From Neptunomonas japonica JAMM 1380 (GTDB lineage Bacteria > Pseudomonadota > Gammaproteobacteria > Pseudomonadales > Balneatricaceae), in the NCBI RefSeq assembly GCF_016592555.1, contig NZ_AP014546.1, positions 434,001-498,000 of the forward strand: a stretch of 64,000 nt of DNA, read 5' to 3'. This document shows, one piece after another, positions 1 through 64,000 of this stretch. The notes beneath the pieces were generated by a model. The model ran no database searches and had not been told where the DNA came from. It worked only from the letters and a program-made list of their open reading frames with translations. Positions within the stretch are counted from its first letter, which is position 1; every line of letters begins with the position of its first letter. Position numbers and translations under genes: made by a program.

Positions 1-1631
1 TCTGGCTGGTGGTCTTTGCCATGGCGACGTTTGTAATCTTCAGCGTATTCTGTGTAGTTTCCATCAAAGAAAGACACTTGTGAATCGCCTTCGTAGGCCA
101 GCATATGTGTGCACACACGGTCTAGGAACCAGCGGTCATGCGAGATAACGACGGCGCAGCCAGGAAAAGCCAATAGTGCTTCTTCTAATGCACGTAGAGT
201 CTCTACATCCAGATCGTTGGTCGGCTCATCTAATAGCAGTACGTTGCCGCCCTCTCTGAGTAGTTTTGCCAGATGTAAACGGTTGCGTTCACCCCCTGAT
301 AAATCGCCCACACGTTTTTGTTGATCGGAGCCTTTAAAGTTGAAGCGGCCACAATAGGCGCGTGATGGTGTTTGGTAATTGCCGATAGTTATAATGTCTT
401 GCCCATCAGAAAGTTCTTCCCAAACGGTATTGTCAGCGTTGAGTTCGCGCATCTGATCTACATAGGCTAACTTAACCGTGCTTCCAACGATAACTTCACC
501 AGAGTCGGGTTGCTCTTCGCCAGCAATCATCTTAAATAGCGTAGATTTACCCGCACCGTTGCCCCCGATAACGCCCACAATAGCACCTTGTGGAATGGTT
601 GCTTCTAGGTTTTCAAAGAGCAGTTTGTCGCCATAGGCTTTAGAGACGTTATGTAGCTCTATAACTTGAGCGCCTAAACGAGGCCCTGGTGGGATGTAGA
701 TCTCTTGGGTCTCGTTGCGTGCTTGGAACTCGCGAGAGTTCATCTCTTCGAACTGGCTTAGGCGAGCTTTAGACTTAGATTGTCGACCTTTTTGACCTTG
801 ACGAACCCATTCTAACTCGGATTTTACGGCTTTTTGATGAGCGGCTTCTTGCTTAGATTCCTGAGCTAGGCGCTGTTCTTTCTGCTCAAGCCATGATGAG
901 TAATTGCCTTCATATGGAATGCCGTGGCCACGGTCTAGCTCAAGAATCCAGCCTGCAGCATTATCTAGGAAGTAGCGGTCATGGGTGATGGCAACAACAG
1001 TACCTGGGTACTCTTGCAGAAAACGTTCAATCCACGCGATAGATTCTGCATCCAAGTGGTTGGTTGGCTCATCTAAAAGCAACATGTCTGGTTTGTCGAG
1101 AAGGAGGCGGCATAGAGCAACACGGCGACGTTCACCACCTGATAGATGCTCAACTTTGGCATCCCATGGCGGTAGTCGCATAGCATCAGCGGCACGTTCT
1201 AGTGCGACTTCAAGGCTGTGTCCTTCTTTTGCTTCAATCAGGTTTTCAAGTTCGCCCTGTTTTTTAGCCAGCGCGTCAAAATCTGCATCGGGCTCTGCAT
1301 AAGCTGCATAAACCTGATCAAGCTCTGTTAGCGCATTCTTTACATCGGCTACTGACTCTTCAACAATCTCACGGACCGTTTTGCTGTTATCTAGCTGGGG
1401 CTCTTGTGGTAAGTAGCCGACGTTGAGATCCGGCATAGGGCGAGCTTCACCGATAAAATCAGTATCAACGCCAGCCATGATTTTAAGAAGGGTGGATTTA
1501 CCTGAACCATTGAGGCCGAGTACGCCGATTTTGGCGCCGGGGAAAAAAGAGAGTGAAATGTCTTTAAGAATCTGGCGTTTGGGAGGAACGATTTTCCCCA
1601 AGCGATTCATTGTATAAACGTACTGTGCCAT
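1..1631 (-). CDS. ettA: Energy-dependent translational throttle protein EttA (ABC-F), 3' end cut by window edge
   Basis: Cytoplasmic ABC-F ATPase that binds the ribosomal E site and gates the first elongation steps according to ATP/ADP level (family knowledge). The reading frame starts MAQYVYTMNRLGK, with GAGG five bases upstream of the ATG. Two ABC cassettes are visible. The first has Walker A GLNGSGKST near residue 40 and signature LSGGERRR; the second has GGNGAGKST and LSGGERNR. A charged linker rich in K, Q and R lies between them, as expected for ABC-F proteins. About 543 codons are present and the frame is still open at base 1; E. coli EttA has 555 residues, so only about a dozen are missing. 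No membrane segments are seen. Assignment to EttA rather than Uup or YheS rests on the N-terminus and overall length. Confidence 0.95.
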   Translation of the reverse strand, partial: MAQYVYTMNRLGKIVPPKRQILKDISLSFFPGAKIGVLGLNGSGKSTLLKIMAGVDTDFIGEARPMPDLNVGYLPQEPQLDNSKTVREIVEESVADVKNALTELDQVYAAYAEPDADFDALAKKQGELENLIEAKEGHSLEVALERAADAMRLPPWDAKVEHLSGGERRRVALCRLLLDKPDMLLLDEPTNHLDAESIAWIERFLQEYPGTVVAITHDRYFLDNAAGWILELDRGHGIPYEGNYSSWLEQKEQRLAQESKQEAAHQKAVKSELEWVRQGQKGRQSKSKARLSQFEEMNSREFQARNETQEIYIPPGPRLGAQVIELHNVSKAYGDKLLFENLEATIPQGAIVGVIGGNGAGKSTLFKMIAGEEQPDSGEVIVGSTVKLAYVDQMRELNADNTVWEELSDGQDIITIGNYQTPSRAYCGRFNFKGSDQQKRVGDLSGGERNRLHLAKLLREGGNVLLLDEPTNDLDVETLRALEEALLAFPGCAVVISHDRWFLDRVCTHMLAYEGDSQVSFFDGNYTEYAEDYKRRHGKDHQP

Positions 1632-1913
1632 AAGTCCTCAGCGTATAGTATCGGTTAGCATGCCGCTCAATTTTATTTAAAAATACTAGAATGAAACTCT
1701 TATTTTTCAAATCTGTTTTTGGAACTCACCTATAAAAGAGGAGTCGCCGATAAGTATTTTTTAGTATTGCTATATTGAGAGCGCTTTGAATAAAGGTAAA
1801 CAATAAAGGAGTAATAAGGTTCCGGCAACTGAACTCGTGCAATAACGCGTGTGTATGTTCTTAGTCATAGCTATCAAAGGCGCGTGCTGCCATACAAGGT
1901 ATGAAAAATAGTG

Positions 1914-1948
1914 AGGGCCCTAATTATGCTCTTCTTTATTAGGGCTCT
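1914..1948 (-). terminator. Hairpin after the glutaredoxin-like gene, possible terminator
   Basis: An 11-bp stem (AGGGCCCTAAT pairing with ATTAGGGCTCT, one G-T pair) with a 13-base loop lies about 30 bases past the stop of the minus-strand gene at 1978. Only a short interrupted T stretch follows on the minus strand, so this is a weak terminator call. It is the only structure seen in the 346-base gap 1632-1977. Confidence 0.4.
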
Positions 1949-1977
1949 AACTTTTAGAACGCTCCGGTACTTTGTTT

Positions 1978-2352
1978 TTACGCTTTTGTATTTACAAACC
2001 TTTGTTCGAGGTAGCGGATAATATCGCTCGATTCATACATCCAGCTTACACCACCATCATCATTAGTGATGCGCAGGCAAGGTACTTTAATGCGTCCCCC
2101 TTGTTCTAGTAGTTCTTGGCGAAATGTTTCATTATTTTTGGCATCGCGTATTTCAATATCAAGTGTGTAGCGCTTCATCGCACGACGTACTTTGACGCAA
2201 AAAGGGCAAGCATGAAATTGGTAAAGTGCCAATTGATGTGTTTGTTTATCGATTTGCGCCTGTTCGTCAGCAGTGCGTTTGAGTCCACGAGGTGTTGTCA
2301 GGAAGTTAATGGTCAGAATTAGTTTTCCTAGGAACCAGCGAATAAAAGCCAT
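1978..2352 (-). CDS. Glutaredoxin / GST N-terminal domain protein
   Basis: Small thioredoxin-fold protein of 124 residues. A redox motif CPFC (in HACPFCVKVRR, residues 49-59) lies in a glutaredoxin-like context. It is followed by a cis-proline motif VPCL and a C-terminal SSDIIRYLEQRF segment typical of GST N-terminal and glutaredoxin domains. The first 25 residues are hydrophobic and basic (MAFIRWFLGKLILTINFL) and may be a membrane-associating helix ahead of the domain, which ordinary glutaredoxins lack. It probably acts as a thiol-disulfide or glutathione-linked reductase in the cytoplasm or at the inner membrane; the substrate is unknown. It is transcribed divergently from glyA. The ribosome-binding site is weak (TGAGAC about nine bases upstream). 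Confidence 0.8.
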   Translation of the reverse strand: MAFIRWFLGKLILTINFLTTPRGLKRTADEQAQIDKQTHQLALYQFHACPFCVKVRRAMKRYTLDIEIRDAKNNETFRQELLEQGGRIKVPCLRITNDDGGVSWMYESSDIIRYLEQRFVNTKA

Positions 2353-2491
2353 CTCTAAAAGTCTCAGCTATCAAGGTAGAAAGGCGCGTAGCTTAGCATG
2401 TTCAGCGATTAATGATCAGCTATCGGCTGTGATGAATGTTCTTCTTGTCTAGGTGATAGAGTTTCATGTGTGTTTTGGCCTCAGTTCAGAG

Positions 2492-2497
2492 TATAAT
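2492..2497 (+). promoter_or_regulatory. Perfect -10 hexamer TATAAT upstream of glyA
   Basis: TATAAT lies 60 bases before the glyA start. The -35 region is poor (TGTGTT at 17-bp spacing), so this is a likely but unproven sigma-70 promoter that may need an activator. Confidence 0.5.
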
Positions 2498-2514
2498 GCG
2501 CTCCTTTTTTAAGG

Positions 2515-2529
2515 CCGGATGCCATCCGG
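2515..2529 (+). promoter_or_regulatory. Short perfect inverted repeat in the glyA leader
   Basis: CCGGAT-GCC-ATCCGG, a 6-bp perfect inverted repeat with a 3-base centre, sits between the -10 box and the AGGGG ribosome-binding site of glyA. It could be a protein operator or a small hairpin at the 5' end of the mRNA. It is not a PurR-type or MetR-type site that I recognise. Confidence 0.4.
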
Positions 2530-2556
2530 GTGAGACCAGTAACCTAGGGGATAGCT

Positions 2557-3813
2557 ATGTTTAGCAAAGATATGTCAATTGCCGATTTTGATACTGATCT
2601 GTGGTCAGCAATGCAGTCTGAAGCCACACGTCAGGAAGAGCACATCGAATTGATTGCTTCTGAAAATTATACCAGCCCACGAGTCATGGAAGCTCAGGGG
2701 TCTGTACTGACTAATAAATATGCTGAAGGTTATCCTAATAAGCGTTACTACGGTGGTTGTGAGTATGTTGATGTTGTAGAGCAACTGGCCATTGATCGCG
2801 CTTGTGAGCTTTTTGATGCAACTTACGCAAACGTACAGCCTCACTCAGGTTCACAAGCTAATGCTGCTGTATACATGGCGTTGTGTCAGCCAGGTGATAC
2901 TGTCTTAGGTATGAGCCTTGCTCATGGTGGCCATTTAACACACGGTGCAGCGGTGTCCTTTTCTGGCCGTATTTATAATGCTGTTCAATATGGCTTGAAC
3001 GCGGAAACGGGCGAAATTGATTACGCTGACGTTGAGCGTTTAGCACTTGAGCATAAACCTAAGATGATCGTTGCTGGTTTCTCTGCGTACTCTGGCGTTG
3101 TTGATTGGCAGCGTTTCCGTGATATCGCGGATAAAGTGGGTGCATATCTGTTTGTTGATATGGCGCATGTTGCTGGTTTGGTTGCCGCCGGTGTATACCC
3201 GTCACCAATGCAGTTTGCGGATGTTGTTACTACCACTACGCACAAAACATTAGGTGGCCCACGTGGTGGTTTGATTTTGTCTGCTCGTGCAGATGAAGAC
3301 TTACAGAAGAAACTGAATTTTGCTGTTTTCCCTGAGTCTCAGGGTGGTCCCTTGATGCATGTTATTGCAGGTAAAGCGGTTTGCTTTAAAGAAGCAATGC
3401 AGCCTGAGTGGAAAGCATATCAGGCACAGGTTGTAAAAAATGCACAGGCAATGGCTGAAACGTTTAAATCTCGTGGCATTAATATTGTTTCTGACGGAAC
3501 AGAGAACCATTTGTTCTTAATGGATCTGATTGATAAAGACTACAGTGGTAAAGATGCAGATGCTGCCTTAGGTCGTGCAAATATTACTGTGAACAAAAAC
3601 TCTGTCCCTAATGATCCACGTTCACCGTTTGTTACATCGGGTCTGCGTATCGGCACACCTGCGGTAACACGTCGAGGCTTTAAAGAGGCAGAAGTTACCC
3701 AGTTAGCTAACTGGATCTGTGATGTTCTTGATGATATTACTAATGAAGAAACGAGCGCGCGTGTTAAAGCACAAGTACTCGATATCTGTAGCCGTTTCCC
3801 TGTTTATAAATAG
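2557..3813 (+). CDS. glyA: Serine hydroxymethyltransferase
   Basis: Pyridoxal-phosphate enzyme that interconverts serine plus tetrahydrofolate with glycine plus 5,10-methylene-tetrahydrofolate, the main one-carbon source of the cell. At 418 residues it is the normal bacterial length. Visible hallmarks are the substrate loop [29 protein letters not shown], the PLP phosphate region HSGSQAN, and [14 protein letters not shown] with the Schiff-base lysine at K230. The ATG is preceded by AGGGG with six bases between. The gene is followed by its own terminator, so it is probably monocistronic. The start is certain from family alignment. Confidence 0.98.
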
Positions 3814-3855
3814 CATTTCAGTTTATAAATAAGCGCTGAATCAGGTAGAATAGAC

Positions 3856-3881
3856 GGGCGACTGAAAGGTCGCCCTTTTTT
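3856..3881 (+). terminator. Rho-independent terminator of glyA
   Basis: Perfect 7-bp stem GGGCGAC/GTCGCCC, 6-base loop, then six T residues, 43 bases after the glyA stop. Confidence 0.9.
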
Positions 3882-3979
3882 GCGTTACAGGTTATGAACT
3901 AGCTATTATATACATCGCTCTTTACCTCGAGTAAGACACGAACTGTTTTACTTACGCTCTTTAATGACAGGATTTCACT

Positions 3980-4477
3980 ATGCATTGTCCCTTTTGTGGC
4001 GCCAATGAAACCAAAGTAGTCGACTCGCGCCTTGTGGCTGAAGGCCAGCAGGTTCGCCGAAGACGTGAATGTATTGCCTGTCATGAGCGCTATACCACTT
4101 TTGAAATTGCTGAACTTCTCATGCCTCGTCTAATTAAAGCAGACGGGTCACGCCAACCTTTTGATGAAGACAAGCTCCGCGCTGGAATTCAACGCGCGTT
4201 AGAGAAGCGCCCGGTTAGCGTTGAAGCTGTCGAAGCTTGCATTAATCATATAAAGCACCGTTTACGCGCCACAGGCGAGCGAGAGTTACCATCACGCCAA
4301 TTAGGCGAAGAGGTGATGGCTGCGCTACGTAAACTAGATCAAGTCGCTTATGTCAGGTTTGCATCTGTTTATCGTAGTTTCCAGGATATTAACGAATTCC
4401 GTGAAGAGATCGAGCGCCTGTCTGAAGATGAGGCGCCTAAAGTTCTTGCCTCTAAAGATAAAGTACTCGAGGGTTAG
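3980..4477 (+). CDS. nrdR: Transcriptional repressor NrdR
   Basis: Zinc-ribbon plus ATP-cone repressor of ribonucleotide reductase genes, which senses ATP/dATP. The zinc cysteines C3, C6, C31 and C34 are all present (MHCPFCGA and [13 protein letters not shown]), followed by [18 protein letters not shown] ATP-cone sequence from about residue 49 to 139. At 165 residues it is slightly longer than the usual 150, with a charged tail. It is the first gene of the nrdR-ribD-ribE-ribBX-ribH-nusB-thiL-pgpA run, a common gammaproteobacterial order. Three bases separate its stop from ribD. No NrdR box and no FMN riboswitch was recognised in the 98 bases upstream. Confidence 0.96.
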
Positions 4478-4480
4478 GCA

Positions 4481-5641
4481 GTGCTTGATTGGAGTGTAGA
4501 AGATACAGCCTATATGGCTGAGGCTATCCAGCTGGCCAAGCAAGGGCTATACACCACGGCCCCTAATCCGAGAGTCGGTTGTATTTTAGTGAAAGCCGGT
4601 GAAGTGGTTGGTCGTGGTTTTCACTATCGTGCAGGTGAAGGGCACGCTGAAGTGAACGCGCTTAAACAAGCGGGAGAAGCCGCTCGTGGTGCAACAGCTT
4701 ATGTCACGTTGGAGCCTTGCAGCCATTACGGAAGAACACCTCCATGCGCGGAAGGCTTAATTAATGCAGGTGTTGCTCGGGTTGTGAGTGCCATGCAAGA
4801 TCCCAACCCTAAAGTAGCTGGGCGGGGCATAAAAATGCTACAGCAGGCAGGTATTGAGTGCAGTGCTGGCTTATTAGGTAAGCAAGCGGCGGAGCTGAAT
4901 CCGGGTTTTATTAAACGCATGGAAACGGGGCTTCCATGGGTAAGAGTTAAACTAGCGATGAGCCTTGATGGACGAACAGCGATGAACAGTGGTGAATCCC
5001 AATGGATCACCGGAGGCGCAGCTCGTGGTGATGTCCAGCGATTGCGGGCCAGAAGCTCTGCCATTGTCACGGGCATCGGCTCGATACAGATAGATGATTC
5101 CTCTTTGACGGTCCGTGAGACCGAATTAGGCTTAGACAATGCTATAGACATTGTTAAGCAGCAACCGCTTCGTGTGGTGCTTGATAACTCTGGGAAGATG
5201 GGCCCTGATGCTAAAATTTTACAGCAACCTGGGCGTACCCTATGGGTAACTCAGGGGGAGCGTGATATGCCTCACGCTGACGTGCTTACAGCTCAACAGT
5301 GTGATAGCCAGATTGATTTACAATGGCTATTACGTCATCTGGCAGAATCGGAACAGTGCAATGAGGTGCTGGTTGAGGCTGGTGCTACATTGGCAGGAGC
5401 ATTTGTTGAAGCGGGGTTAGTCGACGAGCTAGTTGTCTATATGGCGCCGACAATATTAGGCTCCAATGCGCGCGCTTTATTACAGTTGCCCTTAGATAAA
5501 ATGGATCAGAAACTACGGTTATCAATGACTGATTGTCGGCAATTAGGTGATGATCTTCGTCTAACGTACTCTTTTCTTGATAGAGCAAGCAGTTCCTGTA
5601 ACACCTCCCAAAATAACGCCGTTAATGAGGTGTCCGTTTAA
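4481..5641 (+). CDS. ribD: Bifunctional riboflavin deaminase/reductase RibD
   Basis: Carries out the second and third steps of riboflavin synthesis: deamination of the GTP-derived pyrimidine, then NADPH reduction of the ribosyl side chain. The N-terminal deaminase has the zinc motif HAE at 55-57 and PCSHYGRTPPC with C80 and C89. The C-terminal reductase domain starts near residue 150 (VRVKLAMSLDGRTA) and contains the GGAARGDVQRLRA region. It has 386 residues, a normal length. The start is GTG at 4481, three bases after nrdR. The stop overlaps the ribE start by one base (TAATG), so translation is probably coupled. Confidence 0.97.
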   Translation: MLDWSVEDTAYMAEAIQLAKQGLYTTAPNPRVGCILVKAGEVVGRGFHYRAGEGHAEVNALKQAGEAARGATAYVTLEPCSHYGRTPPCAEGLINAGVARVVSAMQDPNPKVAGRGIKMLQQAGIECSAGLLGKQAAELNPGFIKRMETGLPWVRVKLAMSLDGRTAMNSGESQWITGGAARGDVQRLRARSSAIVTGIGSIQIDDSSLTVRETELGLDNAIDIVKQQPLRVVLDNSGKMGPDAKILQQPGRTLWVTQGERDMPHADVLTAQQCDSQIDLQWLLRHLAESEQCNEVLVEAGATLAGAFVEAGLVDELVVYMAPTILGSNARALLQLPLDKMDQKLRLSMTDCRQLGDDLRLTYSFLDRASSSCNTSQNNAVNEVSV

Positions 5642-6309
5642 TGTTTACTGGTATTATTGAAGCCTTGGGAGAAGTGGCAGCACTTGAGCAAAGCCAAGGT
5701 GACCTTCGTCTTTATATTAGAACGGGTGCTTTAGATTTATCCGATGTTCAGTTGGGCGATAGTATTGCGACAAACGGCGTGTGTTTAACCGCCGTTGAAT
5801 TACCGGGTGATGGGTTTTGGGCAGATGTATCACGTGAGTCTTTAGCGCATACCCGGTTAGAGTCTTTGAAGGTGGGTGAGCGCGTTAACTTAGAAAAAGC
5901 CTTGATGCCTACAAGCCGTTTAGGTGGGCATATTGTGACAGGGCATGTTGATGGTATTGGTAAAGTGCTTGAGCGACGTGAAGATGCCCGCTCAATTCAT
6001 CTGGTGGTTGAAGCCCCGGTGTCTTTATCAAAGTATATCGCTGGTAAAGGTTCGATCACTGTTGATGGTGTTAGCTTAACGGTTAATAGCGTGCAGGGAG
6101 CCTTGCTGACGCTGAATATTGTACCTCATACGGCCCAACAGACACTGCTTGATCAATATGTCACGGGCAGTAAAGTTCACTTGGAAGTAGATATCATCGC
6201 TCGTTATATGGAGCGCCTTCTAATGGCTGGACAAACAGAGCATACGCAAGAAGAACAAAGTGGATTAACGCTGGCGACGCTAGCGGAAAATGGTTATATG
6301 AAGCGTTAA
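5641..6309 (+). CDS. ribE: Riboflavin synthase alpha subunit
   Basis: Dismutates two 6,7-dimethyl-8-ribityllumazine molecules to riboflavin. It starts with the family signature MFTGIIEALGEV. Two lumazine-binding repeats are visible: NGVCLTAVE near residues 40-50 and DGVSLTVNSV near 145-155, each followed by an HT motif. Its 222 residues match the family. It overlaps ribD by one base and is followed 22 bases later by the ribB-type gene. The gene is called ribC in E. coli. Confidence 0.97.
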   Translation: MFTGIIEALGEVAALEQSQGDLRLYIRTGALDLSDVQLGDSIATNGVCLTAVELPGDGFWADVSRESLAHTRLESLKVGERVNLEKALMPTSRLGGHIVTGHVDGIGKVLERREDARSIHLVVEAPVSLSKYIAGKGSITVDGVSLTVNSVQGALLTLNIVPHTAQQTLLDQYVTGSKVHLEVDIIARYMERLLMAGQTEHTQEEQSGLTLATLAENGYMKR

Positions 6310-6331
6310 AATATTATAAGACAGGAAGATA

Positions 6332-7453
6332 ATGATGGAGCTAAATAGCCCACAAGAACTGATTGAAGATATTCGTCAGGGAAAAATGGTCATCCTGATG
6401 GATGATGAAGATCGTGAAAATGAAGGCGATATTGTTATCGCGGCTGATCAGGTTCGTGCTGAAGATATTAACTTTATGGCAATGCACGCGCGCGGCTTAA
6501 TTTGCTTAACGTTAACGCGTGAGCGTTGTGAACAGTTGAATCTACCCTTGATGGTTCAAAGCAATGGCGCTCAGTTCTCGACTAACTTCACAATGTCTAT
6601 TGAAGCAGCTACCGGTGTTACCACGGGTATCTCTGCCGCTGATCGTGCCCACACGGTTCGTGTAGCGGTAAAAGGCGATGCTAAAGCCGAAGATATTGTT
6701 CAACCCGGTCATATATTTCCATTGATGGCGCAACCCGGTGGTGTTTTAAGCCGCGCGGGGCATACAGAGGCAGGTTGTGATCTTGCGCGTATGGCTGGTT
6801 TAACCCCAGCAGCGGCTATCGTTGAAATCATGAATGATGATGGAACGATGGCGCGTCGCCCTGATCTAGAAAAGTTTGCAGAAAAGCATAAATTGAAGAT
6901 CGGCACTATTGCTGATCTCATCCATTATCGTACGACTAATGAGCGCACAGTAGAAAAAGCTGATGAAGGCGTTTTGACGACAGAGTACGGCGATTTTAAC
7001 TACACGACTTATCATGACACTATTCAAAATGTCACTCATATGGCGTTAGTTAAGGGCGATATTAAGCCCAACGACGCTACGATTGTTCGTGTGCATGTGC
7101 GTGGTGATGTGTTGCGTGATTTAGTGGGTGTAAACCGTGATGGCGATTCTAAATGGACAATGCATCGTGCACTAGAATATGTAGCCAAGGAAGAGCAAGG
7201 TGTTGTTCTGCTGCTGGATAATGGCCAGCGTGAAGATCTTGGAACAGCGTTAGATCGTGTGTTGGGTAAACAACCTAAAACACGTGCAGCTAACTTTAGT
7301 TCGTCTGGTGCTTATCTGACGGTGGGTACAGGGTCTCAAATTTTGCGTGACTTAGGTGTAGGTAAAATGCGTTTACTTAGCTCTCCTATCAAATTTAATG
7401 CAATTTCTGGGTTTGATTTGGAAATTGTTGAATACATCCCCTGCGATGAGTAA
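6332..7453 (+). CDS. ribBX: 3,4-dihydroxy-2-butanone 4-phosphate synthase with a GCHII-like C-terminal domain lacking zinc cysteines (RibBX type)
   Basis: Residues 1-205 are a complete RibB domain that makes dihydroxybutanone phosphate from ribulose 5-phosphate: acidic loop DDEDRENEGDI, AMHARGLICLTL, HTVRVA and GHIFPL..RAGHTEAGCDLA are present. Residues from about 210 to 373 align with GTP cyclohydrolase II, but the zinc motif C-X10-C-X-C is absent. The equivalent stretch reads VRVHVRGDVLRDLVGVNRDG with no cysteine. The second domain is therefore unlikely to open GTP. Such hybrids were described in Proteobacteria as RibBX. A genuine RibA is encoded at 12844. The gene lies in the rib operon, 16 bases before ribH. 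Confidence 0.93.
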   Translation: MMELNSPQELIEDIRQGKMVILMDDEDRENEGDIVIAADQVRAEDINFMAMHARGLICLTLTRERCEQLNLPLMVQSNGAQFSTNFTMSIEAATGVTTGISAADRAHTVRVAVKGDAKAEDIVQPGHIFPLMAQPGGVLSRAGHTEAGCDLARMAGLTPAAAIVEIMNDDGTMARRPDLEKFAEKHKLKIGTIADLIHYRTTNERTVEKADEGVLTTEYGDFNYTTYHDTIQNVTHMALVKGDIKPNDATIVRVHVRGDVLRDLVGVNRDGDSKWTMHRALEYVAKEEQGVVLLLDNGQREDLGTALDRVLGKQPKTRAANFSSSGAYLTVGTGSQILRDLGVGKMRLLSSPIKFNAISGFDLEIVEYIPCDE

Positions 7454-7469
7454 TTAACAGGAATATATT

Positions 7470-7943
7470 ATGCCAGTACAAATTATTGAAGGTGACTTCG
7501 TTTCCGCTGATGGTAACTATGCCATCGTAGTGGGCCGTTTCAACGCATTTGTGGTTGAAAGCTTGTTAGAAGGTGCACTGGATACACTTAAACGCCATGG
7601 CGTTAAAGAAGAGAATATTCGTGTTGTACGTGTGCCTGGGGCATTCGAAGTTCCTTTGGTTGTGCAAAAAATTGCCCAACAGAAAAAAGATGATGCCATT
7701 ATTGCTTTAGGTGCGGTTATTCGTGGTGGTACACCACACTTTGAGTATGTGTCAGCTGAGAGTTCTAAAGGTGTTGCTCAAGTAGCAATGGATTCCGGAA
7801 TTCCTGTTGCTAACGGTATTTTGACAGTTAATAGTATTGAACAAGCGATTGAGCGTTCAGGTACTAAAGCGGGAAATAAAGGCGCTGAAGCAGCGTTATC
7901 TGCACTAGAAATGGTTAGCTTACTGCGTAACCTTGAGGCGTAA
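7470..7943 (+). CDS. ribH: 6,7-dimethyl-8-ribityllumazine synthase
   Basis: Condenses the ribitylamino-pyrimidine with dihydroxybutanone phosphate to lumazine, the substrate of RibE. Its 157 residues contain [16 protein letters not shown], the [13 protein letters not shown] block with the catalytic histidine, and [11 protein letters not shown]. This is the usual bacterial length. It is preceded by an AGGAA ribosome-binding site and followed five bases later by nusB, a classic pairing. Confidence 0.97.
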
Positions 7944-7948
7944 TTGGA

Positions 7949-8431
7949 ATGACAGAAGAAAGCTCACCAGCTCCACGTAAAGCTAAAAAGACATCGTTAA
8001 CGGCACAACGTCGTTCCGCTCGTGGTTTTGCTTTACAAGCCTTGTATCAGTGGCATATGGCTGGGCAACCAGTTAACGAAATAGAAGCTCAGTTTCGTGT
8101 TGATAATGATATGGCTGGCACGGATGTTAAGTTGTTTCGTGAAATTCTACAGGGTGTTTCACACTCTAAGAGTGAATTAGATGAGGCTTTTCAGCCTTTC
8201 CTTGATCGTGGATTGCATGAATTAGATCCCGTTGAACTAGCGGTATTACGCATAGGTAGTTATGAACTGATTAACCGCCTAGAGGTACCTTACCGTGTTG
8301 CTATTAATGAAAGTGTTGATTTAGCGAAAACCTATGGTGCTACCGATAGCCATCGTTATGTGAATGGTATTTTGGATAAGCTGGCTCAACGTGTTCGTAT
8401 GGTTGAGATTCGGGGTGCTCGAGGAAAGTAG
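7949..8431 (+). CDS. nusB: Transcription antitermination factor NusB
   Basis: RNA-binding all-helical factor that joins NusE at boxA in rRNA antitermination. Its 160 residues contain the [17 protein letters not shown] helix, a [16 protein letters not shown] stretch and the C-terminal [14 protein letters not shown]...[10 protein letters not shown] motif. A basic N-terminal extension (APRKAKKTS) makes it about 20 residues longer than E. coli NusB. It lies between ribH and thiL with 5-base gaps. Confidence 0.96.
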
Positions 8432-8436
8432 TCGTC

Positions 8437-9405
8437 ATGGATGAGTTTGCACTGATACGCCGTTACTTTCAGCCTTTACCGCAGCGCCAGCAAGGCGCCT
8501 GTGAGGGCGTATCTGTAGGTATCGGCGATGATTGTGCAGTGCTTAGTGTCCCAGAGGGGCAGCAGTTGGTTGTCTCTATCGATACGCTGGTTGAAGGTAC
8601 GCATTTTTTAACAGATACACCGGCGGAGCAGCTTGCTTGGCGCCTGCTTGGGGCCTCTGTTAGTGATTTAGCTGCAATGGGAGCAACCCCCAGCTGGCTG
8701 ACGCTTGCACTGACATTACCTTATGCTGACGAAGCATGGGTGAGTGATTTTTCCGCGGCACTGGCTGAAGCATCTCAGCTTTACTCTATCCAGTTAGTGG
8801 GTGGTGACACTACGCGTGGACCGCTGACATTAACGGCACAGGTGCATGGTTTTGTTAAAACAGATGCTGCCTTGTTACGAAGCAATGCTCAGATCGGTGA
8901 CTTGATTTGTGTAACGGGAACGCTCGGAGATAGCCGGGCAGGGTTAGAAACGCTATTAACAAAATCCTCATCAAACACTGTTGTAGAGTACTTACGTCAG
9001 CGTTTTTATCGTCCTCAGCCTAGAGTCTCTACAGGGCAATTAATATCTGCTTATGCTTCGTCGTGTATTGATATTTCTGATGGCTTGTTAGGCGATATAC
9101 AGCATATTCTGGATCAATCAGGTGTAGGGGCTCAAATTAATCCTGAAGCGCTACCTTTGTCAGCTGAGATTCAGCACTTTACTGATGATAAAACAGCACG
9201 AGAGTGGGCTTTATCCGGAGGTGAAGACTTTGAGCTGTGCTTTACAGTGCCTCCTGAGCAATGGGTAAGTCTACAGGAGCACTTGCAAAATCATGACGTG
9301 CAGGTAACACCTGTCGGTGCTATATGTGATGAGGCTAAGGGCTTGCAGTTATTCAGTCAAGGTGAATGGCGTGCTGTAGCAGCGAATGGATATAAGCACT
9401 TTTAA
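8437..9405 (+). CDS. thiL: Thiamine-monophosphate kinase
   Basis: ATP-dependent kinase that makes thiamine pyrophosphate from thiamine monophosphate. Its 322 residues have the metal/ATP motif GIGDDCAVL near 30, SIDTLVEGTHF, SDLAAMGATP, GGDTTRG and the late SGGEDFELCF motif, all characteristic of the PurM-like fold. The start ATG at 8437 lies five bases after nusB. This is the standard nusB-thiL-pgpA order. Confidence 0.96.
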   Translation: MDEFALIRRYFQPLPQRQQGACEGVSVGIGDDCAVLSVPEGQQLVVSIDTLVEGTHFLTDTPAEQLAWRLLGASVSDLAAMGATPSWLTLALTLPYADEAWVSDFSAALAEASQLYSIQLVGGDTTRGPLTLTAQVHGFVKTDAALLRSNAQIGDLICVTGTLGDSRAGLETLLTKSSSNTVVEYLRQRFYRPQPRVSTGQLISAYASSCIDISDGLLGDIQHILDQSGVGAQINPEALPLSAEIQHFTDDKTAREWALSGGEDFELCFTVPPEQWVSLQEHLQNHDVQVTPVGAICDEAKGLQLFSQGEWRAVAANGYKHF

Positions 9406-9424
9406 TGAATAAAGAAGACACTAT

Positions 9425-9901
9425 ATGAAGCTCAGTACAAAACGAATTTTACGTAATCCAGTGCACTGTTTAGCATTTGGTTTTGGCAGTGGACTTGCGC
9501 CTAAGGCACCTGGAACCTTTGGTACTTTGGCTGCGGTGCCTTTGTTTTTGTTGTTGTCTTACTTATCATTATCTGAGTACATATTTGTTGTTATTTTTGC
9601 ATCAATTGTGGGTATTTATTTTTGTGGTCAAACGGCTAAAGATTTACGGGTGCATGATCATCCGGGTATCGTTTGGGATGAATTTGCAGGTTTTTGGATC
9701 ACAATGATAGCTGTACCTGTCTCGTGGTGGAGTGTGCTGCTTGGTTTTGCATTATTTAGGCTTTTCGATATATGGAAGCCTTGGCCGATTAAATGGGTAG
9801 ACCAGCATGTTCATGGTGGTGTAGGTATTATGTTAGATGATGTATTGGCCGGCTTATTGGCATTTGGCGTGTTACATCTACTTATTGGTTTAATATCTTA
9901 G
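9425..9901 (+). CDS. pgpA: Phosphatidylglycerophosphatase A
   Basis: Inner-membrane phosphatase that removes the terminal phosphate of phosphatidylglycerol phosphate. Its 158 residues have the PgpA motif GSGLAPKAPGTFGTLAAVPL, the catalytic acidic motif WDEFAGFW, and FRLFDIWKPWPI followed by DDVLAGL. About four hydrophobic segments are visible. It is the last gene of the plus-strand housekeeping run. A short A/T-rich inverted repeat (ACTTTTT/AAAAAGT, about 9908-9927) follows but is too weak to call a terminator. Confidence 0.95.
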   Translation: MKLSTKRILRNPVHCLAFGFGSGLAPKAPGTFGTLAAVPLFLLLSYLSLSEYIFVVIFASIVGIYFCGQTAKDLRVHDHPGIVWDEFAGFWITMIAVPVSWWSVLLGFALFRLFDIWKPWPIKWVDQHVHGGVGIMLDDVLAGLLAFGVLHLLIGLIS

Positions 9902-9930
9902 CCGAGAACTTTTTGTTCTTAAAAAGTATT

Positions 9931-9957
9931 TCGTTTTCAGCTTCGTTTCAGTTTCAG
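9931..9957 (+). promoter_or_regulatory. Three TTTCAG direct repeats, possible response-regulator operator
   Basis: TTTCAG occurs at 9935, 9946 and 9952. The first two lie one helical turn (11 bp) apart within a longer repeat (TCGTTTTCAG / TCGTTTCAG). The array is 40 bases upstream of the small secreted-protein gene and is the kind of direct repeat that OmpR/PmrA-type regulators bind. The regulator encoded at 10753 is the obvious candidate. The site assignment is inference. Confidence 0.35.
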
Positions 9958-9997
9958 GGACTACTCTGCAATTGAAATAAAAAAACGGAGAACGGTC

Positions 9998-10318
9998 ATG
10001 AAAATGTTTACACAAACAATTGCCCTTACCTCAATCCTCTTTGCTGCTAGTGCAGTCGCTTCAACTCAAGGGTTGGCTCCACCTATGCACTCAACTGAAT
10101 TTAACATGCACTCTCCAAGTATGGTTATGGCTGATGCACATTACACCTTTGCTGGTATTTATGAGAATGCACTTTCAAGTAGTTCGACAGAGCGTCATCT
10201 TGGACAAGGTATAACTGGAGGCACACTGAAGGCATCCGAATTTTGTCTTACAACGGACTTATCTATTGCGCTTAATGAAAACTCAGTTGAAAGACATCTT
10301 GGTGGTAAGCAATGCTAA
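9998..10318 (+). CDS. Small exported protein with two ERHLG motifs, unknown function
   Basis: A 106-residue protein with a clear Sec signal peptide (MKMFTQTIALTSILFAASAVAS, cleavage probably after AVA). No family was recognised. The mature part contains two copies of a short motif, STERHLG near residue 65 and SVERHLG near 97, and two cysteines (one at the extreme C-terminus, ...GGKQC). A good ribosome-binding site (CGGAG) precedes the ATG. It lies directly upstream of a PepSY-TCS gene set on the same strand. It may be a periplasmic partner or target of that system, but nothing in the sequence proves it. Confidence 0.75.
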   Translation: MKMFTQTIALTSILFAASAVASTQGLAPPMHSTEFNMHSPSMVMADAHYTFAGIYENALSSSSTERHLGQGITGGTLKASEFCLTTDLSIALNENSVERHLGGKQC

Positions 10319-10349
10319 ATAGGTTTTTTTCTGTAGTACTTCATAGTAT

Positions 10350-10376
10350 AGAGAGGCACACTTAACGTACCTCTCT
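10350..10376 (+). other. Intergenic hairpin before the PepSY gene
   Basis: AGAGAGG/CCTCTCT stem of 7 bp, extendable by TA pairs, with a 13-base loop and no T-run after it. It lies between the secreted-protein and PepSY genes and could be a partial terminator or an mRNA-stability element. Confidence 0.35.
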
Positions 10377-10394
10377 TATACTGTGAGGGTCATC

Positions 10395-10415
10395 ATGGAT
10401 TTTGTGGTTTTATGA
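10395..10415 (+). other. Six-codon mini-ORF overlapping the PepSY start
   Basis: ATG with GAGGG five bases upstream opens a six-codon frame (MDFVVL) whose TGA overlaps the PepSY ATG as ATGA. The PepSY ATG itself has no good ribosome-binding site, so translation may be delivered by coupling to this mini-ORF. Seen in sequence; function inferred. Confidence 0.35.
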
Positions 10416-10756
10416 ATAAAATAAAAATAGTACTTATATTTGTCTTACTCTTTTCTCCTTTACTACATGCTGGTGAAGGTACTCCTATAGCACCTGCGGT
10501 CTACGAAAATGGTGATCGATTAGATTATCAAGCGTGCAGAGTGTTAGTGAAGCGCGGCGAAATATTGCCCATGTCAGACCTGATGGAATTAGCCAATAAG
10601 CGCTCCAGTGACCATATTCTTGATGCATATTTAGTGAAAGAGAATGATCAGTACTATTATCAAATCGAGTCAGTCGATAATAATGGGGTTGTGAGTGTCT
10701 TTTATATGGACGCTACCAATGGCGAAATTGTAAAGAACTTCAAGGTACCTCAGTGA
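10412..10756 (+). CDS. Periplasmic PepSY-domain protein next to a two-component system
   Basis: A 114-residue exported protein: signal peptide MNKIKIVLIFVLLFSPLLHA, then a PepSY-like domain ending in VVSVFYMDATNGEIVKNF, the usual closing beta-strand of that family. PepSY proteins often sit beside PhoPQ/QseBC-like systems and are thought to modulate the kinase or a protease. Its TGA overlaps the GTG of the response regulator by four bases (GTGA), so the genes are co-translated. Function beyond the domain is unknown. Confidence 0.8.
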   Translation: MNKIKIVLIFVLLFSPLLHAGEGTPIAPAVYENGDRLDYQACRVLVKRGEILPMSDLMELANKRSSDHILDAYLVKENDQYYYQIESVDNNGVVSVFYMDATNGEIVKNFKVPQ

Positions 10757-11418
10757 GAATACTGCTAGTAGAAGATGATCGAACGTTAGGGCCAGATTTA
10801 AAGAAAGAGCTCGCGGCACTTGGGTATGCAGTGGATCTTGCTGATAACGGTGTGGATGCTGAGGCTCTAGGGTATGAAGATATTTATGACCTTGCTGTGC
10901 TTGATTTAGGCTTGCCTCAACGGCCGGGTATTGAAGTATTAAAAAACTGGCGTAAGCGTAGTAATAATATCCCCACATTAATTTTAACAGCACGCTCTTC
11001 TTGGCAAGAAAAAATTGACGGCTTTGATGCGGGTGCTGATGATTATCTGGCTAAACCGTTTCATACGGAAGAGCTGGTTGCACGTATGACCGCTTTATTG
11101 CGTCGTGCAAAACAGCAGCCAACAAAGCAGCTAGAAACATCGGGCTTAGTTTTAAATGAGAAGACTCAAGCCGTCAGTGTTGAAGGCAGTAATGAGTTAG
11201 AGTTAACTGGGATGGAATACAAATTATTAAGGTATTTAATGCATAACCCTGGACGCTTGCTTTCTAAGCTCCAAATTGTGGAGCATATTTATGATGATGG
11301 TGCTGAAAATGACAGCAATGTTGTTGAGGCCTATATAAAGATGTTACGTAAGAAAATTGGTAAAGAACGTATACAAACAAAACGCGGCCAAGGTTATATC
11401 TTTGTAAATCAGTTATGA
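10753..11418 (+). CDS. OmpR/PhoP-family response regulator
   Basis: A 221-residue DNA-binding response regulator. The receiver domain has the acidic pair E7-D8-D9 (LLVEDD), phospho-acceptor D51 (AVLDLGLP) and K101 (YLAKPF). The winged-helix C-terminal domain ends RGQGYIFVNQL. The start is GTG at 10753, coupled to PepSY; the stop overlaps the kinase ATG (ATGA). The closest broad relatives are PhoP/QseB/PmrA types, but I cannot assign a ligand. The adjacent TTTCAG repeats upstream of the exported protein may be its site. Confidence 0.93.
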   Translation: MRILLVEDDRTLGPDLKKELAALGYAVDLADNGVDAEALGYEDIYDLAVLDLGLPQRPGIEVLKNWRKRSNNIPTLILTARSSWQEKIDGFDAGADDYLAKPFHTEELVARMTALLRRAKQQPTKQLETSGLVLNEKTQAVSVEGSNELELTGMEYKLLRYLMHNPGRLLSKLQIVEHIYDDGAENDSNVVEAYIKMLRKKIGKERIQTKRGQGYIFVNQL

Positions 11419-12779
11419 AGAACTCAATACAAGGAAGGCTTAATCTTGCATTTGTTGGGCTGACATTAACTGTCTTTGCGATCCTTTGGGTTTTACAGGG
11501 TATGGCGGTGCGAGAAGTCGCCTATGAATTTGTAAGCGCTAGAATGCAGGGTGATGCTCGTACAGTGCTACAAGCTGTGATGAGTAAAGATGATAAATGG
11601 CAAATTGACCCTGAATACATCTCCCCTGTTTATACGCAGCCCATGTCTGGGCATTATTACCAATTTCTTGTCGATGATGGAGAATGGAGCTTCTCAAGAT
11701 CATTGTGGGACGAAGAAATACCTACCTATGACGGGAAGCCTGTTGGCCAACTCAATATTGATTTACAGTATAAGCGTGATAAGCCTTGGTTGGTTTATGA
11801 TAATCGTTTTGAAAAGGCTGGCCATACGATACGTATTGTCTTAGCTGAAGATATCAGTCAAATAGAAGCAAAGCTGAAGTCCTTAAGTTGGTGGGTGGCA
11901 GGTATTGGCTTGCTATTTATTCTGATTCTTTTAGTCGTTCAAATATTAGTTATTCGCCATGGTTTGAAAAGCCTAACATGTGTGCAGCAAGATATTATCA
12001 GGCTTAAAGAAGGTGATATAAGCACACTGTCTGAAGTTCAGGTAAAAGAAATAGCGCCTTTAGTGAATGAAATTAATTACATGATAGAGAGTATGACCCT
12101 TCGCTTGGATCGTTCTCGTCATGCGGTGGGTAATTTGGCTCATGCTGCTAAAACTCCCTTGACGGTGATTGATCGCCAGATTGAAACACTGCGACAATCC
12201 AGCCCTGAGTGTGCAAATGCACTTGAGCAGCAGTCTCAAGCTTTAAGGAACTTAGTGGAGCGAGAGCTCACTCGTGCTCGCATTGCTGGAGCAGCAATGC
12301 CTGGGCAAAAAGTAATTATTGAAGAAGAAGTCGAAAAATTAACGAAAGCGATGAAGATGATTTATCGTGATAAAGCCCTCGAATACGAAATTTCCATAAA
12401 AAGTACCACATTCTTCCCTGGCGAGCGTGATGATTTAATTGAGCTAATGGGTAATTTGATTGATAACGCTAGTAAATGGGCAACAACAAAAGTTCGTATT
12501 AGAGGTATGATGAATGAACATTGTTTAGAGTTGTGTATTGAAGATGACGGGCCGGGTATTCCTGAAGATAAAATGACACTACTAATGTCACGGGGTGAAC
12601 GCCTAGATGAGTCTACGGTTGGACACGGTTTAGGGCTCAGTATTGTTATGGAAATTGTTCGCCAGTATAAAGGCGTGTTTCAACTCCTGCCTTCCAATAT
12701 GGGAGGTTTGCATACGCATCTATTGCTACCCCGTCAGCAGAATGCTGAATTGAAATCTGTCATGCTAACTAGTCAGTGA
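11415..12779 (+). CDS. PhoQ-like membrane sensor histidine kinase
   Basis: 454 residues: TM1 at about 10-32, a periplasmic sensor of about 125 residues, TM2 at 158-180, a HAMP-like linker, then a dimerisation helix with phospho-acceptor H243 in LAHAAKTPLT. This is the PhoQ-type H-box, which has KTPL where EnvZ-like kinases have R(T/S)PL. The catalytic domain has the N-box ELMGNLIDNASKW, ED-DGPGIPE and GHGLGLSIV. The periplasmic domain is rich in W and Y (for example SGHYYQFLVDDGEWSFSRSLWDE), as in the PhoQ-like 2CSK_N sensors. It is the partner of the overlapping response regulator. Stimulus unknown. Confidence 0.92.
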   Translation: MKNSIQGRLNLAFVGLTLTVFAILWVLQGMAVREVAYEFVSARMQGDARTVLQAVMSKDDKWQIDPEYISPVYTQPMSGHYYQFLVDDGEWSFSRSLWDEEIPTYDGKPVGQLNIDLQYKRDKPWLVYDNRFEKAGHTIRIVLAEDISQIEAKLKSLSWWVAGIGLLFILILLVVQILVIRHGLKSLTCVQQDIIRLKEGDISTLSEVQVKEIAPLVNEINYMIESMTLRLDRSRHAVGNLAHAAKTPLTVIDRQIETLRQSSPECANALEQQSQALRNLVERELTRARIAGAAMPGQKVIIEEEVEKLTKAMKMIYRDKALEYEISIKSTTFFPGERDDLIELMGNLIDNASKWATTKVRIRGMMNEHCLELCIEDDGPGIPEDKMTLLMSRGERLDESTVGHGLGLSIVMEIVRQYKGVFQLLPSNMGGLHTHLLLPRQQNAELKSVMLTSQ

Positions 12780-12843
12780 TAATGATTACCCAAAAGGGCC
12801 ATCCACTGATAAACTATGCTGCCTGTTTTTTGAGGATAGATGA

Positions 12844-13458
12844 GTGACTATCGAGTATGTAGCTGATTCCAAACTGCCAATGCCATGGGGCACCTTTACT
12901 ATGGTGGGCTTTGAGGATACAGAAACCAGTAAAGAGCATATCGCTATGGTTTTTGGTGACGTCTCCGGTGATGAGCCTGTATTGGCGCGAGTGCATTCAG
13001 AGTGCCTAACAGGTGACGCGTTATTTAGCTTGCGTTGTGATTGTGGTTTTCAGCTGCAAGAGGCATTAAAGCGGATCGCTGAAAATGGCAGCGGTATTCT
13101 TTTATACTTGCGCCAAGAAGGCCGCGGTATTGGTTTGCTTAATAAAATTAAGGCATACAATCTTCAAGATCAAGGTGCCGATACCGTTGAAGCAAACGAG
13201 CGTCTCGGCTTTGCTGCCGACCTTCGTAATTACAGCATGTGTGAACCAATGCTCGAGCACTTGGGGATTAAGTCTGTTAGGTTAATGACAAATAATCCTC
13301 GTAAAGTAAAAGCATTAGAAACATATGGCGTTACAGTATCTGAACGAGTGCCGTTACAGGTTGGGAAAAACCGTCATAATGAAGAGTACCTCGCTACTAA
13401 AATGGGAAAGATGGGTCATATGATGACTGAACACCATTTTGTGGATGACGAAAGTTAA
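12844..13458 (+). CDS. ribA: GTP cyclohydrolase II
   Basis: First committed step of riboflavin synthesis: hydrolysis of GTP to 2,5-diamino-6-ribosylamino-pyrimidinone phosphate, formate and pyrophosphate. Its 204 residues have zinc ligands C54, C65 and C67 in [18 protein letters not shown], and RQEGRGIGL and [10 protein letters not shown] motifs. The start is GTG with GAGGA seven bases upstream; an overlapping ATG four bases earlier is out of frame. The gene stands alone, away from the rib operon, and supplies the activity missing from the RibBX C-terminal domain. It converges on the minus-strand GGDEF/EAL gene with only 25 bases between. Confidence 0.97.
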
Positions 13459-13483
13459 ATAACCTATCCCAAACTATTCGCTC

Positions 13484-16400
13484 TTATATGACGGGCTTTC
13501 GTATAGGAGCGTGATTAAGCACACCCGAAAGAGCAGAGTTCTCAGCGGCATTGTCGCGACTCCCAGACTCCCAAACTCTTTTTCGTATATCGGTCGGTTT
13601 TCTGAGAAGAGTAGTAGCTTGTTCACGTGAAATGGGTCTGCTGAACAGATAGCCTTGAATTTCATCACATTTCAAATTTTGCAGTACGTTCAACTGTTCT
13701 TCGGTTTCTACTCCCTCAGCAATTACATGCAGTCCTAGACTATGTGCCATCGCAATGATTGCGCTTATGATTGCGGTATCGTGTGTATGCGTTGGGAAGT
13801 CTCGTAGAAAAGATCGGTCAATCTTTACGATATCAATTGGAAAGCGCTTTAGGTAACTCAGAGAAGAGTAGCCAGTGCCAAAGTCATCCAATGAGACACG
13901 TAGCCCCGCATTACTGAGACCATCAATTATAGAGACAGCAGTATCGAGGTTTTGTATTAATGCTGATTCGGTGATTTCTATAGTTATTGATGCAGGCGCT
14001 ACACCTGATTGCTCAACAATATCTATGACCAAATTAGCTAATTCAGATTTGCGTAGTTGAACGGTCGAGAAATTTACTGCCATGGATAAATGCTCGTGCC
14101 CACTTGATTGCCACGCTTTTAATTGTCTGCAGGCGGTTTTTAGTACCCAATTACCAATTTCATCAATAAGGCCAGCATTCTCAGCGATAGGTATGAAATT
14201 GTCTGGAGTGACTAGTCCAAGTTCTGGGTGGCGCCAGCGTATTAGTGCTTCAAAACTAGAAATTCTACCGGTGCTCATGTCGACCACTGGTTGGTATTCA
14301 AGAAAGAGCTCATCGCGTTCAACGGCGCGATGAAGTTGTCCTTCCATGCGTAATTGTCTTTTTGAACGCAGGCTCATCTCTTTATTGAAGTATAAGCACA
14401 CGTCTCTTCCGGGTGCAGATTTAGCTTCACGTAATGCTGCCGCTGCATTTGCTAATAGGATATCAGGGTCATCACTATCATTAGGGTAAATACTGGCACC
14501 GATACGAACATCAAGTAATACTTCAGTACTTTCGATTTGGATTGGTTCGTTCATAGAAGCAAACATACGTTGGATAATCCACGTAGTGGATTCATCACTT
14601 TGCATATCCGTTAGTAGTACGACAAATTCACCGCTACTAATACGCGAAACGCTAATGCCAATGTTTGATGAGCCATCAATAGCGACGGTGTCTGTAGAAC
14701 GAAGTGTTTTATTCAAGCGGCCTGCGACCAGTTTGATTAATTTCTCTGCACTGAGGTCTCCCAGAGTATTTCTAATTACTTGTAATGTATCAATATCAAT
14801 AAATAGCACAGCTATTTTAGTATTGCAGCGGCGGCTACGCTCTACATTCTGTTTTATCCGGTCAACTAAAACGATGCGGTTGGGAAGGCCTGTAGCTTCG
14901 TCAGTTGAGGCTACACCGTGGGTACTTTGGGCGCGAATTAATGCTTCAAGTTCTGTTATGCGATGTTGTAGTCGTTGCTCTGTTTCGCGTTCAATCTGTG
15001 TATCGTTTATTAACTCGTGAGTATCGATTGAGGGGAGTGTTACAGAATCATCTACATTACTCATGGCATCGGTGTTACTTGCTTTTGACCAGCGAGTGAC
15101 TCGGTTACGACCAGAATTTTTAGATTGATAAAGCGCTTTATCAGCTAAATCTATCATGGCTCCAGGTGTTGATGTTCCTCCAAAATCGCTTGAAACTCCA
15201 AAGCTTGCAGTAAAACGAATAGCACTGGTGAATTCATCAATTTTTCCTTCGTGAACAGCTACTCGCATGCGTTCTGCAATAATGGCAGCTTGTTGTTCAT
15301 CTACATTTGGAAGTACGATGCAAAATTCTTCACCGCCATAGCGGCCTACGAGGTCTTCAGTACGTGCTGTTTCAACTAATATCCTAGCAAGAAGTTTGAT
15401 GACTTTATCGCCAGTTGAATGTCCGAATCTATCATTGATTGACTTGAAGTGGTCAATATCTACCATAATACAACTAATTGATGTCCCTTCATCAGCGGCT
15501 TCTGCTAGTAAGGTTGTAAACCCATCAAAGAGCGAACGTCGGTTAAGAGATCCCGTTAATGGGTCTCGGGTAGCTAATACTTGCAGTTCTCTATTTTGGC
15601 GAGTTATTTCTCTTTGGCTGTGTTGAATGCGGTCTAGTGCACGCTTTAAATCAGTATTTTTGTGCTCCAGTTCTGTTACGTCATCGAAGGTGGCGACGAT
15701 GCCGCGAACATCTCCAGCAGGTGTTTGTATCGGTGCTATATTCACAGCAAAGCTAAGTTGTTCTTTAAGAGCCGTTGTAAGCTTTAGCTGAGACGAAGAG
15801 GGGGCTTCAATACCATCTAAAGCAAGTTGCCAGGGCAAGATTAATGGGCCGCCTTCGTCTTTAGGTGATGCGGCGCTCCAATCTAGATCTGAAAGGTATT
15901 TACCTATTAAAGTATTGGAGGATTGACCAATTTTTTCTTCAAATGCTGTGTTTAAAAACACAATACGCCCTTTAGTATCCAGCATGGCCAGCCCTTCGGC
16001 TAATACATCTAGAGCTGCGCGTACACGATCGGGGACAACCGCACTTGGGTCTAATTCATTGAGTGCGCGTTTGAGAAAAAGCCAGTAAGCGATAAAACCT
16101 GATAAAGAAATAAATAAAATGACAGTTACAATGGAGCCACCATTGAAAAGCTCAAAGTCATTGGCTCCGAGTGGTTTGAAGCTGATTTCTAGCGCTCCCC
16201 AGCGTCCAGATTCATTATGAATGGGCACTTGAACATGAGTGGCTGTTGATACATTTTTATCAGTGGGCTTCCAATAGCTTATATGATCTCCAGCACTTGA
16301 TATTAAGCGACCATCAGCCGTTCTTAAACCGGCAGAAAGGATGCTCTGATTACGAGCTTGTAAAGAGTGGATTGTGTCAGTGACAGAGTCCATGTGGCCT

Positions 16401-16579
16401 TGTGCAATACTTGACGAAACTTGCACGGCAAGTGATTCGGAAATGGTTTTTCGTGCCGTAAACTCAGCATGTTTTTGGTCGGGAATAACACCCAGCAAGT
16501 CTCCTATTAAGAGTAAGCTAATCGTTAATAAGATCAAGCCAATAGAAAGGCGAAAAACAGGTGAAACAGCTGGTCTCAT
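13484..16579 (-). CDS. Membrane-bound cyclic-di-GMP protein: PAS, GGDEF, degenerate GGDEF, EAL
   Basis: 1,031 residues. TM1 is at about 10-30, a periplasmic sensor of about 115 residues follows, TM2 is at 148-170, and a PAS domain at about 185-305. The first GGDEF domain (335-500) is active-looking, with GGEEF at 415-419 and an I-site RTED (406-409) five residues before it. A second GGDEF-like domain (555-730) has SSGEF at 648-652 and is probably inactive. An EAL domain (745-990) has EALIRWRHP (EAL at 777-779), EITES, DDFGTGYSS, KID and EGVETEEQ, so it has the residues of an active phosphodiesterase. It probably both makes and breaks cyclic di-GMP. It starts 36 bases after the giant adhesin gene on the same strand, which suggests it controls that protein. 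Confidence 0.92.
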   Translation of the reverse strand: MRPAVSPVFRLSIGLILLTISLLLIGDLLGVIPDQKHAEFTARKTISESLAVQVSSSIAQGHMDSVTDTIHSLQARNQSILSAGLRTADGRLISSAGDHISYWKPTDKNVSTATHVQVPIHNESGRWGALEISFKPLGANDFELFNGGSIVTVILFISLSGFIAYWLFLKRALNELDPSAVVPDRVRAALDVLAEGLAMLDTKGRIVFLNTAFEEKIGQSSNTLIGKYLSDLDWSAASPKDEGGPLILPWQLALDGIEAPSSSQLKLTTALKEQLSFAVNIAPIQTPAGDVRGIVATFDDVTELEHKNTDLKRALDRIQHSQREITRQNRELQVLATRDPLTGSLNRRSLFDGFTTLLAEAADEGTSISCIMVDIDHFKSINDRFGHSTGDKVIKLLARILVETARTEDLVGRYGGEEFCIVLPNVDEQQAAIIAERMRVAVHEGKIDEFTSAIRFTASFGVSSDFGGTSTPGAMIDLADKALYQSKNSGRNRVTRWSKASNTDAMSNVDDSVTLPSIDTHELINDTQIERETEQRLQHRITELEALIRAQSTHGVASTDEATGLPNRIVLVDRIKQNVERSRRCNTKIAVLFIDIDTLQVIRNTLGDLSAEKLIKLVAGRLNKTLRSTDTVAIDGSSNIGISVSRISSGEFVVLLTDMQSDESTTWIIQRMFASMNEPIQIESTEVLLDVRIGASIYPNDSDDPDILLANAAAALREAKSAPGRDVCLYFNKEMSLRSKRQLRMEGQLHRAVERDELFLEYQPVVDMSTGRISSFEALIRWRHPELGLVTPDNFIPIAENAGLIDEIGNWVLKTACRQLKAWQSSGHEHLSMAVNFSTVQLRKSELANLVIDIVEQSGVAPASITIEITESALIQNLDTAVSIIDGLSNAGLRVSLDDFGTGYSSLSYLKRFPIDIVKIDRSFLRDFPTHTHDTAIISAIIAMAHSLGLHVIAEGVETEEQLNVLQNLKCDEIQGYLFSRPISREQATTLLRKPTDIRKRVWESGSRDNAAENSALSGVLNHAPIRKPVI

Positions 16580-16615
16580 TGTTTTTTCAACTTGTTATTA
16601 GATAGGTGTATGGCC

Positions 16616-19600
16616 TTAACGCTCAAATAGCTCATCAACTTTATTCTCTGTTTTTTCATCTTGAATATTGTCTAAAATTTGCTCAGTCTGAAGTGGTTCT
16701 TTTTGATCTTTTTCATTGGCCGCTAAAATAGGCATAGGGTCTAAATGCCTCCAAGCGGGCATGGCCGCTAAAAGGCTGGCCATTAATGATCCTGCTCTAA
16801 GTGCCCAGCTAACAAAACCGGCAGTCAAGGTTATGCTTACACCCGTGATGGCTTCTGCGCTTAACTCTAGTTCTTTTTCTTTCGCCATTTCTGATTCATC
16901 AAGATCTTGAAGCATTTTATCTAGATCATCTAAGAACTCGAGGCTCTTAGTACTTGAGTCACTAGGCTCTACTGTAGCAATGCCATCATCTTTCCAGAAT
17001 GAAGCAAGTTCTTGAAGGAATGTCTGTGTTATTTCAACACTAGGCTTAGTGTCTTCTGTTGTTTTAATTGTAGACGGTCTTTCTGACAAAACGCTTAGAA
17101 AAAGGTCATTGGGTGTGAGAGGTGTTGGTGTAGCCGTAGCCGTTATAAACGCAGGGGTTAATGAGCTACTGTCGTCGAAAATAGTTTCTGTCGCGTTTTC
17201 TGTATCATTAGTTTCATTCGTGTCGTTGGTTTCTTCTATTTCTGAGGTATTTTCATCATCTGGCTCTTCTGTCGGTGGCGTTGTTGGCTGCTCTGGTTCA
17301 GGTGTAATAGGAATGATTACGCTAGGGGGGCTATCAATACCGTTAATTGTGATAGCGATATTATGCGTAGTACCGTCGGCGCTCATGACTGTAAAAGTAT
17401 CAAGTAAAGATTGAGATCCACTTAATACTTGGATAGTTGCTTGAGAGTTATCAGCTGAATAACTCCATGCTCCAGTAGTGTTGATGCTTATGATGCCATA
17501 GTTTCCAGTAATGCTAGCAGGTAGGAAACTTGATTGTCCTGGGTCTACGTCGGTAATCGAGAGTGTGCCGGATGTACTTAAGAGTAAATTAACATCAAGG
17601 TTTTTTGTAACGGTGCCAGTATTGTCACCGTCAATAACTGCAGGATCGTTGATATTAGACAGCGTGATGCTGATGGTCTGCGCAGTGCTACCGCCTGCAT
17701 CATCGGTGACGGTGACCTCAAAACTGTCGCTCCCAAACCAGTTCGCATCGCTGGGTGTATACGTCCACGCGCCACTGCTCGCATCAATGCTTGGCGTGCC
17801 GTTGCTGGCCGCTGTGCCGCTGATGCTGAAGTAACTGCCATCGGTTAAGCCATCGGCATCGGTGGCGGTGAGGGTGCCGGTGACCACCACGCCTTCGGCG
17901 GCGGAGCCTGATGTGTTGCCGCCAATGCTGGCCGGATCATCGGTGTTGGTGATCGTGATAGACACCGCTTGGGTGGTTGTGCCGCCTGCATCATCGGTGA
18001 CGGTGACCTCAAAACTGTCGCTCCCAAACCAGTTCGCATCGCTGGGTGTATACGTCCACGCGCCACTGCTCGCATCAATGCTTGGCGTGCCGTTGCTGGC
18101 CGCTGTGCCGCTGATGCTGAAGTAACTGCCATCGGTTAAGCCATCGGCATCGCTGGCGGTGAGGGTGCCGGTGACCACCACGCCTTCGGCGGCGGAGCCT
18201 GATGTGTTGCCGCCAATCGTGGCCGGATCATCGGTGTTGGTGATCGTGATGGACACCGCTTGGGTGGTTGTGCCGCCTGCATCATCGGTGACGGTGACCT
18301 CAAAACTGTCGCTCCCAAACCAGTTCGCATCGCTGGGTGTATACGTCCACGCGCCACTGCTCGCATCAATGCTTGGCGTGCCGTTGCTGGCCGCTGTGCC
18401 GCTGATGCTGAAGTAACTGCCATCGGTTAAGCCATCGGCATCGCTGGCGGTGAGGGTCCCGGTGACCACCACGCCTTCGGCGGCGGAGCCTGATGTGTTG
18501 CCGCCAATCGTGGCCGGATCATTCTGCGGTGTCACATCAATCGTAATTGTATTGGTCGAAGGGTCAGTATCTACGCCACTGTTAGCCGTGCCACCGTCAT
18601 CCTGAACCTGGAATGTAAAGGCGTCGTAGCTTGAACCATTGCCGTTAAGCGCTGGCTTGAATTTGAGTTTTCCAGCGTTGATGTCTGTTATGGCTATTGA
18701 GTCGAGGTTAATTAGCGTTTCTCCTCCATCGATAATGCCATCCCCGTTACTATCTAGAAAAAGATCTCCGTTTATCGGTGCGCTCGTGATAATTATATTA
18801 AGTAAATTATTCGCAGGGGAATCACTGCTGTCGGTAAAACCAAAATCACTGGCAGCAAAAACAAAGTCAGTATCTTCCAGCGTCGCTACTGTTTTGTTTG
18901 TGCCGGCCGGCGCATCGTTAACGTCACTGACGTTGATCGTCACGGTGATGTCTGACGACAGCTGGCCGTCATTATCTTCAACGGTGTAGGTGAAGCTATC
19001 GGCCCCGACGAAGTTCAGGTTACCGGTATAAGAAAACGTCCCGTCGCTGTTGTTGGTTAAGCTACCGTTGCTGGGGCCAACGGTCACCGTGGTAGTACTC
19101 AGCACCACCGTGCCATCCACATCGGCAACATGGCTACTGATATCAATGGCGGTGGCGGTCTCTTCCAGAGCGGCCACGACCAGCGTGGTGCCGGTCGGCG
19201 CATCGTTAATTCCGGTGATAGAAATTGACGCCGTATTAAGCGCAAAACTAAAAGCACCGGATGTATCGAAAGTGCTGGTATCTACTTTGGTTCCAGTGGT
19301 ACCTGAAGTTTGATCCCAAGCCGAGAAAGTAATAAATGCAATATCAGAATTTTTCTGATCAGGCACAAATCGTAAGCTATCAGAATCACGCAACAATAAG
19401 GATTGGTAAAATGAGACAGTGTCCACATCCAGCCAGCCTCCACCGATATTGTATTGCCAAGTACCATTGCTGTTGTCTATTGAAGTAATAGCAATGCCTT
19501 CTAGTGCGCCTGCGTCCGCATCGGTAATGCTATTGCCGCCATTACTGGCGATAATTTCAGAAACAAGATTACCGCCGTTGTTTACGTTATCTTCAGTAAT

Positions 19601-22600
19601 GGCTGTCAAGAACATGCCAGCGACAGTTGGCATTTCTGGCGCATCATTGACAGCAGTTACCACTGTGCTGATAGAGACTAAACTACTGCTTATCGATGAA
19701 GAGCCTCCTGGGCTTGAAGCATCCGCAGTGGCTGCTGTAGCACCAGAGGTAAAGCCGCCAGAGTAGGTATTATCAAGTGCGCGAAGTGATAGAACATCGG
19801 GCGAGCCGTTGTAATCGGTGCTGGGGACAAAACGGATACTGGTTGATGTATCAAGTGCTAAAGAATTGGGGTAGGCAATATTTCCGATGTTATACCAGTT
19901 TGAACCCGTATCAGTAGAGTACTGCCATGTGCCTTGTGAGGCGTTTTCAGGGTTGTTAGTGATCAAGACCCCAGACATGCTAGAACCTGCATCAACATCG
20001 TTGAATGACCCAGAAAATAGATTGCTAATGGTTTCACCGGCAGGGTTCGTTAAGTCTTCAGTGATACCCGGTAAGGACCCGCCGCCAACAGTCGGTGCGT
20101 TATTGGCAGCTGTCACTGTGATAGCAACATTGTTGCTGACCTCGGTGTTATCAGCTGCTAGATTGAAAATTTCGTCTGAGGAAAGGGCGCGAGTGTAAAT
20201 TCTTGCATCGTCTATTAGACCGTTGAAGTCAAAGTTAGCGTCACCGTCGTTGGGGTGTGCTCCGATACGCGACTCTCCAAACCAACCGGTATAAGTGATT
20301 GATGATGTCAGCGTGGCTGAGCCAACAACTGCTCCATCAATATATAACTTTTGAGTGTTCGATACGTCATCGAAGCTAAACGCTATATGATGCCAATTCC
20401 CATCTGACAGACTGATGTTACTTTCAATGAATTGGTATGAGCTGCCGTCGTAAAAAAATCCGGTAACCCCTTTTGAGCCGTCATCGACTCTAAGAGCGAT
20501 ATCGCCTCCTAGCGTGATAACCTCCCCACCATTGATGTCGAAGCTGGAGTAGTTGACCCAGGCGGCTAGAGTCACATTCGCTGGATCACCAAACATTGAA
20601 GCTATCTGAACATAGTCGCGGTCGCCGTCCAGGCTTAATACTTCCCCGCGGGTTGCGTCGGTTACGCTTGACGCATTGTTTATAAGTACTCCATTCTGTG
20701 AAACGCCAACGCTGTCGTCGATGGCATTACCGGCATCGAAGCTGTAATAACCGGTCATGTCAGCGCCCAAGGATGTCGTCATCTGTAGAGAGACTGCTCC
20801 ACTAAAGCTGGTGTCGGGTGTGAAGGTCATCCCTTCTAATGCGGCGTTTAGATCGGATTCACTTCCATGAACTGTCATAAATGAGCTAGCGTTGGCCCCG
20901 CCAAGAATGGATAATCCCGTCGTCTGTGACAAGGTAAGTATTCCGTCATTTACGGAGATGAAAACCTGAAGGCGAGTATCCGTTGTACCATTGGTATCGC
21001 TTACCGAGACGGCATTACCATTGGTGGCGTTAAACGTTAGTGTCTGATTTTCGCCAATGCTTTGTGCGCCTGGTAATGTCTGGGTAAATACGCTCGGAGA
21101 AGTCGTAATGACGTTCATTGAGAATTCAGACGTTGCACCGTAATTTCCACTTCCCAGATCCACTGTGGCTGTTGAGCTGACTCGATCATTTGCAGCAATT
21201 GATACACCAAACACTGCATTAATTGAAGCGTCACCATTTATATCTGTTGTAACAGAAATGTAGCCAAGGTAAGTTTCGCCTTCGCCGTGCCCGCTAGGGT
21301 CTTCTGTACCAACAGGACTGCTAAAAAATTCAATACGATAAGTAGTATTTGGGTTTGAGTTTATCTGTCCTGTAATGGTTGTATTTACCCCAGAAACACT
21401 AGCAGCAAAGAGCACAGGGAAGTTTTGTAAGCTGTTTGCACCAGTATCTCCATCTCCGTCGACAAGGTCATTCGCAGTTACGCCGTCATTGCCTAAATCA
21501 ATCCCTTGTTGGGTGTTTGAATGGATAGAATTTCCAAGGATTGTATTATCGGTAGCCGCATTATCTGAAAGTAAGATGCCATCGCCTGCGTTGAAAGCAA
21601 TAATATTACCTGCGCCTGCTTCTGTTCCGCCTATCGTATGGTTAGATTCAGTAGTGATGCGTATGCCGTTAGTGCCATTACTAATAGCGGTTGTACTGTC
21701 TGAGCCAACGCCAATATAGTTGCCTTGGATGACTGTTCCTGTTGTTCCGGTACCTGGGCTGGCTCCATCGCTGATAATGATGCCGTCGCTGTTGTTACCC
21801 GAAATAACATTGCGTGCTGCTGATGTTGTACCACCAATGATGGTGTTATCTGCACCACTTTCTATTTGTATCCCTCTATCGCTGTTACCTAAATCAAGTA
21901 GGCCGGTTACATCCGTACCGATATAGTTGCCTTTAATGATGGTTCCATCGGCATTCTGAATGTAAATACCATCAGAGTTACCACTAATGATATTACGCGC
22001 CGCTACCGTGGTTCCGCCAATGGTATTTGCGTCTGCATTACTACTAATCTCAATACCAGCAGCAGTGTTGCCTACACTAATGGTGCCGGTTATATCGGTG
22101 CCAATGAAGTTGCCTTGTACGGTGTTATTTGTTGTGCCAGTACCCGTAATGAAAATACCATTATCATTGTTGCCTGATATGATATTTCGCTCGTTTGTAG
22201 TGGTTCCACCAATTACATTATTGGTGGAACCACTTTCTAGGCGTATACCATCTATGCTGTTACCTATATCTGTAAGGCCGTCAGAGCCGATGCCGATATA
22301 ATTGCCTGAAATAGTATTGTTATCGGAGCCGTATGAAACGATACCGTTTTGGTTACCACCTATGATGTTCCCTGAATTAGCTACTGTCCCTCCAATTGTT
22401 GTGGTTTGTGTGGTGCCTGAAAGCTCAATACCCGCAGACCCATTACCAATACTACCCAGCCCGCTCGCGTTCACACCAATGTAGTTTCCCGCGATGACGG
22501 TGCCAGTTGCAGTACTTTGGAGTTGAATGCCATCATCGTTATTGCCTGCAATAACGTTGCGATCAGATGCCGTAGTGCCACCAATAATATTATTACTGCC

Positions 22601-25276
22601 GCTGATACGAATACCGTCATAGGTGCTGCCCAAGTCAGCAATACCGTCCGTGCCTATATAGTTCCCTGCGATCAAGTTGTTGCTGGAGTCTATCTTTATA
22701 CCGTCATTTCCAGCATTGAGTATTTGTAAGCCACGAATAGTACTGCCATCGCTTCCTTCTTGAAGCCAAAGCCCATTGACCACACCTGCCGAACTACCAT
22801 CAATTGCTATCAGCGGTGCTCCGCTAAAGTCGGTTTCGGTTGTACCATTGATGATTACTGCTTCAGTGATAGCGGGGAGAGCTGAGGTTAATGAAATCGT
22901 ATGAATGCCTGATCCAGCAATATTAAAGTTTATGGTATCTGTGCCGGAGGTATTGTTAGCCGCGATAATTGCTTCACGCAAAGAGATAGCAGCATCACCT
23001 CCTTTATTTAGGTTTAGCCAGGCAGTATCTTGGCTGGCATTGCCGTTAGTAATGCCGCTATCATTATCATTTGTTGCCGTGTCGACAGTGAGGGATGTAA
23101 CAGCGGACGTGACCGTAATGCTGTAATCCTCAACTTCTCCAAACCCTATTATCTCGTTCGATGCCGGCGCATCTTGATATTTAACACTGGTGCGCATGAC
23201 TGTTGTGCCTGCTACTGCATCAGTAGGGGCGAGAATGGATAATGTATAAGGCCCGTTAGCCATCACATTGGTTGCTAGCGTATAGCTTTCATTTATGTCG
23301 AGAAAGTCGCCGTCTTGGTTCCAGTCTATCCAAGTATTAATGTATTCATCACTATAAGCATTAATAGTGATGGATAGGTCATTAGATGTACCTGCTGCTA
23401 CACTAGCAAACTGAGCAGTGTAGTCGCCGTACCCCCCGCCATCTTGTCCTGTCGTGTTATTGATACCTGCAAAGGTAACATTAGTGATCCATTCAAAAGT
23501 GTTATTCGCTCCATATGATGTTGGGTAGGTAGAATCTGTGACCATGACATCGATTGCTTGAGTATCTGATCCATCAATGCCATCACTTGCTTGGACGATT
23601 ACCTTGTAAACATTATCTAGGTTAGTGTCAGTTGGGCTTGAAAACTCCGGAGCTGATGCAAATGTGAGCACCCCCGTAGTAGGGTTGATTGAAAACTTTA
23701 AAGCATCGTCTCCACCCGAAATGCTATAAGTCATAGTGCCGCTATTGTTATCAATAGCCGATACTGTTGCTACACTTGTAGTGCCATCTATGACAGAAAT
23801 ATTTGCTGTATCATTTCCGCCACTACTAATAATAACGGGTATATTTCCAACATTATTATAGAGCTCGGTAATGTCTGAACTGGTTAGTGCTCGATTGTAT
23901 AAACGTACTTCATCAAGAAGGCCGTCATAATCACTGCTGACGCCATCAGTAGCTCCCATTCGTAGAGCTACGGTATTATCAACACTACCGATTAGTGCAT
24001 TTGTTGCTGAATCAGCGAGGGTATTATCAATATATAATGAGAAGTCATTGCCGCTTCGCGTCCCGACTACATGGTGCCACTCTCCGTCGAATAAACCTCC
24101 TGCTGTAAGGGTTTGGAGTTGCGCTCCTGATGTGATTAGGAAATTTACTTCCCCCGAGCCTGAGCCATAAAGTATATAGCCATCTGCGCCAATAGAGTCA
24201 CCTACAAGCCTAGCTGCTGTCCCTAATGATGTTGAGTTAAACCAGAAGCCAACAGAAAAGTCGCCACTTCCAAAGTCTGTAGCGACAGCATCGGGAGCGT
24301 CTACATAATCGAAGTCGCCGCTAAAATTTAACGCCCCAGAACCGACAATGCCTGTTGAGTAAACTGGAGACCCAATTAAGGAGGCGTTATTGGCTGATGC
24401 GCTACTATCAAAAGCAGTAGAGCCACTGCCCTCGTCAAAGGTGTAATGTGCGACAAGGCTGCTAGTGATATCTAGCGTTACTTGCCAGTCAGCTTGTGTA
24501 TATGAGGGTATAACTATATTGGTTTCGATATTCCCCGTTGAATATTCAAGTTCCCAGTCTCCGCCAAGTTCTGCATGGCCTGTTAGATCATCAGATGCGG
24601 CAATGTCTGCTAGTGTAAGTTCGGATAGTTGCTCTATTAATGTTTGGCCATTGCCAGAAGATACTAAGTTGCAACCGTAAATCAAAATGTCGGCTTGAGT
24701 ATTAAGTGATTCTCCCCACTGCCGAAGTTGGTTTTGATATTCTGGCAGGCTGTTATTACTAAGTTGGGCGCTACCTAGGTCAATCGTCCCATCACTACTA
24801 TGAGAGAGAATATGAATAGCATCTAGGTTGGTGTAGTTCGCAAGTACTTCTGTAATGTGCTCAACGCCATTGATATGAGAGTTAAGCACCAACACGCTTA
24901 TGTTACGAGCATCTTCAGTTTGTCGCTTTATGTCTTCTAGTAACCGTTCGTAATCAGGTACGTTTGAATTTATGAAGACGATTTCGTGACGAATACTTGT
25001 TTCTTGGGTTGCTGTTATTGGTAAAAGCTTTTCGGGCTCGAGCACTGAGTGGTTAGTGCTTTCACTTTCTAGTTGAGATGGTTGTACATTAATACGTGCG
25101 ACTTCTGCTTCTGCATCCCGCAAAATGTTGGAAATAGCATCATCAATTTCTGCAATACTGGTATTTGTTAAAACATCAAGGCCAGGCACATCTGCAGAAA
25201 GCAAAATGCGGGGTTCAAGCCCTTCGATAACGGGTGCTTTATATCCTTGCTTACGTTTGAAAGCAGACTTATTCAT
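16616..25276 (-). CDS. Giant LEPR-XLL / DUF4347 surface protein with LamG, beta-helix and VCBS-like repeats
   Basis: About 2,886 residues if it starts at the ATG 25276 (MNKSAFKRKQ). An ATG at 25291 and a TTG at 25312 are also open, and none has a good ribosome-binding site. The order is: basic N-terminus with LEPRILLSAD (residues 20-29), DUF4347 (about 95-268), LamG-like domain (270-475), cadherin-like stretch (490-580), GEVED domain (585-720, ends GFGEVEDYSI), right-handed beta-helix with six GNYIG-type modules (765-1260), a second LamG domain (1505-1715), several cadherin/Ig-like domains joined by NDAP linkers, three nearly identical 97-residue VCBS-like repeats (about 2250-2545), a Thr/Glu/Asp-rich linker, and a hydrophobic segment (TAGFVSWALRAGSLMASLLA) before a charged tail. 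No RTX nonapeptides and no Sec signal peptide are seen. It is probably a cell-surface adhesin exported by the products of the three upstream genes. Confidence 0.9.
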   Translation of the reverse strand: MNKSAFKRKQGYKAPVIEGLEPRILLSADVPGLDVLTNTSIAEIDDAISNILRDAEAEVARINVQPSQLESESTNHSVLEPEKLLPITATQETSIRHEIVFINSNVPDYERLLEDIKRQTEDARNISVLVLNSHINGVEHITEVLANYTNLDAIHILSHSSDGTIDLGSAQLSNNSLPEYQNQLRQWGESLNTQADILIYGCNLVSSGNGQTLIEQLSELTLADIAASDDLTGHAELGGDWELEYSTGNIETNIVIPSYTQADWQVTLDITSSLVAHYTFDEGSGSTAFDSSASANNASLIGSPVYSTGIVGSGALNFSGDFDYVDAPDAVATDFGSGDFSVGFWFNSTSLGTAARLVGDSIGADGYILYGSGSGEVNFLITSGAQLQTLTAGGLFDGEWHHVVGTRSGNDFSLYIDNTLADSATNALIGSVDNTVALRMGATDGVSSDYDGLLDEVRLYNRALTSSDITELYNNVGNIPVIISSGGNDTANISVIDGTTSVATVSAIDNNSGTMTYSISGGDDALKFSINPTTGVLTFASAPEFSSPTDTNLDNVYKVIVQASDGIDGSDTQAIDVMVTDSTYPTSYGANNTFEWITNVTFAGINNTTGQDGGGYGDYTAQFASVAAGTSNDLSITINAYSDEYINTWIDWNQDGDFLDINESYTLATNVMANGPYTLSILAPTDAVAGTTVMRTSVKYQDAPASNEIIGFGEVEDYSITVTSAVTSLTVDTATNDNDSGITNGNASQDTAWLNLNKGGDAAISLREAIIAANNTSGTDTINFNIAGSGIHTISLTSALPAITEAVIINGTTETDFSGAPLIAIDGSSAGVVNGLWLQEGSDGSTIRGLQILNAGNDGIKIDSSNNLIAGNYIGTDGIADLGSTYDGIRISGSNNIIGGTTASDRNVIAGNNDDGIQLQSTATGTVIAGNYIGVNASGLGSIGNGSAGIELSGTTQTTTIGGTVANSGNIIGGNQNGIVSYGSDNNTISGNYIGIGSDGLTDIGNSIDGIRLESGSTNNVIGGTTTNERNIISGNNDNGIFITGTGTTNNTVQGNFIGTDITGTISVGNTAAGIEISSNADANTIGGTTVAARNIISGNSDGIYIQNADGTIIKGNYIGTDVTGLLDLGNSDRGIQIESGADNTIIGGTTSAARNVISGNNSDGIIISDGASPGTGTTGTVIQGNYIGVGSDSTTAISNGTNGIRITTESNHTIGGTEAGAGNIIAFNAGDGILLSDNAATDNTILGNSIHSNTQQGIDLGNDGVTANDLVDGDGDTGANSLQNFPVLFAASVSGVNTTITGQINSNPNTTYRIEFFSSPVGTEDPSGHGEGETYLGYISVTTDINGDASINAVFGVSIAANDRVSSTATVDLGSGNYGATSEFSMNVITTSPSVFTQTLPGAQSIGENQTLTFNATNGNAVSVSDTNGTTDTRLQVFISVNDGILTLSQTTGLSILGGANASSFMTVHGSESDLNAALEGMTFTPDTSFSGAVSLQMTTSLGADMTGYYSFDAGNAIDDSVGVSQNGVLINNASSVTDATRGEVLSLDGDRDYVQIASMFGDPANVTLAAWVNYSSFDINGGEVITLGGDIALRVDDGSKGVTGFFYDGSSYQFIESNISLSDGNWHHIAFSFDDVSNTQKLYIDGAVVGSATLTSSITYTGWFGESRIGAHPNDGDANFDFNGLIDDARIYTRALSSDEIFNLAADNTEVSNNVAITVTAANNAPTVGGGSLPGITEDLTNPAGETISNLFSGSFNDVDAGSSMSGVLITNNPENASQGTWQYSTDTGSNWYNIGNIAYPNSLALDTSTSIRFVPSTDYNGSPDVLSLRALDNTYSGGFTSGATAATADASSPGGSSSISSSLVSISTVVTAVNDAPEMPTVAGMFLTAITEDNVNNGGNLVSEIIASNGGNSITDADAGALEGIAITSIDNSNGTWQYNIGGGWLDVDTVSFYQSLLLRDSDSLRFVPDQKNSDIAFITFSAWDQTSGTTGTKVDTSTFDTSGAFSFALNTASISITGINDAPTGTTLVVAALEETATAIDISSHVADVDGTVVLSTTTVTVGPSNGSLTNNSDGTFSYTGNLNFVGADSFTYTVEDNDGQLSSDITVTINVSDVNDAPAGTNKTVATLEDTDFVFAASDFGFTDSSDSPANNLLNIIITSAPINGDLFLDSNGDGIIDGGETLINLDSIAITDINAGKLKFKPALNGNGSSYDAFTFQVQDDGGTANSGVDTDPSTNTITIDVTPQNDPATIGGNTSGSAAEGVVVTGTLTASDADGLTDGSYFSISGTAASNGTPSIDASSGAWTYTPSDANWFGSDSFEVTVTDDAGGTTTQAVSITITNTDDPATIGGNTSGSAAEGVVVTGTLTASDADGLTDGSYFSISGTAASNGTPSIDASSGAWTYTPSDANWFGSDSFEVTVTDDAGGTTTQAVSITITNTDDPASIGGNTSGSAAEGVVVTGTLTATDADGLTDGSYFSISGTAASNGTPSIDASSGAWTYTPSDANWFGSDSFEVTVTDDAGGSTAQTISITLSNINDPAVIDGDNTGTVTKNLDVNLLLSTSGTLSITDVDPGQSSFLPASITGNYGIISINTTGAWSYSADNSQATIQVLSGSQSLLDTFTVMSADGTTHNIAITINGIDSPPSVIIPITPEPEQPTTPPTEEPDDENTSEIEETNDTNETNDTENATETIFDDSSSLTPAFITATATPTPLTPNDLFLSVLSERPSTIKTTEDTKPSVEITQTFLQELASFWKDDGIATVEPSDSSTKSLEFLDDLDKMLQDLDESEMAKEKELELSAEAITGVSITLTAGFVSWALRAGSLMASLLAAMPAWRHLDPMPILAANEKDQKEPLQTEQILDNIQDEKTENKVDELFER
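17648..18520 (-). repeat. Three tandem 291-bp near-identical repeats inside the adhesin gene
   Basis: Period exactly 291 bp (97 codons). Equivalent landmarks (GGCCGGATC on the plus strand) fall at 17930, 18221 and 18512. The copies differ at only a few bases except for the divergent edge of the last copy. Their GC is visibly higher than in the flanking adhesin sequence. Each encodes one VCBS/cadherin-like domain (GTLTASDADGLTDGSYFSI ... VTVTDDAGG). Confidence 0.95.
21500..22740 (-). repeat. Beta-helix coding repeats (six GNYIG-type modules)
   Basis: Degenerate modules of roughly 50-60 codons each carry GN(Y/F)IG, (D/I)GI and IIGGTT followed by RN(I/V)I(S/A)GN. The pattern fits coils of a right-handed parallel beta-helix. 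Divergence between modules is much greater than in the 291-bp repeats, so these are old. Confidence 0.8.
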
Positions 25277-25386
25277 ATGAAATAGAGACATCACAATTAG
25301 TAGAAAAAACAAATGAATATTTTTCTGTACACAATTAAAAAATAGACCAGTTTGGCTGATTCAACAAATATAAAATGTTGAGGTTT

Positions 25387-26877
25387 TTAGAGGCGGGCCT
25401 GTTGGTTGCATGATGTTAATTTAATACTTTGGCTAGTATTTTTTAGTTGCTTTAGATCTTCTGGGATGAGTCGTGATTGCTGGTCTTTTATGGATAGCCA
25501 GTATTGCTTATTTTGTTTGAATCTTGGTTGCGTTATGACAATGAAACCTTTTTTCTTTAGTTGAGTGACACGTTGCTTTGCACTTTCAGGGCCTGCGTAT
25601 AAACCAAGAGATACTTGTAGAGGTTCGCCATGCTTACTGGGAAGTAAAAAGTGGTCTTTGTCACCTGCTTTGCGTAAGCGTTTTAAGTAAGCTCTTGCTT
25701 GAGATTTAGAATCAAAGAGAGGTGACAGTACTTTAAATCCAACCTGTTCATTGGTCGTGTCATGCTCGACTGTGGTTGTTAGGTTTTGTGTATTTAATGT
25801 GCTTGCTGCGGTGATAGCTGCGGCTTCGTTTATGTAGGGGCCTAACCAAGAACAGTGATCTGTTTCCGCTGAGTTTCCAGCGATCCTGGTTTCTATTGAA
25901 GGCATCCTTGATGGGTGTTTGTTTGTGTCTTTTTTGCCCTGCCCATTGCTCACTGCAGAGGTGTCTAGAGCGGTTAGTTGCTCTGATTCTGGTGCTGTTT
26001 TTTGTTCGGCTATCGCTGAAGTAACGGCAGGGATTTCCTGATGTAAAAAGTTTATACGACAGCGCAACCCCGCTGGAATTTTGTAATCAGGGTTTTCTAA
26101 TATTAAACGAACACCGAAGGTGCCACTGGCAACGTCAGCAACACGATCAATTCGGCTAACTTTTGCTTGCCACTTACCGTTAACAGACTCAGAGGATACA
26201 TCAGCAATCATACCCTGCTGAATTCTACCTAGTTGCTCTACTGGTATAATGACTTCTACATGAAGAGGAGATAGTTGGGCTACGCGAACAATAGGCTGGT
26301 CATCTACATATTCACCCATTGTTTTAAAGCGCTCCATTATAACGCCAGTTATAGGACTTTTAATTGAGTGGCGTGCTAAGACTTCTTTTGCACGCACTAG
26401 CTCCAAGCGTGCTAGTTTTTGATTATCCATTGCTTGGCGTAGTTGAATCTGTGTGAGCTTTGTTTCGGTTTGAGTTTGATCCATGTCTTTATTTGAAATG
26501 ACATTTTTTGAAAATAAATCTTCAATACGCTGGTACTGACGCTTACCGAAAGCTGCATTAGTACGGCGAAGGTCAATTTCAGCCGTGAGTGCTGCTTTTG
26601 TACGCGCTAATTCTAACGCTGCAGTATTGATTCCTGATTCTAATTTGGCAACGATATCCCCAGCTTCAACAAAATCACTTCTGTCTACAAATACAGTGCT
26701 TAGTACGCCAGGAACACTGCTACCTAAATCGGCTACCATGCTTGGGTTTATCACGCAGTCTAGTGGTTCTAGTATTTGAGGTGTATGAGTTTCATTCCCT
26801 AAAGTAATGCTGGAAAGTAATATACAGAAAGTAAACGTGAAAACCTGATAGCTATATCGGTGTAGCGTTTTAGTCAT
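25387..26877 (-). CDS. Periplasmic HlyD/RND-type adaptor with C-terminal SPOR-like domain
   Basis: 496 residues. There is an N-terminal signal or anchor (hydrophobic FTFTFCILLSSITLG within the first 30). A lipoyl/barrel-sandwich half (GVLSTVFVDRSDFVEAGDIVAKLES) comes next, then a helical hairpin of about 70 residues, the second lipoyl half (HSIKSPITGVIMERF) and beta-barrel sequence (PLHVEVIIPVEQLG). After a low-complexity linker, residues 340-490 hold two SPOR-like repeats (YLKRLRKAGDKDHFLL; VSLGLYAGPESAKQRVTQLKKKGF), which in other proteins bind peptidoglycan. An adaptor ending in a wall-binding domain is unusual. It lies 110 bases upstream of the adhesin gene in the same unit. No cognate inner-membrane pump is encoded nearby. 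Confidence 0.85.
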   Translation of the reverse strand: MTKTLHRYSYQVFTFTFCILLSSITLGNETHTPQILEPLDCVINPSMVADLGSSVPGVLSTVFVDRSDFVEAGDIVAKLESGINTAALELARTKAALTAEIDLRRTNAAFGKRQYQRIEDLFSKNVISNKDMDQTQTETKLTQIQLRQAMDNQKLARLELVRAKEVLARHSIKSPITGVIMERFKTMGEYVDDQPIVRVAQLSPLHVEVIIPVEQLGRIQQGMIADVSSESVNGKWQAKVSRIDRVADVASGTFGVRLILENPDYKIPAGLRCRINFLHQEIPAVTSAIAEQKTAPESEQLTALDTSAVSNGQGKKDTNKHPSRMPSIETRIAGNSAETDHCSWLGPYINEAAAITAASTLNTQNLTTTVEHDTTNEQVGFKVLSPLFDSKSQARAYLKRLRKAGDKDHFLLPSKHGEPLQVSLGLYAGPESAKQRVTQLKKKGFIVITQPRFKQNKQYWLSIKDQQSRLIPEDLKQLKNTSQSIKLTSCNQQARL

Positions 26878-26985
26878 GCACTGCCTTCGGTTGAGCGTTA
26901 AACTGATTCTTTATCAGTATGTTATTAAGTATCGTATGGTTTGTGGATTAATCCAGCTTATCGGTTAGTTCATTAGTATTGGCTC

Positions 26986-29145
26986 TTATATTGATAGGCG
27001 ACTTAATAAAAGTTGTTGAGTGCTGCGCGTCCATTGTTTCCATAAAGGTTCTGATCCGTGGTTTAGGCGAATGTAAACGCGGCCTCCAATGCCTGCTGTT
27101 TTTGTTCCTTCAGGTAGACTGAGGTCTAGCTGGAATATCTTTTGGGTTGCTGTTAAGCCGCTTTGGTCATTGGTATCGACAGTAATATAACCGCCTCCCA
27201 GTGCTCCTAACGCCGCGCTAGGTAGCTGTTTACTGCCGGCTGGCACTTCTCGTAGTAATGTTGCTTGTATAGGTGTACCAAGTTGGTCTGCTAGCATTAC
27301 TTGGATGGAAATAGGTTTGTCACGTAACAAGCCTGCGCTTTTTTGAGTGATAGCCGCACGTATGGTTGGTTTTTTATCTTGTATGACATAACCCAGTATT
27401 TCACCGTGGCGTATAAATTTTCCGCGTAGCTCATGTGGATTGTGCAAAATAAAGCGACCATCAAGTGGACTACGCACTTGAAGGTTATTAATACGACTAG
27501 CGATTTCTTTTAGTTCAGCTGTCACCGCATTGATGTCATCAGTTACCATCGCTCCGCGGATTCGGCTACGTTGTTGTGCCGTAAACTGTTGTGTCTGTAG
27601 CTCGGATAAGCGTGCTTCTAGTGCTTTTTGCTGAGTAAGTAAGGTCTCGTCTTCTAATAATAAAAGCAGTTCACCTGATGAAACTTGACTGTTTGATGAA
27701 ACTAACACTTCTTTTACAAAGCTGTCAGATGTACTGTGGATGTTGCCTTTCTCATTGAAAGTTATAACCCCTTGCGCTTGTGTTACCAGAGGCATAGGTA
27801 CTATTAATGAACCAAAACATAATACTAGAATGGCTCCTAAAGCAACAAAACCTCGAATACGACGAGCTTCTAATCGCTGGCTAGTGGCTAAAAATAACAA
27901 GGTGAATATAAGCGGTTTGAGTAGCTGCATGAAAAGAGCCCAGCATGCCAAAATGACCCCAACGATAAGGAACTCTGTCGATAGGTATAAAGCAATGCTG
28001 ACTAAAACAGTTAAACGATAGATAGGTGACGCAAGCCCGTAAAAAGCAAACCATGCGTGCTCCCCAGCGGCGGTTACAGGTGATCGAGTGTCAGATAGTC
28101 CTAGAATGTGTTTCTGCATGAGGTATAGGTAAAACCGGGCCGAACGTGAAGCAAGATTAGGGATTTCAATTTGATCTTCTAAGATGTAATAACCATCAAA
28201 TTTTAGTAAAGGATTGCCATTGAAGAGTAGGGTAGACACGCTGCCAAGGATAGCGATATTTAGTGCAGCATCATGAATGGTGCCGGGTTCTGTTAGTAAC
28301 CAAATGAATAACCCTAATGCCGCCAGTAGCATTTCTACAAAAATGCCGGCAGCCCCAACCATCACTCTTCTTTTCTTGTCACGAAAAGCTGATGCGGCGG
28401 ATGCGTTTACATAAGGAACGGGCATGAAAACGAGTAAGGTGATGCCTGTTTCGTGCACCTCTCCCCCCCAGGCTTTAACAGCCATGCCATGTCCTAACTC
28501 ATGAAGTATTTTGATCGCAGGGAATAAAATCCAGAATGACACAACTTCTGAGGTACTTAACGACTTTGCACCGATAGCGGCTGTAATTAGCTGGGCGTTA
28601 GCTACCGCTAAAATACTAGCCAGTAACATAATTCCAATCCATACATATAAGCCTGCACGGGAAAAAATTATGCGAGATAAAGGTGCTAAATGAGTCAGCA
28701 TCTGGTCGGGATCAAAGATAGGGATGCGCAACGATAATGGATTATTGAGGGCTTTTTTTCGTGAATGCTGGGCTTGAGTGTAACGGTTAATAATGTCTTG
28801 GGCGCTGTGCGGAAGCCCATCGCGTAGTACTTCTGCGTTGTGTAATAGCGCTAAAATTTGCATTATGTCTTCAGGTTTTAGCGCTTGGTCTTGATGTTGA
28901 GGTGTGTTGGCTAAATGCAATATTTCTTGGATGCTGAAGTCGCCATTTAAGCGTCCTATGACCTGAAAGGCAGATGCATTGAAACGATTAAAGTTACCTG
29001 ATGACTCATCATGCAAAATATACCAACGTTCGCCTCGGTAATATTGAACACGAATGCGTACATCTTTTCGTAAGCGTGGCTTCAGCTCTGCTATATGCTC
29101 CCAGAGTGATGGTGCTGGCTGGTCGAATGTAGGGTTAGCAGTCAT
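26986..29145 (-). CDS. Polytopic PqqD-like / M50 metalloprotease / HlyD fusion
   Basis: 719 residues in three parts. Residues 25-115 resemble the PqqD winged-helix fold, which binds leader peptides in RiPP systems (WYILHDESSGNFNRFNASAF...LLHNAEVL). Residues 160-450 are multi-spanning with the M50 zinc motif HELGHG at 215-220 and a second metal motif NPLLKFDGYYIL with D317. Residues 450-719 are a lipoyl/HlyD adaptor (GVITFNEKGNIHSTSDSFVKEVLV, coiled coil, NNLQVRSPLDGRFIL). Related fusions are annotated as peptide zinc metalloproteases with HlyD domains. It starts three bases after the GAF-HlyD gene and probably forms a complex with it. Processing or export of the adhesin is the likely role, by context. 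Confidence 0.88.
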   Translation of the reverse strand: MTANPTFDQPAPSLWEHIAELKPRLRKDVRIRVQYYRGERWYILHDESSGNFNRFNASAFQVIGRLNGDFSIQEILHLANTPQHQDQALKPEDIMQILALLHNAEVLRDGLPHSAQDIINRYTQAQHSRKKALNNPLSLRIPIFDPDQMLTHLAPLSRIIFSRAGLYVWIGIMLLASILAVANAQLITAAIGAKSLSTSEVVSFWILFPAIKILHELGHGMAVKAWGGEVHETGITLLVFMPVPYVNASAASAFRDKKRRVMVGAAGIFVEMLLAALGLFIWLLTEPGTIHDAALNIAILGSVSTLLFNGNPLLKFDGYYILEDQIEIPNLASRSARFYLYLMQKHILGLSDTRSPVTAAGEHAWFAFYGLASPIYRLTVLVSIALYLSTEFLIVGVILACWALFMQLLKPLIFTLLFLATSQRLEARRIRGFVALGAILVLCFGSLIVPMPLVTQAQGVITFNEKGNIHSTSDSFVKEVLVSSNSQVSSGELLLLLEDETLLTQQKALEARLSELQTQQFTAQQRSRIRGAMVTDDINAVTAELKEIASRINNLQVRSPLDGRFILHNPHELRGKFIRHGEILGYVIQDKKPTIRAAITQKSAGLLRDKPISIQVMLADQLGTPIQATLLREVPAGSKQLPSAALGALGGGYITVDTNDQSGLTATQKIFQLDLSLPEGTKTAGIGGRVYIRLNHGSEPLWKQWTRSTQQLLLSRLSI

Positions 29146-29148
29146 CTG

Positions 29149-30939
29149 TTAAAAACCTAGAGACCACGCCCATAAGCGCAGTCTATCTTTAAGTGATTTA
29201 GTCCAGACGCTTAATATACTAGCGCGGCCTGTAATGATTTTTGCAATGCCTTGCATTCCTGGTCGCATACCGGGAGGGATGTCAGAAATTTCTGCTTCAA
29301 CGTGAAAGTTATTGCTGCCGTGTGCAACAGAGGCAATAGGTAAGATACGTGAGATTTTTAATTGGATGAATTGCTCTGGTAGTCCTGTTAATCGTAGTTT
29401 TCCTAGCTGTTTTGAAGAGAGCGAGGCAATGTCGTGTTCATCAACTTGTAAAGCTACTTTGTAGCTATCTATTGGCACTATTTCAAATAAAAGCTGCCCT
29501 CGTTCAATGGGGGCTCCTAAAGCTCTATTCCAGTCGCCACTGACGAGTAGGCCATCAAAAGGGGCTAGTAACTGTGTATGTTGTAATTGCTTATTAACTT
29601 GATTTAGTTGAGCATCTGTTTGTGCAATACGGGCACTTAGCACGCTTCCTTGAGCCCTGTTTCGAGTGGCAAGAGCTTCTTGGTACTCTTTGGCATGTTT
29701 TGCGCGTTCAGTGAGCCATTTTTCTTGCTCAAGCAGTAAGTCTCGATTGTCCAATGTAGCGATAATTTGTCCTTGTGCAACACTGTCGCCCGCTCTAGCA
29801 TTTGCCGTGGCAATATAACTGCTAAAAGGCGCAACAATGGATTGTTGGGTCGCTCCTTCAATCGTTGCTTTAGCCGAAACAATTTGTTCCGTTTGGATGA
29901 GCGTTAGTAGTATCGCAACAATAATGCTGACTATTATTGTTGCTTTGAAACGAAGATGACTAATGCTACCTAGCTTCTTGATATTTGCTTCTTTGCTTTT
30001 CCAAGAGCGTTGATCGTTATGCTGCCTGAGGTTAATTATGGGGGCTATATGCTCATTAATAGCGGTTATCTGATCAAAAAAAGTGTTGTCGAAACTGCTA
30101 TTCTTTTCATTGAATAGAGTTAGCACGCCTATTTGTGTTTCACCGTATAATAATGGGGCAGAAAAAACGCAACCATTACTGTCGTTGAGCAGCTGTTGAG
30201 TATGAATGTGCGCTGATCCAGCTCCATTGTTGGTCTTGTTGGCTATAAATATGGGCTTGCTATATTCAATGCATTCCTCCATTGCGAACTCTATTTGGCT
30301 GATTCGATTGATGCGTCGATCAAATTGCAATTGATGAGATATGCTAATGATTTGAACCTGTAGGCCTTTTTTTAAACCTAGAATGACTCTTGAGCAATCA
30401 AAGTGATCAGCTAATAAATTACAGAAGTTATACCCGGAAACGGCAAGTGGTTCACTACGTGAAAACAGTTCAACAGAGCTTAAGGCAAGTGTCGAGGTGT
30501 GGTGACGGTCATTGTAGGCTTGCTCAAGCGCTTTTTCTGCCCAGACAGTGCCCCATTGCAGTAATTGTAAAACAGCTTGGCGCTGTTGGTCTGATCTGAT
30601 TTCTAGTGCAAGCACCACGGCGCCAATGATTCTGTCTTTTTGTAGTAGGGGGTAGGCAACATAATCAAACACCTTGGCGTCGTCACTTACTTCTTTTTGA
30701 GCAATACCTGCTCCACCTTTAATGGCTTTTAAAGCAATGATTTGTTGAGTTGATGATACTTGGCTAGTAGAAGGCCATATTGCTAATGGTGTTGGGTGGT
30801 TGATAGCATTTTTTTCAGATAAATACACCGCGCCGCTATTTACATCAGAAATCATCCTGCACTGCCAGTCTAACCAGTGATCAACTTCATGAGGAGTTTT
30901 AGGCGGTGTAGGTGTGCCACTATTGTTTGAATTAGGCAT
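29149..30939 (-). CDS. GAF-domain HlyD-type membrane fusion protein
   Basis: 596 residues. The cytoplasmic N-terminal half (about 20-315) looks like two GAF-type domains (DWQCRMISDVNSGAVYL...; ILGLKKGLQVQIISISHQLQ...GCVFSAPLLYGETQIGVLTLF). A single membrane helix lies near 332-350 (IIVSIIVAILLTLI). The periplasmic half is a HlyD adaptor: barrel-sandwich halves SYIATANARAGDSVAQGQIIATLD and LLAPFDGLLVSGDW, a coiled coil between them, and a beta-barrel ending GMRPGMQGIAKI. It is the first gene of the five-gene unit. Fusion of a ligand-sensing domain to an export adaptor suggests export controlled by a cytoplasmic signal; the ligand is unknown. The start has no strong ribosome-binding site. Confidence 0.85.
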   Translation of the reverse strand: MPNSNNSGTPTPPKTPHEVDHWLDWQCRMISDVNSGAVYLSEKNAINHPTPLAIWPSTSQVSSTQQIIALKAIKGGAGIAQKEVSDDAKVFDYVAYPLLQKDRIIGAVVLALEIRSDQQRQAVLQLLQWGTVWAEKALEQAYNDRHHTSTLALSSVELFSRSEPLAVSGYNFCNLLADHFDCSRVILGLKKGLQVQIISISHQLQFDRRINRISQIEFAMEECIEYSKPIFIANKTNNGAGSAHIHTQQLLNDSNGCVFSAPLLYGETQIGVLTLFNEKNSSFDNTFFDQITAINEHIAPIINLRQHNDQRSWKSKEANIKKLGSISHLRFKATIIVSIIVAILLTLIQTEQIVSAKATIEGATQQSIVAPFSSYIATANARAGDSVAQGQIIATLDNRDLLLEQEKWLTERAKHAKEYQEALATRNRAQGSVLSARIAQTDAQLNQVNKQLQHTQLLAPFDGLLVSGDWNRALGAPIERGQLLFEIVPIDSYKVALQVDEHDIASLSSKQLGKLRLTGLPEQFIQLKISRILPIASVAHGSNNFHVEAEISDIPPGMRPGMQGIAKIITGRASILSVWTKSLKDRLRLWAWSLGF

Positions 30940-31053
30940 CGCTTAACCAATAAGCTACAACAGCTGATGCATTGCCCTTAGAGGGTAATAAGTGGGTGAT
31001 GTTTTTTGATAAATGTGATGATGTAATCACTATTTTTCTCACTGGGGTTACTT

Positions 31054-31076
31054 CTTGGAAGTTATGTTCTTCCTAG
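31054..31076 (-). other. Hairpin in the leader of the adhesin operon
   Basis: CTTGGAAG/CTTCCTAG arms (one mismatch) with a 7-base loop lie in the 435-base gap 30940-31374, inside the inferred 5' leader of the minus-strand unit. The rest of this gap is A/T-rich with no gene or recognised riboswitch. Confidence 0.3.
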
Positions 31077-31123
31077 CGTGTTTACAGGCTTTTAAGTCTG
31101 TTTCTATCCATGTTTATAGAAAA

Positions 31124-31151
31124 ATTATAGACCATGAATTACACATGTGAG
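31124..31151 (-). promoter_or_regulatory. Candidate sigma-70 promoter for the adhesin/export operon
   Basis: On the minus strand a perfect TATAAT (31129-31124) has CTCACA (4 of 6 -35 matches) 16 bp upstream. It would give a leader of about 180 bases before the GAF-HlyD start. A palindrome CACATGTG overlaps the -35 region. Confidence 0.4.
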
Positions 31152-31340
31152 GTGTTTATTAGTAAGTAGTTATTAATAAAAAAATAACGGGTTGATGAAA
31201 GATTTTCATTGTTATAAAAGATGAATATTAGCTTAATAATATGAGATTTTTTGATTTAATTTGTTTGAAAATAAAAAAACTACCAGGTTATCAAAGCTAT
31301 GTAATGAAAAGTATCTATGTGATTATGTAAATAAGGAGGG

Positions 31341-31368
31341 CTTACCAGTGACCTAAGGCACCGGTAAG
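31341..31368 (-). terminator. Hairpin after dxs
   Basis: CTTACC-GTG arms pair with CAC-GGTAAG (one internal mismatch, 8-base loop), seven bases past the dxs stop. There is no T-run on the minus strand, so it may stabilise the 3' end or terminate only partly. Confidence 0.4.
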
Positions 31369-31374
31369 TAAAAG

Positions 31375-33123
31375 CTAAAACGTAAGTATATTTTCTGAGT
31401 ATTGGAACTCTCTTGTGGCGTGTTCAACCCATTCATCTGGAATGCCTAGAATTTTTAGTGACCCTTGCCAAGCTGATTGTGCAATAAATTCTGCGACGGC
31501 AGAGCCTGCACCACCTTGTATTGCATGATCTTCAATACTGATAAAACTCTGATGTGTTTTCATCAAAATACTGAGTAGTTCCGTATCTAAAGGTTTCACG
31601 AAGCGCATATCTACCAGTGTATGTTGGCCTTTCTTAGCTAGTTCTTTTGCTTCAGGAAGTAGCGGGCCAAAGCTAAGTACTGCAGTGCCGGACGTTCCTG
31701 ATACTAATAGCCTTGCTTTTCCTATTGGTAGGGTTTCATCGTTACAGATGGGTTCTGGGCAGGATCCGCTTCCGCGAGGGTATCTCACTGCAGCGGGCCC
31801 CTTGTATGCATAGCCAGTGTTAAGCATTAGCCACTGTTCTTGCTCATCTGCTGGGGTCATTATGACGAGACCAGGAATACAACGCATGGCGGCAATATCA
31901 AAACTGCCTGAGTGAGTTGCACCGTCTTCCCCAACTAACCCGGCACGATCCACGGCTAATAAAACGTCTAAAGACTGAATAGCAATATCATGTACTAGTT
32001 GGTCATAAGCACGCTGTAGAAAAGTAGAGTAGATGGCTACGACGGGCTTGATTCCTGTGCAGGCAAGACCTGCAGCAAAAGTTAGAGCATGCTGTTCTGC
32101 AATGGCTACGTCAAAATAGCGTTCTGGGAACGTCTGTGAAAACGCAATCAAGTCTGACCCTTCACGCATGGCAGGTGTAATACCTACCAATTTTTTATCT
32201 TGTTGCGCTTTATGTAGTAGCCAGCGACCAAAGTGGTTTGCAAAAGTAGCTTGCTTAGGTTTTTGGGGCGCAGTTATAGGCTCAAGTTTAGTGATGGCAT
32301 GATAACCAACAGGGTCTGCTTCTGCGGGTAAAAAACCTTTGCCCTTAAGTGTGGTTATATGTAAAAACTGTGGCCCAGGTTTATTTAGAGCGTCTTTTAA
32401 TGCGGGTAGTAAAGCCTCAAAGTCATGACCATCAATAGGTCCTTGATATTCAAAAGCCAGCGCCTCAAATAATGCTGCCGTTATTTTGCTGCGATTTCCT
32501 TTGGTTAGCTTAAGGTTTTTAGCTAAATAAGTGGCTAACCCACCCTCATTACGAGATATCGACATATCATTGTCGTTGAGGATAACTAATAAGTTGGCGT
32601 TTGTATGTGACGCATGATTAAGCGCTTCAAAAGCCATACCGGCTGTAAGGGCTCCGTCGCCAATAACCGCGACTGTTTTGCTTTGTATTCCATTCAATTG
32701 ATCGGCGACCGCCATACCAAGTGCGGCGCTAATTGATGTGCTTGAATGCCCTGTGCCAAAGTCATCGTATGAGCTTTCCTCACGACGAGGAAAAGGCGCT
32801 AACCCATCCTTATGGCGAATAGTCAGCATTTGCTCACGACGGCCTGTAAGGATCTTATGTGGATAGCATTGATGCCCAACATCCCAAATCATGTGGTCGT
32901 TGGGTGTGTCTAGTAGATAATGTAACGCAATAGTTAGTTCTACTACACCCAAGCCTGCACCAAAATGTCCTCCTGTTTGCCCCACGCTATAAAGCAAGAA
33001 TGCGCGTAATTGCTCAGCTACTTCTGATAGCTGCGTGTCAGATAGGCGGCGAAGATCCGCTGGAAAATTGATGCTGTCCAATAATGGAGTAACAGGACGT
33101 GCAGTAGGAATATTAGTAAACAT
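31375..33123 (-). CDS. dxs: 1-deoxy-D-xylulose-5-phosphate synthase
   Basis: Thiamine-pyrophosphate enzyme that condenses pyruvate with glyceraldehyde 3-phosphate, the entry to the MEP isoprenoid pathway and to thiamine and pyridoxal synthesis. It shows IWDVGHQCYPHKILTGR, GTGHSSTSISAALGMA, the TPP/Mg motif GDGALTAGMAFEALN...NDNDMSIS, AIAEQHALTFAAGLA and DRAGLVGEDGATHSG. At 582 residues it is about 38 shorter than E. coli Dxs. The loss lies in the linker just after NDNDMSIS (here RNEGGLATYLAKNLKLTKGN), a flexible region in known structures, so activity should be retained. It overlaps ispA by one base (TGATG) in an xseB-ispA-dxs operon. Confidence 0.97.
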   Translation of the reverse strand: MFTNIPTARPVTPLLDSINFPADLRRLSDTQLSEVAEQLRAFLLYSVGQTGGHFGAGLGVVELTIALHYLLDTPNDHMIWDVGHQCYPHKILTGRREQMLTIRHKDGLAPFPRREESSYDDFGTGHSSTSISAALGMAVADQLNGIQSKTVAVIGDGALTAGMAFEALNHASHTNANLLVILNDNDMSISRNEGGLATYLAKNLKLTKGNRSKITAALFEALAFEYQGPIDGHDFEALLPALKDALNKPGPQFLHITTLKGKGFLPAEADPVGYHAITKLEPITAPQKPKQATFANHFGRWLLHKAQQDKKLVGITPAMREGSDLIAFSQTFPERYFDVAIAEQHALTFAAGLACTGIKPVVAIYSTFLQRAYDQLVHDIAIQSLDVLLAVDRAGLVGEDGATHSGSFDIAAMRCIPGLVIMTPADEQEQWLMLNTGYAYKGPAAVRYPRGSGSCPEPICNDETLPIGKARLLVSGTSGTAVLSFGPLLPEAKELAKKGQHTLVDMRFVKPLDTELLSILMKTHQSFISIEDHAIQGGAGSAVAEFIAQSAWQGSLKILGIPDEWVEHATREFQYSENILTF

Positions 33124-34007
33124 CAGTGGGACCGGTTAACAATGTAGTCAGCCAATTCCCTTAGCAGTTTTCCTTGTTCGCCAAAGGGTTGCATGGCGTC
33201 TAGTGCTGCTCTGTGCAGGCTATCTAGTTTTGCTTTAGCGCCTTCCATGCCCAGAAGTGCAGGGTAGGTAGGCTTGTTTTGTTCCAAGTCTGATCCTTGC
33301 GGCTTACCGAGTGTTTGTGTGTCACCTTCAATATCGAGGATGTCATCTTTTACCTGAAAGGCCAGCCCAATAGCCTCTCCATAAGCGAGTAAGGCTGTTT
33401 TCGTTTCTAGGTTTTGGCACTCTGCCGATAAGTAGCCCAGTTCAATTGCAGCATTAATCAATGCTCCCGTCTTATGAGCATGCATCTGTTTTAGCTGCTC
33501 AAGTGCTAGCGGCTTATCCACATGGCTCAGGTCGAATGCTTGCCCGGCCACCATGCCTTTGTCTCCACTGGCTCTTGCTAATACAGAGATCATTTGCAAT
33601 TTAGTGCTTGTATTCGCTGGGTTGTTTGTAGAGCTAAGCAGTTCAAATGCAAAGCATTGCAGGGCATCGCCGGCAAGAATAGCAGTGGCCTCATCAAAAG
33701 CGATGTGACAAGTAGGTTTGCCACGCCTTAACTCATCATCATCCATCGCTGGAAGGTCATCATGTACTAAGGAGTAACTATGAACGCATTCAATAGCGCA
33801 TGCGGATGAATCTGCATGAGTTATATCGCCGTTAAGTAGCTGGTTAACCAAATAGACGAGTAATGGGCGCACTCTTTTTCCGCCATTAAATAATGCGTAT
33901 CGCATGGCATCCTGCAAGAGAGGTTCTATACTGTTGTGCACGAGCGAGTTTTTGAGCTGCTCATCTACACGATGGTGATATGTCTTAATGGCGGTCTGCA
34001 ATGCCAC
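33123..34007 (-). CDS. ispA: Farnesyl diphosphate synthase (polyprenyl synthetase)
   Basis: Adds isopentenyl diphosphate to dimethylallyl and geranyl diphosphate. Its 294 residues carry the first aspartate-rich motif DDLPAMDDDELRRG and the second KDDILDIEGD, plus GGKRVRPLL and HKTGALI. The length is standard for bacterial IspA. It sits between xseB (four bases away) and dxs (one-base overlap). This operon is the conventional gammaproteobacterial isoprenoid set. Confidence 0.96.
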   Translation of the reverse strand: MALQTAIKTYHHRVDEQLKNSLVHNSIEPLLQDAMRYALFNGGKRVRPLLVYLVNQLLNGDITHADSSACAIECVHSYSLVHDDLPAMDDDELRRGKPTCHIAFDEATAILAGDALQCFAFELLSSTNNPANTSTKLQMISVLARASGDKGMVAGQAFDLSHVDKPLALEQLKQMHAHKTGALINAAIELGYLSAECQNLETKTALLAYGEAIGLAFQVKDDILDIEGDTQTLGKPQGSDLEQNKPTYPALLGMEGAKAKLDSLHRAALDAMQPFGEQGKLLRELADYIVNRSH

Positions 34008-34011
34008 GGGA

Positions 34012-34254
34012 TTATTCCTGTTCTATGTTGAAGGGCTCAGTTTTATGCTCATCGTTTTGGGATGTAAGTATATGGACCTTTTGTTCGGCTTGGTCGAGCA
34101 TTGTCTGACATTCGCGAGTGAGTTTAATACCTTCTTCGAAGGCATTAAGGGAGGCTTCTAATGTTAAGTCGCCGTTCTCCATTTGAGTAACTAAGGACTC
34201 TAAGTCTGCTAGCGATTGTTCGAAATCAGGTGTTTTCTTTTTGCGAGGCATCAT
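34012..34254 (-). CDS. xseB: Exodeoxyribonuclease VII small subunit
   Basis: An 80-residue subunit of the single-strand exonuclease VII. It contains the family signature [26 protein letters not shown] and [22 protein letters not shown]. It is the first gene of the xseB-ispA-dxs operon, the normal arrangement, and divergent from pomA. Confidence 0.95.
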
Positions 34255-34373
34255 GAAATCCCATACTGGACGAGCCGTAAAATAATCGAATTGATACCGA
34301 ATTTAAAACTAGAGGTAAATCAATTCATAAAACTGCCGACATACACTTATACTTAAAGTTATATCTGTAGAGT

Positions 34374-34396
34374 ATACCAGTCATCTATTCTGGTAT
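34374..34396. promoter_or_regulatory. Inverted repeat between xseB and pomA
   Basis: Perfect 7-bp arms ATACCAG/CTGGTAT around a 9-base centre, about 58 bases upstream of the pomA GTG in the divergent intergenic region. It could be an operator or part of the pomA leader; no regulator is recognised. Confidence 0.3.
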
Positions 34397-34453
34397 TATC
34401 CTCTAAAATATAACAGACAAACAGTCATTAGCTTGATGTAAAAGGAGATTTGT

Positions 34454-35209
34454 GTGGATATAGCGACACTCGTCGGGTTGGTAGGCAGCCTCGGTATTGT
34501 TATCGCTGCCATGATGTCGGGTGGTGATATCGGCACCTTTGTGAACGGACCTTCTATGCTTATTGTTATTGGGGGAACGATTTTAGTTGCCTTGATGAAG
34601 TTCACACTAAGTCAGTTTCTTGCAACAGGTAAGGTTGCAGCTAAAGCTTTTATGTTCAAGTCGGTGAGTCCTGAAGATATTATCAACGAAACTGTTGAGC
34701 TAGCTGATGCAGCACGTAAAGGCGGTTTGCTTTCTCTGGAAGACAAAACGGTTAGCACAGATTTTATGCAACGAGGTATTCAGCTACTGGTAGATGGTCA
34801 TGACCCTGAAATAGTACGCACGCTGCTTAATAAAGAGATGAAGCTAACATCGGATCGACATGAGTTTGGCAGCGAAATATTCAAAGCGATGGGCGATGTT
34901 GCTCCCGGCATGGGGATGATTGGTACACTTGTAGGTCTTGTGCAGATGCTTTCAAATATGAGTGACCCTAAGTCGATCGGACCTGCGATGGCTGTGGCGC
35001 TTTTGACAACGTTATATGGTGCCATGATAGCAACGATGATCGTTCTGCCGATGGCTGATAAGTTGGGTGTGCGTAAAAATGAAGAAGAACTTAACCAAGC
35101 ACTAACAATTGATGGTTTATTGGCGATTCAAGCGGGCCAGAATCCACGTGTTATCGAACAAATGCTCAGAAACTACCTGCCTGAGAAAAAACGGGTTGTG
35201 GCCAGTTAG
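34454..35209 (+). CDS. pomA: Flagellar motor stator protein PomA
   Basis: Inner-membrane stator subunit of the flagellar motor. Its 251 residues resemble sodium-type PomA rather than the longer MotA (MDIATLVGLVGSLGIVIAAM, FVNGPSMLIVIGGTILVALMKF, KAFMFKSVSPEDII). Four membrane segments are expected: about 5-25, 30-50, 150-170 and 185-205. Conserved PGMGMIGTLVGLVQML and the charged cytoplasmic loop are present. The start is GTG with AAGGAGA six bases upstream. It pairs with pomB 12 bases downstream. Confidence 0.95.
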   Translation: MDIATLVGLVGSLGIVIAAMMSGGDIGTFVNGPSMLIVIGGTILVALMKFTLSQFLATGKVAAKAFMFKSVSPEDIINETVELADAARKGGLLSLEDKTVSTDFMQRGIQLLVDGHDPEIVRTLLNKEMKLTSDRHEFGSEIFKAMGDVAPGMGMIGTLVGLVQMLSNMSDPKSIGPAMAVALLTTLYGAMIATMIVLPMADKLGVRKNEEELNQALTIDGLLAIQAGQNPRVIEQMLRNYLPEKKRVVAS

Positions 35210-35221
35210 AGGATTTGAGTT

Positions 35222-36160
35222 ATGAGTGATGAAGAACAAGAGTGCCCCCCTTGCGTTGCCGGTTTGCCGGGGTGGGTTGCAACGTTTGCAGATTTGATGT
35301 CACTGCTGATGTGCTTCTTTGTACTACTCCTCTCTTTTTCAGAGATGGATGTGTTGAAGTTCAAGCAGCTAGCAGGCTCAATGCGTGAAGCGTTTGGTGT
35401 ACAAAACGAGATCAAGGTAGAAGATATCCCTAAGGGGACCTCTATTATCGCTCAAGAGTTTAGTCCAGGGCGCCCTGAGCCGACTCCACTGAATGAGATT
35501 CGTCAGATGACGGTCAATAATGATATGAATACCTTAGATATTCGATCAGAAGTAGGCGAGGCTGAGAATCTAGATAAAAAAGAGAGCGAGGCTGAATTGT
35601 TGGAGAAAATACAACAGCAGCTAAAAGATGAAGCGCAAGAGCAAGCAGTAAAATTTGCGACAGCGCTAGCACAAGAAATTGGTGACGGTAGTGTTGAAGT
35701 AGAAACAGACGAGCGCAAAATCATTATTCGCGTTAAAGAGAAAGGCTCTTTTTCTTCAGGCTCCGCTGCTTTGAAGTTTGAGTACATCCCGGTAATGGCA
35801 AAAATACGTGATGTATTGCTTGATGTTGAAGGGGCTGTTTCTATCGAAGGGCACTCTGACAATGTGCCTTATTCTGGCAGATCATTCCAGTCTAATTGGG
35901 ATCTATCGGCAGCTCGTGCTTTGGCCGTTGCCAATGAGCTATTTGATGATCCTCGTATTGATCAGTCTCAATACCAGATTATTGGGCATGCAGACAGTAA
36001 ACCGTTGGTACCGAACAACTCGGCCGTAAATCGTGCAACTAACCGACGTGTAGAAATTGTTCTTCAAAAGGGCAAAGATAAAGAGCTACTCGAAAAAATT
36101 CAGGCAAGAGGTCTGGGAGATTCAGAAGGTGAACGTTTAGCGCCTAATGAGATTTTTTAG
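35222..36160 (+). CDS. pomB: Flagellar motor stator protein PomB/MotB
   Basis: 312 residues: an N-terminal cytoplasmic CPPCVAGLPGWVATFADLMSLLMCFFVLLLSF segment contains the single TM helix with the ion-binding aspartate (FADLMSLL). A plug/linker follows, then a C-terminal OmpA-like peptidoglycan-binding domain (VSIEGHSDNVPYSGRSFQSNWDLSAARALAV, NRRVEIVL). The linker of about 140 residues, rich in E and K, is long. Sodium use is inferred from the PomA type of its partner. Confidence 0.95.
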   Translation: MSDEEQECPPCVAGLPGWVATFADLMSLLMCFFVLLLSFSEMDVLKFKQLAGSMREAFGVQNEIKVEDIPKGTSIIAQEFSPGRPEPTPLNEIRQMTVNNDMNTLDIRSEVGEAENLDKKESEAELLEKIQQQLKDEAQEQAVKFATALAQEIGDGSVEVETDERKIIIRVKEKGSFSSGSAALKFEYIPVMAKIRDVLLDVEGAVSIEGHSDNVPYSGRSFQSNWDLSAARALAVANELFDDPRIDQSQYQIIGHADSKPLVPNNSAVNRATNRRVEIVLQKGKDKELLEKIQARGLGDSEGERLAPNEIF

Positions 36161-36180
36161 TGCTAGATTTGCTTAGATAA

Positions 36181-36207
36181 AAAAAACCGCCATATGGCGG
36201 TTTTTTT
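36181..36207. terminator. Bidirectional Rho-independent terminator
   Basis: Fully symmetric A6-CCGCCATATGGCGG-T7 between the convergent pomB and cytochrome genes; serves both strands. Confidence 0.93.
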
Positions 36208-36217
36208 GCTCTAAGAA

Positions 36218-36523
36218 TTACTTAGAGTTGTTTAGCATATGATCGATAGTTGCTGTTAGTTCAACATCTGTACAATCCATGCACGTACCCTTTGGTGGCA
36301 TAGCGCCAATACCTGACTTAGCCGTCGCTAATAACGCATCAGCGCCTTTAGCTGCACGCGGAGCCCATGCTGCAGCGTCGCCTAGTTTTGGTGCGTTAGC
36401 AATACCAGAAGCGTGGCAAACGAAACATTTAGTTTTATATACTTCTTCGCCAGTACGTTCAGCGTTTGCAGCAGCAGGAAGCATCAATGCAGCAGCTGCT
36501 GCTAGAATCAAAGCTTTTTTCAT
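36218..36523 (-). CDS. Cytochrome c5-like class I c-type cytochrome
   Basis: 101 residues with a signal peptide (MKKALILAAAAALMLPAAANA). A single haem motif CFVCH (C33, C36, H37) and a distal methionine in GIGAMPPKG are present, and the cysteine pair CMDC typical of cytochrome c5 follows. It is a periplasmic electron carrier, probably delivering electrons to a terminal oxidase or reductase. Monocistronic, ending at the shared terminator. Confidence 0.92.
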   Translation of the reverse strand: MKKALILAAAAALMLPAAANAERTGEEVYKTKCFVCHASGIANAPKLGDAAAWAPRAAKGADALLATAKSGIGAMPPKGTCMDCTDVELTATIDHMLNNSK

Positions 36524-36760
36524 AGTAATACCCTTATTGGTTCACTTGTCATTAGAAGTAAGATTATTAGTATAATGGACGGCAGTTTAGGTCGTTCATC
36601 CTACTTAAGTAAATAGATGAAGTGGTATTAATATGCCATGAATTGGTAGTCTGATGGAAGAAAGCTATGAATAACATGATAAATATCAAGCTTTAGGTGG
36701 AAACCATAATCTATGCTGCATAAGGCGATAGATGAGCGCCTTATGCTTGCGATAATAACT

Positions 36761-36958
36761 TTAGAGGCGCATCGCGTAACGAGCTTGGTTGCGTTGGCTT
36801 AACAAGGCTTTTTGTTCAGAGTTATTATCAGCCATAACTTCATGCATAGCTTTTTCAGTAATATCAAGCGGGGCTTTTAATAGTTTTTTTGCATCATTTA
36901 TTGAATAGCCGCGTTTCAGTAATTGCTTCAGCTGAACGCCTATATGATGGTGTTCCAT
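36761..36958 (-). CDS. Small hypothetical protein, 65 residues
   Basis: Not recognised. The ATG has a good ribosome-binding site (GAGGA, seven bases upstream), which supports translation. The protein is soluble, helical-looking and basic, with KQLLKRGYSINDAKKLL and ALLSQRNQARYAMRL. The first half resembles a short helix-turn-helix-like segment but is too short for a call. Divergent from urtA; 237 bases from the cytochrome gene. Confidence 0.6.
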   Translation of the reverse strand: MEHHHIGVQLKQLLKRGYSINDAKKLLKAPLDITEKAMHEVMADNNSEQKALLSQRNQARYAMRL

Positions 36959-37198
36959 CGTTTGTTCCTCATTTAATTAACCATCACATAGTGCATGATA
37001 ATTGTGACGCTTTTATGTCAGAGAGTTGCTCGAAAGTTATTCTTTTCTTAGTACGTACGCTTAATAAAGTCGATATGCTCTTTTGTAGTGCGTTAGCAGC
37101 ATCGTTGTTTTTAATGTGAACTTTTATTGTGCAGCTTCGTATTTTTTTGTCGATACTATTTACTGATAAGTTATTGAAAAACTTAGGGATTTTAAAAC

Positions 37199-37214
37199 TG
37201 GAATGGCTTGTGCA
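37199..37214 (+). promoter_or_regulatory. Candidate sigma-54 promoter of urtA
   Basis: TGGAATGGCTTGTGCA keeps the essential -24 GG and -12 GC at the correct 12-base distance (consensus TGGCAC-N5-TTGCA). Transcription would start near 37225, just before the AAGGAG of urtA. No clear NtrC site pair was found upstream. Confidence 0.4.
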
Positions 37215-37250
37215 GTAATGGTTCTCATAAATCATCTGAAGGAGCATACA

Positions 37251-38537
37251 GTGAACACATTTAAAAAGACTTTATTAGGGGCGGCATGTGCTGTTGTTTT
37301 CTCGACTGCAGCTCAAGTTGCACAGGCTGAAGAAACTATTAAAGTGGGTATCTTACACTCGCTATCTGGCACGATGGCGATCAGTGAAACAACACTAAAA
37401 GATACTATGTTGATGCTGATTGATGAGCAAAATGCTAAAGGTGGGCTGCTTGGCAAAAAGTTAGAAGCGGTCGTTGTAGACCCTGCATCAAATTGGCCAT
37501 TGTTCGCTGAAAAAGCGCGTGAGCTAGTCTCTAAAGAAAAAGTGGATGCTGTTTTTGGTTGCTGGACTTCCGTATCTCGTAAGTCGGTGTTGCCTGTTTT
37601 TGAAGAAACTAACAGCTTGCTGTTTTATCCAGTGCAGTATGAAGGCGAAGAGTCATCTAAAAATGTATTTTATACCGGTGCAGCGCCTAACCAGCAGGCG
37701 GTTCCGGCGGTTGATTATTTGATGGATCAAGGCGTTGAACGCTGGGTGCTCGCAGGTACCGATTATGTTTACCCACGTACCACTAACAAGATCCTTGAAG
37801 CTTACTTGAAAGCGAAAGGCGTTGCCGCTGAAGATATCATGGTTAATTACACCCCGTTTGGGCATTCAGATTGGCAGTCCATTGTTTCTGATATTAAAAA
37901 ATTCGGGTCTACAGGTAAGAAAACCGCTGTAGTTTCAACGATTAATGGTGATGCTAACGTTCCTTTTTATAAAGAGCTAGGCTCACAAGGAGTAGCTGCT
38001 TCTGATATTCCGGTTGTTGCTTTCTCTGTGGGTGAAGAGGAACTATCGGGTATCGATACAGGCCCATTGGTAGGGCATTTGGCAGCATGGAACTACTTCA
38101 TGAGTGTTGATAGCGAAGCTAATGATGAGTTTATTGATAGCTGGCAGACCTATATTAAGAATGAAGACCGTGTGACAAACGACCCAATGGAAGCACACTA
38201 CCTTGGTTTCAAAATGTGGGTTGAGGCTGTGAAAAAATCAGGTACAACCGAACCCGCTATTGTGCAGGATTCTATTATCGGGGTGTCTGTACCCAACCTG
38301 ACAGGTGGCTACGCTACCATGATGCCTAACCATCATATTACTAAGCCAGTATTGATTGGTGAGATTCAGGATGATGGTCAGTTTGAAGTTGTTTGGAATA
38401 CCGCAGGTACGGTTGCCGGTGATGCGTGGTCTGATTTCTTGGAAGGTTCTAAAGATCTCATCTCTGATTGGAGAGCGCCGCTTTCTTGCGGTAACTACAA
38501 CGTTAAAACCGCTAAGTGTTCTGGTCAGAATTTTTAA
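37251..38537 (+). CDS. urtA: Urea ABC transporter substrate-binding protein UrtA
   Basis: Periplasmic urea receptor. Start placed at GTG 37251 (MNTFKKTLLG...) because AAGGAG lies six bases upstream and a signal peptide ending AAQVAQA follows at once; the frame is open 16 codons further 5'. 428 residues, with family sequence IKVGILHSLSGTMAISETTLKD, DPASNWPLFAEKARELV, FGCWTSVSRKSVLPVFEE and NLLFYPVQYEGEE-type motifs typical of UrtA/FmdD. First gene of the urt-ure block. A hairpin separates it from urtB, probably giving more UrtA than membrane components. Confidence 0.95.
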   Translation: MNTFKKTLLGAACAVVFSTAAQVAQAEETIKVGILHSLSGTMAISETTLKDTMLMLIDEQNAKGGLLGKKLEAVVVDPASNWPLFAEKARELVSKEKVDAVFGCWTSVSRKSVLPVFEETNSLLFYPVQYEGEESSKNVFYTGAAPNQQAVPAVDYLMDQGVERWVLAGTDYVYPRTTNKILEAYLKAKGVAAEDIMVNYTPFGHSDWQSIVSDIKKFGSTGKKTAVVSTINGDANVPFYKELGSQGVAASDIPVVAFSVGEEELSGIDTGPLVGHLAAWNYFMSVDSEANDEFIDSWQTYIKNEDRVTNDPMEAHYLGFKMWVEAVKKSGTTEPAIVQDSIIGVSVPNLTGGYATMMPNHHITKPVLIGEIQDDGQFEVVWNTAGTVAGDAWSDFLEGSKDLISDWRAPLSCGNYNVKTAKCSGQNF

Positions 38538-38576
38538 TCTTGGCAATTTATTAGCCTGATTAAAGAGTGACCCAAA

Positions 38577-38605
38577 GAGCCTGCCAGATTGTGACTGGTA
38601 GGCTC
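38577..38605 (+). other. urtA-urtB intergenic hairpin
   Basis: 11-bp stem GAGCCTGCCAG/CTGGTAGGCTC with one G-T pair and a 7-base loop, no T-run after it. A likely 3' stabiliser of urtA mRNA or partial terminator. Confidence 0.6.
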
Positions 38606-38635
38606 CTTCTGTTGTACCTCGCGAGAGAATTTTTT

Positions 38636-40261
38636 ATGAAGCCCTTTAGCTTTCGTGCGTCTTATCGATATTTTTTAAGTAGTCTATTTGTCATCCTTAC
38701 CTTGTTTTCTGCGCCCGCTATAGCGGTAATTGATAGTTCGCTTGGAGGTGCAAGCGCGTTATTAATGAGCAAGGCATTTGATAATAAAAGCCGTGGGTTG
38801 GATCTGTTGGTGGAAACATCACACCCGCGCACCAGTGAAATTTTGCAGCTTTTGTCAGACAGCCAGCTTTATTACCATAAAAAAGATAAACGTTTATTTA
38901 TCATCACTCACTACGTCACAGGAAAAGTTGCAAAAGACCTGCAAGGAAACGAGCAGGTTATTAAGAAAAAACGCGATTTTAAGAAGGTGACGCTGAATAA
39001 CAAAATGCGAGGTCAAATTAATCGCATCCAAGCTGAGTTAGGGTTAAATGCCGATAACCCGCAGCAGCGTGAAGCAGCGGTGCGAGATCTGCTTAAAGAT
39101 ATTACGCCCGGTACAGTAGCAACGCTTAAAACACGTTTTTTAATCGAAGAAAGTAAAAATGTGCGTGAGATGATTAATATCGCATTGGCTATTAATGATC
39201 TTAAAAGTAGCGATGATGTTCTGTTGTCCAATGCGATAGAACAACTAGATGGCTCATTAGAGCAAGAATCACGCAGTGCTTTAGTGGCGTTTGTTTCTAC
39301 AGCCCAAAGCCCGCTGCTTAAAAAGCAGGCACAAATTGCACTTAAAGGCATTGAAGATAAGGTGCAATACTACGGTTGGCTAGAGACTCTCTACTTTGGG
39401 TTGAGCTTAGGCTCCGTATTGGTGTTGGCAGGTATTGGCCTTGCGATCACTTTTGGTGTCATGGGCGTTATTAACATGGCACATGGTGAGCTGATTATGA
39501 TTGGCGCTTATACCACCTACGTTATTCAGTTGTTGATGCCTGATCATATCGAGTGGTCAATTTTAGTGGCTATTCCTGCTGCGTTTGTTGTCTCTGGTTT
39601 GGTCGGTATTGCCATAGAGCGAGGTGTGATTCGTTTTCTTTATGGCCGCCCGCTAGAAACCTTGCTCGCTACTTTTGGTATAAGCCTGATTTTGCAGCAG
39701 GCGGTACGTTCGTTGTTCTCTCCGCTTAACCGTAGTGTAGAAACGCCCGATTGGATGAGCGGCCTTATCCAAATTAATCCGGTGTTTTCTTTAACGCTCA
39801 GTCGGCTATATATCATTCTGTTTTGCTTGGTGGTGTTTGTCGCCTTGTTGCTGGTGTTGAAAAAAACCGCATTGGGTTTACAGGTGCGTGCCGTCTCGCA
39901 AAACCGTGCAATGGCACGCTCTATGGGAATTCGTTCAAATAGAGTTGATGCACTCACCTTTGGGTTGGGTTCAGGTGTTGCTGGTATCGCCGGTGTGGCG
40001 CTATCTCAGTTAACCAACGTAGGGCCAAACATGGGGCAGGCTTATATTATCGACTCCTTCATGGTGGTTGTTTTTGGAGGAGTAGGAAACCTATGGGGGA
40101 CGCTGGTTGCAGGGTTAAGTTTGGGGGTTGCTAATAAGGTGCTGGAACCTTGGGCCGGTGCTGTGCTTGCTAAGGTGTTGATGTTGATTTTCATTATTCT
40201 GTTTATTCAGAAACGCCCACGTGGGTTATTCCCGCAACGTGGCCGTGCGGCGGAGGGTTAG
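38636..40261 (+). CDS. urtB: Urea ABC transporter permease UrtB
   Basis: Membrane channel subunit, LivH-like. Start placed at ATG 38636 because a signal-like N-terminus (MKPFSFRASYRYFLSSLF...SAPAIA) follows; the frame is open 23 codons upstream. 541 residues: a periplasmic N-terminal domain of about 230 residues is followed by about eight membrane segments from LYFGLSLGSVLVLAGIGLAI. Conserved MGVINMAHGELIMIGAY, ETLLATFGISLIL and GFGLGSGVAG-like sequence (FGLGSGVAGIAGVAL) are present. The long N-terminal extension is known for the proteobacterial UrtB subgroup. Its stop is three bases before urtC. Confidence 0.94.
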   Translation: MKPFSFRASYRYFLSSLFVILTLFSAPAIAVIDSSLGGASALLMSKAFDNKSRGLDLLVETSHPRTSEILQLLSDSQLYYHKKDKRLFIITHYVTGKVAKDLQGNEQVIKKKRDFKKVTLNNKMRGQINRIQAELGLNADNPQQREAAVRDLLKDITPGTVATLKTRFLIEESKNVREMINIALAINDLKSSDDVLLSNAIEQLDGSLEQESRSALVAFVSTAQSPLLKKQAQIALKGIEDKVQYYGWLETLYFGLSLGSVLVLAGIGLAITFGVMGVINMAHGELIMIGAYTTYVIQLLMPDHIEWSILVAIPAAFVVSGLVGIAIERGVIRFLYGRPLETLLATFGISLILQQAVRSLFSPLNRSVETPDWMSGLIQINPVFSLTLSRLYIILFCLVVFVALLLVLKKTALGLQVRAVSQNRAMARSMGIRSNRVDALTFGLGSGVAGIAGVALSQLTNVGPNMGQAYIIDSFMVVVFGGVGNLWGTLVAGLSLGVANKVLEPWAGAVLAKVLMLIFIILFIQKRPRGLFPQRGRAAEG

Positions 40262-40264
40262 GTC

Positions 40265-41365
40265 ATGGGAGTGTTGAATATAGTCAAGAACGACCGTGGC
40301 GGCCAGATTATGCTGGGCGTATTGCTGGTGATCACCATTCTGGTGCCACTGCTTAACCTATTTGTGCCCGAGACGAACCCACTGCATGTGCCAACCTATA
40401 CCGTTACCTTGATGGGTAAATATCTAACGTTGGCGTTGTTAGCCGTTGCCGTTGATCTGGTGTGGGGCTATTTAGGAATCCTTACGTTAGGGCACGGTGC
40501 ATTTTTTGCGCTGGGTGGCTATGCCATGGGTATGTATTTGATGCGTCAAATTGGTGATCGTGGAGTCTACGGCAACCCAGAGTTGCCCGACTTTATGGTG
40601 TTTCTGGATTGGCAGGAGCTGCCATGGTTCTGGCAAGGTTTTGATCAGTTCTGGTTTGCGGCCATTATGATTATGTTAGTGCCCGGCGTGTTGGCATTTA
40701 TCTTTGGTTGGTTAGCGTTTCGCTCGCGTGTTTCGGGTGTGTATCTTTCCATTATCACGCAGGCGATGACCTATGCGCTGATGCTGGCATTTTATCGTAA
40801 CGAAATGGGCTTTGGCGGTAACAACGGACTTACAGACTTTAAAGACTTGGTAGGCTTTTCGCTACAAGAAGATACCACGCGTATTGGGCTGTTTGTTCTA
40901 TCGGCGGTGGCCTTGGCGGTTGGCTATCTTATATGCCGGCATTTAATGAACAGCCGTTTAGGGCGTGTTTGTATTGCTGTGCGTGACGCCGAGTCGCGAG
41001 CCCGTTTTATGGGTTATCGAGTAGAGAATGTAAAGCTGTGGATCTTTGTTATCTCTGCCATGTTGGCGGGTGTGGCTGGCGCACTGTATGTGCCGCAAGT
41101 CGGCATTATCAACCCCAATGAATTTTCACCGATTAACTCGATTGAGATTGTTGTGTGGGTTGCTGTGGGTGGCCGGGCTACCTTGTACGGTGCAGTTATT
41201 GGTGCATTGCTTATTAATTATGCAAAAACATACTTTACGGCTGAACTACCGGATGTGTGGTTGTTCGCCCTAGGGGGCATATTTGTCTTGGTAACACTGT
41301 TACTTCCTAAGGGGGTTACTGGGTTTGTGGCAGGGTTGAAGCAGCATAAGGAGGTGTCGGCATGA
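40265..41365 (+). CDS. urtC: Urea ABC transporter permease UrtC
   Basis: LivM-like second permease, 366 residues, about nine membrane segments. Conserved motifs are LVWGYLGILTLGHGAFFALGGY, SRVSGVYLSIITQAMTYALML, RDAESRARFMGYRVENVKLW and VWVAVGGRATLYGAVIGA. It overlaps urtD by four bases (ATGA). Confidence 0.95.
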   Translation: MGVLNIVKNDRGGQIMLGVLLVITILVPLLNLFVPETNPLHVPTYTVTLMGKYLTLALLAVAVDLVWGYLGILTLGHGAFFALGGYAMGMYLMRQIGDRGVYGNPELPDFMVFLDWQELPWFWQGFDQFWFAAIMIMLVPGVLAFIFGWLAFRSRVSGVYLSIITQAMTYALMLAFYRNEMGFGGNNGLTDFKDLVGFSLQEDTTRIGLFVLSAVALAVGYLICRHLMNSRLGRVCIAVRDAESRARFMGYRVENVKLWIFVISAMLAGVAGALYVPQVGIINPNEFSPINSIEIVVWVAVGGRATLYGAVIGALLINYAKTYFTAELPDVWLFALGGIFVLVTLLLPKGVTGFVAGLKQHKEVSA

Positions 41366-42201
41366 GTATTATTTCTGCCTTTGAGCAAGCGGTAGATCGT
41401 AACCATGTATATCCGTTTCTGGTGCCTAAACAGGCACCTAAGCTCGATGTGTCGCACAATGTGCTGCTTTATCTTGAAGATATTACGGTGAGCTTTGATG
41501 GTTTCAAGGCGATCAATAATCTTAATCTTTATATCAATGATGGAGAGCTGCGCTGCATTATCGGCCCTAATGGTGCGGGTAAAACGACGATGATGGATAT
41601 CATTACCGGTAAAACGCAACCTGATAGCGGCTCTGCTTGGTTCGGGCAAACCATCAATTTACTAGAGATGGATGAGCCAGCCATTGCGCAAGCGGGTATT
41701 GGCCGAAAATTTCAAAAGCCCACTATCTTTGAAGAACTCACTGTGTGGGAGAACTTAGAGCTGGCGATGGCTGATGATCGCAATGTCTGGTCGATTTTGA
41801 ATGCGCGTATTAATAGCGAACAGAGTTCTATGCTGTTGGAAACCATTGAATTGATAGGCTTGCAGGCAAATACCAAGATGTTGGCAGGTAAGCTATCGCA
41901 TGGACAAAAGCAGTGGCTAGAGATTGGCATGCTACTGATGCAAAAACCCCGTTTGTTATTGGTGGATGAGCCGGTGGCTGGCATGACGCATCAGGAGATG
42001 GATCGCACCGCTGAATTGTTAAGTTCGCTGGCTGGACGCCATTCTGTTGTGGTGGTTGAACACGATATGGATTTTGTACGCAATCTAGCAGGTAAAGATC
42101 GTACCGTTACTGTGTTGCATCAGGGTAGCGTTCTGTCAGAAGGAAGCATGAACAAAGTACAGCAAGACCCTAAAGTGGTCGAAGTCTATCTGGGAGAGTG
42201 A
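41362..42201 (+). CDS. urtD: Urea ABC transporter ATP-binding protein UrtD
   Basis: 279 residues, LivG-type ATPase. Walker A GPNGAGKTT, a Q-loop region GIGRKFQKPTIF, signature LSHGQKQWLEIGMLL (SHGQ form common in UrtD), Walker B LLLVDEPVAGM and the H-loop VEHDM are present. An extra N-terminal stretch of about 35 residues (AFEQAVDRNHVYPFLVPKQ) precedes the domain. The start overlaps urtC by four bases; the urtE ATG follows three bases after the stop. Confidence 0.95.
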   Translation: MSIISAFEQAVDRNHVYPFLVPKQAPKLDVSHNVLLYLEDITVSFDGFKAINNLNLYINDGELRCIIGPNGAGKTTMMDIITGKTQPDSGSAWFGQTINLLEMDEPAIAQAGIGRKFQKPTIFEELTVWENLELAMADDRNVWSILNARINSEQSSMLLETIELIGLQANTKMLAGKLSHGQKQWLEIGMLLMQKPRLLLVDEPVAGMTHQEMDRTAELLSSLAGRHSVVVVEHDMDFVRNLAGKDRTVTVLHQGSVLSEGSMNKVQQDPKVVEVYLGE

Positions 42202-42204
42202 TTG

Positions 42205-42900
42205 ATGCTGAAAATAGAGGGTTTGAATCAGTATTACGGCCAAAGCCACACGCTCTGGGATGTTGATCTGCATATACCAGAAGGGCAGTGCACCGTATTA
42301 ATGGGCCGCAATGGCGTAGGTAAAACCACCTTGCTGCAATGCATTATGGGACATCAGGCTGTAAAAAGTGGCAGCATGATGTTGGATGGGGCTGATCTAC
42401 TAAAGGCTTCAGTTGAGCAGCGCCCTCGTGTTGGGATTGGTTATGTACCGCAAGGGCGGCAGATTTTTCCTCTGCTTAGTGTTGAAGAAAATCTGCAAGT
42501 GGGTTTGCCAGTACGTGCACGCAATGATCGCAAAATCCCTGAATATATCTTCGAGTTGTTTCCGGTATTGGCTGAGATGATGCACCGCCGTGGTGGAGAT
42601 CTATCTGGTGGACAACAGCAGCAGCTGGCTATCGGCAGGGCACTGGTGGTTAACCCAAAACTTCTGATATTGGATGAGCCTACCGAGGGTATTCAGCCCA
42701 ATGTGGTGACCGAAATAGGCGATATAATTCGTAAGCTCAACCGTGAAATGGGGCTAACAGTATTGTTGGTGGAGCAAAAATTACCTTTTGCACGCAAAGT
42801 AGGCGATCGTTTCTGTATTCTTGATCGCGGCCGCCATGTGGCGGAAGGCGAAATGGAAGCGCTGGATGATAAACTCGTAGCGCAGTACCTCACCGTATGA
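42205..42900 (+). CDS. urtE: Urea ABC transporter ATP-binding protein UrtE
   Basis: 231 residues, LivF-type ATPase. Start chosen at ATG 42205; an in-frame TTG directly precedes it. Walker A GRNGVGKTT, GIGYVPQGRQIFPLLSVEENL, signature LSGGQQQQLAIGRALV and Walker B LLILDEPTEGIQP are present. Its TGA overlaps the ureD ATG (ATGA), so urea import and urease assembly genes are translationally coupled. Confidence 0.95.
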   Translation: MLKIEGLNQYYGQSHTLWDVDLHIPEGQCTVLMGRNGVGKTTLLQCIMGHQAVKSGSMMLDGADLLKASVEQRPRVGIGYVPQGRQIFPLLSVEENLQVGLPVRARNDRKIPEYIFELFPVLAEMMHRRGGDLSGGQQQQLAIGRALVVNPKLLILDEPTEGIQPNVVTEIGDIIRKLNREMGLTVLLVEQKLPFARKVGDRFCILDRGRHVAEGEMEALDDKLVAQYLTV

Positions 42901-43751
42901 ATGCGCCAGCGAGTAGTCTCAATGTACCCGAATCGGCTATGGGTTGGAAAGCGAGGCTGCATTTGGGATATCAGCTGCGTCACGGTAAAGCGCGGTTAGT
43001 AGACCGCATGCAGCGTGGCCCACTTGCGGTACAGCGTCCTCTCTATCCTGAGGGGGCTCCCTGCCATACCTATCTGCTGCACCCTCCCGGTGGTGTTGTT
43101 GGAGGGGATCAACTAGATATCCGAGTACATACGCAGCAAGGTGCCCATGCGGTTATTACCACGCCCGGTGCCACAAAATTCTATCGCTCAGACGAGAAAA
43201 TGGCCTACCAGTTTCAGACGCTGAGTGTTGAAAAAGACAGCACGCTAGAATGGTTACCGCAAGAGAATATCTGTTTTCCTGGGGCGCATGCACAGATACA
43301 TAGCGATATTTATCTTGAGCAGGGAAGCCGCTTTATCGGCTGGGAGTTTCAATGCTTGGGACGACCTGCCAACAATGAAACCTTCAACCACGGAAGTATT
43401 GATGCCAAAACACGCGTTTATATTGACGGTGAAATTAGCCTGATAGATAACCTCACCACGCATGCGGATGCTCTGATAAAAAGCACTACAGGTTTACGTG
43501 GTCATGCCATGAGTGCCACGCTGATAGCAGGCACTATAGATAGTGATTATCTTGAAGTGGTGTGTGATGTTCTCGACAGCTTTGGTCCACAACTCGCTGT
43601 AGGGGCTACCTGTGTAGATGGCCTGCTGGTAGTGCGAATGCTCGGCAACAATACTGAAGATATCCAAAATGTACTGATTCCCGTATGGAAAACGCTACGT
43701 GAACAATGGCTGGAAATCCCTGCCTGCTCTCCAAGGATATGGGCTACTTAG
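42897..43751 (+). CDS. ureD: Urease accessory protein UreD
   Basis: 284 residues. Chaperone that, with UreF and UreG, inserts nickel into urease. Family sequence: WKARLHLGYQLRHGKARLVDRMQRGPLAVQRPLYPEG, CHTYLLHPPGGVVGGDQLDI, TTPGATKFYRS and EWLPQENICFPGA. It begins by a four-base overlap with urtE. A 214-base gap before ureA holds no recognised gene. Confidence 0.95.
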   Translation: MNAPASSLNVPESAMGWKARLHLGYQLRHGKARLVDRMQRGPLAVQRPLYPEGAPCHTYLLHPPGGVVGGDQLDIRVHTQQGAHAVITTPGATKFYRSDEKMAYQFQTLSVEKDSTLEWLPQENICFPGAHAQIHSDIYLEQGSRFIGWEFQCLGRPANNETFNHGSIDAKTRVYIDGEISLIDNLTTHADALIKSTTGLRGHAMSATLIAGTIDSDYLEVVCDVLDSFGPQLAVGATCVDGLLVVRMLGNNTEDIQNVLIPVWKTLREQWLEIPACSPRIWAT

Positions 43752-43965
43752 GCCTTTCTTTTGACTGACCTCTTTTCGACATCATGAATATGCTTTTATG
43801 CACTGATTAGTCGCATCTAGTGGTGTCGTTATGCGCTTTTTTGGTGCTTTATCCTCAGTTTCTCCTGCCCTAAAACGCAGCAAACGCATGTTTACTGTGC
43901 TGGTACGTAACTTGCTATTTACCTGTGACACCCTTTTGGTTTCGATGTCGGAGGTATTGTCGAGC

Positions 43966-44268
43966 ATGGAGTTAGTACCGCGTGAAAAAGATAAGTTGCT
44001 GTTATTTACCGCAGGCTTGTTGGCTGAACGGCGCAAAGCACGTGGCCTTAAGCTTAATTACCCTGAATCGGTGGCGTTTATTAGTGCGGCGATTCTTGAG
44101 GGGGCACGTGATGGACGTAGCGTGGCTGAGCTGATGGATTATGGGCGCACCTTATTATCGTTGGATGATGTGATGGAAGGTATCGCTGAGTTGATCCCAG
44201 AGGTGCAAGTAGAAGCCACATTTCCAGATGGCACCAAATTGGTGACAGTCCATGACCCTATTGTTTGA
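43966..44268 (+). CDS. ureA: Urease gamma subunit
   Basis: 100 residues, the standard length. Start set at ATG 43966 ([14 protein letters not shown]), with GGAGG eleven bases upstream. The frame stays open 45 codons further 5' but that part is unlike any urease. Conserved [21 protein letters not shown] and [12 protein letters not shown] are present. Small structural subunit of the UreABC trimer. Confidence 0.96.
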
Positions 44269-44291
44269 GTGTAAGCGTGCGGGAGGTTTGT

Positions 44292-44597
44292 ATGATTCCA
44301 GGTGAGCTAGTAACCCCAGCGGGTGATATTGAAATAAATGCAGGTCGTGAGGTTTGTAGGGTACGGGTGGCTAATACCGGTGATCGCCCCATTCAAATTG
44401 GCTCTCATTATCATTTTTATGAGGCTAACAATGCATTGAGTTTTGAGCGCGAACAAACACGTGGTTTTCGTCTGAATATTCCGGCGGGTACGGCGGTACG
44501 TTTTGAGCCGGGGCAAACACGGACGGTTGAGTTGGTGGCCTATGCTGGCTCACGTATTGTCTATGGTTTTCAGGGCAAAGTGATGGGGCCACTGTGA
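44292..44597 (+). CDS. ureB: Urease beta subunit
   Basis: 101 residues. Start at ATG 44292 ([18 protein letters not shown]) with GGGAGG five bases upstream; an upstream in-frame TTG at 44265 is less likely. Conserved [43 protein letters not shown] and GFQGKVMG are present. Structural subunit that covers the UreC active-site flap. Confidence 0.96.
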
Positions 44598-44634
44598 TGC
44601 CTCACTATAAACAGATAGCAGCGAGGAATAACTG

Positions 44635-46338
44635 ATGGCGACTATTTCGCGGCGTGCTTATGCTGAGATGTTTGGCCCAACAACCGGAGATCGAGTTCGC
44701 TTGGCCGATACCGAGTTGTGGTTGCAGGTAGAGAAGGACCTAACTACCTACGGTGACGAGGTAAAGTTTGGTGGCGGTAAAGTGATCCGTGATGGCCAAG
44801 GGCAGAGCCAGCGCTGTAGCGCCGAGACGGTTGATCTGGTGATTACTAATGCCGTGATTGTTGATCATTGGGGCATTATTAAAGCCGATATCGGTATTAA
44901 GGCTGGGCGCATCACTGCGATAGGTAAAGCCGGTAATCCTGATGTGCAACCCAATGTTGATATTGTGATTGGTCCGGGCACGGAGGTGCTTGCGGGTGAA
45001 GGTTCGATAGTTACGGCGGGTGGTGTTGATTCACACATTCATTTCATCTGCCCGCAGCAGGTTGACGATGCATTGATGTCAGGCGTGACCACTATGCTGG
45101 GTGGCGGTACAGGCCCTGCAACGGGCACCAATGCGACAACATGCACGCCGGGGCCGTGGAATATTCATCGGATGCTGCAGGCTGTGGATAACTTGCCAAT
45201 GAATATTGGCTTCCTTGGAAAAGGAAATAGCAGCCAGCCAGAAGCATTACGTGAGCAAATAGCCGCCGGTGCTATGGGGCTTAAGCTGCATGAGGACTGG
45301 GGAACAACCCCTGCATCGATTGATTGCTGCTTGACGGTTGCTGATGAGATGGATGTACAGGTAGCTATCCATACCGACACATTAAACGAGTCTGGTTTTT
45401 TAGAAGATACATTGGCGGCGATGGATGGCCGTGTGATTCATACCTATCACACTGAAGGTGCGGGTGGGGGACATGCCCCTGATATTATTAAGGCTGCGGG
45501 CTTTTCTAACGTGTTGCCATCGTCTACGAACCCAACACGCCCTTATACGGTTAATACGGTGGATGAACATCTGGATATGTTGATGGTTTGCCATCATCTT
45601 GATCCCAGTATTGCCGAAGATGTTGCGTTTGCGGAGTCCCGTATTCGCCGTGAAACGATCGCCGCAGAGGACATCCTGCATGACTTGGGCGCATTTTCAA
45701 TGATCGCCTCTGACTCTCAGGCGATGGGGCGTGTCGGCGAGGTTATCACTCGTACTTGGCAAACCGCCCATAAAATGAAAGCTCAACGGGGAAGCCTTAA
45801 AGGTGACCCTGCTGAGCACGATAATGGGCGTATTAAACGCTATATCGCTAAGTACACCATTAACCCTGCACTCACACATGGGGTCTCGCATGAGGTGGGT
45901 TCGGTCGAGGTTGGCAAGTTGGCCGATTTAGTGTTGTGGAAACCTGCCTTTTTCGGCGTTAAACCCAGCGCTATTCTTAAGGGCGGTTTAATTGCTGCCG
46001 CGCCGATGGGCGACCCGAATGCCTCGATACCTACACCGCAGCCTGTGCACTATCGCCCCATGTTTGGCTCGATGGGTGGTGCCTGCCATGCGACTTCAAT
46101 GTTGTTTTTATCACAAGCGGCGATTAAAGAAAAAGTGCCAGAAGCGTTGGGGCTACGCAGTTTAATTGGGACAGTAAAAGGCTGTCGCACGTTACAAAAA
46201 GCCGACATGGTTCATAACAGCTATCAGCCGGATATCAGTGTTGACTCCCAAACTTACGAAGTAAAAGCGGATGACGTTCTACTGACCTGTGAACCTGCAA
46301 CCGAGCTGCCGATGGCGCAGCGTTACTTTCTGTTTTAG
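44635..46338 (+). CDS. ureC: Urease alpha (catalytic) subunit
   Basis: 567 residues, matching Klebsiella UreC residue for residue in its active site. Nickel ligands H134 and H136 (SHIHF), carbamylated K217 (GLKLHEDWG), H246, H272 and D360 are present, with flap residues C319 and H320 (MVCHHLD). Hydrolyses urea to ammonia and carbamate. All catalytic residues are intact. Preceded by GAGG five to six bases upstream of the ATG. Confidence 0.98.
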
Positions 46339-46346
46339 GGGTGCCA

Positions 46347-46805
46347 ATGTTACAGCTAACGACGTTGTTAAAGTGTGTTAAGCCCCACCAAACCACATTA
46401 AGCCTACCAATTGATAAACGTATCAAAAGCCGCTTAAAAGTGAGGCTGGATGATGGGCGTGAAGCGGGTCTGTTTTTGCCACGCGGCTTGATACTGCGTG
46501 ATGGCGATCAGGTAGAGAGTGAAGAGGGTGTCGTGGTGATGGTGTGTGCAGCAGATGAGCATGTCTCCACAGTGCATTGTGATGATCCTTTGCTGTTGAC
46601 TCGCGTTGCTTATCACCTAGGTAATAGGCATGTGTCACTGCAGGTAGCCGCAGGCTTTGTGCGTTATCAGCACGACCATGTGCTTGACGATATGGTGCGA
46701 GGTTTAGGCGGTACGGTAGTGGTTGAACAGGCTCCATTTGAGCCAGAAGCCGGGGCATACCACAACAGCAGCCATGGTGGACACCACCATGTGCATGAAC
46801 ACTGA
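46347..46805 (+). CDS. ureE: Urease accessory protein UreE (nickel metallochaperone)
   Basis: 152 residues from ATG 46347 (AGGGG upstream; an in-frame GTG lies two codons earlier). It has the peptide-binding N-terminal domain and a metal-binding C-terminal domain ([34 protein letters not shown]). The C-terminal tail is rich in histidine ([13 protein letters not shown]), the nickel store typical of UreE. Confidence 0.95.
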
Positions 46806-46824
46806 AAAGATAAAGGAGTAAAAG

Positions 46825-47061
46825 ATGAAGGTAGTAACATCTAAAGCAGTGGCTCTAGCCGCTCTTGCAGGCGTAAGCGCATTTAGTTCGTTAGTTCAGG
46901 CGCACGATGAAACCACAAATACAAGTGTGCAGGCCTTGTTAGCTCACCAGCTTGCAGCTCCGGATCACGTACTTATGTTTGTCGCAGGTTTGGCATTGGT
47001 TGTTTCCGGTGTTGTTTATGGGCCGGGATTGTACCGTCGTATTCGACAAGATAAGCGATAA
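46825..47061 (+). CDS. Small exported or membrane protein inside the urease operon, HupE/UreJ-like fragment
   Basis: 78 residues: signal peptide (MKVVTSKAVALAALAGVSAFSSLVQA), a short region starting HDETTN, then one hydrophobic segment (HVLMFVAGLALVVSGVVYGPGL) and a basic tail. The stretch LLAHQLAAPDHVLMFVAGL recalls the first helix of HupE/UreJ nickel permeases (family pattern HP-x-GLDHLL), but those have about 190 residues and six helices. AAAGGAG precedes the start. It lies between ureE (19 bases) and ureF (19 bases). Either a specialised partner of a nickel transporter or a reduced UreJ; I cannot decide. Confidence 0.7.
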   Translation: MKVVTSKAVALAALAGVSAFSSLVQAHDETTNTSVQALLAHQLAAPDHVLMFVAGLALVVSGVVYGPGLYRRIRQDKR

Positions 47062-47080
47062 GCAAAGTGATAACACTGCC

Positions 47081-47746
47081 ATGCTAGCTAATTTACGTTT
47101 GTATCAACTTATAAGCCCTTCCTTACCTGTGGGCGCTTTTACTTACTCTCAAGGTTTAGAGTGGGCGGTTGATGCACGTTGGGTAACGTCTGAAGCTGAG
47201 CTGGAATCCTGGGTGTCTGGCATGCTGCATCACAGTATAGCTACGTTGGAATTGCCTGTTTTGTTGCGCTTACGAAAAGCCTTTGTGCAGCAAGATGCGG
47301 ATCAGGTGAATCATTGGTGCCGTTTTCTGCTGGCAAGCCGAGAAACCTCAGAGCTACGTAAAGAGGAGCGTCAACGTGGGCAGGCCTTGGCGGTGCTGTT
47401 ACCTAATCTGGGCGTTGCCAGTGGTGTAGAGTTTGATGAAGCTATTAGATCTACACAGGTGGCGGGATTTGCGCTCGCCGCGCAGCATTTCAATATTGCA
47501 TCGGAGGATGCGCTGGAAGGTTATCTGTGGAGTTGGCTGGAAAATGCAGTGATGGCAGGGGTTAAGTTGATTCCTTTGGGGCAAACTTCAGGCCAGAAAT
47601 TGCTACTAAAGCTCAGTGAGCAAGTGCCGGAATTACTTGTCAGAGCTGTAGAAATTGAAGATCAGCAGATAGGTAGTTCTACACCGGCTCAGGCCATCGC
47701 GAGTAGCCGCCACGAAACACAGTATTCACGATTGTTCCGCTCCTGA
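47081..47746 (+). CDS. ureF: Urease accessory protein UreF
   Basis: 221 residues from ATG 47081 ([30 protein letters not shown], the family N-terminus). The frame stays open 43 codons upstream within the preceding small gene. GTPase-activity modulator and scaffold in the UreDFG nickel-loading complex. Conserved [16 protein letters not shown] and a C-terminal [30 protein letters not shown] end ([16 protein letters not shown]) are present. The ribosome-binding site is weak. Confidence 0.94.
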
Positions 47747-47778
47747 TAACGGGAGTCTTTATAGTTCTGGAGTTGATA

Positions 47779-48405
47779 ATGAGTGATGACTACAAAGCCC
47801 CCCTACGTATAGGTGTGGGTGGCCCGGTTGGGTCGGGTAAAACAGCTTTACTTGAAGTCTTGTGTAAAGCGATGCGAGATCAATACAACATCGCTGTAGT
47901 GACTAACGATATTTACACGCAGGAAGATGCGAAAATTCTTACCCAGTCAGGTGCGTTGGAACCTGATCGTATTATTGGTGTTGAAACCGGAGGCTGCCCA
48001 CATACGGCTATTCGCGAAGATGCCTCCATGAATTTGGCAGCGGTAGAAGAGTTAGCAAAGCGCCATAAAACGTTGGATGTGGTGTTTGTGGAGAGCGGTG
48101 GGGATAACTTAAGTGCTACTTTCAGCCCTGAACTCGCTGATCTGACTATTTATGTTATTGATGTGGCAGAAGGTGAAAAAATTCCGCGTAAAGGTGGCCC
48201 CGGTATTACCCGTTCAGATCTGTTAATCATTAATAAGATTGATTTGGCGCCTTACGTAGGGGCCGACTTGGGTGTAATGGAGAGTGATACACAACGTATG
48301 CGCCCAAATTCACCTTATGTGTTTTCAAATTTAAAAACAGGTGTGGGCTTACCTGAAATCATCCGTTTTGTGATTGATCAGGGTATGTTGGATACAGCTG
48401 GATAA
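47779..48405 (+). CDS. ureG: Urease accessory GTPase UreG
   Basis: 208 residues from ATG 47779 (GGAG six bases upstream). P-loop [13 protein letters not shown] at about 14-26, the metal motif [30 protein letters not shown] and the guanine motif NKIDL are present. Couples GTP hydrolysis to nickel delivery into urease. Last gene of the urt-ure block. Confidence 0.97.
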
Positions 48406-48522
48406 GCTACGGCGGTGAAGTATCGTAGTAAAATTAAGCTGTTATAAACTTGGCCTATGTTGTTATGCCACTATTGGTAATATGATAGCGGGTATCAACA
48501 AAAGGCAGAGGGTAGCAAGGTA

Positions 48523-50010
48523 ATGGAAACGGGTATTCTGATCGGTGGCTGTGAGAGCGGTAAGGTATTTTTGAACCCTCGTTATGCTAATCGCCATGGC
48601 TTGATTGCGGGTGCAACGGGTACAGGTAAAACTGTGACCTTGCAGTGCCTTGCCGAAGGCTTTTCTGATCTGGGCGTGCCGGTGTTTCTTGCCGATGTTA
48701 AGGGAGATTTATCTGGGCTTAGCCAAAAAGGAAGCCCTCATCCGAAGGTGGATGAGCGCGTTGAAAAAATCCAGATAGATAGCTTTATTCAACGGGGTTA
48801 TCCGGTGGCGTTTTGGGATGTTTTTGGCGATCAAGGAACACCCGTTCGCGCGACGGTATCGGAGATGGGGCCGCAGTTACTCTCTCGTCTGCTAGACCTT
48901 AACGAAACCCAAGAAAGCATCCTGACGCTTATGTTTGAGTTTGCTGATGACGAAGGGCTGCTACTGGTTGATCTAAATGACCTACGTACCACATTAGAGT
49001 TTATTGCCGCACATGGTAAAGAGATCAGCACGCGTTTGTCTGTCTCTAAAGCGTCAGTTAATGCGATTTTACGCCGCTTGTTGATGTTAGAGAGAGAGGG
49101 CGGAGATCTGTTCTTTGGAGAGCCTGCGTTAGTGCTTGAAGACTTGATGCAAGTGAGCCGTGATGGCCGCGGTATGATTAATGTGCTGGCGTCAGATAAG
49201 CTGATTTTAAGCCCGCGTGTGTATTCTACTTTTCTGTTGTGGTTGTTGTCTGAGCTATTTGAAAACCTGCCAGAGGTGGGTGATGCAGATAAACCTAAGA
49301 TGGTGTTCTTTTTTGATGAGGCGCATCTGCTTTTTAGCAACTCATCTAAAGTGTTGGTCGAAAAAGTTGAGCAAGTAGTACGTTTGATACGCTCAAAAGG
49401 GGTGGGTGTTTACTTTATTACTCAGAGCCCAAATGATCTTCCAGAAGGTGTTTTAGGCCAATTAGGTAACCGTGTGCAGCATGCATTACGGGCTTTCACA
49501 CCTAAAGATCAGAAATCTGTTCGTGTTGCTGCGCAAACCTTCCGACCTAACCCTAAGTTGGATACGGCGGAAGTCATTACCAACATGGGTGTGGGTGAGG
49601 CCTTGGTGTCTGTGTTGTTAAAAGACGGTGTGCCGAGTATTGTTGAACGCACGCTGGTTCGTCCTCCCTGTTCACGTATGGGGCCTGCTACCGATGATGA
49701 GCGCCAAGCTGTTATTGATACCAGTAGTATGCACCGTCGTTATGCTGTGGCGTATGATCCGCGTTCGGCGCATGAAATATTGCTGGAGCGTACGGATGCA
49801 CGTTTAAAAGCCGCAGAAGATGAAGAGGCGCGTGAAGCTCAAGAGAAAGCAGATGCCAAAAACAACCGCAAAAGCCGCTCCTCGGGAAGGAATCGACAGT
49901 CAGTGACTGAAGCACTATTAAAAAGTGTGGTGCGCAGCATTGGCAGCAGTGTTGGGCGTAGTGTCGGTAAAAGTTTATTGCGGGGTATTTTGGGCTCTTT
50001 CATGAAGTAA
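48523..50010 (+). CDS. HerA/FtsK-like ATPase, DUF853 (YjgR) family
   Basis: 495 residues. Walker [13 protein letters not shown] near 30-41, [16 protein letters not shown], Walker B [13 protein letters not shown] and [30 protein letters not shown]-like sequence place it in the DUF853/YjgR family of hexameric ATPases. Its physiological role is not established. The C-terminus has an Arg/Lys/Glu-rich stretch and ends in a glycine-serine region ([21 protein letters not shown]). Single gene, followed by a terminator. Confidence 0.92.
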   Translation: [495 protein letters not shown]

Positions 50011-50021
50011 ACCGCTTATGC

Positions 50022-50062
50022 GGATCGCCTTCGCTAATGCGCAGGCGATCCTCTGTTTTCTT
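50022..50062 (+). terminator. Terminator between the DUF853 and metallo-hydrolase genes
   Basis: Perfect 9-bp stem GGATCGCCT/AGGCGATCC, 12-base loop, then TCTGTTTTCTT, twelve bases past the DUF853 stop. Confidence 0.7.
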
Positions 50063-51032
50063 ATTCAAACTCCATCGCTTCAAACACCCTGCCTGCATTT
50101 TTTGCGGCGAGTTCTTCGAAGGTGGCTAGGTGCTTATAAGGTGTTTGGTCTATCTGGTAGGCATCCTCTAGGCTGCCTCCGTCCTCAATTAACACCGCTA
50201 CTTTACCTCGAATATACTCTAGGTAGCCGCGTGTCCATTGGTCAACTGTTGCAAAGTCGGTAGGGCCGCCGTGCCCTGGGATTATGATTTTATCTTGGGC
50301 GAACGCTGTAAACGTTGAGTTCCATGTTTCTAGCCACGAGGCGGTGTCTGTATCAGGAAAGATGGGGAGTAGGCGCACATGAAAGGCAATATCTCCCGCG
50401 ATCAGCACATTACGTTGTGGAATATAAATTGAGATGTCGCCGGGAGAGTGGGCGGGCCCAAAGTGAATTAGCTCGGCGCTGATACCGCCCAAGTCCAGTA
50501 TCATTTTATCGTCAAAGGTTTGGTCTATTGCTACAAGGCTAGACCCCTCAGCACGCTCCTTAAGGATTTTCTGCAGGCTCGATAAACCATCAAGCCCATG
50601 CGATTCAATCTCTTCAACGGCTTCGCTATGGGCTATTAAAACAGCTCCTTGCTCTTTCCAGTAGTTGTTACCTAGCATGGCGTGCGATTGTCCGTTTTCA
50701 TCAACAACATACTTAACGGGTTTATCCGTATGTTGCTTTATCTCATCATGAAGGGCTTTGGCGAGTAAGTAAGAGGCACTGCCATTGACGACCAAAACGG
50801 CATCTTCGCCAATCACGAACGACAGGTTGTTATTGTGGCCTGCGTTCTCAAAACTGTAGTACTGGGTTTGGCCTATGGCTGACCAAACGTTATCAGCCAC
50901 CTTTACGGGTTTGTCGTAAAGCAGTGATTCAGGGTAGCGATCCGCTTGAGTTTCTGTGCCAGCAATACTGCTGGCGGTGATGAGTAGGCCTAAGCTCAGG
51001 TGTAAGCTCAAGGATTTGACTGTTTGCAACAT
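50061..51032 (-). CDS. Exported metallo-beta-lactamase-fold protein with an eroded metal motif
   Basis: 323 residues, signal peptide ending SSIAGTETQA. The fold is recognisable from FVIGEDAVLVVNGSASYLLAKAL, FGPAHSPGDISIYIPQRNVLIAGDIAF and IIPGHGGPTD, as in the SoxH/quinoprotein-relay branch. The first metal motif HxHxDH is replaced by ENGQSH (VVDENGQSHAMLGNNYW), so three of the four usual residues there are lost. The later H in PAHSPGD, the D in AGD and the H in PGHGG are kept. It may bind one metal or none. No operon partner; a single gene. Confidence 0.85.
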   Translation of the reverse strand: MLQTVKSLSLHLSLGLLITASSIAGTETQADRYPESLLYDKPVKVADNVWSAIGQTQYYSFENAGHNNNLSFVIGEDAVLVVNGSASYLLAKALHDEIKQHTDKPVKYVVDENGQSHAMLGNNYWKEQGAVLIAHSEAVEEIESHGLDGLSSLQKILKERAEGSSLVAIDQTFDDKMILDLGGISAELIHFGPAHSPGDISIYIPQRNVLIAGDIAFHVRLLPIFPDTDTASWLETWNSTFTAFAQDKIIIPGHGGPTDFATVDQWTRGYLEYIRGKVAVLIEDGGSLEDAYQIDQTPYKHLATFEELAAKNAGRVFEAMEFE

Positions 51033-51151
51033 AACGAAAGCCTTTTGATTTTATTATTTAACAGGTTGTACATTAGTTTTTGCTAATAATTGGGTTAAAT
51101 AAGGTAAAAGGCAAGCGTTTTGATAAATCCTAGACCTAATGTAGATGTTGT

Positions 51152-52279
51152 TTAGTCTATAAGCTTCGTTGAAAAACGCTTGATAGTGAGATCCATCAGT
51201 TCTTGGTATCTGGGTTTTAGATACTTCCAGTTGAATGCATCAATAGCAGGTGCTGTGGGGAGTGCGTTGTTCTCTTTATGTATGGCAAGTTGCTTAAGCA
51301 TGCTGACAAGAGCTTTTGTTTCTTGGTTATCAGCCTTTTGTTGGTCTTGCGAGCAGTAGCGATACTGCTCACTGAATAGTTCTTGATAAGCTAACCGATT
51401 GGGTACTACAGGGAGTGCGCCTGCTGCTACGCCTTCAAGTACTGCGATACCTTGGAAGTCATGTAAGGCGGTTGATAGTACAACATCGGCGTCTTGTAAT
51501 AGCTGGCGGTATTCTACGGCGGATTCTATAAAGCCACAGTGTCTCAGTAACGAAGGGAATTGTGCTTTTATGTTGTCAAAGGCCTCTGGGTAGCGCCGAA
51601 ACTGCTGACCGACAATGGATAAGGAGACCTTGATGTTCTCGTTATGAAGTGTTTTTAGTGCACCATAAAGAAGCTCCGGGCCTTTATCAAATTCCCAGCG
51701 GTGGTTCCAAACAATGTGTAGAGGGCCTGTGTGCTGTTGTGTTGTTACATAGCAATCATCGTTAAGTGGTACTGCTAATACGCTGGAGTTTTGTTGAAGG
51801 TGTGCTGTTAATCCTGCGGGTACTTGATCGGGTAGTTTTTTGAGGAGGGCGCTGGCTCCTTCAATAAACGTGTTCCGGTTGTAGTGGGTGTTAAAGGCAA
51901 TATGGTCCGCGGCCAGTGCTGAGTATAAGTTTAATATCTTAGGCTCAACGCTCCTAAACTCTTTGCCTGATTCTGGGTAAGCAAATTGATTCTCATGAAA
52001 ATATAATAGTGTTGGGATTTGGCCGAGCGTAGGGACAAACCCTCTGAGACTGGATAGGTCGGTCATCGAGGTAGCGATGATCAGGTCATAAGGTTGCTGC
52101 AACAGATGAGCGGACTCTCCAAATGCCCAGCTGAGACTATTGCCTCGTAAGCGCCATGAAAAATACCTTGCAGGTAAGCTCAGCACTGTCCATTGGTGCT
52201 CAGGAAAGTGGCTGACGAGGCCTTTACGCCAGTATTGGTGGCTGTCAGCGTCATAGGCTGATAAAAGAAGAATACGCAT
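51152..52279 (-). CDS. tRNA-queuosine mannosyltransferase-like glycosyltransferase (DUF3524)
   Basis: 375 residues. The N-terminus [21 protein letters not shown]...ALPARYFSWRLRG-like sequence is the DUF3524 signature shared with human GTDC1, identified as the queuosine-tRNA(Asp) mannosyltransferase. The C-terminal half is a GT4-type Rossmann domain (IVWNHRWEFDKGPELLYGAL, ADVVLSTALHDFQGIAVLEGVAAGALPVVP). No signal peptide, so it is cytoplasmic. Its ATG overlaps the modC stop by one base, a surprising operon partner. Substrate in bacteria is inferred. Confidence 0.85.
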   Translation of the reverse strand: MRILLLSAYDADSHQYWRKGLVSHFPEHQWTVLSLPARYFSWRLRGNSLSWAFGESAHLLQQPYDLIIATSMTDLSSLRGFVPTLGQIPTLLYFHENQFAYPESGKEFRSVEPKILNLYSALAADHIAFNTHYNRNTFIEGASALLKKLPDQVPAGLTAHLQQNSSVLAVPLNDDCYVTTQQHTGPLHIVWNHRWEFDKGPELLYGALKTLHNENIKVSLSIVGQQFRRYPEAFDNIKAQFPSLLRHCGFIESAVEYRQLLQDADVVLSTALHDFQGIAVLEGVAAGALPVVPNRLAYQELFSEQYRYCSQDQQKADNQETKALVSMLKQLAIHKENNALPTAPAIDAFNWKYLKPRYQELMDLTIKRFSTKLID

Positions 52280-53355
52280 TATAACTTAACCAAGGACACG
52301 CCTTTTACTTGAGCAAAGAGCTGATCACCAATAGTGAGTGCTAGCTGGTCTTTAGAGCGGCGCGTGATACGTGCCAAAATTTGGCTATGTTGGCCCAGCT
52401 GTAAGCGCACATTGCATTGCGCGGTACTGGCTTGATCAATTTCTAGGATAGTCACAGGCAGGATGTTAACAATAGTTGTGTCGTTAGCGGGTGTGCGTGT
52501 CAGGCTAATGTGGCTGGCACTCAGGTGAATGCGTTTGCGGGTGCCTATGGCTCCAATACTTCCAGGAACCGTGACGGTTCCACCATCAACGCTGAATTCG
52601 GTTAGGTCATAGTCTTCATCATAGTGACTAACGACAGCATCGATGAGCGAGCCTGCATTGCTAAAACGAGCCAGTGGTGCGCTAAGGTCGAGTAACATCT
52701 CTTTTAATGGGCCTTGAGCGCTGACCTTTCCCTTTTCGAGTAACACGATATGGTCTGCCATGCTTTTTACTTCAGAAAGCGCATGTGTCACATACACAAT
52801 AGGGATGGATAGGCGTTCATGTAACTGCTCGAGGTAGGGAATGATTTCTGCTTTGGTGCTGTAATCCAAGGCAGAGAGTGGCTCATCCATTAAGAGTATC
52901 TCAGGGTTGGAGAGGAGCGCCCGGCCAATGGCGACCCGCTGTTTTTCGCCACCGGATAATTTATCAGGCATACGCTGTAACAGGTGCGAGATCCCGAGTA
53001 ACTGGCTGATCTCATCTAATGACAGCAGCCCTTCCTGTTGAGTACGTCTTTGCCCGAACAATAAATTTTTGGTGACATTTAGATGAGGGAATAGGCTAGG
53101 TTCTTGAAAAACATACCCCACCTTGCGCCGATGGGCCGGAAGGTAATATCCTGCTTCTTGCCAAACATCATCGTTAATTCGTAGCTGTGCGTGCTCTGCT
53201 TTGTGCAACCCGGCAATGCATCTTAACAGCGTGGTTTTGCCACAGCCAGAGGGGCCAAAAAGTACGGTAACACCGCTCGCCGGAATTTTGATATCGACAT
53301 CCAGCGTGAAATGCTCAAGCGGTGTTTGGAAGCAAACGTGTAGTTGCTTGTTCAT
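52279..53355 (-). CDS. modC: Molybdate ABC transporter ATP-binding protein ModC
   Basis: 358 residues: ATPase with Walker [14 protein letters not shown] (34-41), signature [16 protein letters not shown] and Walker [15 protein letters not shown]-terminal molybdate-binding TOBE/Mop domain follows ([29 protein letters not shown]). Energises molybdate uptake. Overlaps modB by four bases and the glycosyltransferase gene by one. Confidence 0.95.
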
Positions 53356-54020
53356 AGACCACCTGCTTTTCGGCTATTGCGCTCTAGCAGTGTCATGCTC
53401 AGGATGACAATAAAAGAGAAGCACAGCATGCTACCGGCAATTAGATGAGCTTGCGCCCACTCCAGCGATTCAACATAGTCGTAGATAGCGATGGACAGTA
53501 CTTTGGTTTCGCCAGGGATATTGCCACCAATCATCAGTACTACACCAAACTCACCCAAGGTATGTACAAACGACATGATCGAGCCGGTGAGGAGTCCATT
53601 CCTTGAAAGAGGCAAAACGACAGAGAAGAAAGTGTCCAGTGGTGATGCACGTAATGTGGCGGCCACCTCTAAGGGGCGGTTGCCGATTGACTCAAACGTA
53701 TTGCGCAACGGTTGCACCATAAACGGCAGTGAAAATATGACTGATCCTATGACTAATCCACTGAAGGTGAAAGTAAGTGGCCCGCCAAAAAGTGAAGAGA
53801 GAACGTTACCTAAAGGGCTATCTGGTCCTAGTGTAATGAGTAGATAGAAGCCTAAAACGGTAGGGGGCAATACCAAGGGCATACTGACCAAGGTTGCTAT
53901 CATATCTTTAAATAGACCGCGTGAGCGCGCAAGCCACCACGCCAAAGGTATCCCTATTATAAGTAATATGATGGTGGTTAGGGTGGCGAGTTTTAATGTC
54001 AGTAAAATGGCATCTAACAT
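53352..54020 (-). CDS. modB: Molybdate ABC transporter permease ModB
   Basis: 222 residues with about five membrane helices, starting [32 protein letters not shown]. Conserved [44 protein letters not shown] (EAA loop) and [20 protein letters not shown] are ModB hallmarks. Eleven bases after modA. Confidence 0.96.
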
Positions 54021-54031
54021 CGGTTATTTAA

Positions 54032-54763
54032 TCATCTTGTAATATAGCCATATCGTTGGATAACTGATTTTGCTTCATCGCTACTTAAAAATCGATAAAA
54101 AGCATTTGCGGCCGGGTTATTAATGCCATGCTTGAGCAATATGGCACCCTGCTGAATAGGTGAATAAAGTGATTGAGGAACCTGCCACGTGAATCCTCGT
54201 TTGTCTAATACGATTTGTGCACGTGCAACAAAAGCAGCGTTGACGTTGCCGCTTGCTGCAAATTGATAGGTCTGAGCAATATTGTCGCCCCGAATGAGTT
54301 TCCATGAGCTGTGTGTGGTCTTGAGATTATCTAATACTTCTTGAGCTGCTTTACCATAAGGAGCAGTTTTAGCATTAGCTATAGCGAGGCGTTTGACAGT
54401 ATCGCTGTTTAGAATATCCATTCCATCAACTACACCTGAAAGATCGCGGCTCCATAGTACAAGCTGCCCTGTGGCATAGGTGAATGGTGGGGTGTTTGTA
54501 TAACCTTCAGTATAGAGCTTATGTGGGCGCTCCATATCCGCCGCTAACAAGAGATCAAACGGGGCGCCATGGCGTATTTGGATGTAGAGCTTTCCGGTAG
54601 ATCCTGAACTGATTTGCACATCGTGTTTGGTCCTTTGTGTAAAAGCAGCTGAGAGTGCTTGAGCGGCAGCTGTAAAGTTAGAGGCTACGGCGATACGTAC
54701 ATTTGCGGCGAGTACAGAACTAGATATAGCACTCAGTAGTAGTGTGATAACAAGTGCTTTCAT
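54032..54763 (-). CDS. modA: Molybdate ABC transporter substrate-binding protein ModA
   Basis: 243 residues with a signal peptide (MKALVITLLLSAISSSVLA). ModA sequence: VRIAVASNFTAAAQALSAAFTQ, ISSGSTGKLYIQIRHGAPFDLLLAAD, LAIANAKTAPYGKAAQEVL and a closing FYRFLSSDEAKSVIQRYGY. Periplasmic molybdate/tungstate receptor. First gene of modABC. No ModE box was recognised upstream. Confidence 0.95.
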   Translation of the reverse strand: MKALVITLLLSAISSSVLAANVRIAVASNFTAAAQALSAAFTQRTKHDVQISSGSTGKLYIQIRHGAPFDLLLAADMERPHKLYTEGYTNTPPFTYATGQLVLWSRDLSGVVDGMDILNSDTVKRLAIANAKTAPYGKAAQEVLDNLKTTHSSWKLIRGDNIAQTYQFAASGNVNAAFVARAQIVLDKRGFTWQVPQSLYSPIQQGAILLKHGINNPAANAFYRFLSSDEAKSVIQRYGYITR

Positions 54764-54914
54764 AGTCTGGCCTTCAGTGTAAAGATCCTTAATATAATCA
54801 CTTGAACAATAAAATCCACTTATGTGCTGCGTTCAGTGTACTTTATTGAGAACATCAATCTACTTACGGTCACTTTTTTGTCATAAAGGTGTGAGACATT
54901 GGGGCTACGAATTA

Positions 54915-54935
54915 CTTTGTTGCACTGCAACAAAG
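54915..54935. promoter_or_regulatory. 21-bp perfect palindrome upstream of the phasin promoter
   Basis: CTTTGTTGCA and TGCAACAAAG arms around one central C, ending four bases before the -35 box. The core TGCA-N-TGCA is repeated downstream. Likely operator. Confidence 0.6.
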
Positions 54936-54938
54936 TTG

Positions 54939-54966
54939 TTGACAGGGAGCTAAAACTGTATAGAAT
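54939..54966 (+). promoter_or_regulatory. Sigma-70 promoter of the phasin gene
   Basis: Perfect TTGACA (54939-54944), 16-bp spacer, TAGAAT (54961-54966). Strong by inspection. Confidence 0.7.
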
Positions 54967-54975
54967 GATCATCAT

Positions 54976-54988
54976 TGTGCAGTGCACC
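54976..54988. promoter_or_regulatory. Second TGCA-N-TGCA palindrome in the phasin leader
   Basis: GTGCA-G-TGCAC just downstream of the -10, same core as the upstream palindrome. The two flank the promoter, the layout expected for a repressor such as PhaR (TGC-rich sites, family knowledge). Coordinates approximate by one or two bases. Confidence 0.5.
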
Positions 54989-55018
54989 ATTACTTATTAA
55001 TTAATTCGGGGATATACC

Positions 55019-55324
55019 ATGACTAACACTATCGATATGCAGAAACCACTTGAAGCTGTTAAAACTCTTATGACTCTTCAGGCTGCTACAATCAATCAGT
55101 CTGTTGAACTGCAGAAAAAAGCAGGCGAAGATCTAGCTTCTTTCTTCAAAACTGAAGTAGAAAAAGCTAAAGAACTTAAGACTCCAGAAGATGTTGTTAA
55201 ATTCAACGTTGCTGCTAACACTGCTTTGTTCGAAATGCTAAAAACTCAGGGCGAAGCTTTTACTGCTCTAGCAACTTCTGCTAGCAAGAATGCAATGGAA
55301 GAAATGCAGAAAATGGCTAAGTAA
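55019..55324 (+). CDS. Phasin family protein
   Basis: 101 residues, highly helical, no signal peptide, rich in Ala, Lys and Glu: VKTLMTLQAATINQSVELQKKAGEDLASFF, FKTEVEKAKELKTPEDVVKF, ALATSASKNAMEEMQKMAK. Matches the Phasin_2 pattern, proteins that coat polyhydroxyalkanoate granules. No PHA synthase lies in the window. GGGGA ribosome-binding site seven bases upstream. Strong promoter and its own terminator suggest high expression. Confidence 0.9.
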   Translation: MTNTIDMQKPLEAVKTLMTLQAATINQSVELQKKAGEDLASFFKTEVEKAKELKTPEDVVKFNVAANTALFEMLKTQGEAFTALATSASKNAMEEMQKMAK

Positions 55325-55343
55325 TTAGCGATTTTTAAAAAAG

Positions 55344-55366
55344 ACCGGCTTAGGCCGGTTTTTTTG
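55344..55366. terminator. Bidirectional terminator between phasin and diguanylate cyclase genes
   Basis: ACCGGC/GCCGGT stem, 4-base loop, T8 on the plus strand and T6 on the minus strand. Confidence 0.9.
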
Positions 55367-55386
55367 TATCTACAGATAGGCTTTTT

Positions 55387-57588
55387 TTATTCCTTATTTT
55401 CGTTATGGCTTTCACTGTAACGTATGGTATTTCTTCCTGACTGCTTAGCCGAATAGAGTGAGTCGTCCAAACGTTTGAGCATGGAATGATAGTTTTCATC
55501 TTTGCCAAATTCAGCGACACCGGCACTCAATGTGATTTGCTTTCCGGTTAAAAAACGTTGTTGAGCTAAGTGCTCACGGATTTTGTTGGCGAGCTTAAGC
55601 GCTCCTGCTAGGTTAGTTTTAGGACACACGAGTAAAAATTCTTCGCCTCCCCAGCGGCCTAATAAGTCCGCATCTCGGGTAGCACGTTCCATTTCACTAC
55701 TGACACGCATTAATACCTCATCACCCATCTGGTGCCCATATACATCGTTGATCTCTTTAAAGTAGTCAAGATCAAATAACACCATGGAGAAGGGCTCTTG
55801 ATAACGTTTTGATGATGCAATGACTCTTTGTATTTCTTGGTCGAGTAAATAACGATTAGGGAGTTGTGTTAGTTGATCAGTCATGGCTTGCTTAGAAAGT
55901 TTTTGATTTAGTTCTTCTAGTTTTTTGTTGTACTCAGTAATGACGCGATAGCGGTAAAGTACTAAAAAAATCAGCACTGAAATAGCCGCTAAAGTGCTCC
56001 ATATCAGGTTGTAGTCGAACCCTTTTTCATACTTGATACCAATCCAATGGTTTTGGATTTTTCGTTTATCTTCTTCAGAGATGCTTTGTATAGCCTTGTT
56101 AAGAATAGGCACCCATTCAGGCCAGTCTTTGCGTACACCTATTGCCAAGTCAAAATCGATAGGCAGTGTGCTAGAAATTTTTATATTAACGTAATGTTCT
56201 TTACTGACATTGTGTGCGATGACTTCGAGAGAGTCGATATAACCAAATACCTTCTTTTCACTAAGTTTACGTAAACCTTCTTTAATAGAGGCCACATCAA
56301 TAATATTTAATTGAGGGTAGTGTTGCTTTACTAAGCTTGCGGCGGCGCTGTTTTTAATAATCGCTATGGGGTTATCTGTAATACTGCTGAGATCAGAGAT
56401 AAAAAACTGGTCTTGGCGGGTGGCCAGCACTATGGGAGATGTGAGTACTGGGTGTGTAAAGGTCAGAAATTCAGTACGTGCTTGCGTTGGTGTTATTGCC
56501 GTAATAATGTCACAGGACTTCTCTTTCATAAAAGTGATTGATTCACTCCACTCAGAGGTAGGTACAAGAGTGAAGTTCGTAGAAAGCCGTTCACTAATGA
56601 TGGCCATAAGGTCGGCCGTAACGCCCTGATATTTTTGCTCTGTATTGATAGATGTGAATGGTAACCAATTGGGGCCTACACACATACGAATATGAGGTGC
56701 TTGATCAACTACATATCTTTCATAGGCGGAGAGTGTAAGTTCGTTTCTGTTTCTCTCTATTGCTGATACGGTCTGAGCACTAAACCATTTAGTTTGTATG
56801 TGTGTTTTCTCATGTGGGCTGAGTGTGGACAGTGCTTTATTTAAGATTGAAATAGCGGCGGGCCAATCTTTTCTTACACCGAAAACCAAATCTAATTTCT
56901 GGGGTAGATGAAAAGCAATATGCAGGTATGGCATGCCTAGTTTGTTAGCTAGATATAGTGTTGCTCCGTTGCCAAAGGTTGCATCAGCAGCACCTGTGGA
57001 TATGGCAGAAAAAAGCTCTTCAACGGTATCGACATAAAGAATATGTGAGTTTTTGTACTGCTCAGCTAATTTGATGTCAGCAAGGTTACCTTTTTGGATA
57101 ACCAGTGTTTTGTTTTGCAGATCTTCTGGTTTTTCTATGGCGTGCGGGTTGCCCGTAGAGACAAAAACAGATTTTTGTAATGTTAAGTAAGGGGTACTAA
57201 AATTGAGGTAGGATGCCCTCTCTGTAGCTGCCGTTCCTGTACTAAGGCCATCAATCTCGTGAGATTTAGCTTTGGATTGCATCTCGCTCCATTTGCCGGC
57301 TGCTAATGTGAACTTAGCACCGGTGAGCTTGTTAATCCTTTCCAGTATTTCTGCATCATACCCAGACATTTTCCCACTAGGTGATACGATGACGTAAGGC
57401 TCCCATGATTGGTCCGTACCAAGAACTATGGTGGGGTGCTCGCTTATAAAAGATTTTTCTTCAGTGGATAATGTGACTTTTGTGGTTTGGGCGAAGCTAT
57501 TTACAGCGAATACAAATAACACGCACGCTGCCCATAGGCAGGAGAGTAATGTATTCCTGAATCCTTTCATAAGCGGTGTATTACTCAT
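55387..57588 (-). CDS. Diguanylate cyclase with two tandem periplasmic solute-binding sensor domains
   Basis: 733 residues: signal/anchor segment (LLSCLWAACVLFVFAVNSFA), SBP_bac_3 domain 1 (about 45-270, HPTIVLGTDQSWEPYVIVSPSGKMSGYDAEI), domain 2 (about 295-515, RMCVGPNWLPFTSINTEQKYQGVTADLM), a TM helix near 535-550, a coiled linker, and a C-terminal GGDEF domain. The last has DQLTQLPNRYLLD, GRWGGEEF and an RDAD inhibitory site five residues before it. It likely makes cyclic di-GMP in response to bound amino-acid-like ligands, as in two-Venus-flytrap sensor proteins. Single gene. Ligand unknown. Confidence 0.92.
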   Translation of the reverse strand: MSNTPLMKGFRNTLLSCLWAACVLFVFAVNSFAQTTKVTLSTEEKSFISEHPTIVLGTDQSWEPYVIVSPSGKMSGYDAEILERINKLTGAKFTLAAGKWSEMQSKAKSHEIDGLSTGTAATERASYLNFSTPYLTLQKSVFVSTGNPHAIEKPEDLQNKTLVIQKGNLADIKLAEQYKNSHILYVDTVEELFSAISTGAADATFGNGATLYLANKLGMPYLHIAFHLPQKLDLVFGVRKDWPAAISILNKALSTLSPHEKTHIQTKWFSAQTVSAIERNRNELTLSAYERYVVDQAPHIRMCVGPNWLPFTSINTEQKYQGVTADLMAIISERLSTNFTLVPTSEWSESITFMKEKSCDIITAITPTQARTEFLTFTHPVLTSPIVLATRQDQFFISDLSSITDNPIAIIKNSAAASLVKQHYPQLNIIDVASIKEGLRKLSEKKVFGYIDSLEVIAHNVSKEHYVNIKISSTLPIDFDLAIGVRKDWPEWVPILNKAIQSISEEDKRKIQNHWIGIKYEKGFDYNLIWSTLAAISVLIFLVLYRYRVITEYNKKLEELNQKLSKQAMTDQLTQLPNRYLLDQEIQRVIASSKRYQEPFSMVLFDLDYFKEINDVYGHQMGDEVLMRVSSEMERATRDADLLGRWGGEEFLLVCPKTNLAGALKLANKIREHLAQQRFLTGKQITLSAGVAEFGKDENYHSMLKRLDDSLYSAKQSGRNTIRYSESHNENKE

Positions 57589-57742
57589 TTGAAACCAATT
57601 TTTATTATTATTCGTTATGTATAACTGTAGTGTAGTTTGAAGATTAGATGAAATAGATTGTTGTAATAATGCAGGGCTTTAAAAACGCATCCGCACCTCG
57701 ATTCACGAATTGCGTTTTTAAGAATAGGTCGAAATAAAAGTG

Positions 57743-58318
57743 CTAAGCGTTGCGTGGGTTGCTCGCTTCTACGGCTGGGTATGCACTTTTTTCTACAAGA
57801 AATCCCGATAAATGTGGGTATACAGAAAGGTCGCATAACTCTCGAAAGTTAACCCAATCCAGGAGACAGAATAGACAAATGGAAGGGTAATCCCATTCAG
57901 GTAATTGCCCATCGATTAAGGCTTGTTCTAATAATGGCATTGTCCTTTCAATACGTTCTTTTTGTAGATTAAGAATAAGAGCGTCCGCTTCGGTGTCTAT
58001 ATTTGAGCGAGCCGCCATTAACAAAACGACAAAAGAGTCATTCGCTGCATCAATCAGAGTTAGTAAGTTTTCCTGATCCCAGCTAAGGGGTTTAGTTGTT
58101 TGCTTTTCGGTTAAGTAACGATGAATCGCACGTGAGTCGTAAACCTTCTGTTGTGCATCAACTAGCACTGGAACTTTCATCGCAGGGGTGTAGGTAGCTA
58201 ATGCTTCACGACCTTCAGGAGAATAAATATTCAGGTTAATAAACTCGTAATCTTGGCCTTCCAAAAACAGACGGATACGACGCGCATAAGGTGACATTCC
58301 TGAACCAATAAGTTTCAT
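57743..58318 (-). CDS. Glutathione S-transferase family protein
   Basis: 191 residues from ATG 58318 (GGAG six bases upstream; frame open nine codons further). The N-terminal thioredoxin-like domain has MKLIGSGMSPYARRIRLFLEG, with Ser in place of a catalytic Cys, and the cis-proline KVPVLVD and glutathione-binding DSRAIHRYL motifs. The C-terminal part is helical. Cytoplasmic; substrate unknown. No operon neighbour within 140 bases. Confidence 0.88.
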   Translation of the reverse strand: MKLIGSGMSPYARRIRLFLEGQDYEFINLNIYSPEGREALATYTPAMKVPVLVDAQQKVYDSRAIHRYLTEKQTTKPLSWDQENLLTLIDAANDSFVVLLMAARSNIDTEADALILNLQKERIERTMPLLEQALIDGQLPEWDYPSICLFCLLDWVNFRELCDLSVYPHLSGFLVEKSAYPAVEASNPRNA

Positions 58319-58463
58319 ATTTTCTCCAAAATGAAGCTTTGACAATGATAGTGAGCTGTACGGTTAATAACTTCTCTTTTCACTTATAACCTAAAAATGG
58401 CATTTCTGGAACGCTCATTCTAAAACACAGCTAATAAAAGAGCGTACAGCTGCTTCTACATTG

Positions 58464-59204
58464 TTACTTGAGCCAGCCTCCTGTTGCTTGCAGTGGCTGG
58501 GAGCTATCAGCTGCGGTTAGCCATACGACCAGTGCTTGGCGTTGTGATATATCGAGTTTCGATAAAGGTATGTTTACACTTTGTGCAGGAAGCTGTACTT
58601 GCTCCTTTTGAACGGCCACAAAGTTGTGGAGCATATTCTTGCCTTTATTTTCGCCTGAAGTCACTTGTGAACGTTGATCAAACGTCATCAATACAAGGTG
58701 TGCAGTTACATCGGCAGGCGCACTATTACTATCACCTTTATAGTTAATAGAAACCTGCTGGTTATCGTTTACATTGACGGATAAATGGCCCCCTTTTCTA
58801 GCAGGAGCGGTGGGCAGGTCTTGCCCTAAGAAAAAACCGCGCCACTCTTTCCCGTCCACAACCCAACCAGGTGTATAGATGCTGTTAATAGCTCCTGCTT
58901 TTTTAAGTCGATATTGGCGTTCGGTAAATAGGGGTTGGGCATACGTATCTTTCCAGCCAATGTAATCCCAATAATCCACATGGAATGCCACGGGGAGGCG
59001 TTTAGTCCATAATTCTGGGTCTTTGAGTAATGTGCTTAAATTACGATCAGCGGGAGGGCAGCTAGAGCAACCTTCTGATGTGTATAACTCAATAAGTTGC
59101 GGCACATCGCCTGATTGCTCAAAAAGCTGTGAAGCAGAAGCGCTGATAGGAAGTGCCGCACTGGCCATGAGAATAAGGCCAGCATAAATGGAAGGGTGAG
59201 TCAT
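58464..59204 (-). CDS. Exported DUF1223 thioredoxin-fold protein
   Basis: 246 residues from ATG 59204 (MTHPSIYAGLILMASAALPISASA, a signal peptide). DUF1223 hallmark VPQLIELYTSEGCSSCPPADRNLSTLL carries a CSSC redox pair. Later FHVDYWDYIGWKDTYAQPLFTERQ and IYTPGWVVDGKEWRGFF are also family features. Periplasmic; function of the family is not known. The frame is open 24 codons upstream but that part lacks a signal sequence. Confidence 0.9.
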   Translation of the reverse strand: MTHPSIYAGLILMASAALPISASASQLFEQSGDVPQLIELYTSEGCSSCPPADRNLSTLLKDPELWTKRLPVAFHVDYWDYIGWKDTYAQPLFTERQYRLKKAGAINSIYTPGWVVDGKEWRGFFLGQDLPTAPARKGGHLSVNVNDNQQVSINYKGDSNSAPADVTAHLVLMTFDQRSQVTSGENKGKNMLHNFVAVQKEQVQLPAQSVNIPLSKLDISQRQALVVWLTAADSSQPLQATGGWLK

Positions 59205-59437
59205 AGTGTGCTCTCGCGGTTGTATCAACAAATTAAAGCATATTTTTATATATGCCTTAAGACAGGCGATAAACAAGAGAGTTCAGCTAGGCACTGATAT
59301 CTATTGTGCTTATTTGAATTGTTCATTCATTCTTTCAGTCGTCTAAACCCAAATGCTTGTTGAACGATTTGATAAAATGAAGGCCCACAGGCGGATTGGA
59401 GTAAATCTAGCTAATGCTTGTCATATTGGGAGGTATG

Positions 59438-59470
59438 AAAAGCGCACGGCAGAAACCGTACGCTTTTTTT
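59438..59470 (-). terminator. Hairpin terminator after the glycerophosphodiesterase gene
   Basis: AAAAGCG-C-ACGG pairs with CCGT-A-CGCTTTT (one internal mismatch, 6-base loop), three bases past the stop on the minus strand. Seven T residues follow on the plus strand and four on the minus strand. Confidence 0.6.
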
Positions 59471-59473
59471 CAT

Positions 59474-60790
59474 TTAATGCTTTGGTTGCATACAGTTCGC
59501 GTAATAAGTCACGGTTGCTGGCCAGTCGGAAAAAATACCTAGAATACCTACCTGATTAGCTAACACATCTAACACCTGCATAGTGTTGCCATCATTATTG
59601 ATAACGGCATGCTTTGAGTTAGCCGCTTTGGGGTTATCACCATTCATTGTTTGGTAATACCAGCCGCCGCCGTTAGCGAGCGGGCCTGAGCGCTCGAGTG
59701 TCCATGTTATAATCTCTAGCCCTTCAGCTTTAGCTGCTTTTGCATAGGCAGAAGGGGTAATAGCTCCATCCTCTATATCAAGTAGCATCCATAGGGGCGG
59801 TGCGATAATTTTCACGCCCTCATTCACCAACTGCTGCATAGACGGGTTCCATGTGGTAGGAATGCGATGGTTGAAGCTTTTATCGTTATATCGACCATCT
59901 AAAAAAGCCGCTTGCTGAGCAAAACGGGGCTCGTTTTTAATCCAGTATTGTAGATCAGCAAGATTAAATGACTGCGGAAAAACATCAGAGGCAGGAACGC
60001 CGGCTTCTTTATATTCGCTCATCATTTTCTGGGCATAATCGTGCTGTGAAAAGCCATTAAATGGCATCTCAACACTTGGAGATTTCAATTCGGGTGTCAT
60101 TTTTACGTTGAGTTTCTTAAAGAGTGCGATGCTGTCCTTGTGTGTCATTAAGGTGCCATTAGTGGCGTATAGGTCTGTTCGCCAAGCAGCGGTGCCGTTC
60201 ATAAACTCTTGTGCTGAGCTGGCGTTAGGGTTGGATGCATCCATTTTGCCTTTAAGCGTTTTGAACTCAGCTAAGGTTATATCACTGGTACAACATTGGG
60301 CTGTGGCTGGGCTGGTTAATGTACCGTCAGCAGCAAATACGGCGGGTTGAAAAGGAACCGAGCACTTGTTAGCCAAAGAGGTATCAAGAATATTAGTAGT
60401 GGTTTGCAGGTCGCACTGTGAGTGACGGCATACAAGTTCTTGGTCCTGCGTAAAAGTGACATCGCACTCAATAATACCGGCGCCCATACGTGCTGCTGCC
60501 TCGTAAGACTCTTTAGTATGCTCTGGAAATTGCATGGCAGCACCACGATGTCCAATAGAGAAGTCGGTTCGCTTGAATGGGCCTTCTGAGCAGCTTTTAA
60601 GCGTCTCCTTTAGTGCGCTATCAGCCATCTTGTTGACTAAAAAATAAGGTCGTGGCCCGAGCTGTATATTTTGTTGCTCTTTTCCATCTGCGCTCAGATC
60701 GGTAGCCGCCATGGCGGTTCCGTATAAGGTGGATAATAAAACTGCAGTAATTAAGGTTTTAATAGTTAATACGATCGTAGAGCGCTGCAT
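59474..60790 (-). CDS. Exported glycerophosphodiester phosphodiesterase family protein
   Basis: 438 residues from ATG 60790 (MQRSTIVL...; AGGAGGT five bases upstream). Signal peptide ends GTAMA. GDPD TIM-barrel motifs: [34 protein letters not shown] with catalytic H and acidic residues, and CRHSQCDLQ. Long insertions ([24 protein letters not shown]) distinguish it from short GlpQ. Cleaves glycerophosphodiesters to glycerol 3-phosphate in the periplasm (family knowledge). Six or more cysteines suggest disulfides. Exact substrate unknown. Confidence 0.88.
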
Positions 60791-60876
60791 AGCTACCTCC
60801 TGAATTGTTCCGTCACTCACAGGTATGAGAGTGACAGAACTTTACAGGATGATTATTGCAGTTATGTGCTTGTTTG

Positions 60877-61614
60877 TTACTGTGTTACTTCACTTAGAAA
60901 ATCAGTAAAGCGTTGCCATGATTTTTTGTCAGCATATTCTCTGTAACGGTCAGAGTTAAATACGGTAAATGCATGTGATGCGCCACTGTAAGTAATCATC
61001 TCGTGGTCAACTCCGTTGCTTTCAAGGTCAGTCGCCAAGGCAGCAAAACTGTTCATTGTTATGGCGGTATCTGCGCTGCCATGCATGATCAGCAGTTTGC
61101 CCTGCGTTTGGCTATAGTTTTGGCCTTTAGGAGTGGACAGCCCCCCATGAAATGTTACGAATCCTTTGGCTTTTGTACCTGATCGGGCCATTTCTAAAAC
61201 CGCCGCACCACCAAAACAATAGCCCATAAAAACCGTGTTATTTGTATTGGCGCCTTGTGCTTTTGCAGTATCCAATGCACGGCTTAACAAATTTCTCATT
61301 TTTGTGCGGTCTTTGTAGAGCTCACCCGTATGTTGGCGTTTGTCTTGCATTTTTGTAGGGCGTATTCCGGCGCCAAATAAGTCAGCTGCAAATACAGAAT
61401 ATCCTATTTTAGCGAGCATGTTAGCGCGTGTTACTTCGTAGTCTGTTAGTCCGTCCCAGTCGTGGATAAGTAGAACCAGAGGCGCATTTGTAGAGGGGCT
61501 AATGTAATACCCCTGATAAGGCTGACCGTTCAATTCATAATTTAAGTGTTGTCCTGCTGCGTTAGCAGAGCATGAGATAATTAAGCTCAGTAGAGCTAAA
61601 AAGTAGGTTTTCAT
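60877..61614 (-). CDS. Exported dienelactone hydrolase family protein
   Basis: 245 residues with signal peptide MKTYFLALLSLIISCSANAA. Alpha/beta-hydrolase with nucleophile elbow GYCFGG (Cys), acid in MHGSADTA and His in GASHAF, the dienelactone hydrolase triad. LVLLIHDWDGLTDYEVTRANMLA and AADLFGAGIRPT are typical. Periplasmic esterase or lactonase; substrate unknown. GGAGG precedes the start. Confidence 0.9.
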   Translation of the reverse strand: MKTYFLALLSLIISCSANAAGQHLNYELNGQPYQGYYISPSTNAPLVLLIHDWDGLTDYEVTRANMLAKIGYSVFAADLFGAGIRPTKMQDKRQHTGELYKDRTKMRNLLSRALDTAKAQGANTNNTVFMGYCFGGAAVLEMARSGTKAKGFVTFHGGLSTPKGQNYSQTQGKLLIMHGSADTAITMNSFAALATDLESNGVDHEMITYSGASHAFTVFNSDRYREYADKKSWQRFTDFLSEVTQ

Positions 61615-61799
61615 GATAGACCTCCATTACTTGATCTTTTTAGATAAGAAGGGTCTCGTTACTGCAGAGGTTTTCGTGCTAAGAATTGAGTGTAATACGA
61701 CTGAGACCGGAATAACTAGCTATTTTGTGTCTCTATTTGATGAGATCTAAGGATGAATTAGTCTGTACAAGGTATTAAATATAGAGGGGTAGTATTCGT

Positions 61800-62978
61800 A
61801 TGAAACAGTTAAAGTTTTTGTTGTTGGCTAGTGTAGTGATGCTATTTGTAACCCCCGTTGATGCATTGCTTCTTCAGCCGAAAATGATAAATGTGCACGG
61901 CACTTCTTATAAAGTGCATGTTCCACAAGGTTATATTCTTGAGGTGCTAACAACCGATATTGATCGTCCTAGGATGTTAACTTTCCACCCAGATGGCAGT
62001 TTGTTTGCAGGGTCTCGATCAGGCAATGTTTATCGATTAGCGCCGCCATATGGCACAGTTGAAACACTAAAGTCTCGTTTTAGATACCCACATAGCGTGG
62101 CTTTTAGAGGTGAGCAGATATATATAGCGAGCGAGGAGGGGCTTTATCAGGGTCAGTATTCATCAGCGGACTCTTTACGGATTCATGGGTTAAAAAAGGT
62201 AATTGAGTTACCTATTGGTGGACATAGTAGCCGGACGGTAAAAATAGGCCCGGATCAGCGCATTTATGTGAGTTTAGGTATCTCCGGAAACTGCAGTAAT
62301 GAATATTTAGGCCCAAGTTACGCTATGCAGAACAAGCGGGGAGGTATGATGGTACTCAATGAATCGGGCACACCTCAATGGGAGACTTATTCGAGTGGCT
62401 TACGTAATCCTGTAGGTTTTGATTGGTCGCCTTATGATGGGGAGCTTTATGCCAGTAATAATGGTCCGGACCATTGGGGATTTGAGCAACCGCCTGAGCA
62501 GTTTGCGCATTTAACCAAGGGTTCTTTTCACGGCATGCCATGGTATCAATATGATGGTGCTCAGGTAAAACGAGATAATTGTATAAGTAGAATGCCTCCT
62601 CGTGATTTGAATGAGGTCAAAATACCGGTGACTACGTTTCCTGCCCGTAATGCACCCATGGCGGTAGCGTTTGTTCCTATGAGTGGTGAGGTAAATGAAC
62701 AGCAGAATGAGTTTTCAGGTAATGCGCTGGTGGCGCTACACGGGTCATGGGCAACTCAGTCCGCTGGTAACAAAGCGAGCCGGCGCCCTCCTAAAATAGT
62801 GATGGTGCGTTTTAACAAGGGTAAACCTAGTGCTGTGGAGGATGTACTGACAGGGTTTCAACTCAATGATGGTTCACGTTGGGCTCGGCCCGTGGGGGTG
62901 GCAGTTGGGCCGGATGGAGCTATTTATATGAGCAGTGATGGAGTGCCTTCTGCGTTATTTAGATTGCGCAGAATGTAG
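61800..62978 (+). CDS. Exported sorbosone/glucose dehydrogenase-like beta-propeller (PQQ type)
   Basis: 392 residues with signal peptide ending PVDA. Propeller sequence: PHSVAFRGEQIYIASEEGLYQ, GGHSSRTVKIGPDQRIYVSLG, YSSGLRNPVGFDWSPYDGELYASNNGPDHW and GPDGAIYMSSD. These match the GSDH/sorbosone dehydrogenase group, which uses pyrroloquinoline quinone. GRNC-type cysteines are present (GNCSN, KRDNC). PQQ synthesis genes are not in the window. Divergent from the dienelactone hydrolase gene. Confidence 0.85.
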   Translation: MKQLKFLLLASVVMLFVTPVDALLLQPKMINVHGTSYKVHVPQGYILEVLTTDIDRPRMLTFHPDGSLFAGSRSGNVYRLAPPYGTVETLKSRFRYPHSVAFRGEQIYIASEEGLYQGQYSSADSLRIHGLKKVIELPIGGHSSRTVKIGPDQRIYVSLGISGNCSNEYLGPSYAMQNKRGGMMVLNESGTPQWETYSSGLRNPVGFDWSPYDGELYASNNGPDHWGFEQPPEQFAHLTKGSFHGMPWYQYDGAQVKRDNCISRMPPRDLNEVKIPVTTFPARNAPMAVAFVPMSGEVNEQQNEFSGNALVALHGSWATQSAGNKASRRPPKIVMVRFNKGKPSAVEDVLTGFQLNDGSRWARPVGVAVGPDGAIYMSSDGVPSALFRLRRM

Positions 62979-63024
62979 GCTGCAAAAGCTTAGACTATGG
63001 GGGCTTTGCTTATAGGGAAAGCTG

Positions 63025-63048
63025 AGCGACTGAGTTTCCTCAGTCGCT
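63025..63048. terminator. Hairpin between convergent genes
   Basis: Perfect 10-bp arms AGCGACTGAG/CTCAGTCGCT, loop TTTC, GTTT after it on the plus strand. Seven bases before the permease stop. Confidence 0.65.
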
Positions 63049-63055
63049 GTTTATA

Positions 63056-63904
63056 CTAGACTTCCCCGCTACGTATACGTTCACTACGCGCACGTAAGTA
63101 CTCAATGGTTAATAGTAATAAGCCAGAAATAACTACGAGCAACACGGCGACTGCCAGAATCGTCGGGTTGATTTGCTCTCTTAGCCCAGAGAACATCTGA
63201 CGAGGAATAGTACGTTGTTCTGGACCTGCTAAGAACAAGATAACGACGACTTCATCAAATGATGTGACAAAGGCAAACAATGCTCCAGATATAACGCCAG
63301 GGCGAATCAAGGGCATTATGATTTTGAAAAAAGTATAAACAGGTGGAGCTCCTAAGCCTAATGATGCTCGCATGAGTGAGTAATCAAAGCCAGATAACGA
63401 AGCATTTACAGTAATGATAACAAACGGTGTGCCGAGCGCGGCATGCGCAATAATGACGCCCAAGTAGCTCCCCGAAAGACCAAGTTGCGTATAGAAAAAA
63501 TACATTCCTGCCGCGGTAATGATTAATGGAACAATCATAGGAGATAGTAGCATCGCCATGATCAGTCGTTGAAAAGGCATCACGGGGTTAGATAATCCAA
63601 TCGCTGCAAATGTGCCTAAAAAAGTTGCCAGTATGGTTGCACATAAGCCAATAAAGAAACTGTTCTTGATGGCTAGTAACCACTTATCATCATTGAAAAT
63701 TTCGGCATACCATTTTAACGAATATGCGTCAGGGTCAAAGGTAAGCATCCCTTCAGTAAAAGTGAAGTAGGGCTCGGCATTGAACGATAGCGGGATAATA
63801 ACCAGTATCGGTATCATCAAAAATGCTAGCACTAGCCAAGCAGTAATACGTAATCCGTGCATGCCTGCTTTTTGCCAGAAAGAGAAGTATTTTGGAAATT
63901 TCAT
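63056..63904 (-). CDS. PotC-like ABC transporter permease (polyamine/opine type)
   Basis: 282 residues from ATG 63904 (MKFPKYFSF; GGGG upstream). The frame is open 11 codons further 5', but that would overlap the upstream gene's stop. Six membrane helices. Conserved MIPILVIIPLSFNAEPYFTF, SYSLKWYAEIF-like (AYSLKWYAEIFND), GTPFVIITVNASLSGFD and the EAA loop ASLGLGAPPVYTFFKIIMPLIRPG are present. Second permease of a spermidine/putrescine-type importer. The other subunits lie outside the window. Confidence 0.9.
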   Translation of the reverse strand: MKFPKYFSFWQKAGMHGLRITAWLVLAFLMIPILVIIPLSFNAEPYFTFTEGMLTFDPDAYSLKWYAEIFNDDKWLLAIKNSFFIGLCATILATFLGTFAAIGLSNPVMPFQRLIMAMLLSPMIVPLIITAAGMYFFYTQLGLSGSYLGVIIAHAALGTPFVIITVNASLSGFDYSLMRASLGLGAPPVYTFFKIIMPLIRPGVISGALFAFVTSFDEVVVILFLAGPEQRTIPRQMFSGLREQINPTILAVAVLLVVISGLLLLTIEYLRARSERIRSGEV

Positions 63905-63908
63905 GGCA

Positions 63909-64000
63909 TTACCCCAGCTTAATATTGCTGACACCAACCAAACGGTCGTAGAGCCAGTAAAGGGCGAGAATTAAGGCGAGTAACAAGGAGCCAAGCGCAG
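63909..64000 (-). CDS. PotB-like ABC transporter permease, C-terminal end only
   Basis: Only the last 29 codons are inside the window. They read as a hydrophobic helix ending LYDRLVGVSNIKLG-stop, the usual C-terminus of PotB-type permeases. The stop is five bases before the start of the PotC-like gene. Confidence 0.75.
   Translation of the reverse strand, partial: ALGSLLLALILALYWLYDRLVGVSNIKLG

What the first reader, a model, noticed from the sequence alone, without database searches (positions are those of the whole stretch)
13484..30939. Candidate new system: three HlyD-type proteins, an M50 protease fusion, a giant LEPR-XLL adhesin and a GGDEF/EAL protein in one unit
Seen directly: five minus-strand genes with gaps of 3, 108, 110 and 36 bases and no opposing genes. 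The products are GAF-HlyD, PqqD-M50-HlyD, HlyD-SPOR, a giant DUF4347 protein, and PAS-GGDEF-GGDEF-EAL. Known giant-adhesin systems use a type I ABC exporter with TolC and LapD/LapG; none is encoded here and the adhesin lacks RTX repeats. Inference: a dedicated exporter built from three adaptors and a membrane protease, with cytoplasmic sensing (GAF) and cyclic-di-GMP control.
Basis: partly seen in the sequence, partly recalled or inferred. Interest (0 to 1): 0.9.

Follow-up and report, generated by a model that had tools for sequence, protein, structure and literature searches.

The report
Export cluster for giant surface proteins
Five neighbouring genes encode a giant, probably surface-bound protein and what looks like its own, so far undescribed, export machinery, which many bacteria carry, often together with a cut-down relative of the general secretion motor SecA.

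Summary
It belongs to a widespread conserved cluster. In 369 sampled genomes of the class, GAF-HlyD occurs in 33, all 33 with PqqD-M50-HlyD. In 80 loci elsewhere GAF-HlyD lies directly before M50-HlyD in 74; in the other six the contig starts within 316 nt. Those examined lack SecA's scaffold, wing and two-helix finger. It is missing here; this genome has only its ordinary SecA. A TolC-type gene joins a few clusters. The giants share a LEPR-XLL start. One subtype adds a caspase-like DUF4347 domain and an undescribed hydrophobic C-terminal tail; 22 of 23 genomes with the tail have M50-HlyD. I read this as a dedicated export and anchoring route: leader-reading protease-adaptor, SecA-type push, adaptor/TolC conduit, tail held or cut in the inner membrane. 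Export itself is inferred. c-di-GMP control is not universal: this genome's second copy has a histidine-kinase output. Ten literature searches showed no description.

The parts
29149..30939 (-). GAF-HlyD: cytosolic GAF region, one hydrophobic segment (about residues 323-358), periplasmic HlyD-type adaptor (596 aa)
   Evidence: Pfam; hydropathy; conserved in A4; next to M50-HlyD in 74 of 80 loci
26986..29145 (-). PqqD/RRE-like domain - M50 (site-2-type) metalloprotease - HlyD adaptor fusion (719 aa)
   Evidence: HExxH and NxNPxxxxDG residues invariant in 27 of 27, HExxH in 80 of 80 and both motifs in 75 of 80 loci; model; PqqD and MFP profile hits
28489..28503 (-). HELGH zinc-protease motif (residues 215-219)
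28834..29106 (-). PqqD/RRE-like N-terminal domain (residues 14-104)
   Evidence: three strands plus three helices in the model; 3g2b PqqD E 0.008, 5sxy PqqC/D E 0.0096
25387..26877 (-). HlyD-type periplasmic adaptor with C-terminal SPOR domain (496 aa)
   Evidence: PF16576, PF13437, PF05036; a relative of its adaptor part in 61 of 80 loci
16616..25276 (-). giant LEPR-XLL/DUF4347 repeat protein (2886 aa from the ATG; a TTG at 25312 is an alternative start)
25190..25225 (-). LEPR-XLL N-terminal motif (EGLEPRILLSAD, residues 18-29), candidate export leader
   Evidence: NF012209 22.2 bits, cut-off 17; position
24473..24982 (-). DUF4347 domain, caspase-like fold; invariant His159 and Cys202
17691..18522 (-). 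three near-identical 97-residue units (291-bp repeat, 2.9 copies, 99% matches)
16727..16864 (-). C-terminal hydrophobic tail (residues 2805-2850, core R.G.L..S......P.W...DP.PIL)
   Evidence: alignment A2, R, G and D invariant in 30 of 30; no NCBIfam hit and one 0.075 Pfam hit at E <= 0.1
13484..16579 (-). membrane sensor: TM - periplasmic region - TM - PAS - GGDEF - degenerate GGDEF - EAL (1031 aa)
   Evidence: N-terminal half shared (33-41%) with sensors in 9 of the 80 loci and with the second copy

Best explanation
The unit encodes a giant LEPR-XLL protein and the machinery that exports and tethers it. Shown: the parts, their order, and their co-conservation. Inferred mechanism: the N-terminal LEPR-XLL leader is read by the cytosolic PqqD/RRE-like domain of M50-HlyD. 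The unfolded chain crosses the inner membrane, pushed in most relatives by a short SecA-like motor encoded in the cluster, and in this SecA-less subtype probably by the ordinary SecA. It passes through a periplasmic conduit of HlyD-type adaptors (GAF-HlyD, M50-HlyD, HlyD-SPOR) to a TolC-type channel. The C-terminal hydrophobic tail acts as a stop-transfer anchor that holds the giant in the inner membrane with its C-terminus inside, until the M50 protease cuts it. The caspase-like DUF4347 domain processes the giant or neighbouring proteins once outside. The GAF domain and the periplasmic/PAS sensor tune the process, in this copy through cyclic-di-GMP.
For: GAF-HlyD is in 33 of 369 genomes, all 33 with M50-HlyD (p 9.6e-33), and 34 of 39 hits lie within 300 nt of it. 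The SecA-like gene (hits reaching the profile end) is in 20 genomes, all with both, 18 of 21 hits within 300 nt. The C-tail is in 23, of which 22 have M50-HlyD (p 1.9e-19). GAF-HlyD precedes M50-HlyD in 74 of 80 loci; SecA-like follows in 60 of 80, in 58 of these within 150 nt. LEPR-XLL occurs in 31 of 35 genomes searched behind such loci (36 of the 80 loci given, one not held; in three, L042, L060 and L064, it was already visible), against 1 of 14 control genomes. Plasmid pMSC49a carries giant-DUF3467-GAF-HlyD-PqqD-M50-HlyD-SecA-like-HlyD-TolC in one run. This genome has two diverged copies of the unit. M50 active-site residues are invariant in 27 of 27, HExxH is present in 80 of 80 loci. A basic residue follows the tail's tryptophan in 20 of 30, which fits C-terminus inside.
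Against: No secretion data exist for any member in what I read. The window locus has neither SecA-like nor TolC, and 10 of 33 GAF-HlyD genomes (some of them drafts) show no SecA-like gene, so the motor is not obligatory. TolC was seen in few clusters. Eleven of 46 DUF4347 genomes lack M50-HlyD. None of the 14 giants that end within 2.5 kb upstream of GAF-HlyD has the C-tail (L075 has a tail-bearing giant further upstream), so the tail cannot be the universal signal. The tail is only moderately hydrophobic (peak mean 1.41 over 19 residues) with an arginine inside, so a membrane-spanning anchor is uncertain. LEPR recognition by the PqqD-like domain is untested. This genome has a Lap-type exporter elsewhere.
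Confidence: 0.68

Rival explanations
1. The giant is exported by the genome's Lap-type type I system encoded elsewhere; the cluster only processes, senses or regulates it.
For: LssB-type ABC exporter (974.8 bits, cut-off 693.1), type I HlyD (407 of 208.65) and TolC (309.6 of 225.15) lie together elsewhere in this genome, and LapD-like (417.8, below its cut-off 1020) and LapG-like (229.2, below 320; PF06035 over its cut-off) proteins at another place.
Against: The window's giant has no RTX hit. On plasmid pMSC49a an adaptor/SecA-like/TolC set runs directly after the giant and no ABC transporter gene is among the 18 features listed for that stretch (the table is incomplete by its own description). 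None of the three adaptors reaches the type I HlyD cut-off (20.7, 28.8, 40.3 against 208.65 bits).
Confidence: 0.14
2. The HlyD proteins serve drug, metal or peptide efflux and lie beside the giant by chance or for co-regulation.
For: HlyD-SPOR passes the RND adaptor cut-off (111.2 against 94.9 bits); the HlyD part of the M50-HlyD model resembles MexA, AcrA and MacA.
Against: No RND, MFS or ABC pump in the unit; neighbourhood with giants and a SecA-like protein motor conserved across several phyla.
Confidence: 0.07
3. A RiPP-like maturation system: the PqqD-M50 protein trims a small peptide and the giant is a bystander.
For: Best NCBIfam hit of M50-HlyD is the daptide intramembrane metalloprotease (141.7 bits, cut-off 300); LiaK/YydH family 41.5 bits, cut-off 225. 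I did not search for short precursor genes (ORF lists stopped at 90 aa); one short gene does recur, DUF3467 in 23 of 80 loci.
Against: Below both curated cut-offs; LEPR giants accompany the cluster; the SecA-like motor has no place in such a system.
Confidence: 0.06

Closest known systems
Type I secretion of giant adhesins (LapA/BapA type, recalled; SiiE in PMC8277102, passage seen)
   Same: Very large repeat protein; HlyD-type adaptors; TolC-type gene in some clusters; supposed retention in the envelope; c-di-GMP protein in the same unit.
   Different: No ABC exporter in the unit and no RTX hit; motor is SecA-like or unknown; adaptors carry GAF, PqqD-M50 or SPOR; retention would be by a C-terminal hydrophobic tail.
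SecA / SecA2 (PDB 6sxh, 6t4h)
   Same: The cluster ATPase has SecA DEAD, preprotein cross-linking and P-loop domains with SecA motifs.
   Different: Those examined end after the second nucleotide-binding domain; no scaffold, wing, two-helix finger or C-terminal zinc site. Not present in the window's genome.
M50 proteases of RiPP maturation (daptide, YydH/LiaK)
   Same: M50 core; daptide model covers residues 25-405.
   Different: Fused to an HlyD adaptor and placed beside giant proteins; below the families' cut-offs.
Tce1 (PA0256), DUF4347 type VI effector, PDB 9qpe
   Different: Stand-alone effector bound by Hcp3, called a putative cysteine protease (PMC13323088, passages read; that it is a DUF4347 protein: PMC8262886, passage); here the domain is near the N-terminus of a giant.
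LEPR-XLL giants (NCBIfam NF012209; Vibrio giant of about 8000 aa in PMC10868602, passage; META1_2412 of Methylobacterium extorquens AM1, 15,831 aa, PMC2680597, passage)
   Same: LEPR start in the window's giant; frame of 15,371 aa near the cluster in a Methylorubrum genome.
   Different: The Vibrio passage names LEPR plus RTX ends and supposes a cytotoxin-like role; neither passage gives an export route. I tested neither protein, and whether META1_2412 has LEPR is not known to me.

Membership tests
Type I secretion (Lap/giant adhesin) | ABC exporter encoded with the substrate | tested here: not met
   None in the five-gene unit; an LssB-type exporter lies elsewhere in the genome
Type I secretion (Lap/giant adhesin) | adaptor of the type I HlyD subfamily (TIGR01843) | tested here: not met
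   20.7, 28.8 and 40.3 bits against cut-off 208.65
Type I secretion (Lap/giant adhesin) | RTX repeats in the substrate | tested here: not met
   No PF00353 in the window's giant; some upstream giants of relatives look RTX-like near their ends, by eye
LapD-type receptor | LapD model match with non-catalytic output domains | tested here: not met
   182.6 bits against cut-off 1020; GGEEF, EAL and DDFG motifs present
Tripartite RND efflux | RND-type adaptor | tested here: met
   HlyD-SPOR 111.2 bits, cut-off 94.9; GAF-HlyD 84.2 and M50-HlyD 21.8, below
Tripartite RND efflux | RND pump in the unit | tested here: not met
   Five genes only, none a pump
M50 / site-2 protease | HExxH and a second motif with Asp | tested here: met
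   H215, E216, H219, N309, N311, P312, D317 invariant in 27 of 27; Pfam score 21.3 is below its cut-off 27.2
PqqD / RRE | PqqD-like domain that binds leader peptides | tested here: inconclusive
   Domain supported by homologues and by fold; leader binding not tested
SecA (for the cluster ATPase of relatives) | SecA DEAD, cross-linking and P-loop domains | tested here: met
   8 of 8 SecA-like proteins scanned
SecA (for the cluster ATPase of relatives) | scaffold/wing/two-helix-finger part | tested here: not met
   0 of 8 list PF07516 (accession recalled) at E <= 0.001; 5 of 5 aligned with this genome's SecA stop before that part
Clan CD cysteine peptidase (DUF4347) | caspase-like fold with His/Cys pair | tested here: met
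Clan CD cysteine peptidase (DUF4347) | peptidase activity | not testable with these tools
   -
LEPR-XLL (NF012209) | N-terminal LEPR-XLL motif | tested here: met
   22.2 bits, cut-off 17

The most novel reading that the evidence does not exclude
A new Gram-negative protein secretion route: a SecA-like motor without scaffold and two-helix finger feeds LEPR-XLL giants (up to about 15,000 residues) not through SecYEG or an ABC exporter but into a channel made by the membrane parts of PqqD-M50-HlyD and GAF-HlyD, which dock directly on periplasmic adaptors and TolC. The M50 site is the gate that releases the giant by cutting its C-terminal tail.
Probability: 0.3. Interest if true: 0.95.

Novelty: categorically new. 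Interest (0 to 1): 0.82.

Why it matters
How bacteria move proteins of 3,000 to 15,000 residues to the surface is known mainly for ABC-driven type I systems and a few others (recalled). A co-conserved set that joins a SecA-type motor, an intramembrane protease and three adaptors would be a new way to export and tether giants. It would give a function to several unexplained families at once (LEPR-XLL, DUF4347 giants, PqqD-M50-HlyD, GAF-HlyD, DUF3467 neighbours, short SecA paralogues annotated in plasmid records as 'prepilin peptidase', 'DEAD/DEAH box helicase' or 'hypothetical protein'), and it is testable in ordinary laboratory bacteria such as Methylorubrum.

Tried and rejected
Own-genome and class searches for DUF4347 and for the C-tail did not list the window's own giant. 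The reason is that part of the genome copy reads N, not a missing gene. Genome-level counts are unaffected, because the second copy scores; the window's own giant is absent from the distance counts.

Promoter and terminator scans: one promoter-like site upstream against 2.9 expected; inside the unit 21 promoter-like against 33.6 and 20 terminator-like against 14.5 expected. Dropped as uninformative.

Considered and rejected: c-di-GMP as a defining feature (second copy has a kinase output); the unit as a LapD/LapG system (sensor fails the LapD model and has catalytic motifs; LapD- and LapG-like proteins are elsewhere); an ordinary efflux cluster (no pump).

Literature: 10 searches (on the system; 78 on Tce1; 91 on the Methylobacterium giant). 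None listed a paper that, by title or the start of its abstract, describes this cluster. Passages were read in PMC12322963, PMC10868602, PMC8262886, PMC8195603, PMC8939145, PMC13323088, PMC8277102 (of which only the first 300,000 characters are held) and PMC2680597; no paper was read whole. The library holds no preprints and few subscription papers, so a description elsewhere is not excluded.

Rows dropped before counts: for the SecA-like count I kept hits that reach profile position 660 or more and dropped the housekeeping SecA rows and one fragment (G343:C137). Three further GAF-HlyD genomes (G053, G303, G366) have weaker or partial SecA-like hits beside M50-HlyD, giving 23 of 33. One genome without a GAF-HlyD hit (G060) has a weak, partial SecA hit near its weak M50 hit. 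One search counted only upstream giants with more than 1,500 residues in view. The mapping of LEPR starts onto loci assumes that the unnamed contig is the locus's contig, judged by coordinates only. The TolC search in the loci was seeded with one protein and may undercount.

Full report
WHAT IS THERE. Five minus-strand genes at 13484-30939 read, in transcription order, GAF-HlyD (29149-30939), PqqD-like-M50-HlyD (26986-29145), HlyD-SPOR (25387-26877), a giant LEPR-XLL/DUF4347 repeat protein (16616-25276) and a membrane sensor with PAS, two GGDEF and one EAL domain (13484-16579). The gaps are 3, 108, 110 and 36 nt. Upstream, 435 nt away, is a dxs/FPP-synthase pair; downstream the next long ORF (12844-13458) faces the unit. 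The genome is one 4.1-Mb contig, 99.9% complete.

A SECOND COPY IN THE SAME GENOME. About 1.9 Mb away lies a diverged copy with the same order: a GAF-HlyD equivalent split in two ORFs (HlyD part 36% identical to the window's; the other ORF has no Pfam hit), M50-HlyD (30% identity), HlyD adaptor (33%, no SPOR hit), a 1737-aa LEPR/DUF4347 giant, and a sensor. The two giants align only near their ends (residues 15-285, 34%, and 1641-1731 of 1737, 32%). The two sensors share the periplasmic and PAS half (32%), but the second copy's output is HisKA-HATPase-REC-Hpt. So the ends of the giant and the input side of the sensor are what is conserved, not cyclic-di-GMP.

CO-CONSERVATION. In 369 genomes drawn from the class, M50-HlyD (profile A1, E <= 1e-20) is in 55, GAF-HlyD (A4, 1e-50) in 33, the giant's C-tail (A2, 1e-5) in 23, DUF4347 (1e-8) in 46, and the SecA-like gene (A3, 1e-166, hits to the profile end) in 20. 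All 33 GAF-HlyD genomes have M50-HlyD, and 34 of 39 GAF-HlyD hits lie within 300 nt of it. All 20 SecA-like genomes have both, 18 of 21 hits within 300 nt. Of 23 C-tail genomes 22 have M50-HlyD; the exception, G285, is 72% complete. Of 46 DUF4347 genomes 35 have it and 11 do not. Only 5 of 25 C-tail hits and 19 of 53 DUF4347 hits lie on the same contig within 15 kb of M50-HlyD, as many genomes are fragmented. Among 80 loci from named genomes (gamma-, beta- and alphaproteobacteria, Desulfobacterota and Desulfuromonas relatives, Campylobacterales, MAGs labelled Nitrospira, Omnitrophota, Rokuibacteriota and others), GAF-HlyD lies directly before M50-HlyD in 74; in the other six the contig begins within 316 nt. 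A SecA-like gene follows in 60 (58 within 150 nt); of the 20 without it, 5 have 400 nt or less of contig left, and in 14 of the other 15 the HlyD adaptor follows directly.

THE SECA-LIKE GENE. It is about 660 aa with the SecA DEAD, preprotein cross-linking and P-loop domains in 8 of 8 proteins scanned. In an alignment of five it ends where this genome's SecA goes on into scaffold, wing, two-helix finger and zinc tail. In the PDB its profile finds SecA and SecA2 chains, natural or engineered (25 distinct sequences). In annotated plasmid records it is called preprotein translocase subunit SecA, prepilin peptidase, DEAD/DEAH box helicase or hypothetical protein. Plasmid pMSC49a carries a full run: giant of about 8,850 aa, DUF3467, GAF-HlyD, PqqD-M50-HlyD (HEIGH present), SecA-like, HlyD, TolC. 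The window's genome has only the ordinary SecA: it is a SecA-less subtype. By, 23 of 33 GAF-HlyD genomes have a SecA-like gene and 10 do not.

THE SUBSTRATES. LEPR-XLL (NF012209) was searched in the genomes behind 36 of the 80 loci, mostly loci whose giant start I could not see (in L042, L060 and L064 a LEPR frame was already visible). One was not held; 31 of 35 have it and 4 (behind L050, L086, L030, L080) do not, against 1 of 14 control genomes. In 8 loci (L031, L046, L053, L066, L073, L074, L085, L088) the LEPR frame of 5,603 to 15,167 aa maps, by coordinates, onto the giant that ends directly upstream of the cluster. In four Methylobacterium/Methylorubrum loci (L067, L078, L082, L083) a LEPR giant starts about 9-10 kb away in the opposite direction. 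In several others the hits lie on other contigs or cannot be placed. None of 14 giants ending within 2.5 kb upstream of GAF-HlyD has the C-tail; L075 has a tail-bearing giant further upstream. So the tail marks one subtype (giant plus sensor), while LEPR-XLL spans both. Among 120 homologues of the window giant's first 300 residues, many of them partial, 90 show LEPR by a strict pattern and 68 the tail by a relaxed pattern. The N-terminus of one plasmid giant (L112) showed no LEPR at its annotated start; those in L111, L113 and L114 do, by eye or pattern.

THE C-TAIL. About 37 mostly hydrophobic residues with an invariant arginine in the middle (30 of 30), an invariant glycine, then P.W and an invariant aspartate in DPLPIL, followed by a charged end. 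A basic residue follows the tryptophan in 20 of 30. Neither Pfam nor NCBIfam holds it. In the window giant it is one of two hydrophobic peaks, and a modest one (1.41 over 19 residues).

M50-HlyD AND GAF-HlyD. HExxH and NxNPxxxxDG are invariant in 27 of 27; in the 80 loci HExxH is present in 80 and both strict patterns in 75, so the protease is probably active. The model (pLDDT 78.5, pTM 0.50) has an N-terminal three-strand/three-helix domain (PqqD-like by profile), long helices between about 160 and 450, and a periplasmic adaptor like MexA and MacA. GAF-HlyD has one hydrophobic segment, so its GAF domain should be cytosolic (inference from topology).

MECHANISM AND LIMITS. Shown: parts, order, co-conservation, fold of DUF4347, conserved protease residues. 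Inferred: that the giant is exported at all, that LEPR is the leader, that the PqqD-like domain reads it, that the SecA-like protein drives it, that the tail is cut by M50. The main rival, export by the genome's Lap-type system, is not excluded. I call it categorically new because no known system I could name or find joins these parts; the literature search was limited to one open-access library.

Noticed in passing
L007:8435-10141 (own genome, about 1.6 Mb): A 568-aa protein joins an eCIS core domain (PF13699) to a DUF4347 domain, beside a subtilase with P-domains.
   Followed up: no
L104:5119-7830 and L105:2597-8211 (own genome): A Lap-type set lies elsewhere in the genome in two places: LapD-like and LapG-like (both below their NCBIfam cut-offs), and LssB-type ABC exporter, type I HlyD and TolC (all above).
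   Followed up: partly
L006:17992-19667: GAF-HlyD of the second copy is split in two overlapping ORFs; genome G190 shows a similar split, so it may be a natural two-gene form.
   Followed up: no
Marinomonas homologues P0141, P0144, P0156 and others: LEPRLLLDGAA giants with a different, non-hydrophobic C-terminus ending in LMKLLAS or similar: possibly another export class.
   Followed up: no
L109 and L114 (plasmid pRR4-35_6, 62 kb): A cluster with a giant, not in the listed gene table, that starts with a LEPR-like motif and stays open over 9,035 codons to the record end, with a 2,547-codon frame at the record start; together they would take up over half of the plasmid.
   Followed up: partly
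L042, L060, L107: TolC-family genes directly after the HlyD adaptor.
   Followed up: partly
L110:14233-15054 and L112:1558-2355: SapC-family genes (PF07277 tested for the first) inside or beside two plasmid-borne clusters.
   Followed up: no
window 17691-18522: Three near-identical 291-bp repeats inside the giant gene (99% matches), a likely site of recombination.
   Followed up: no
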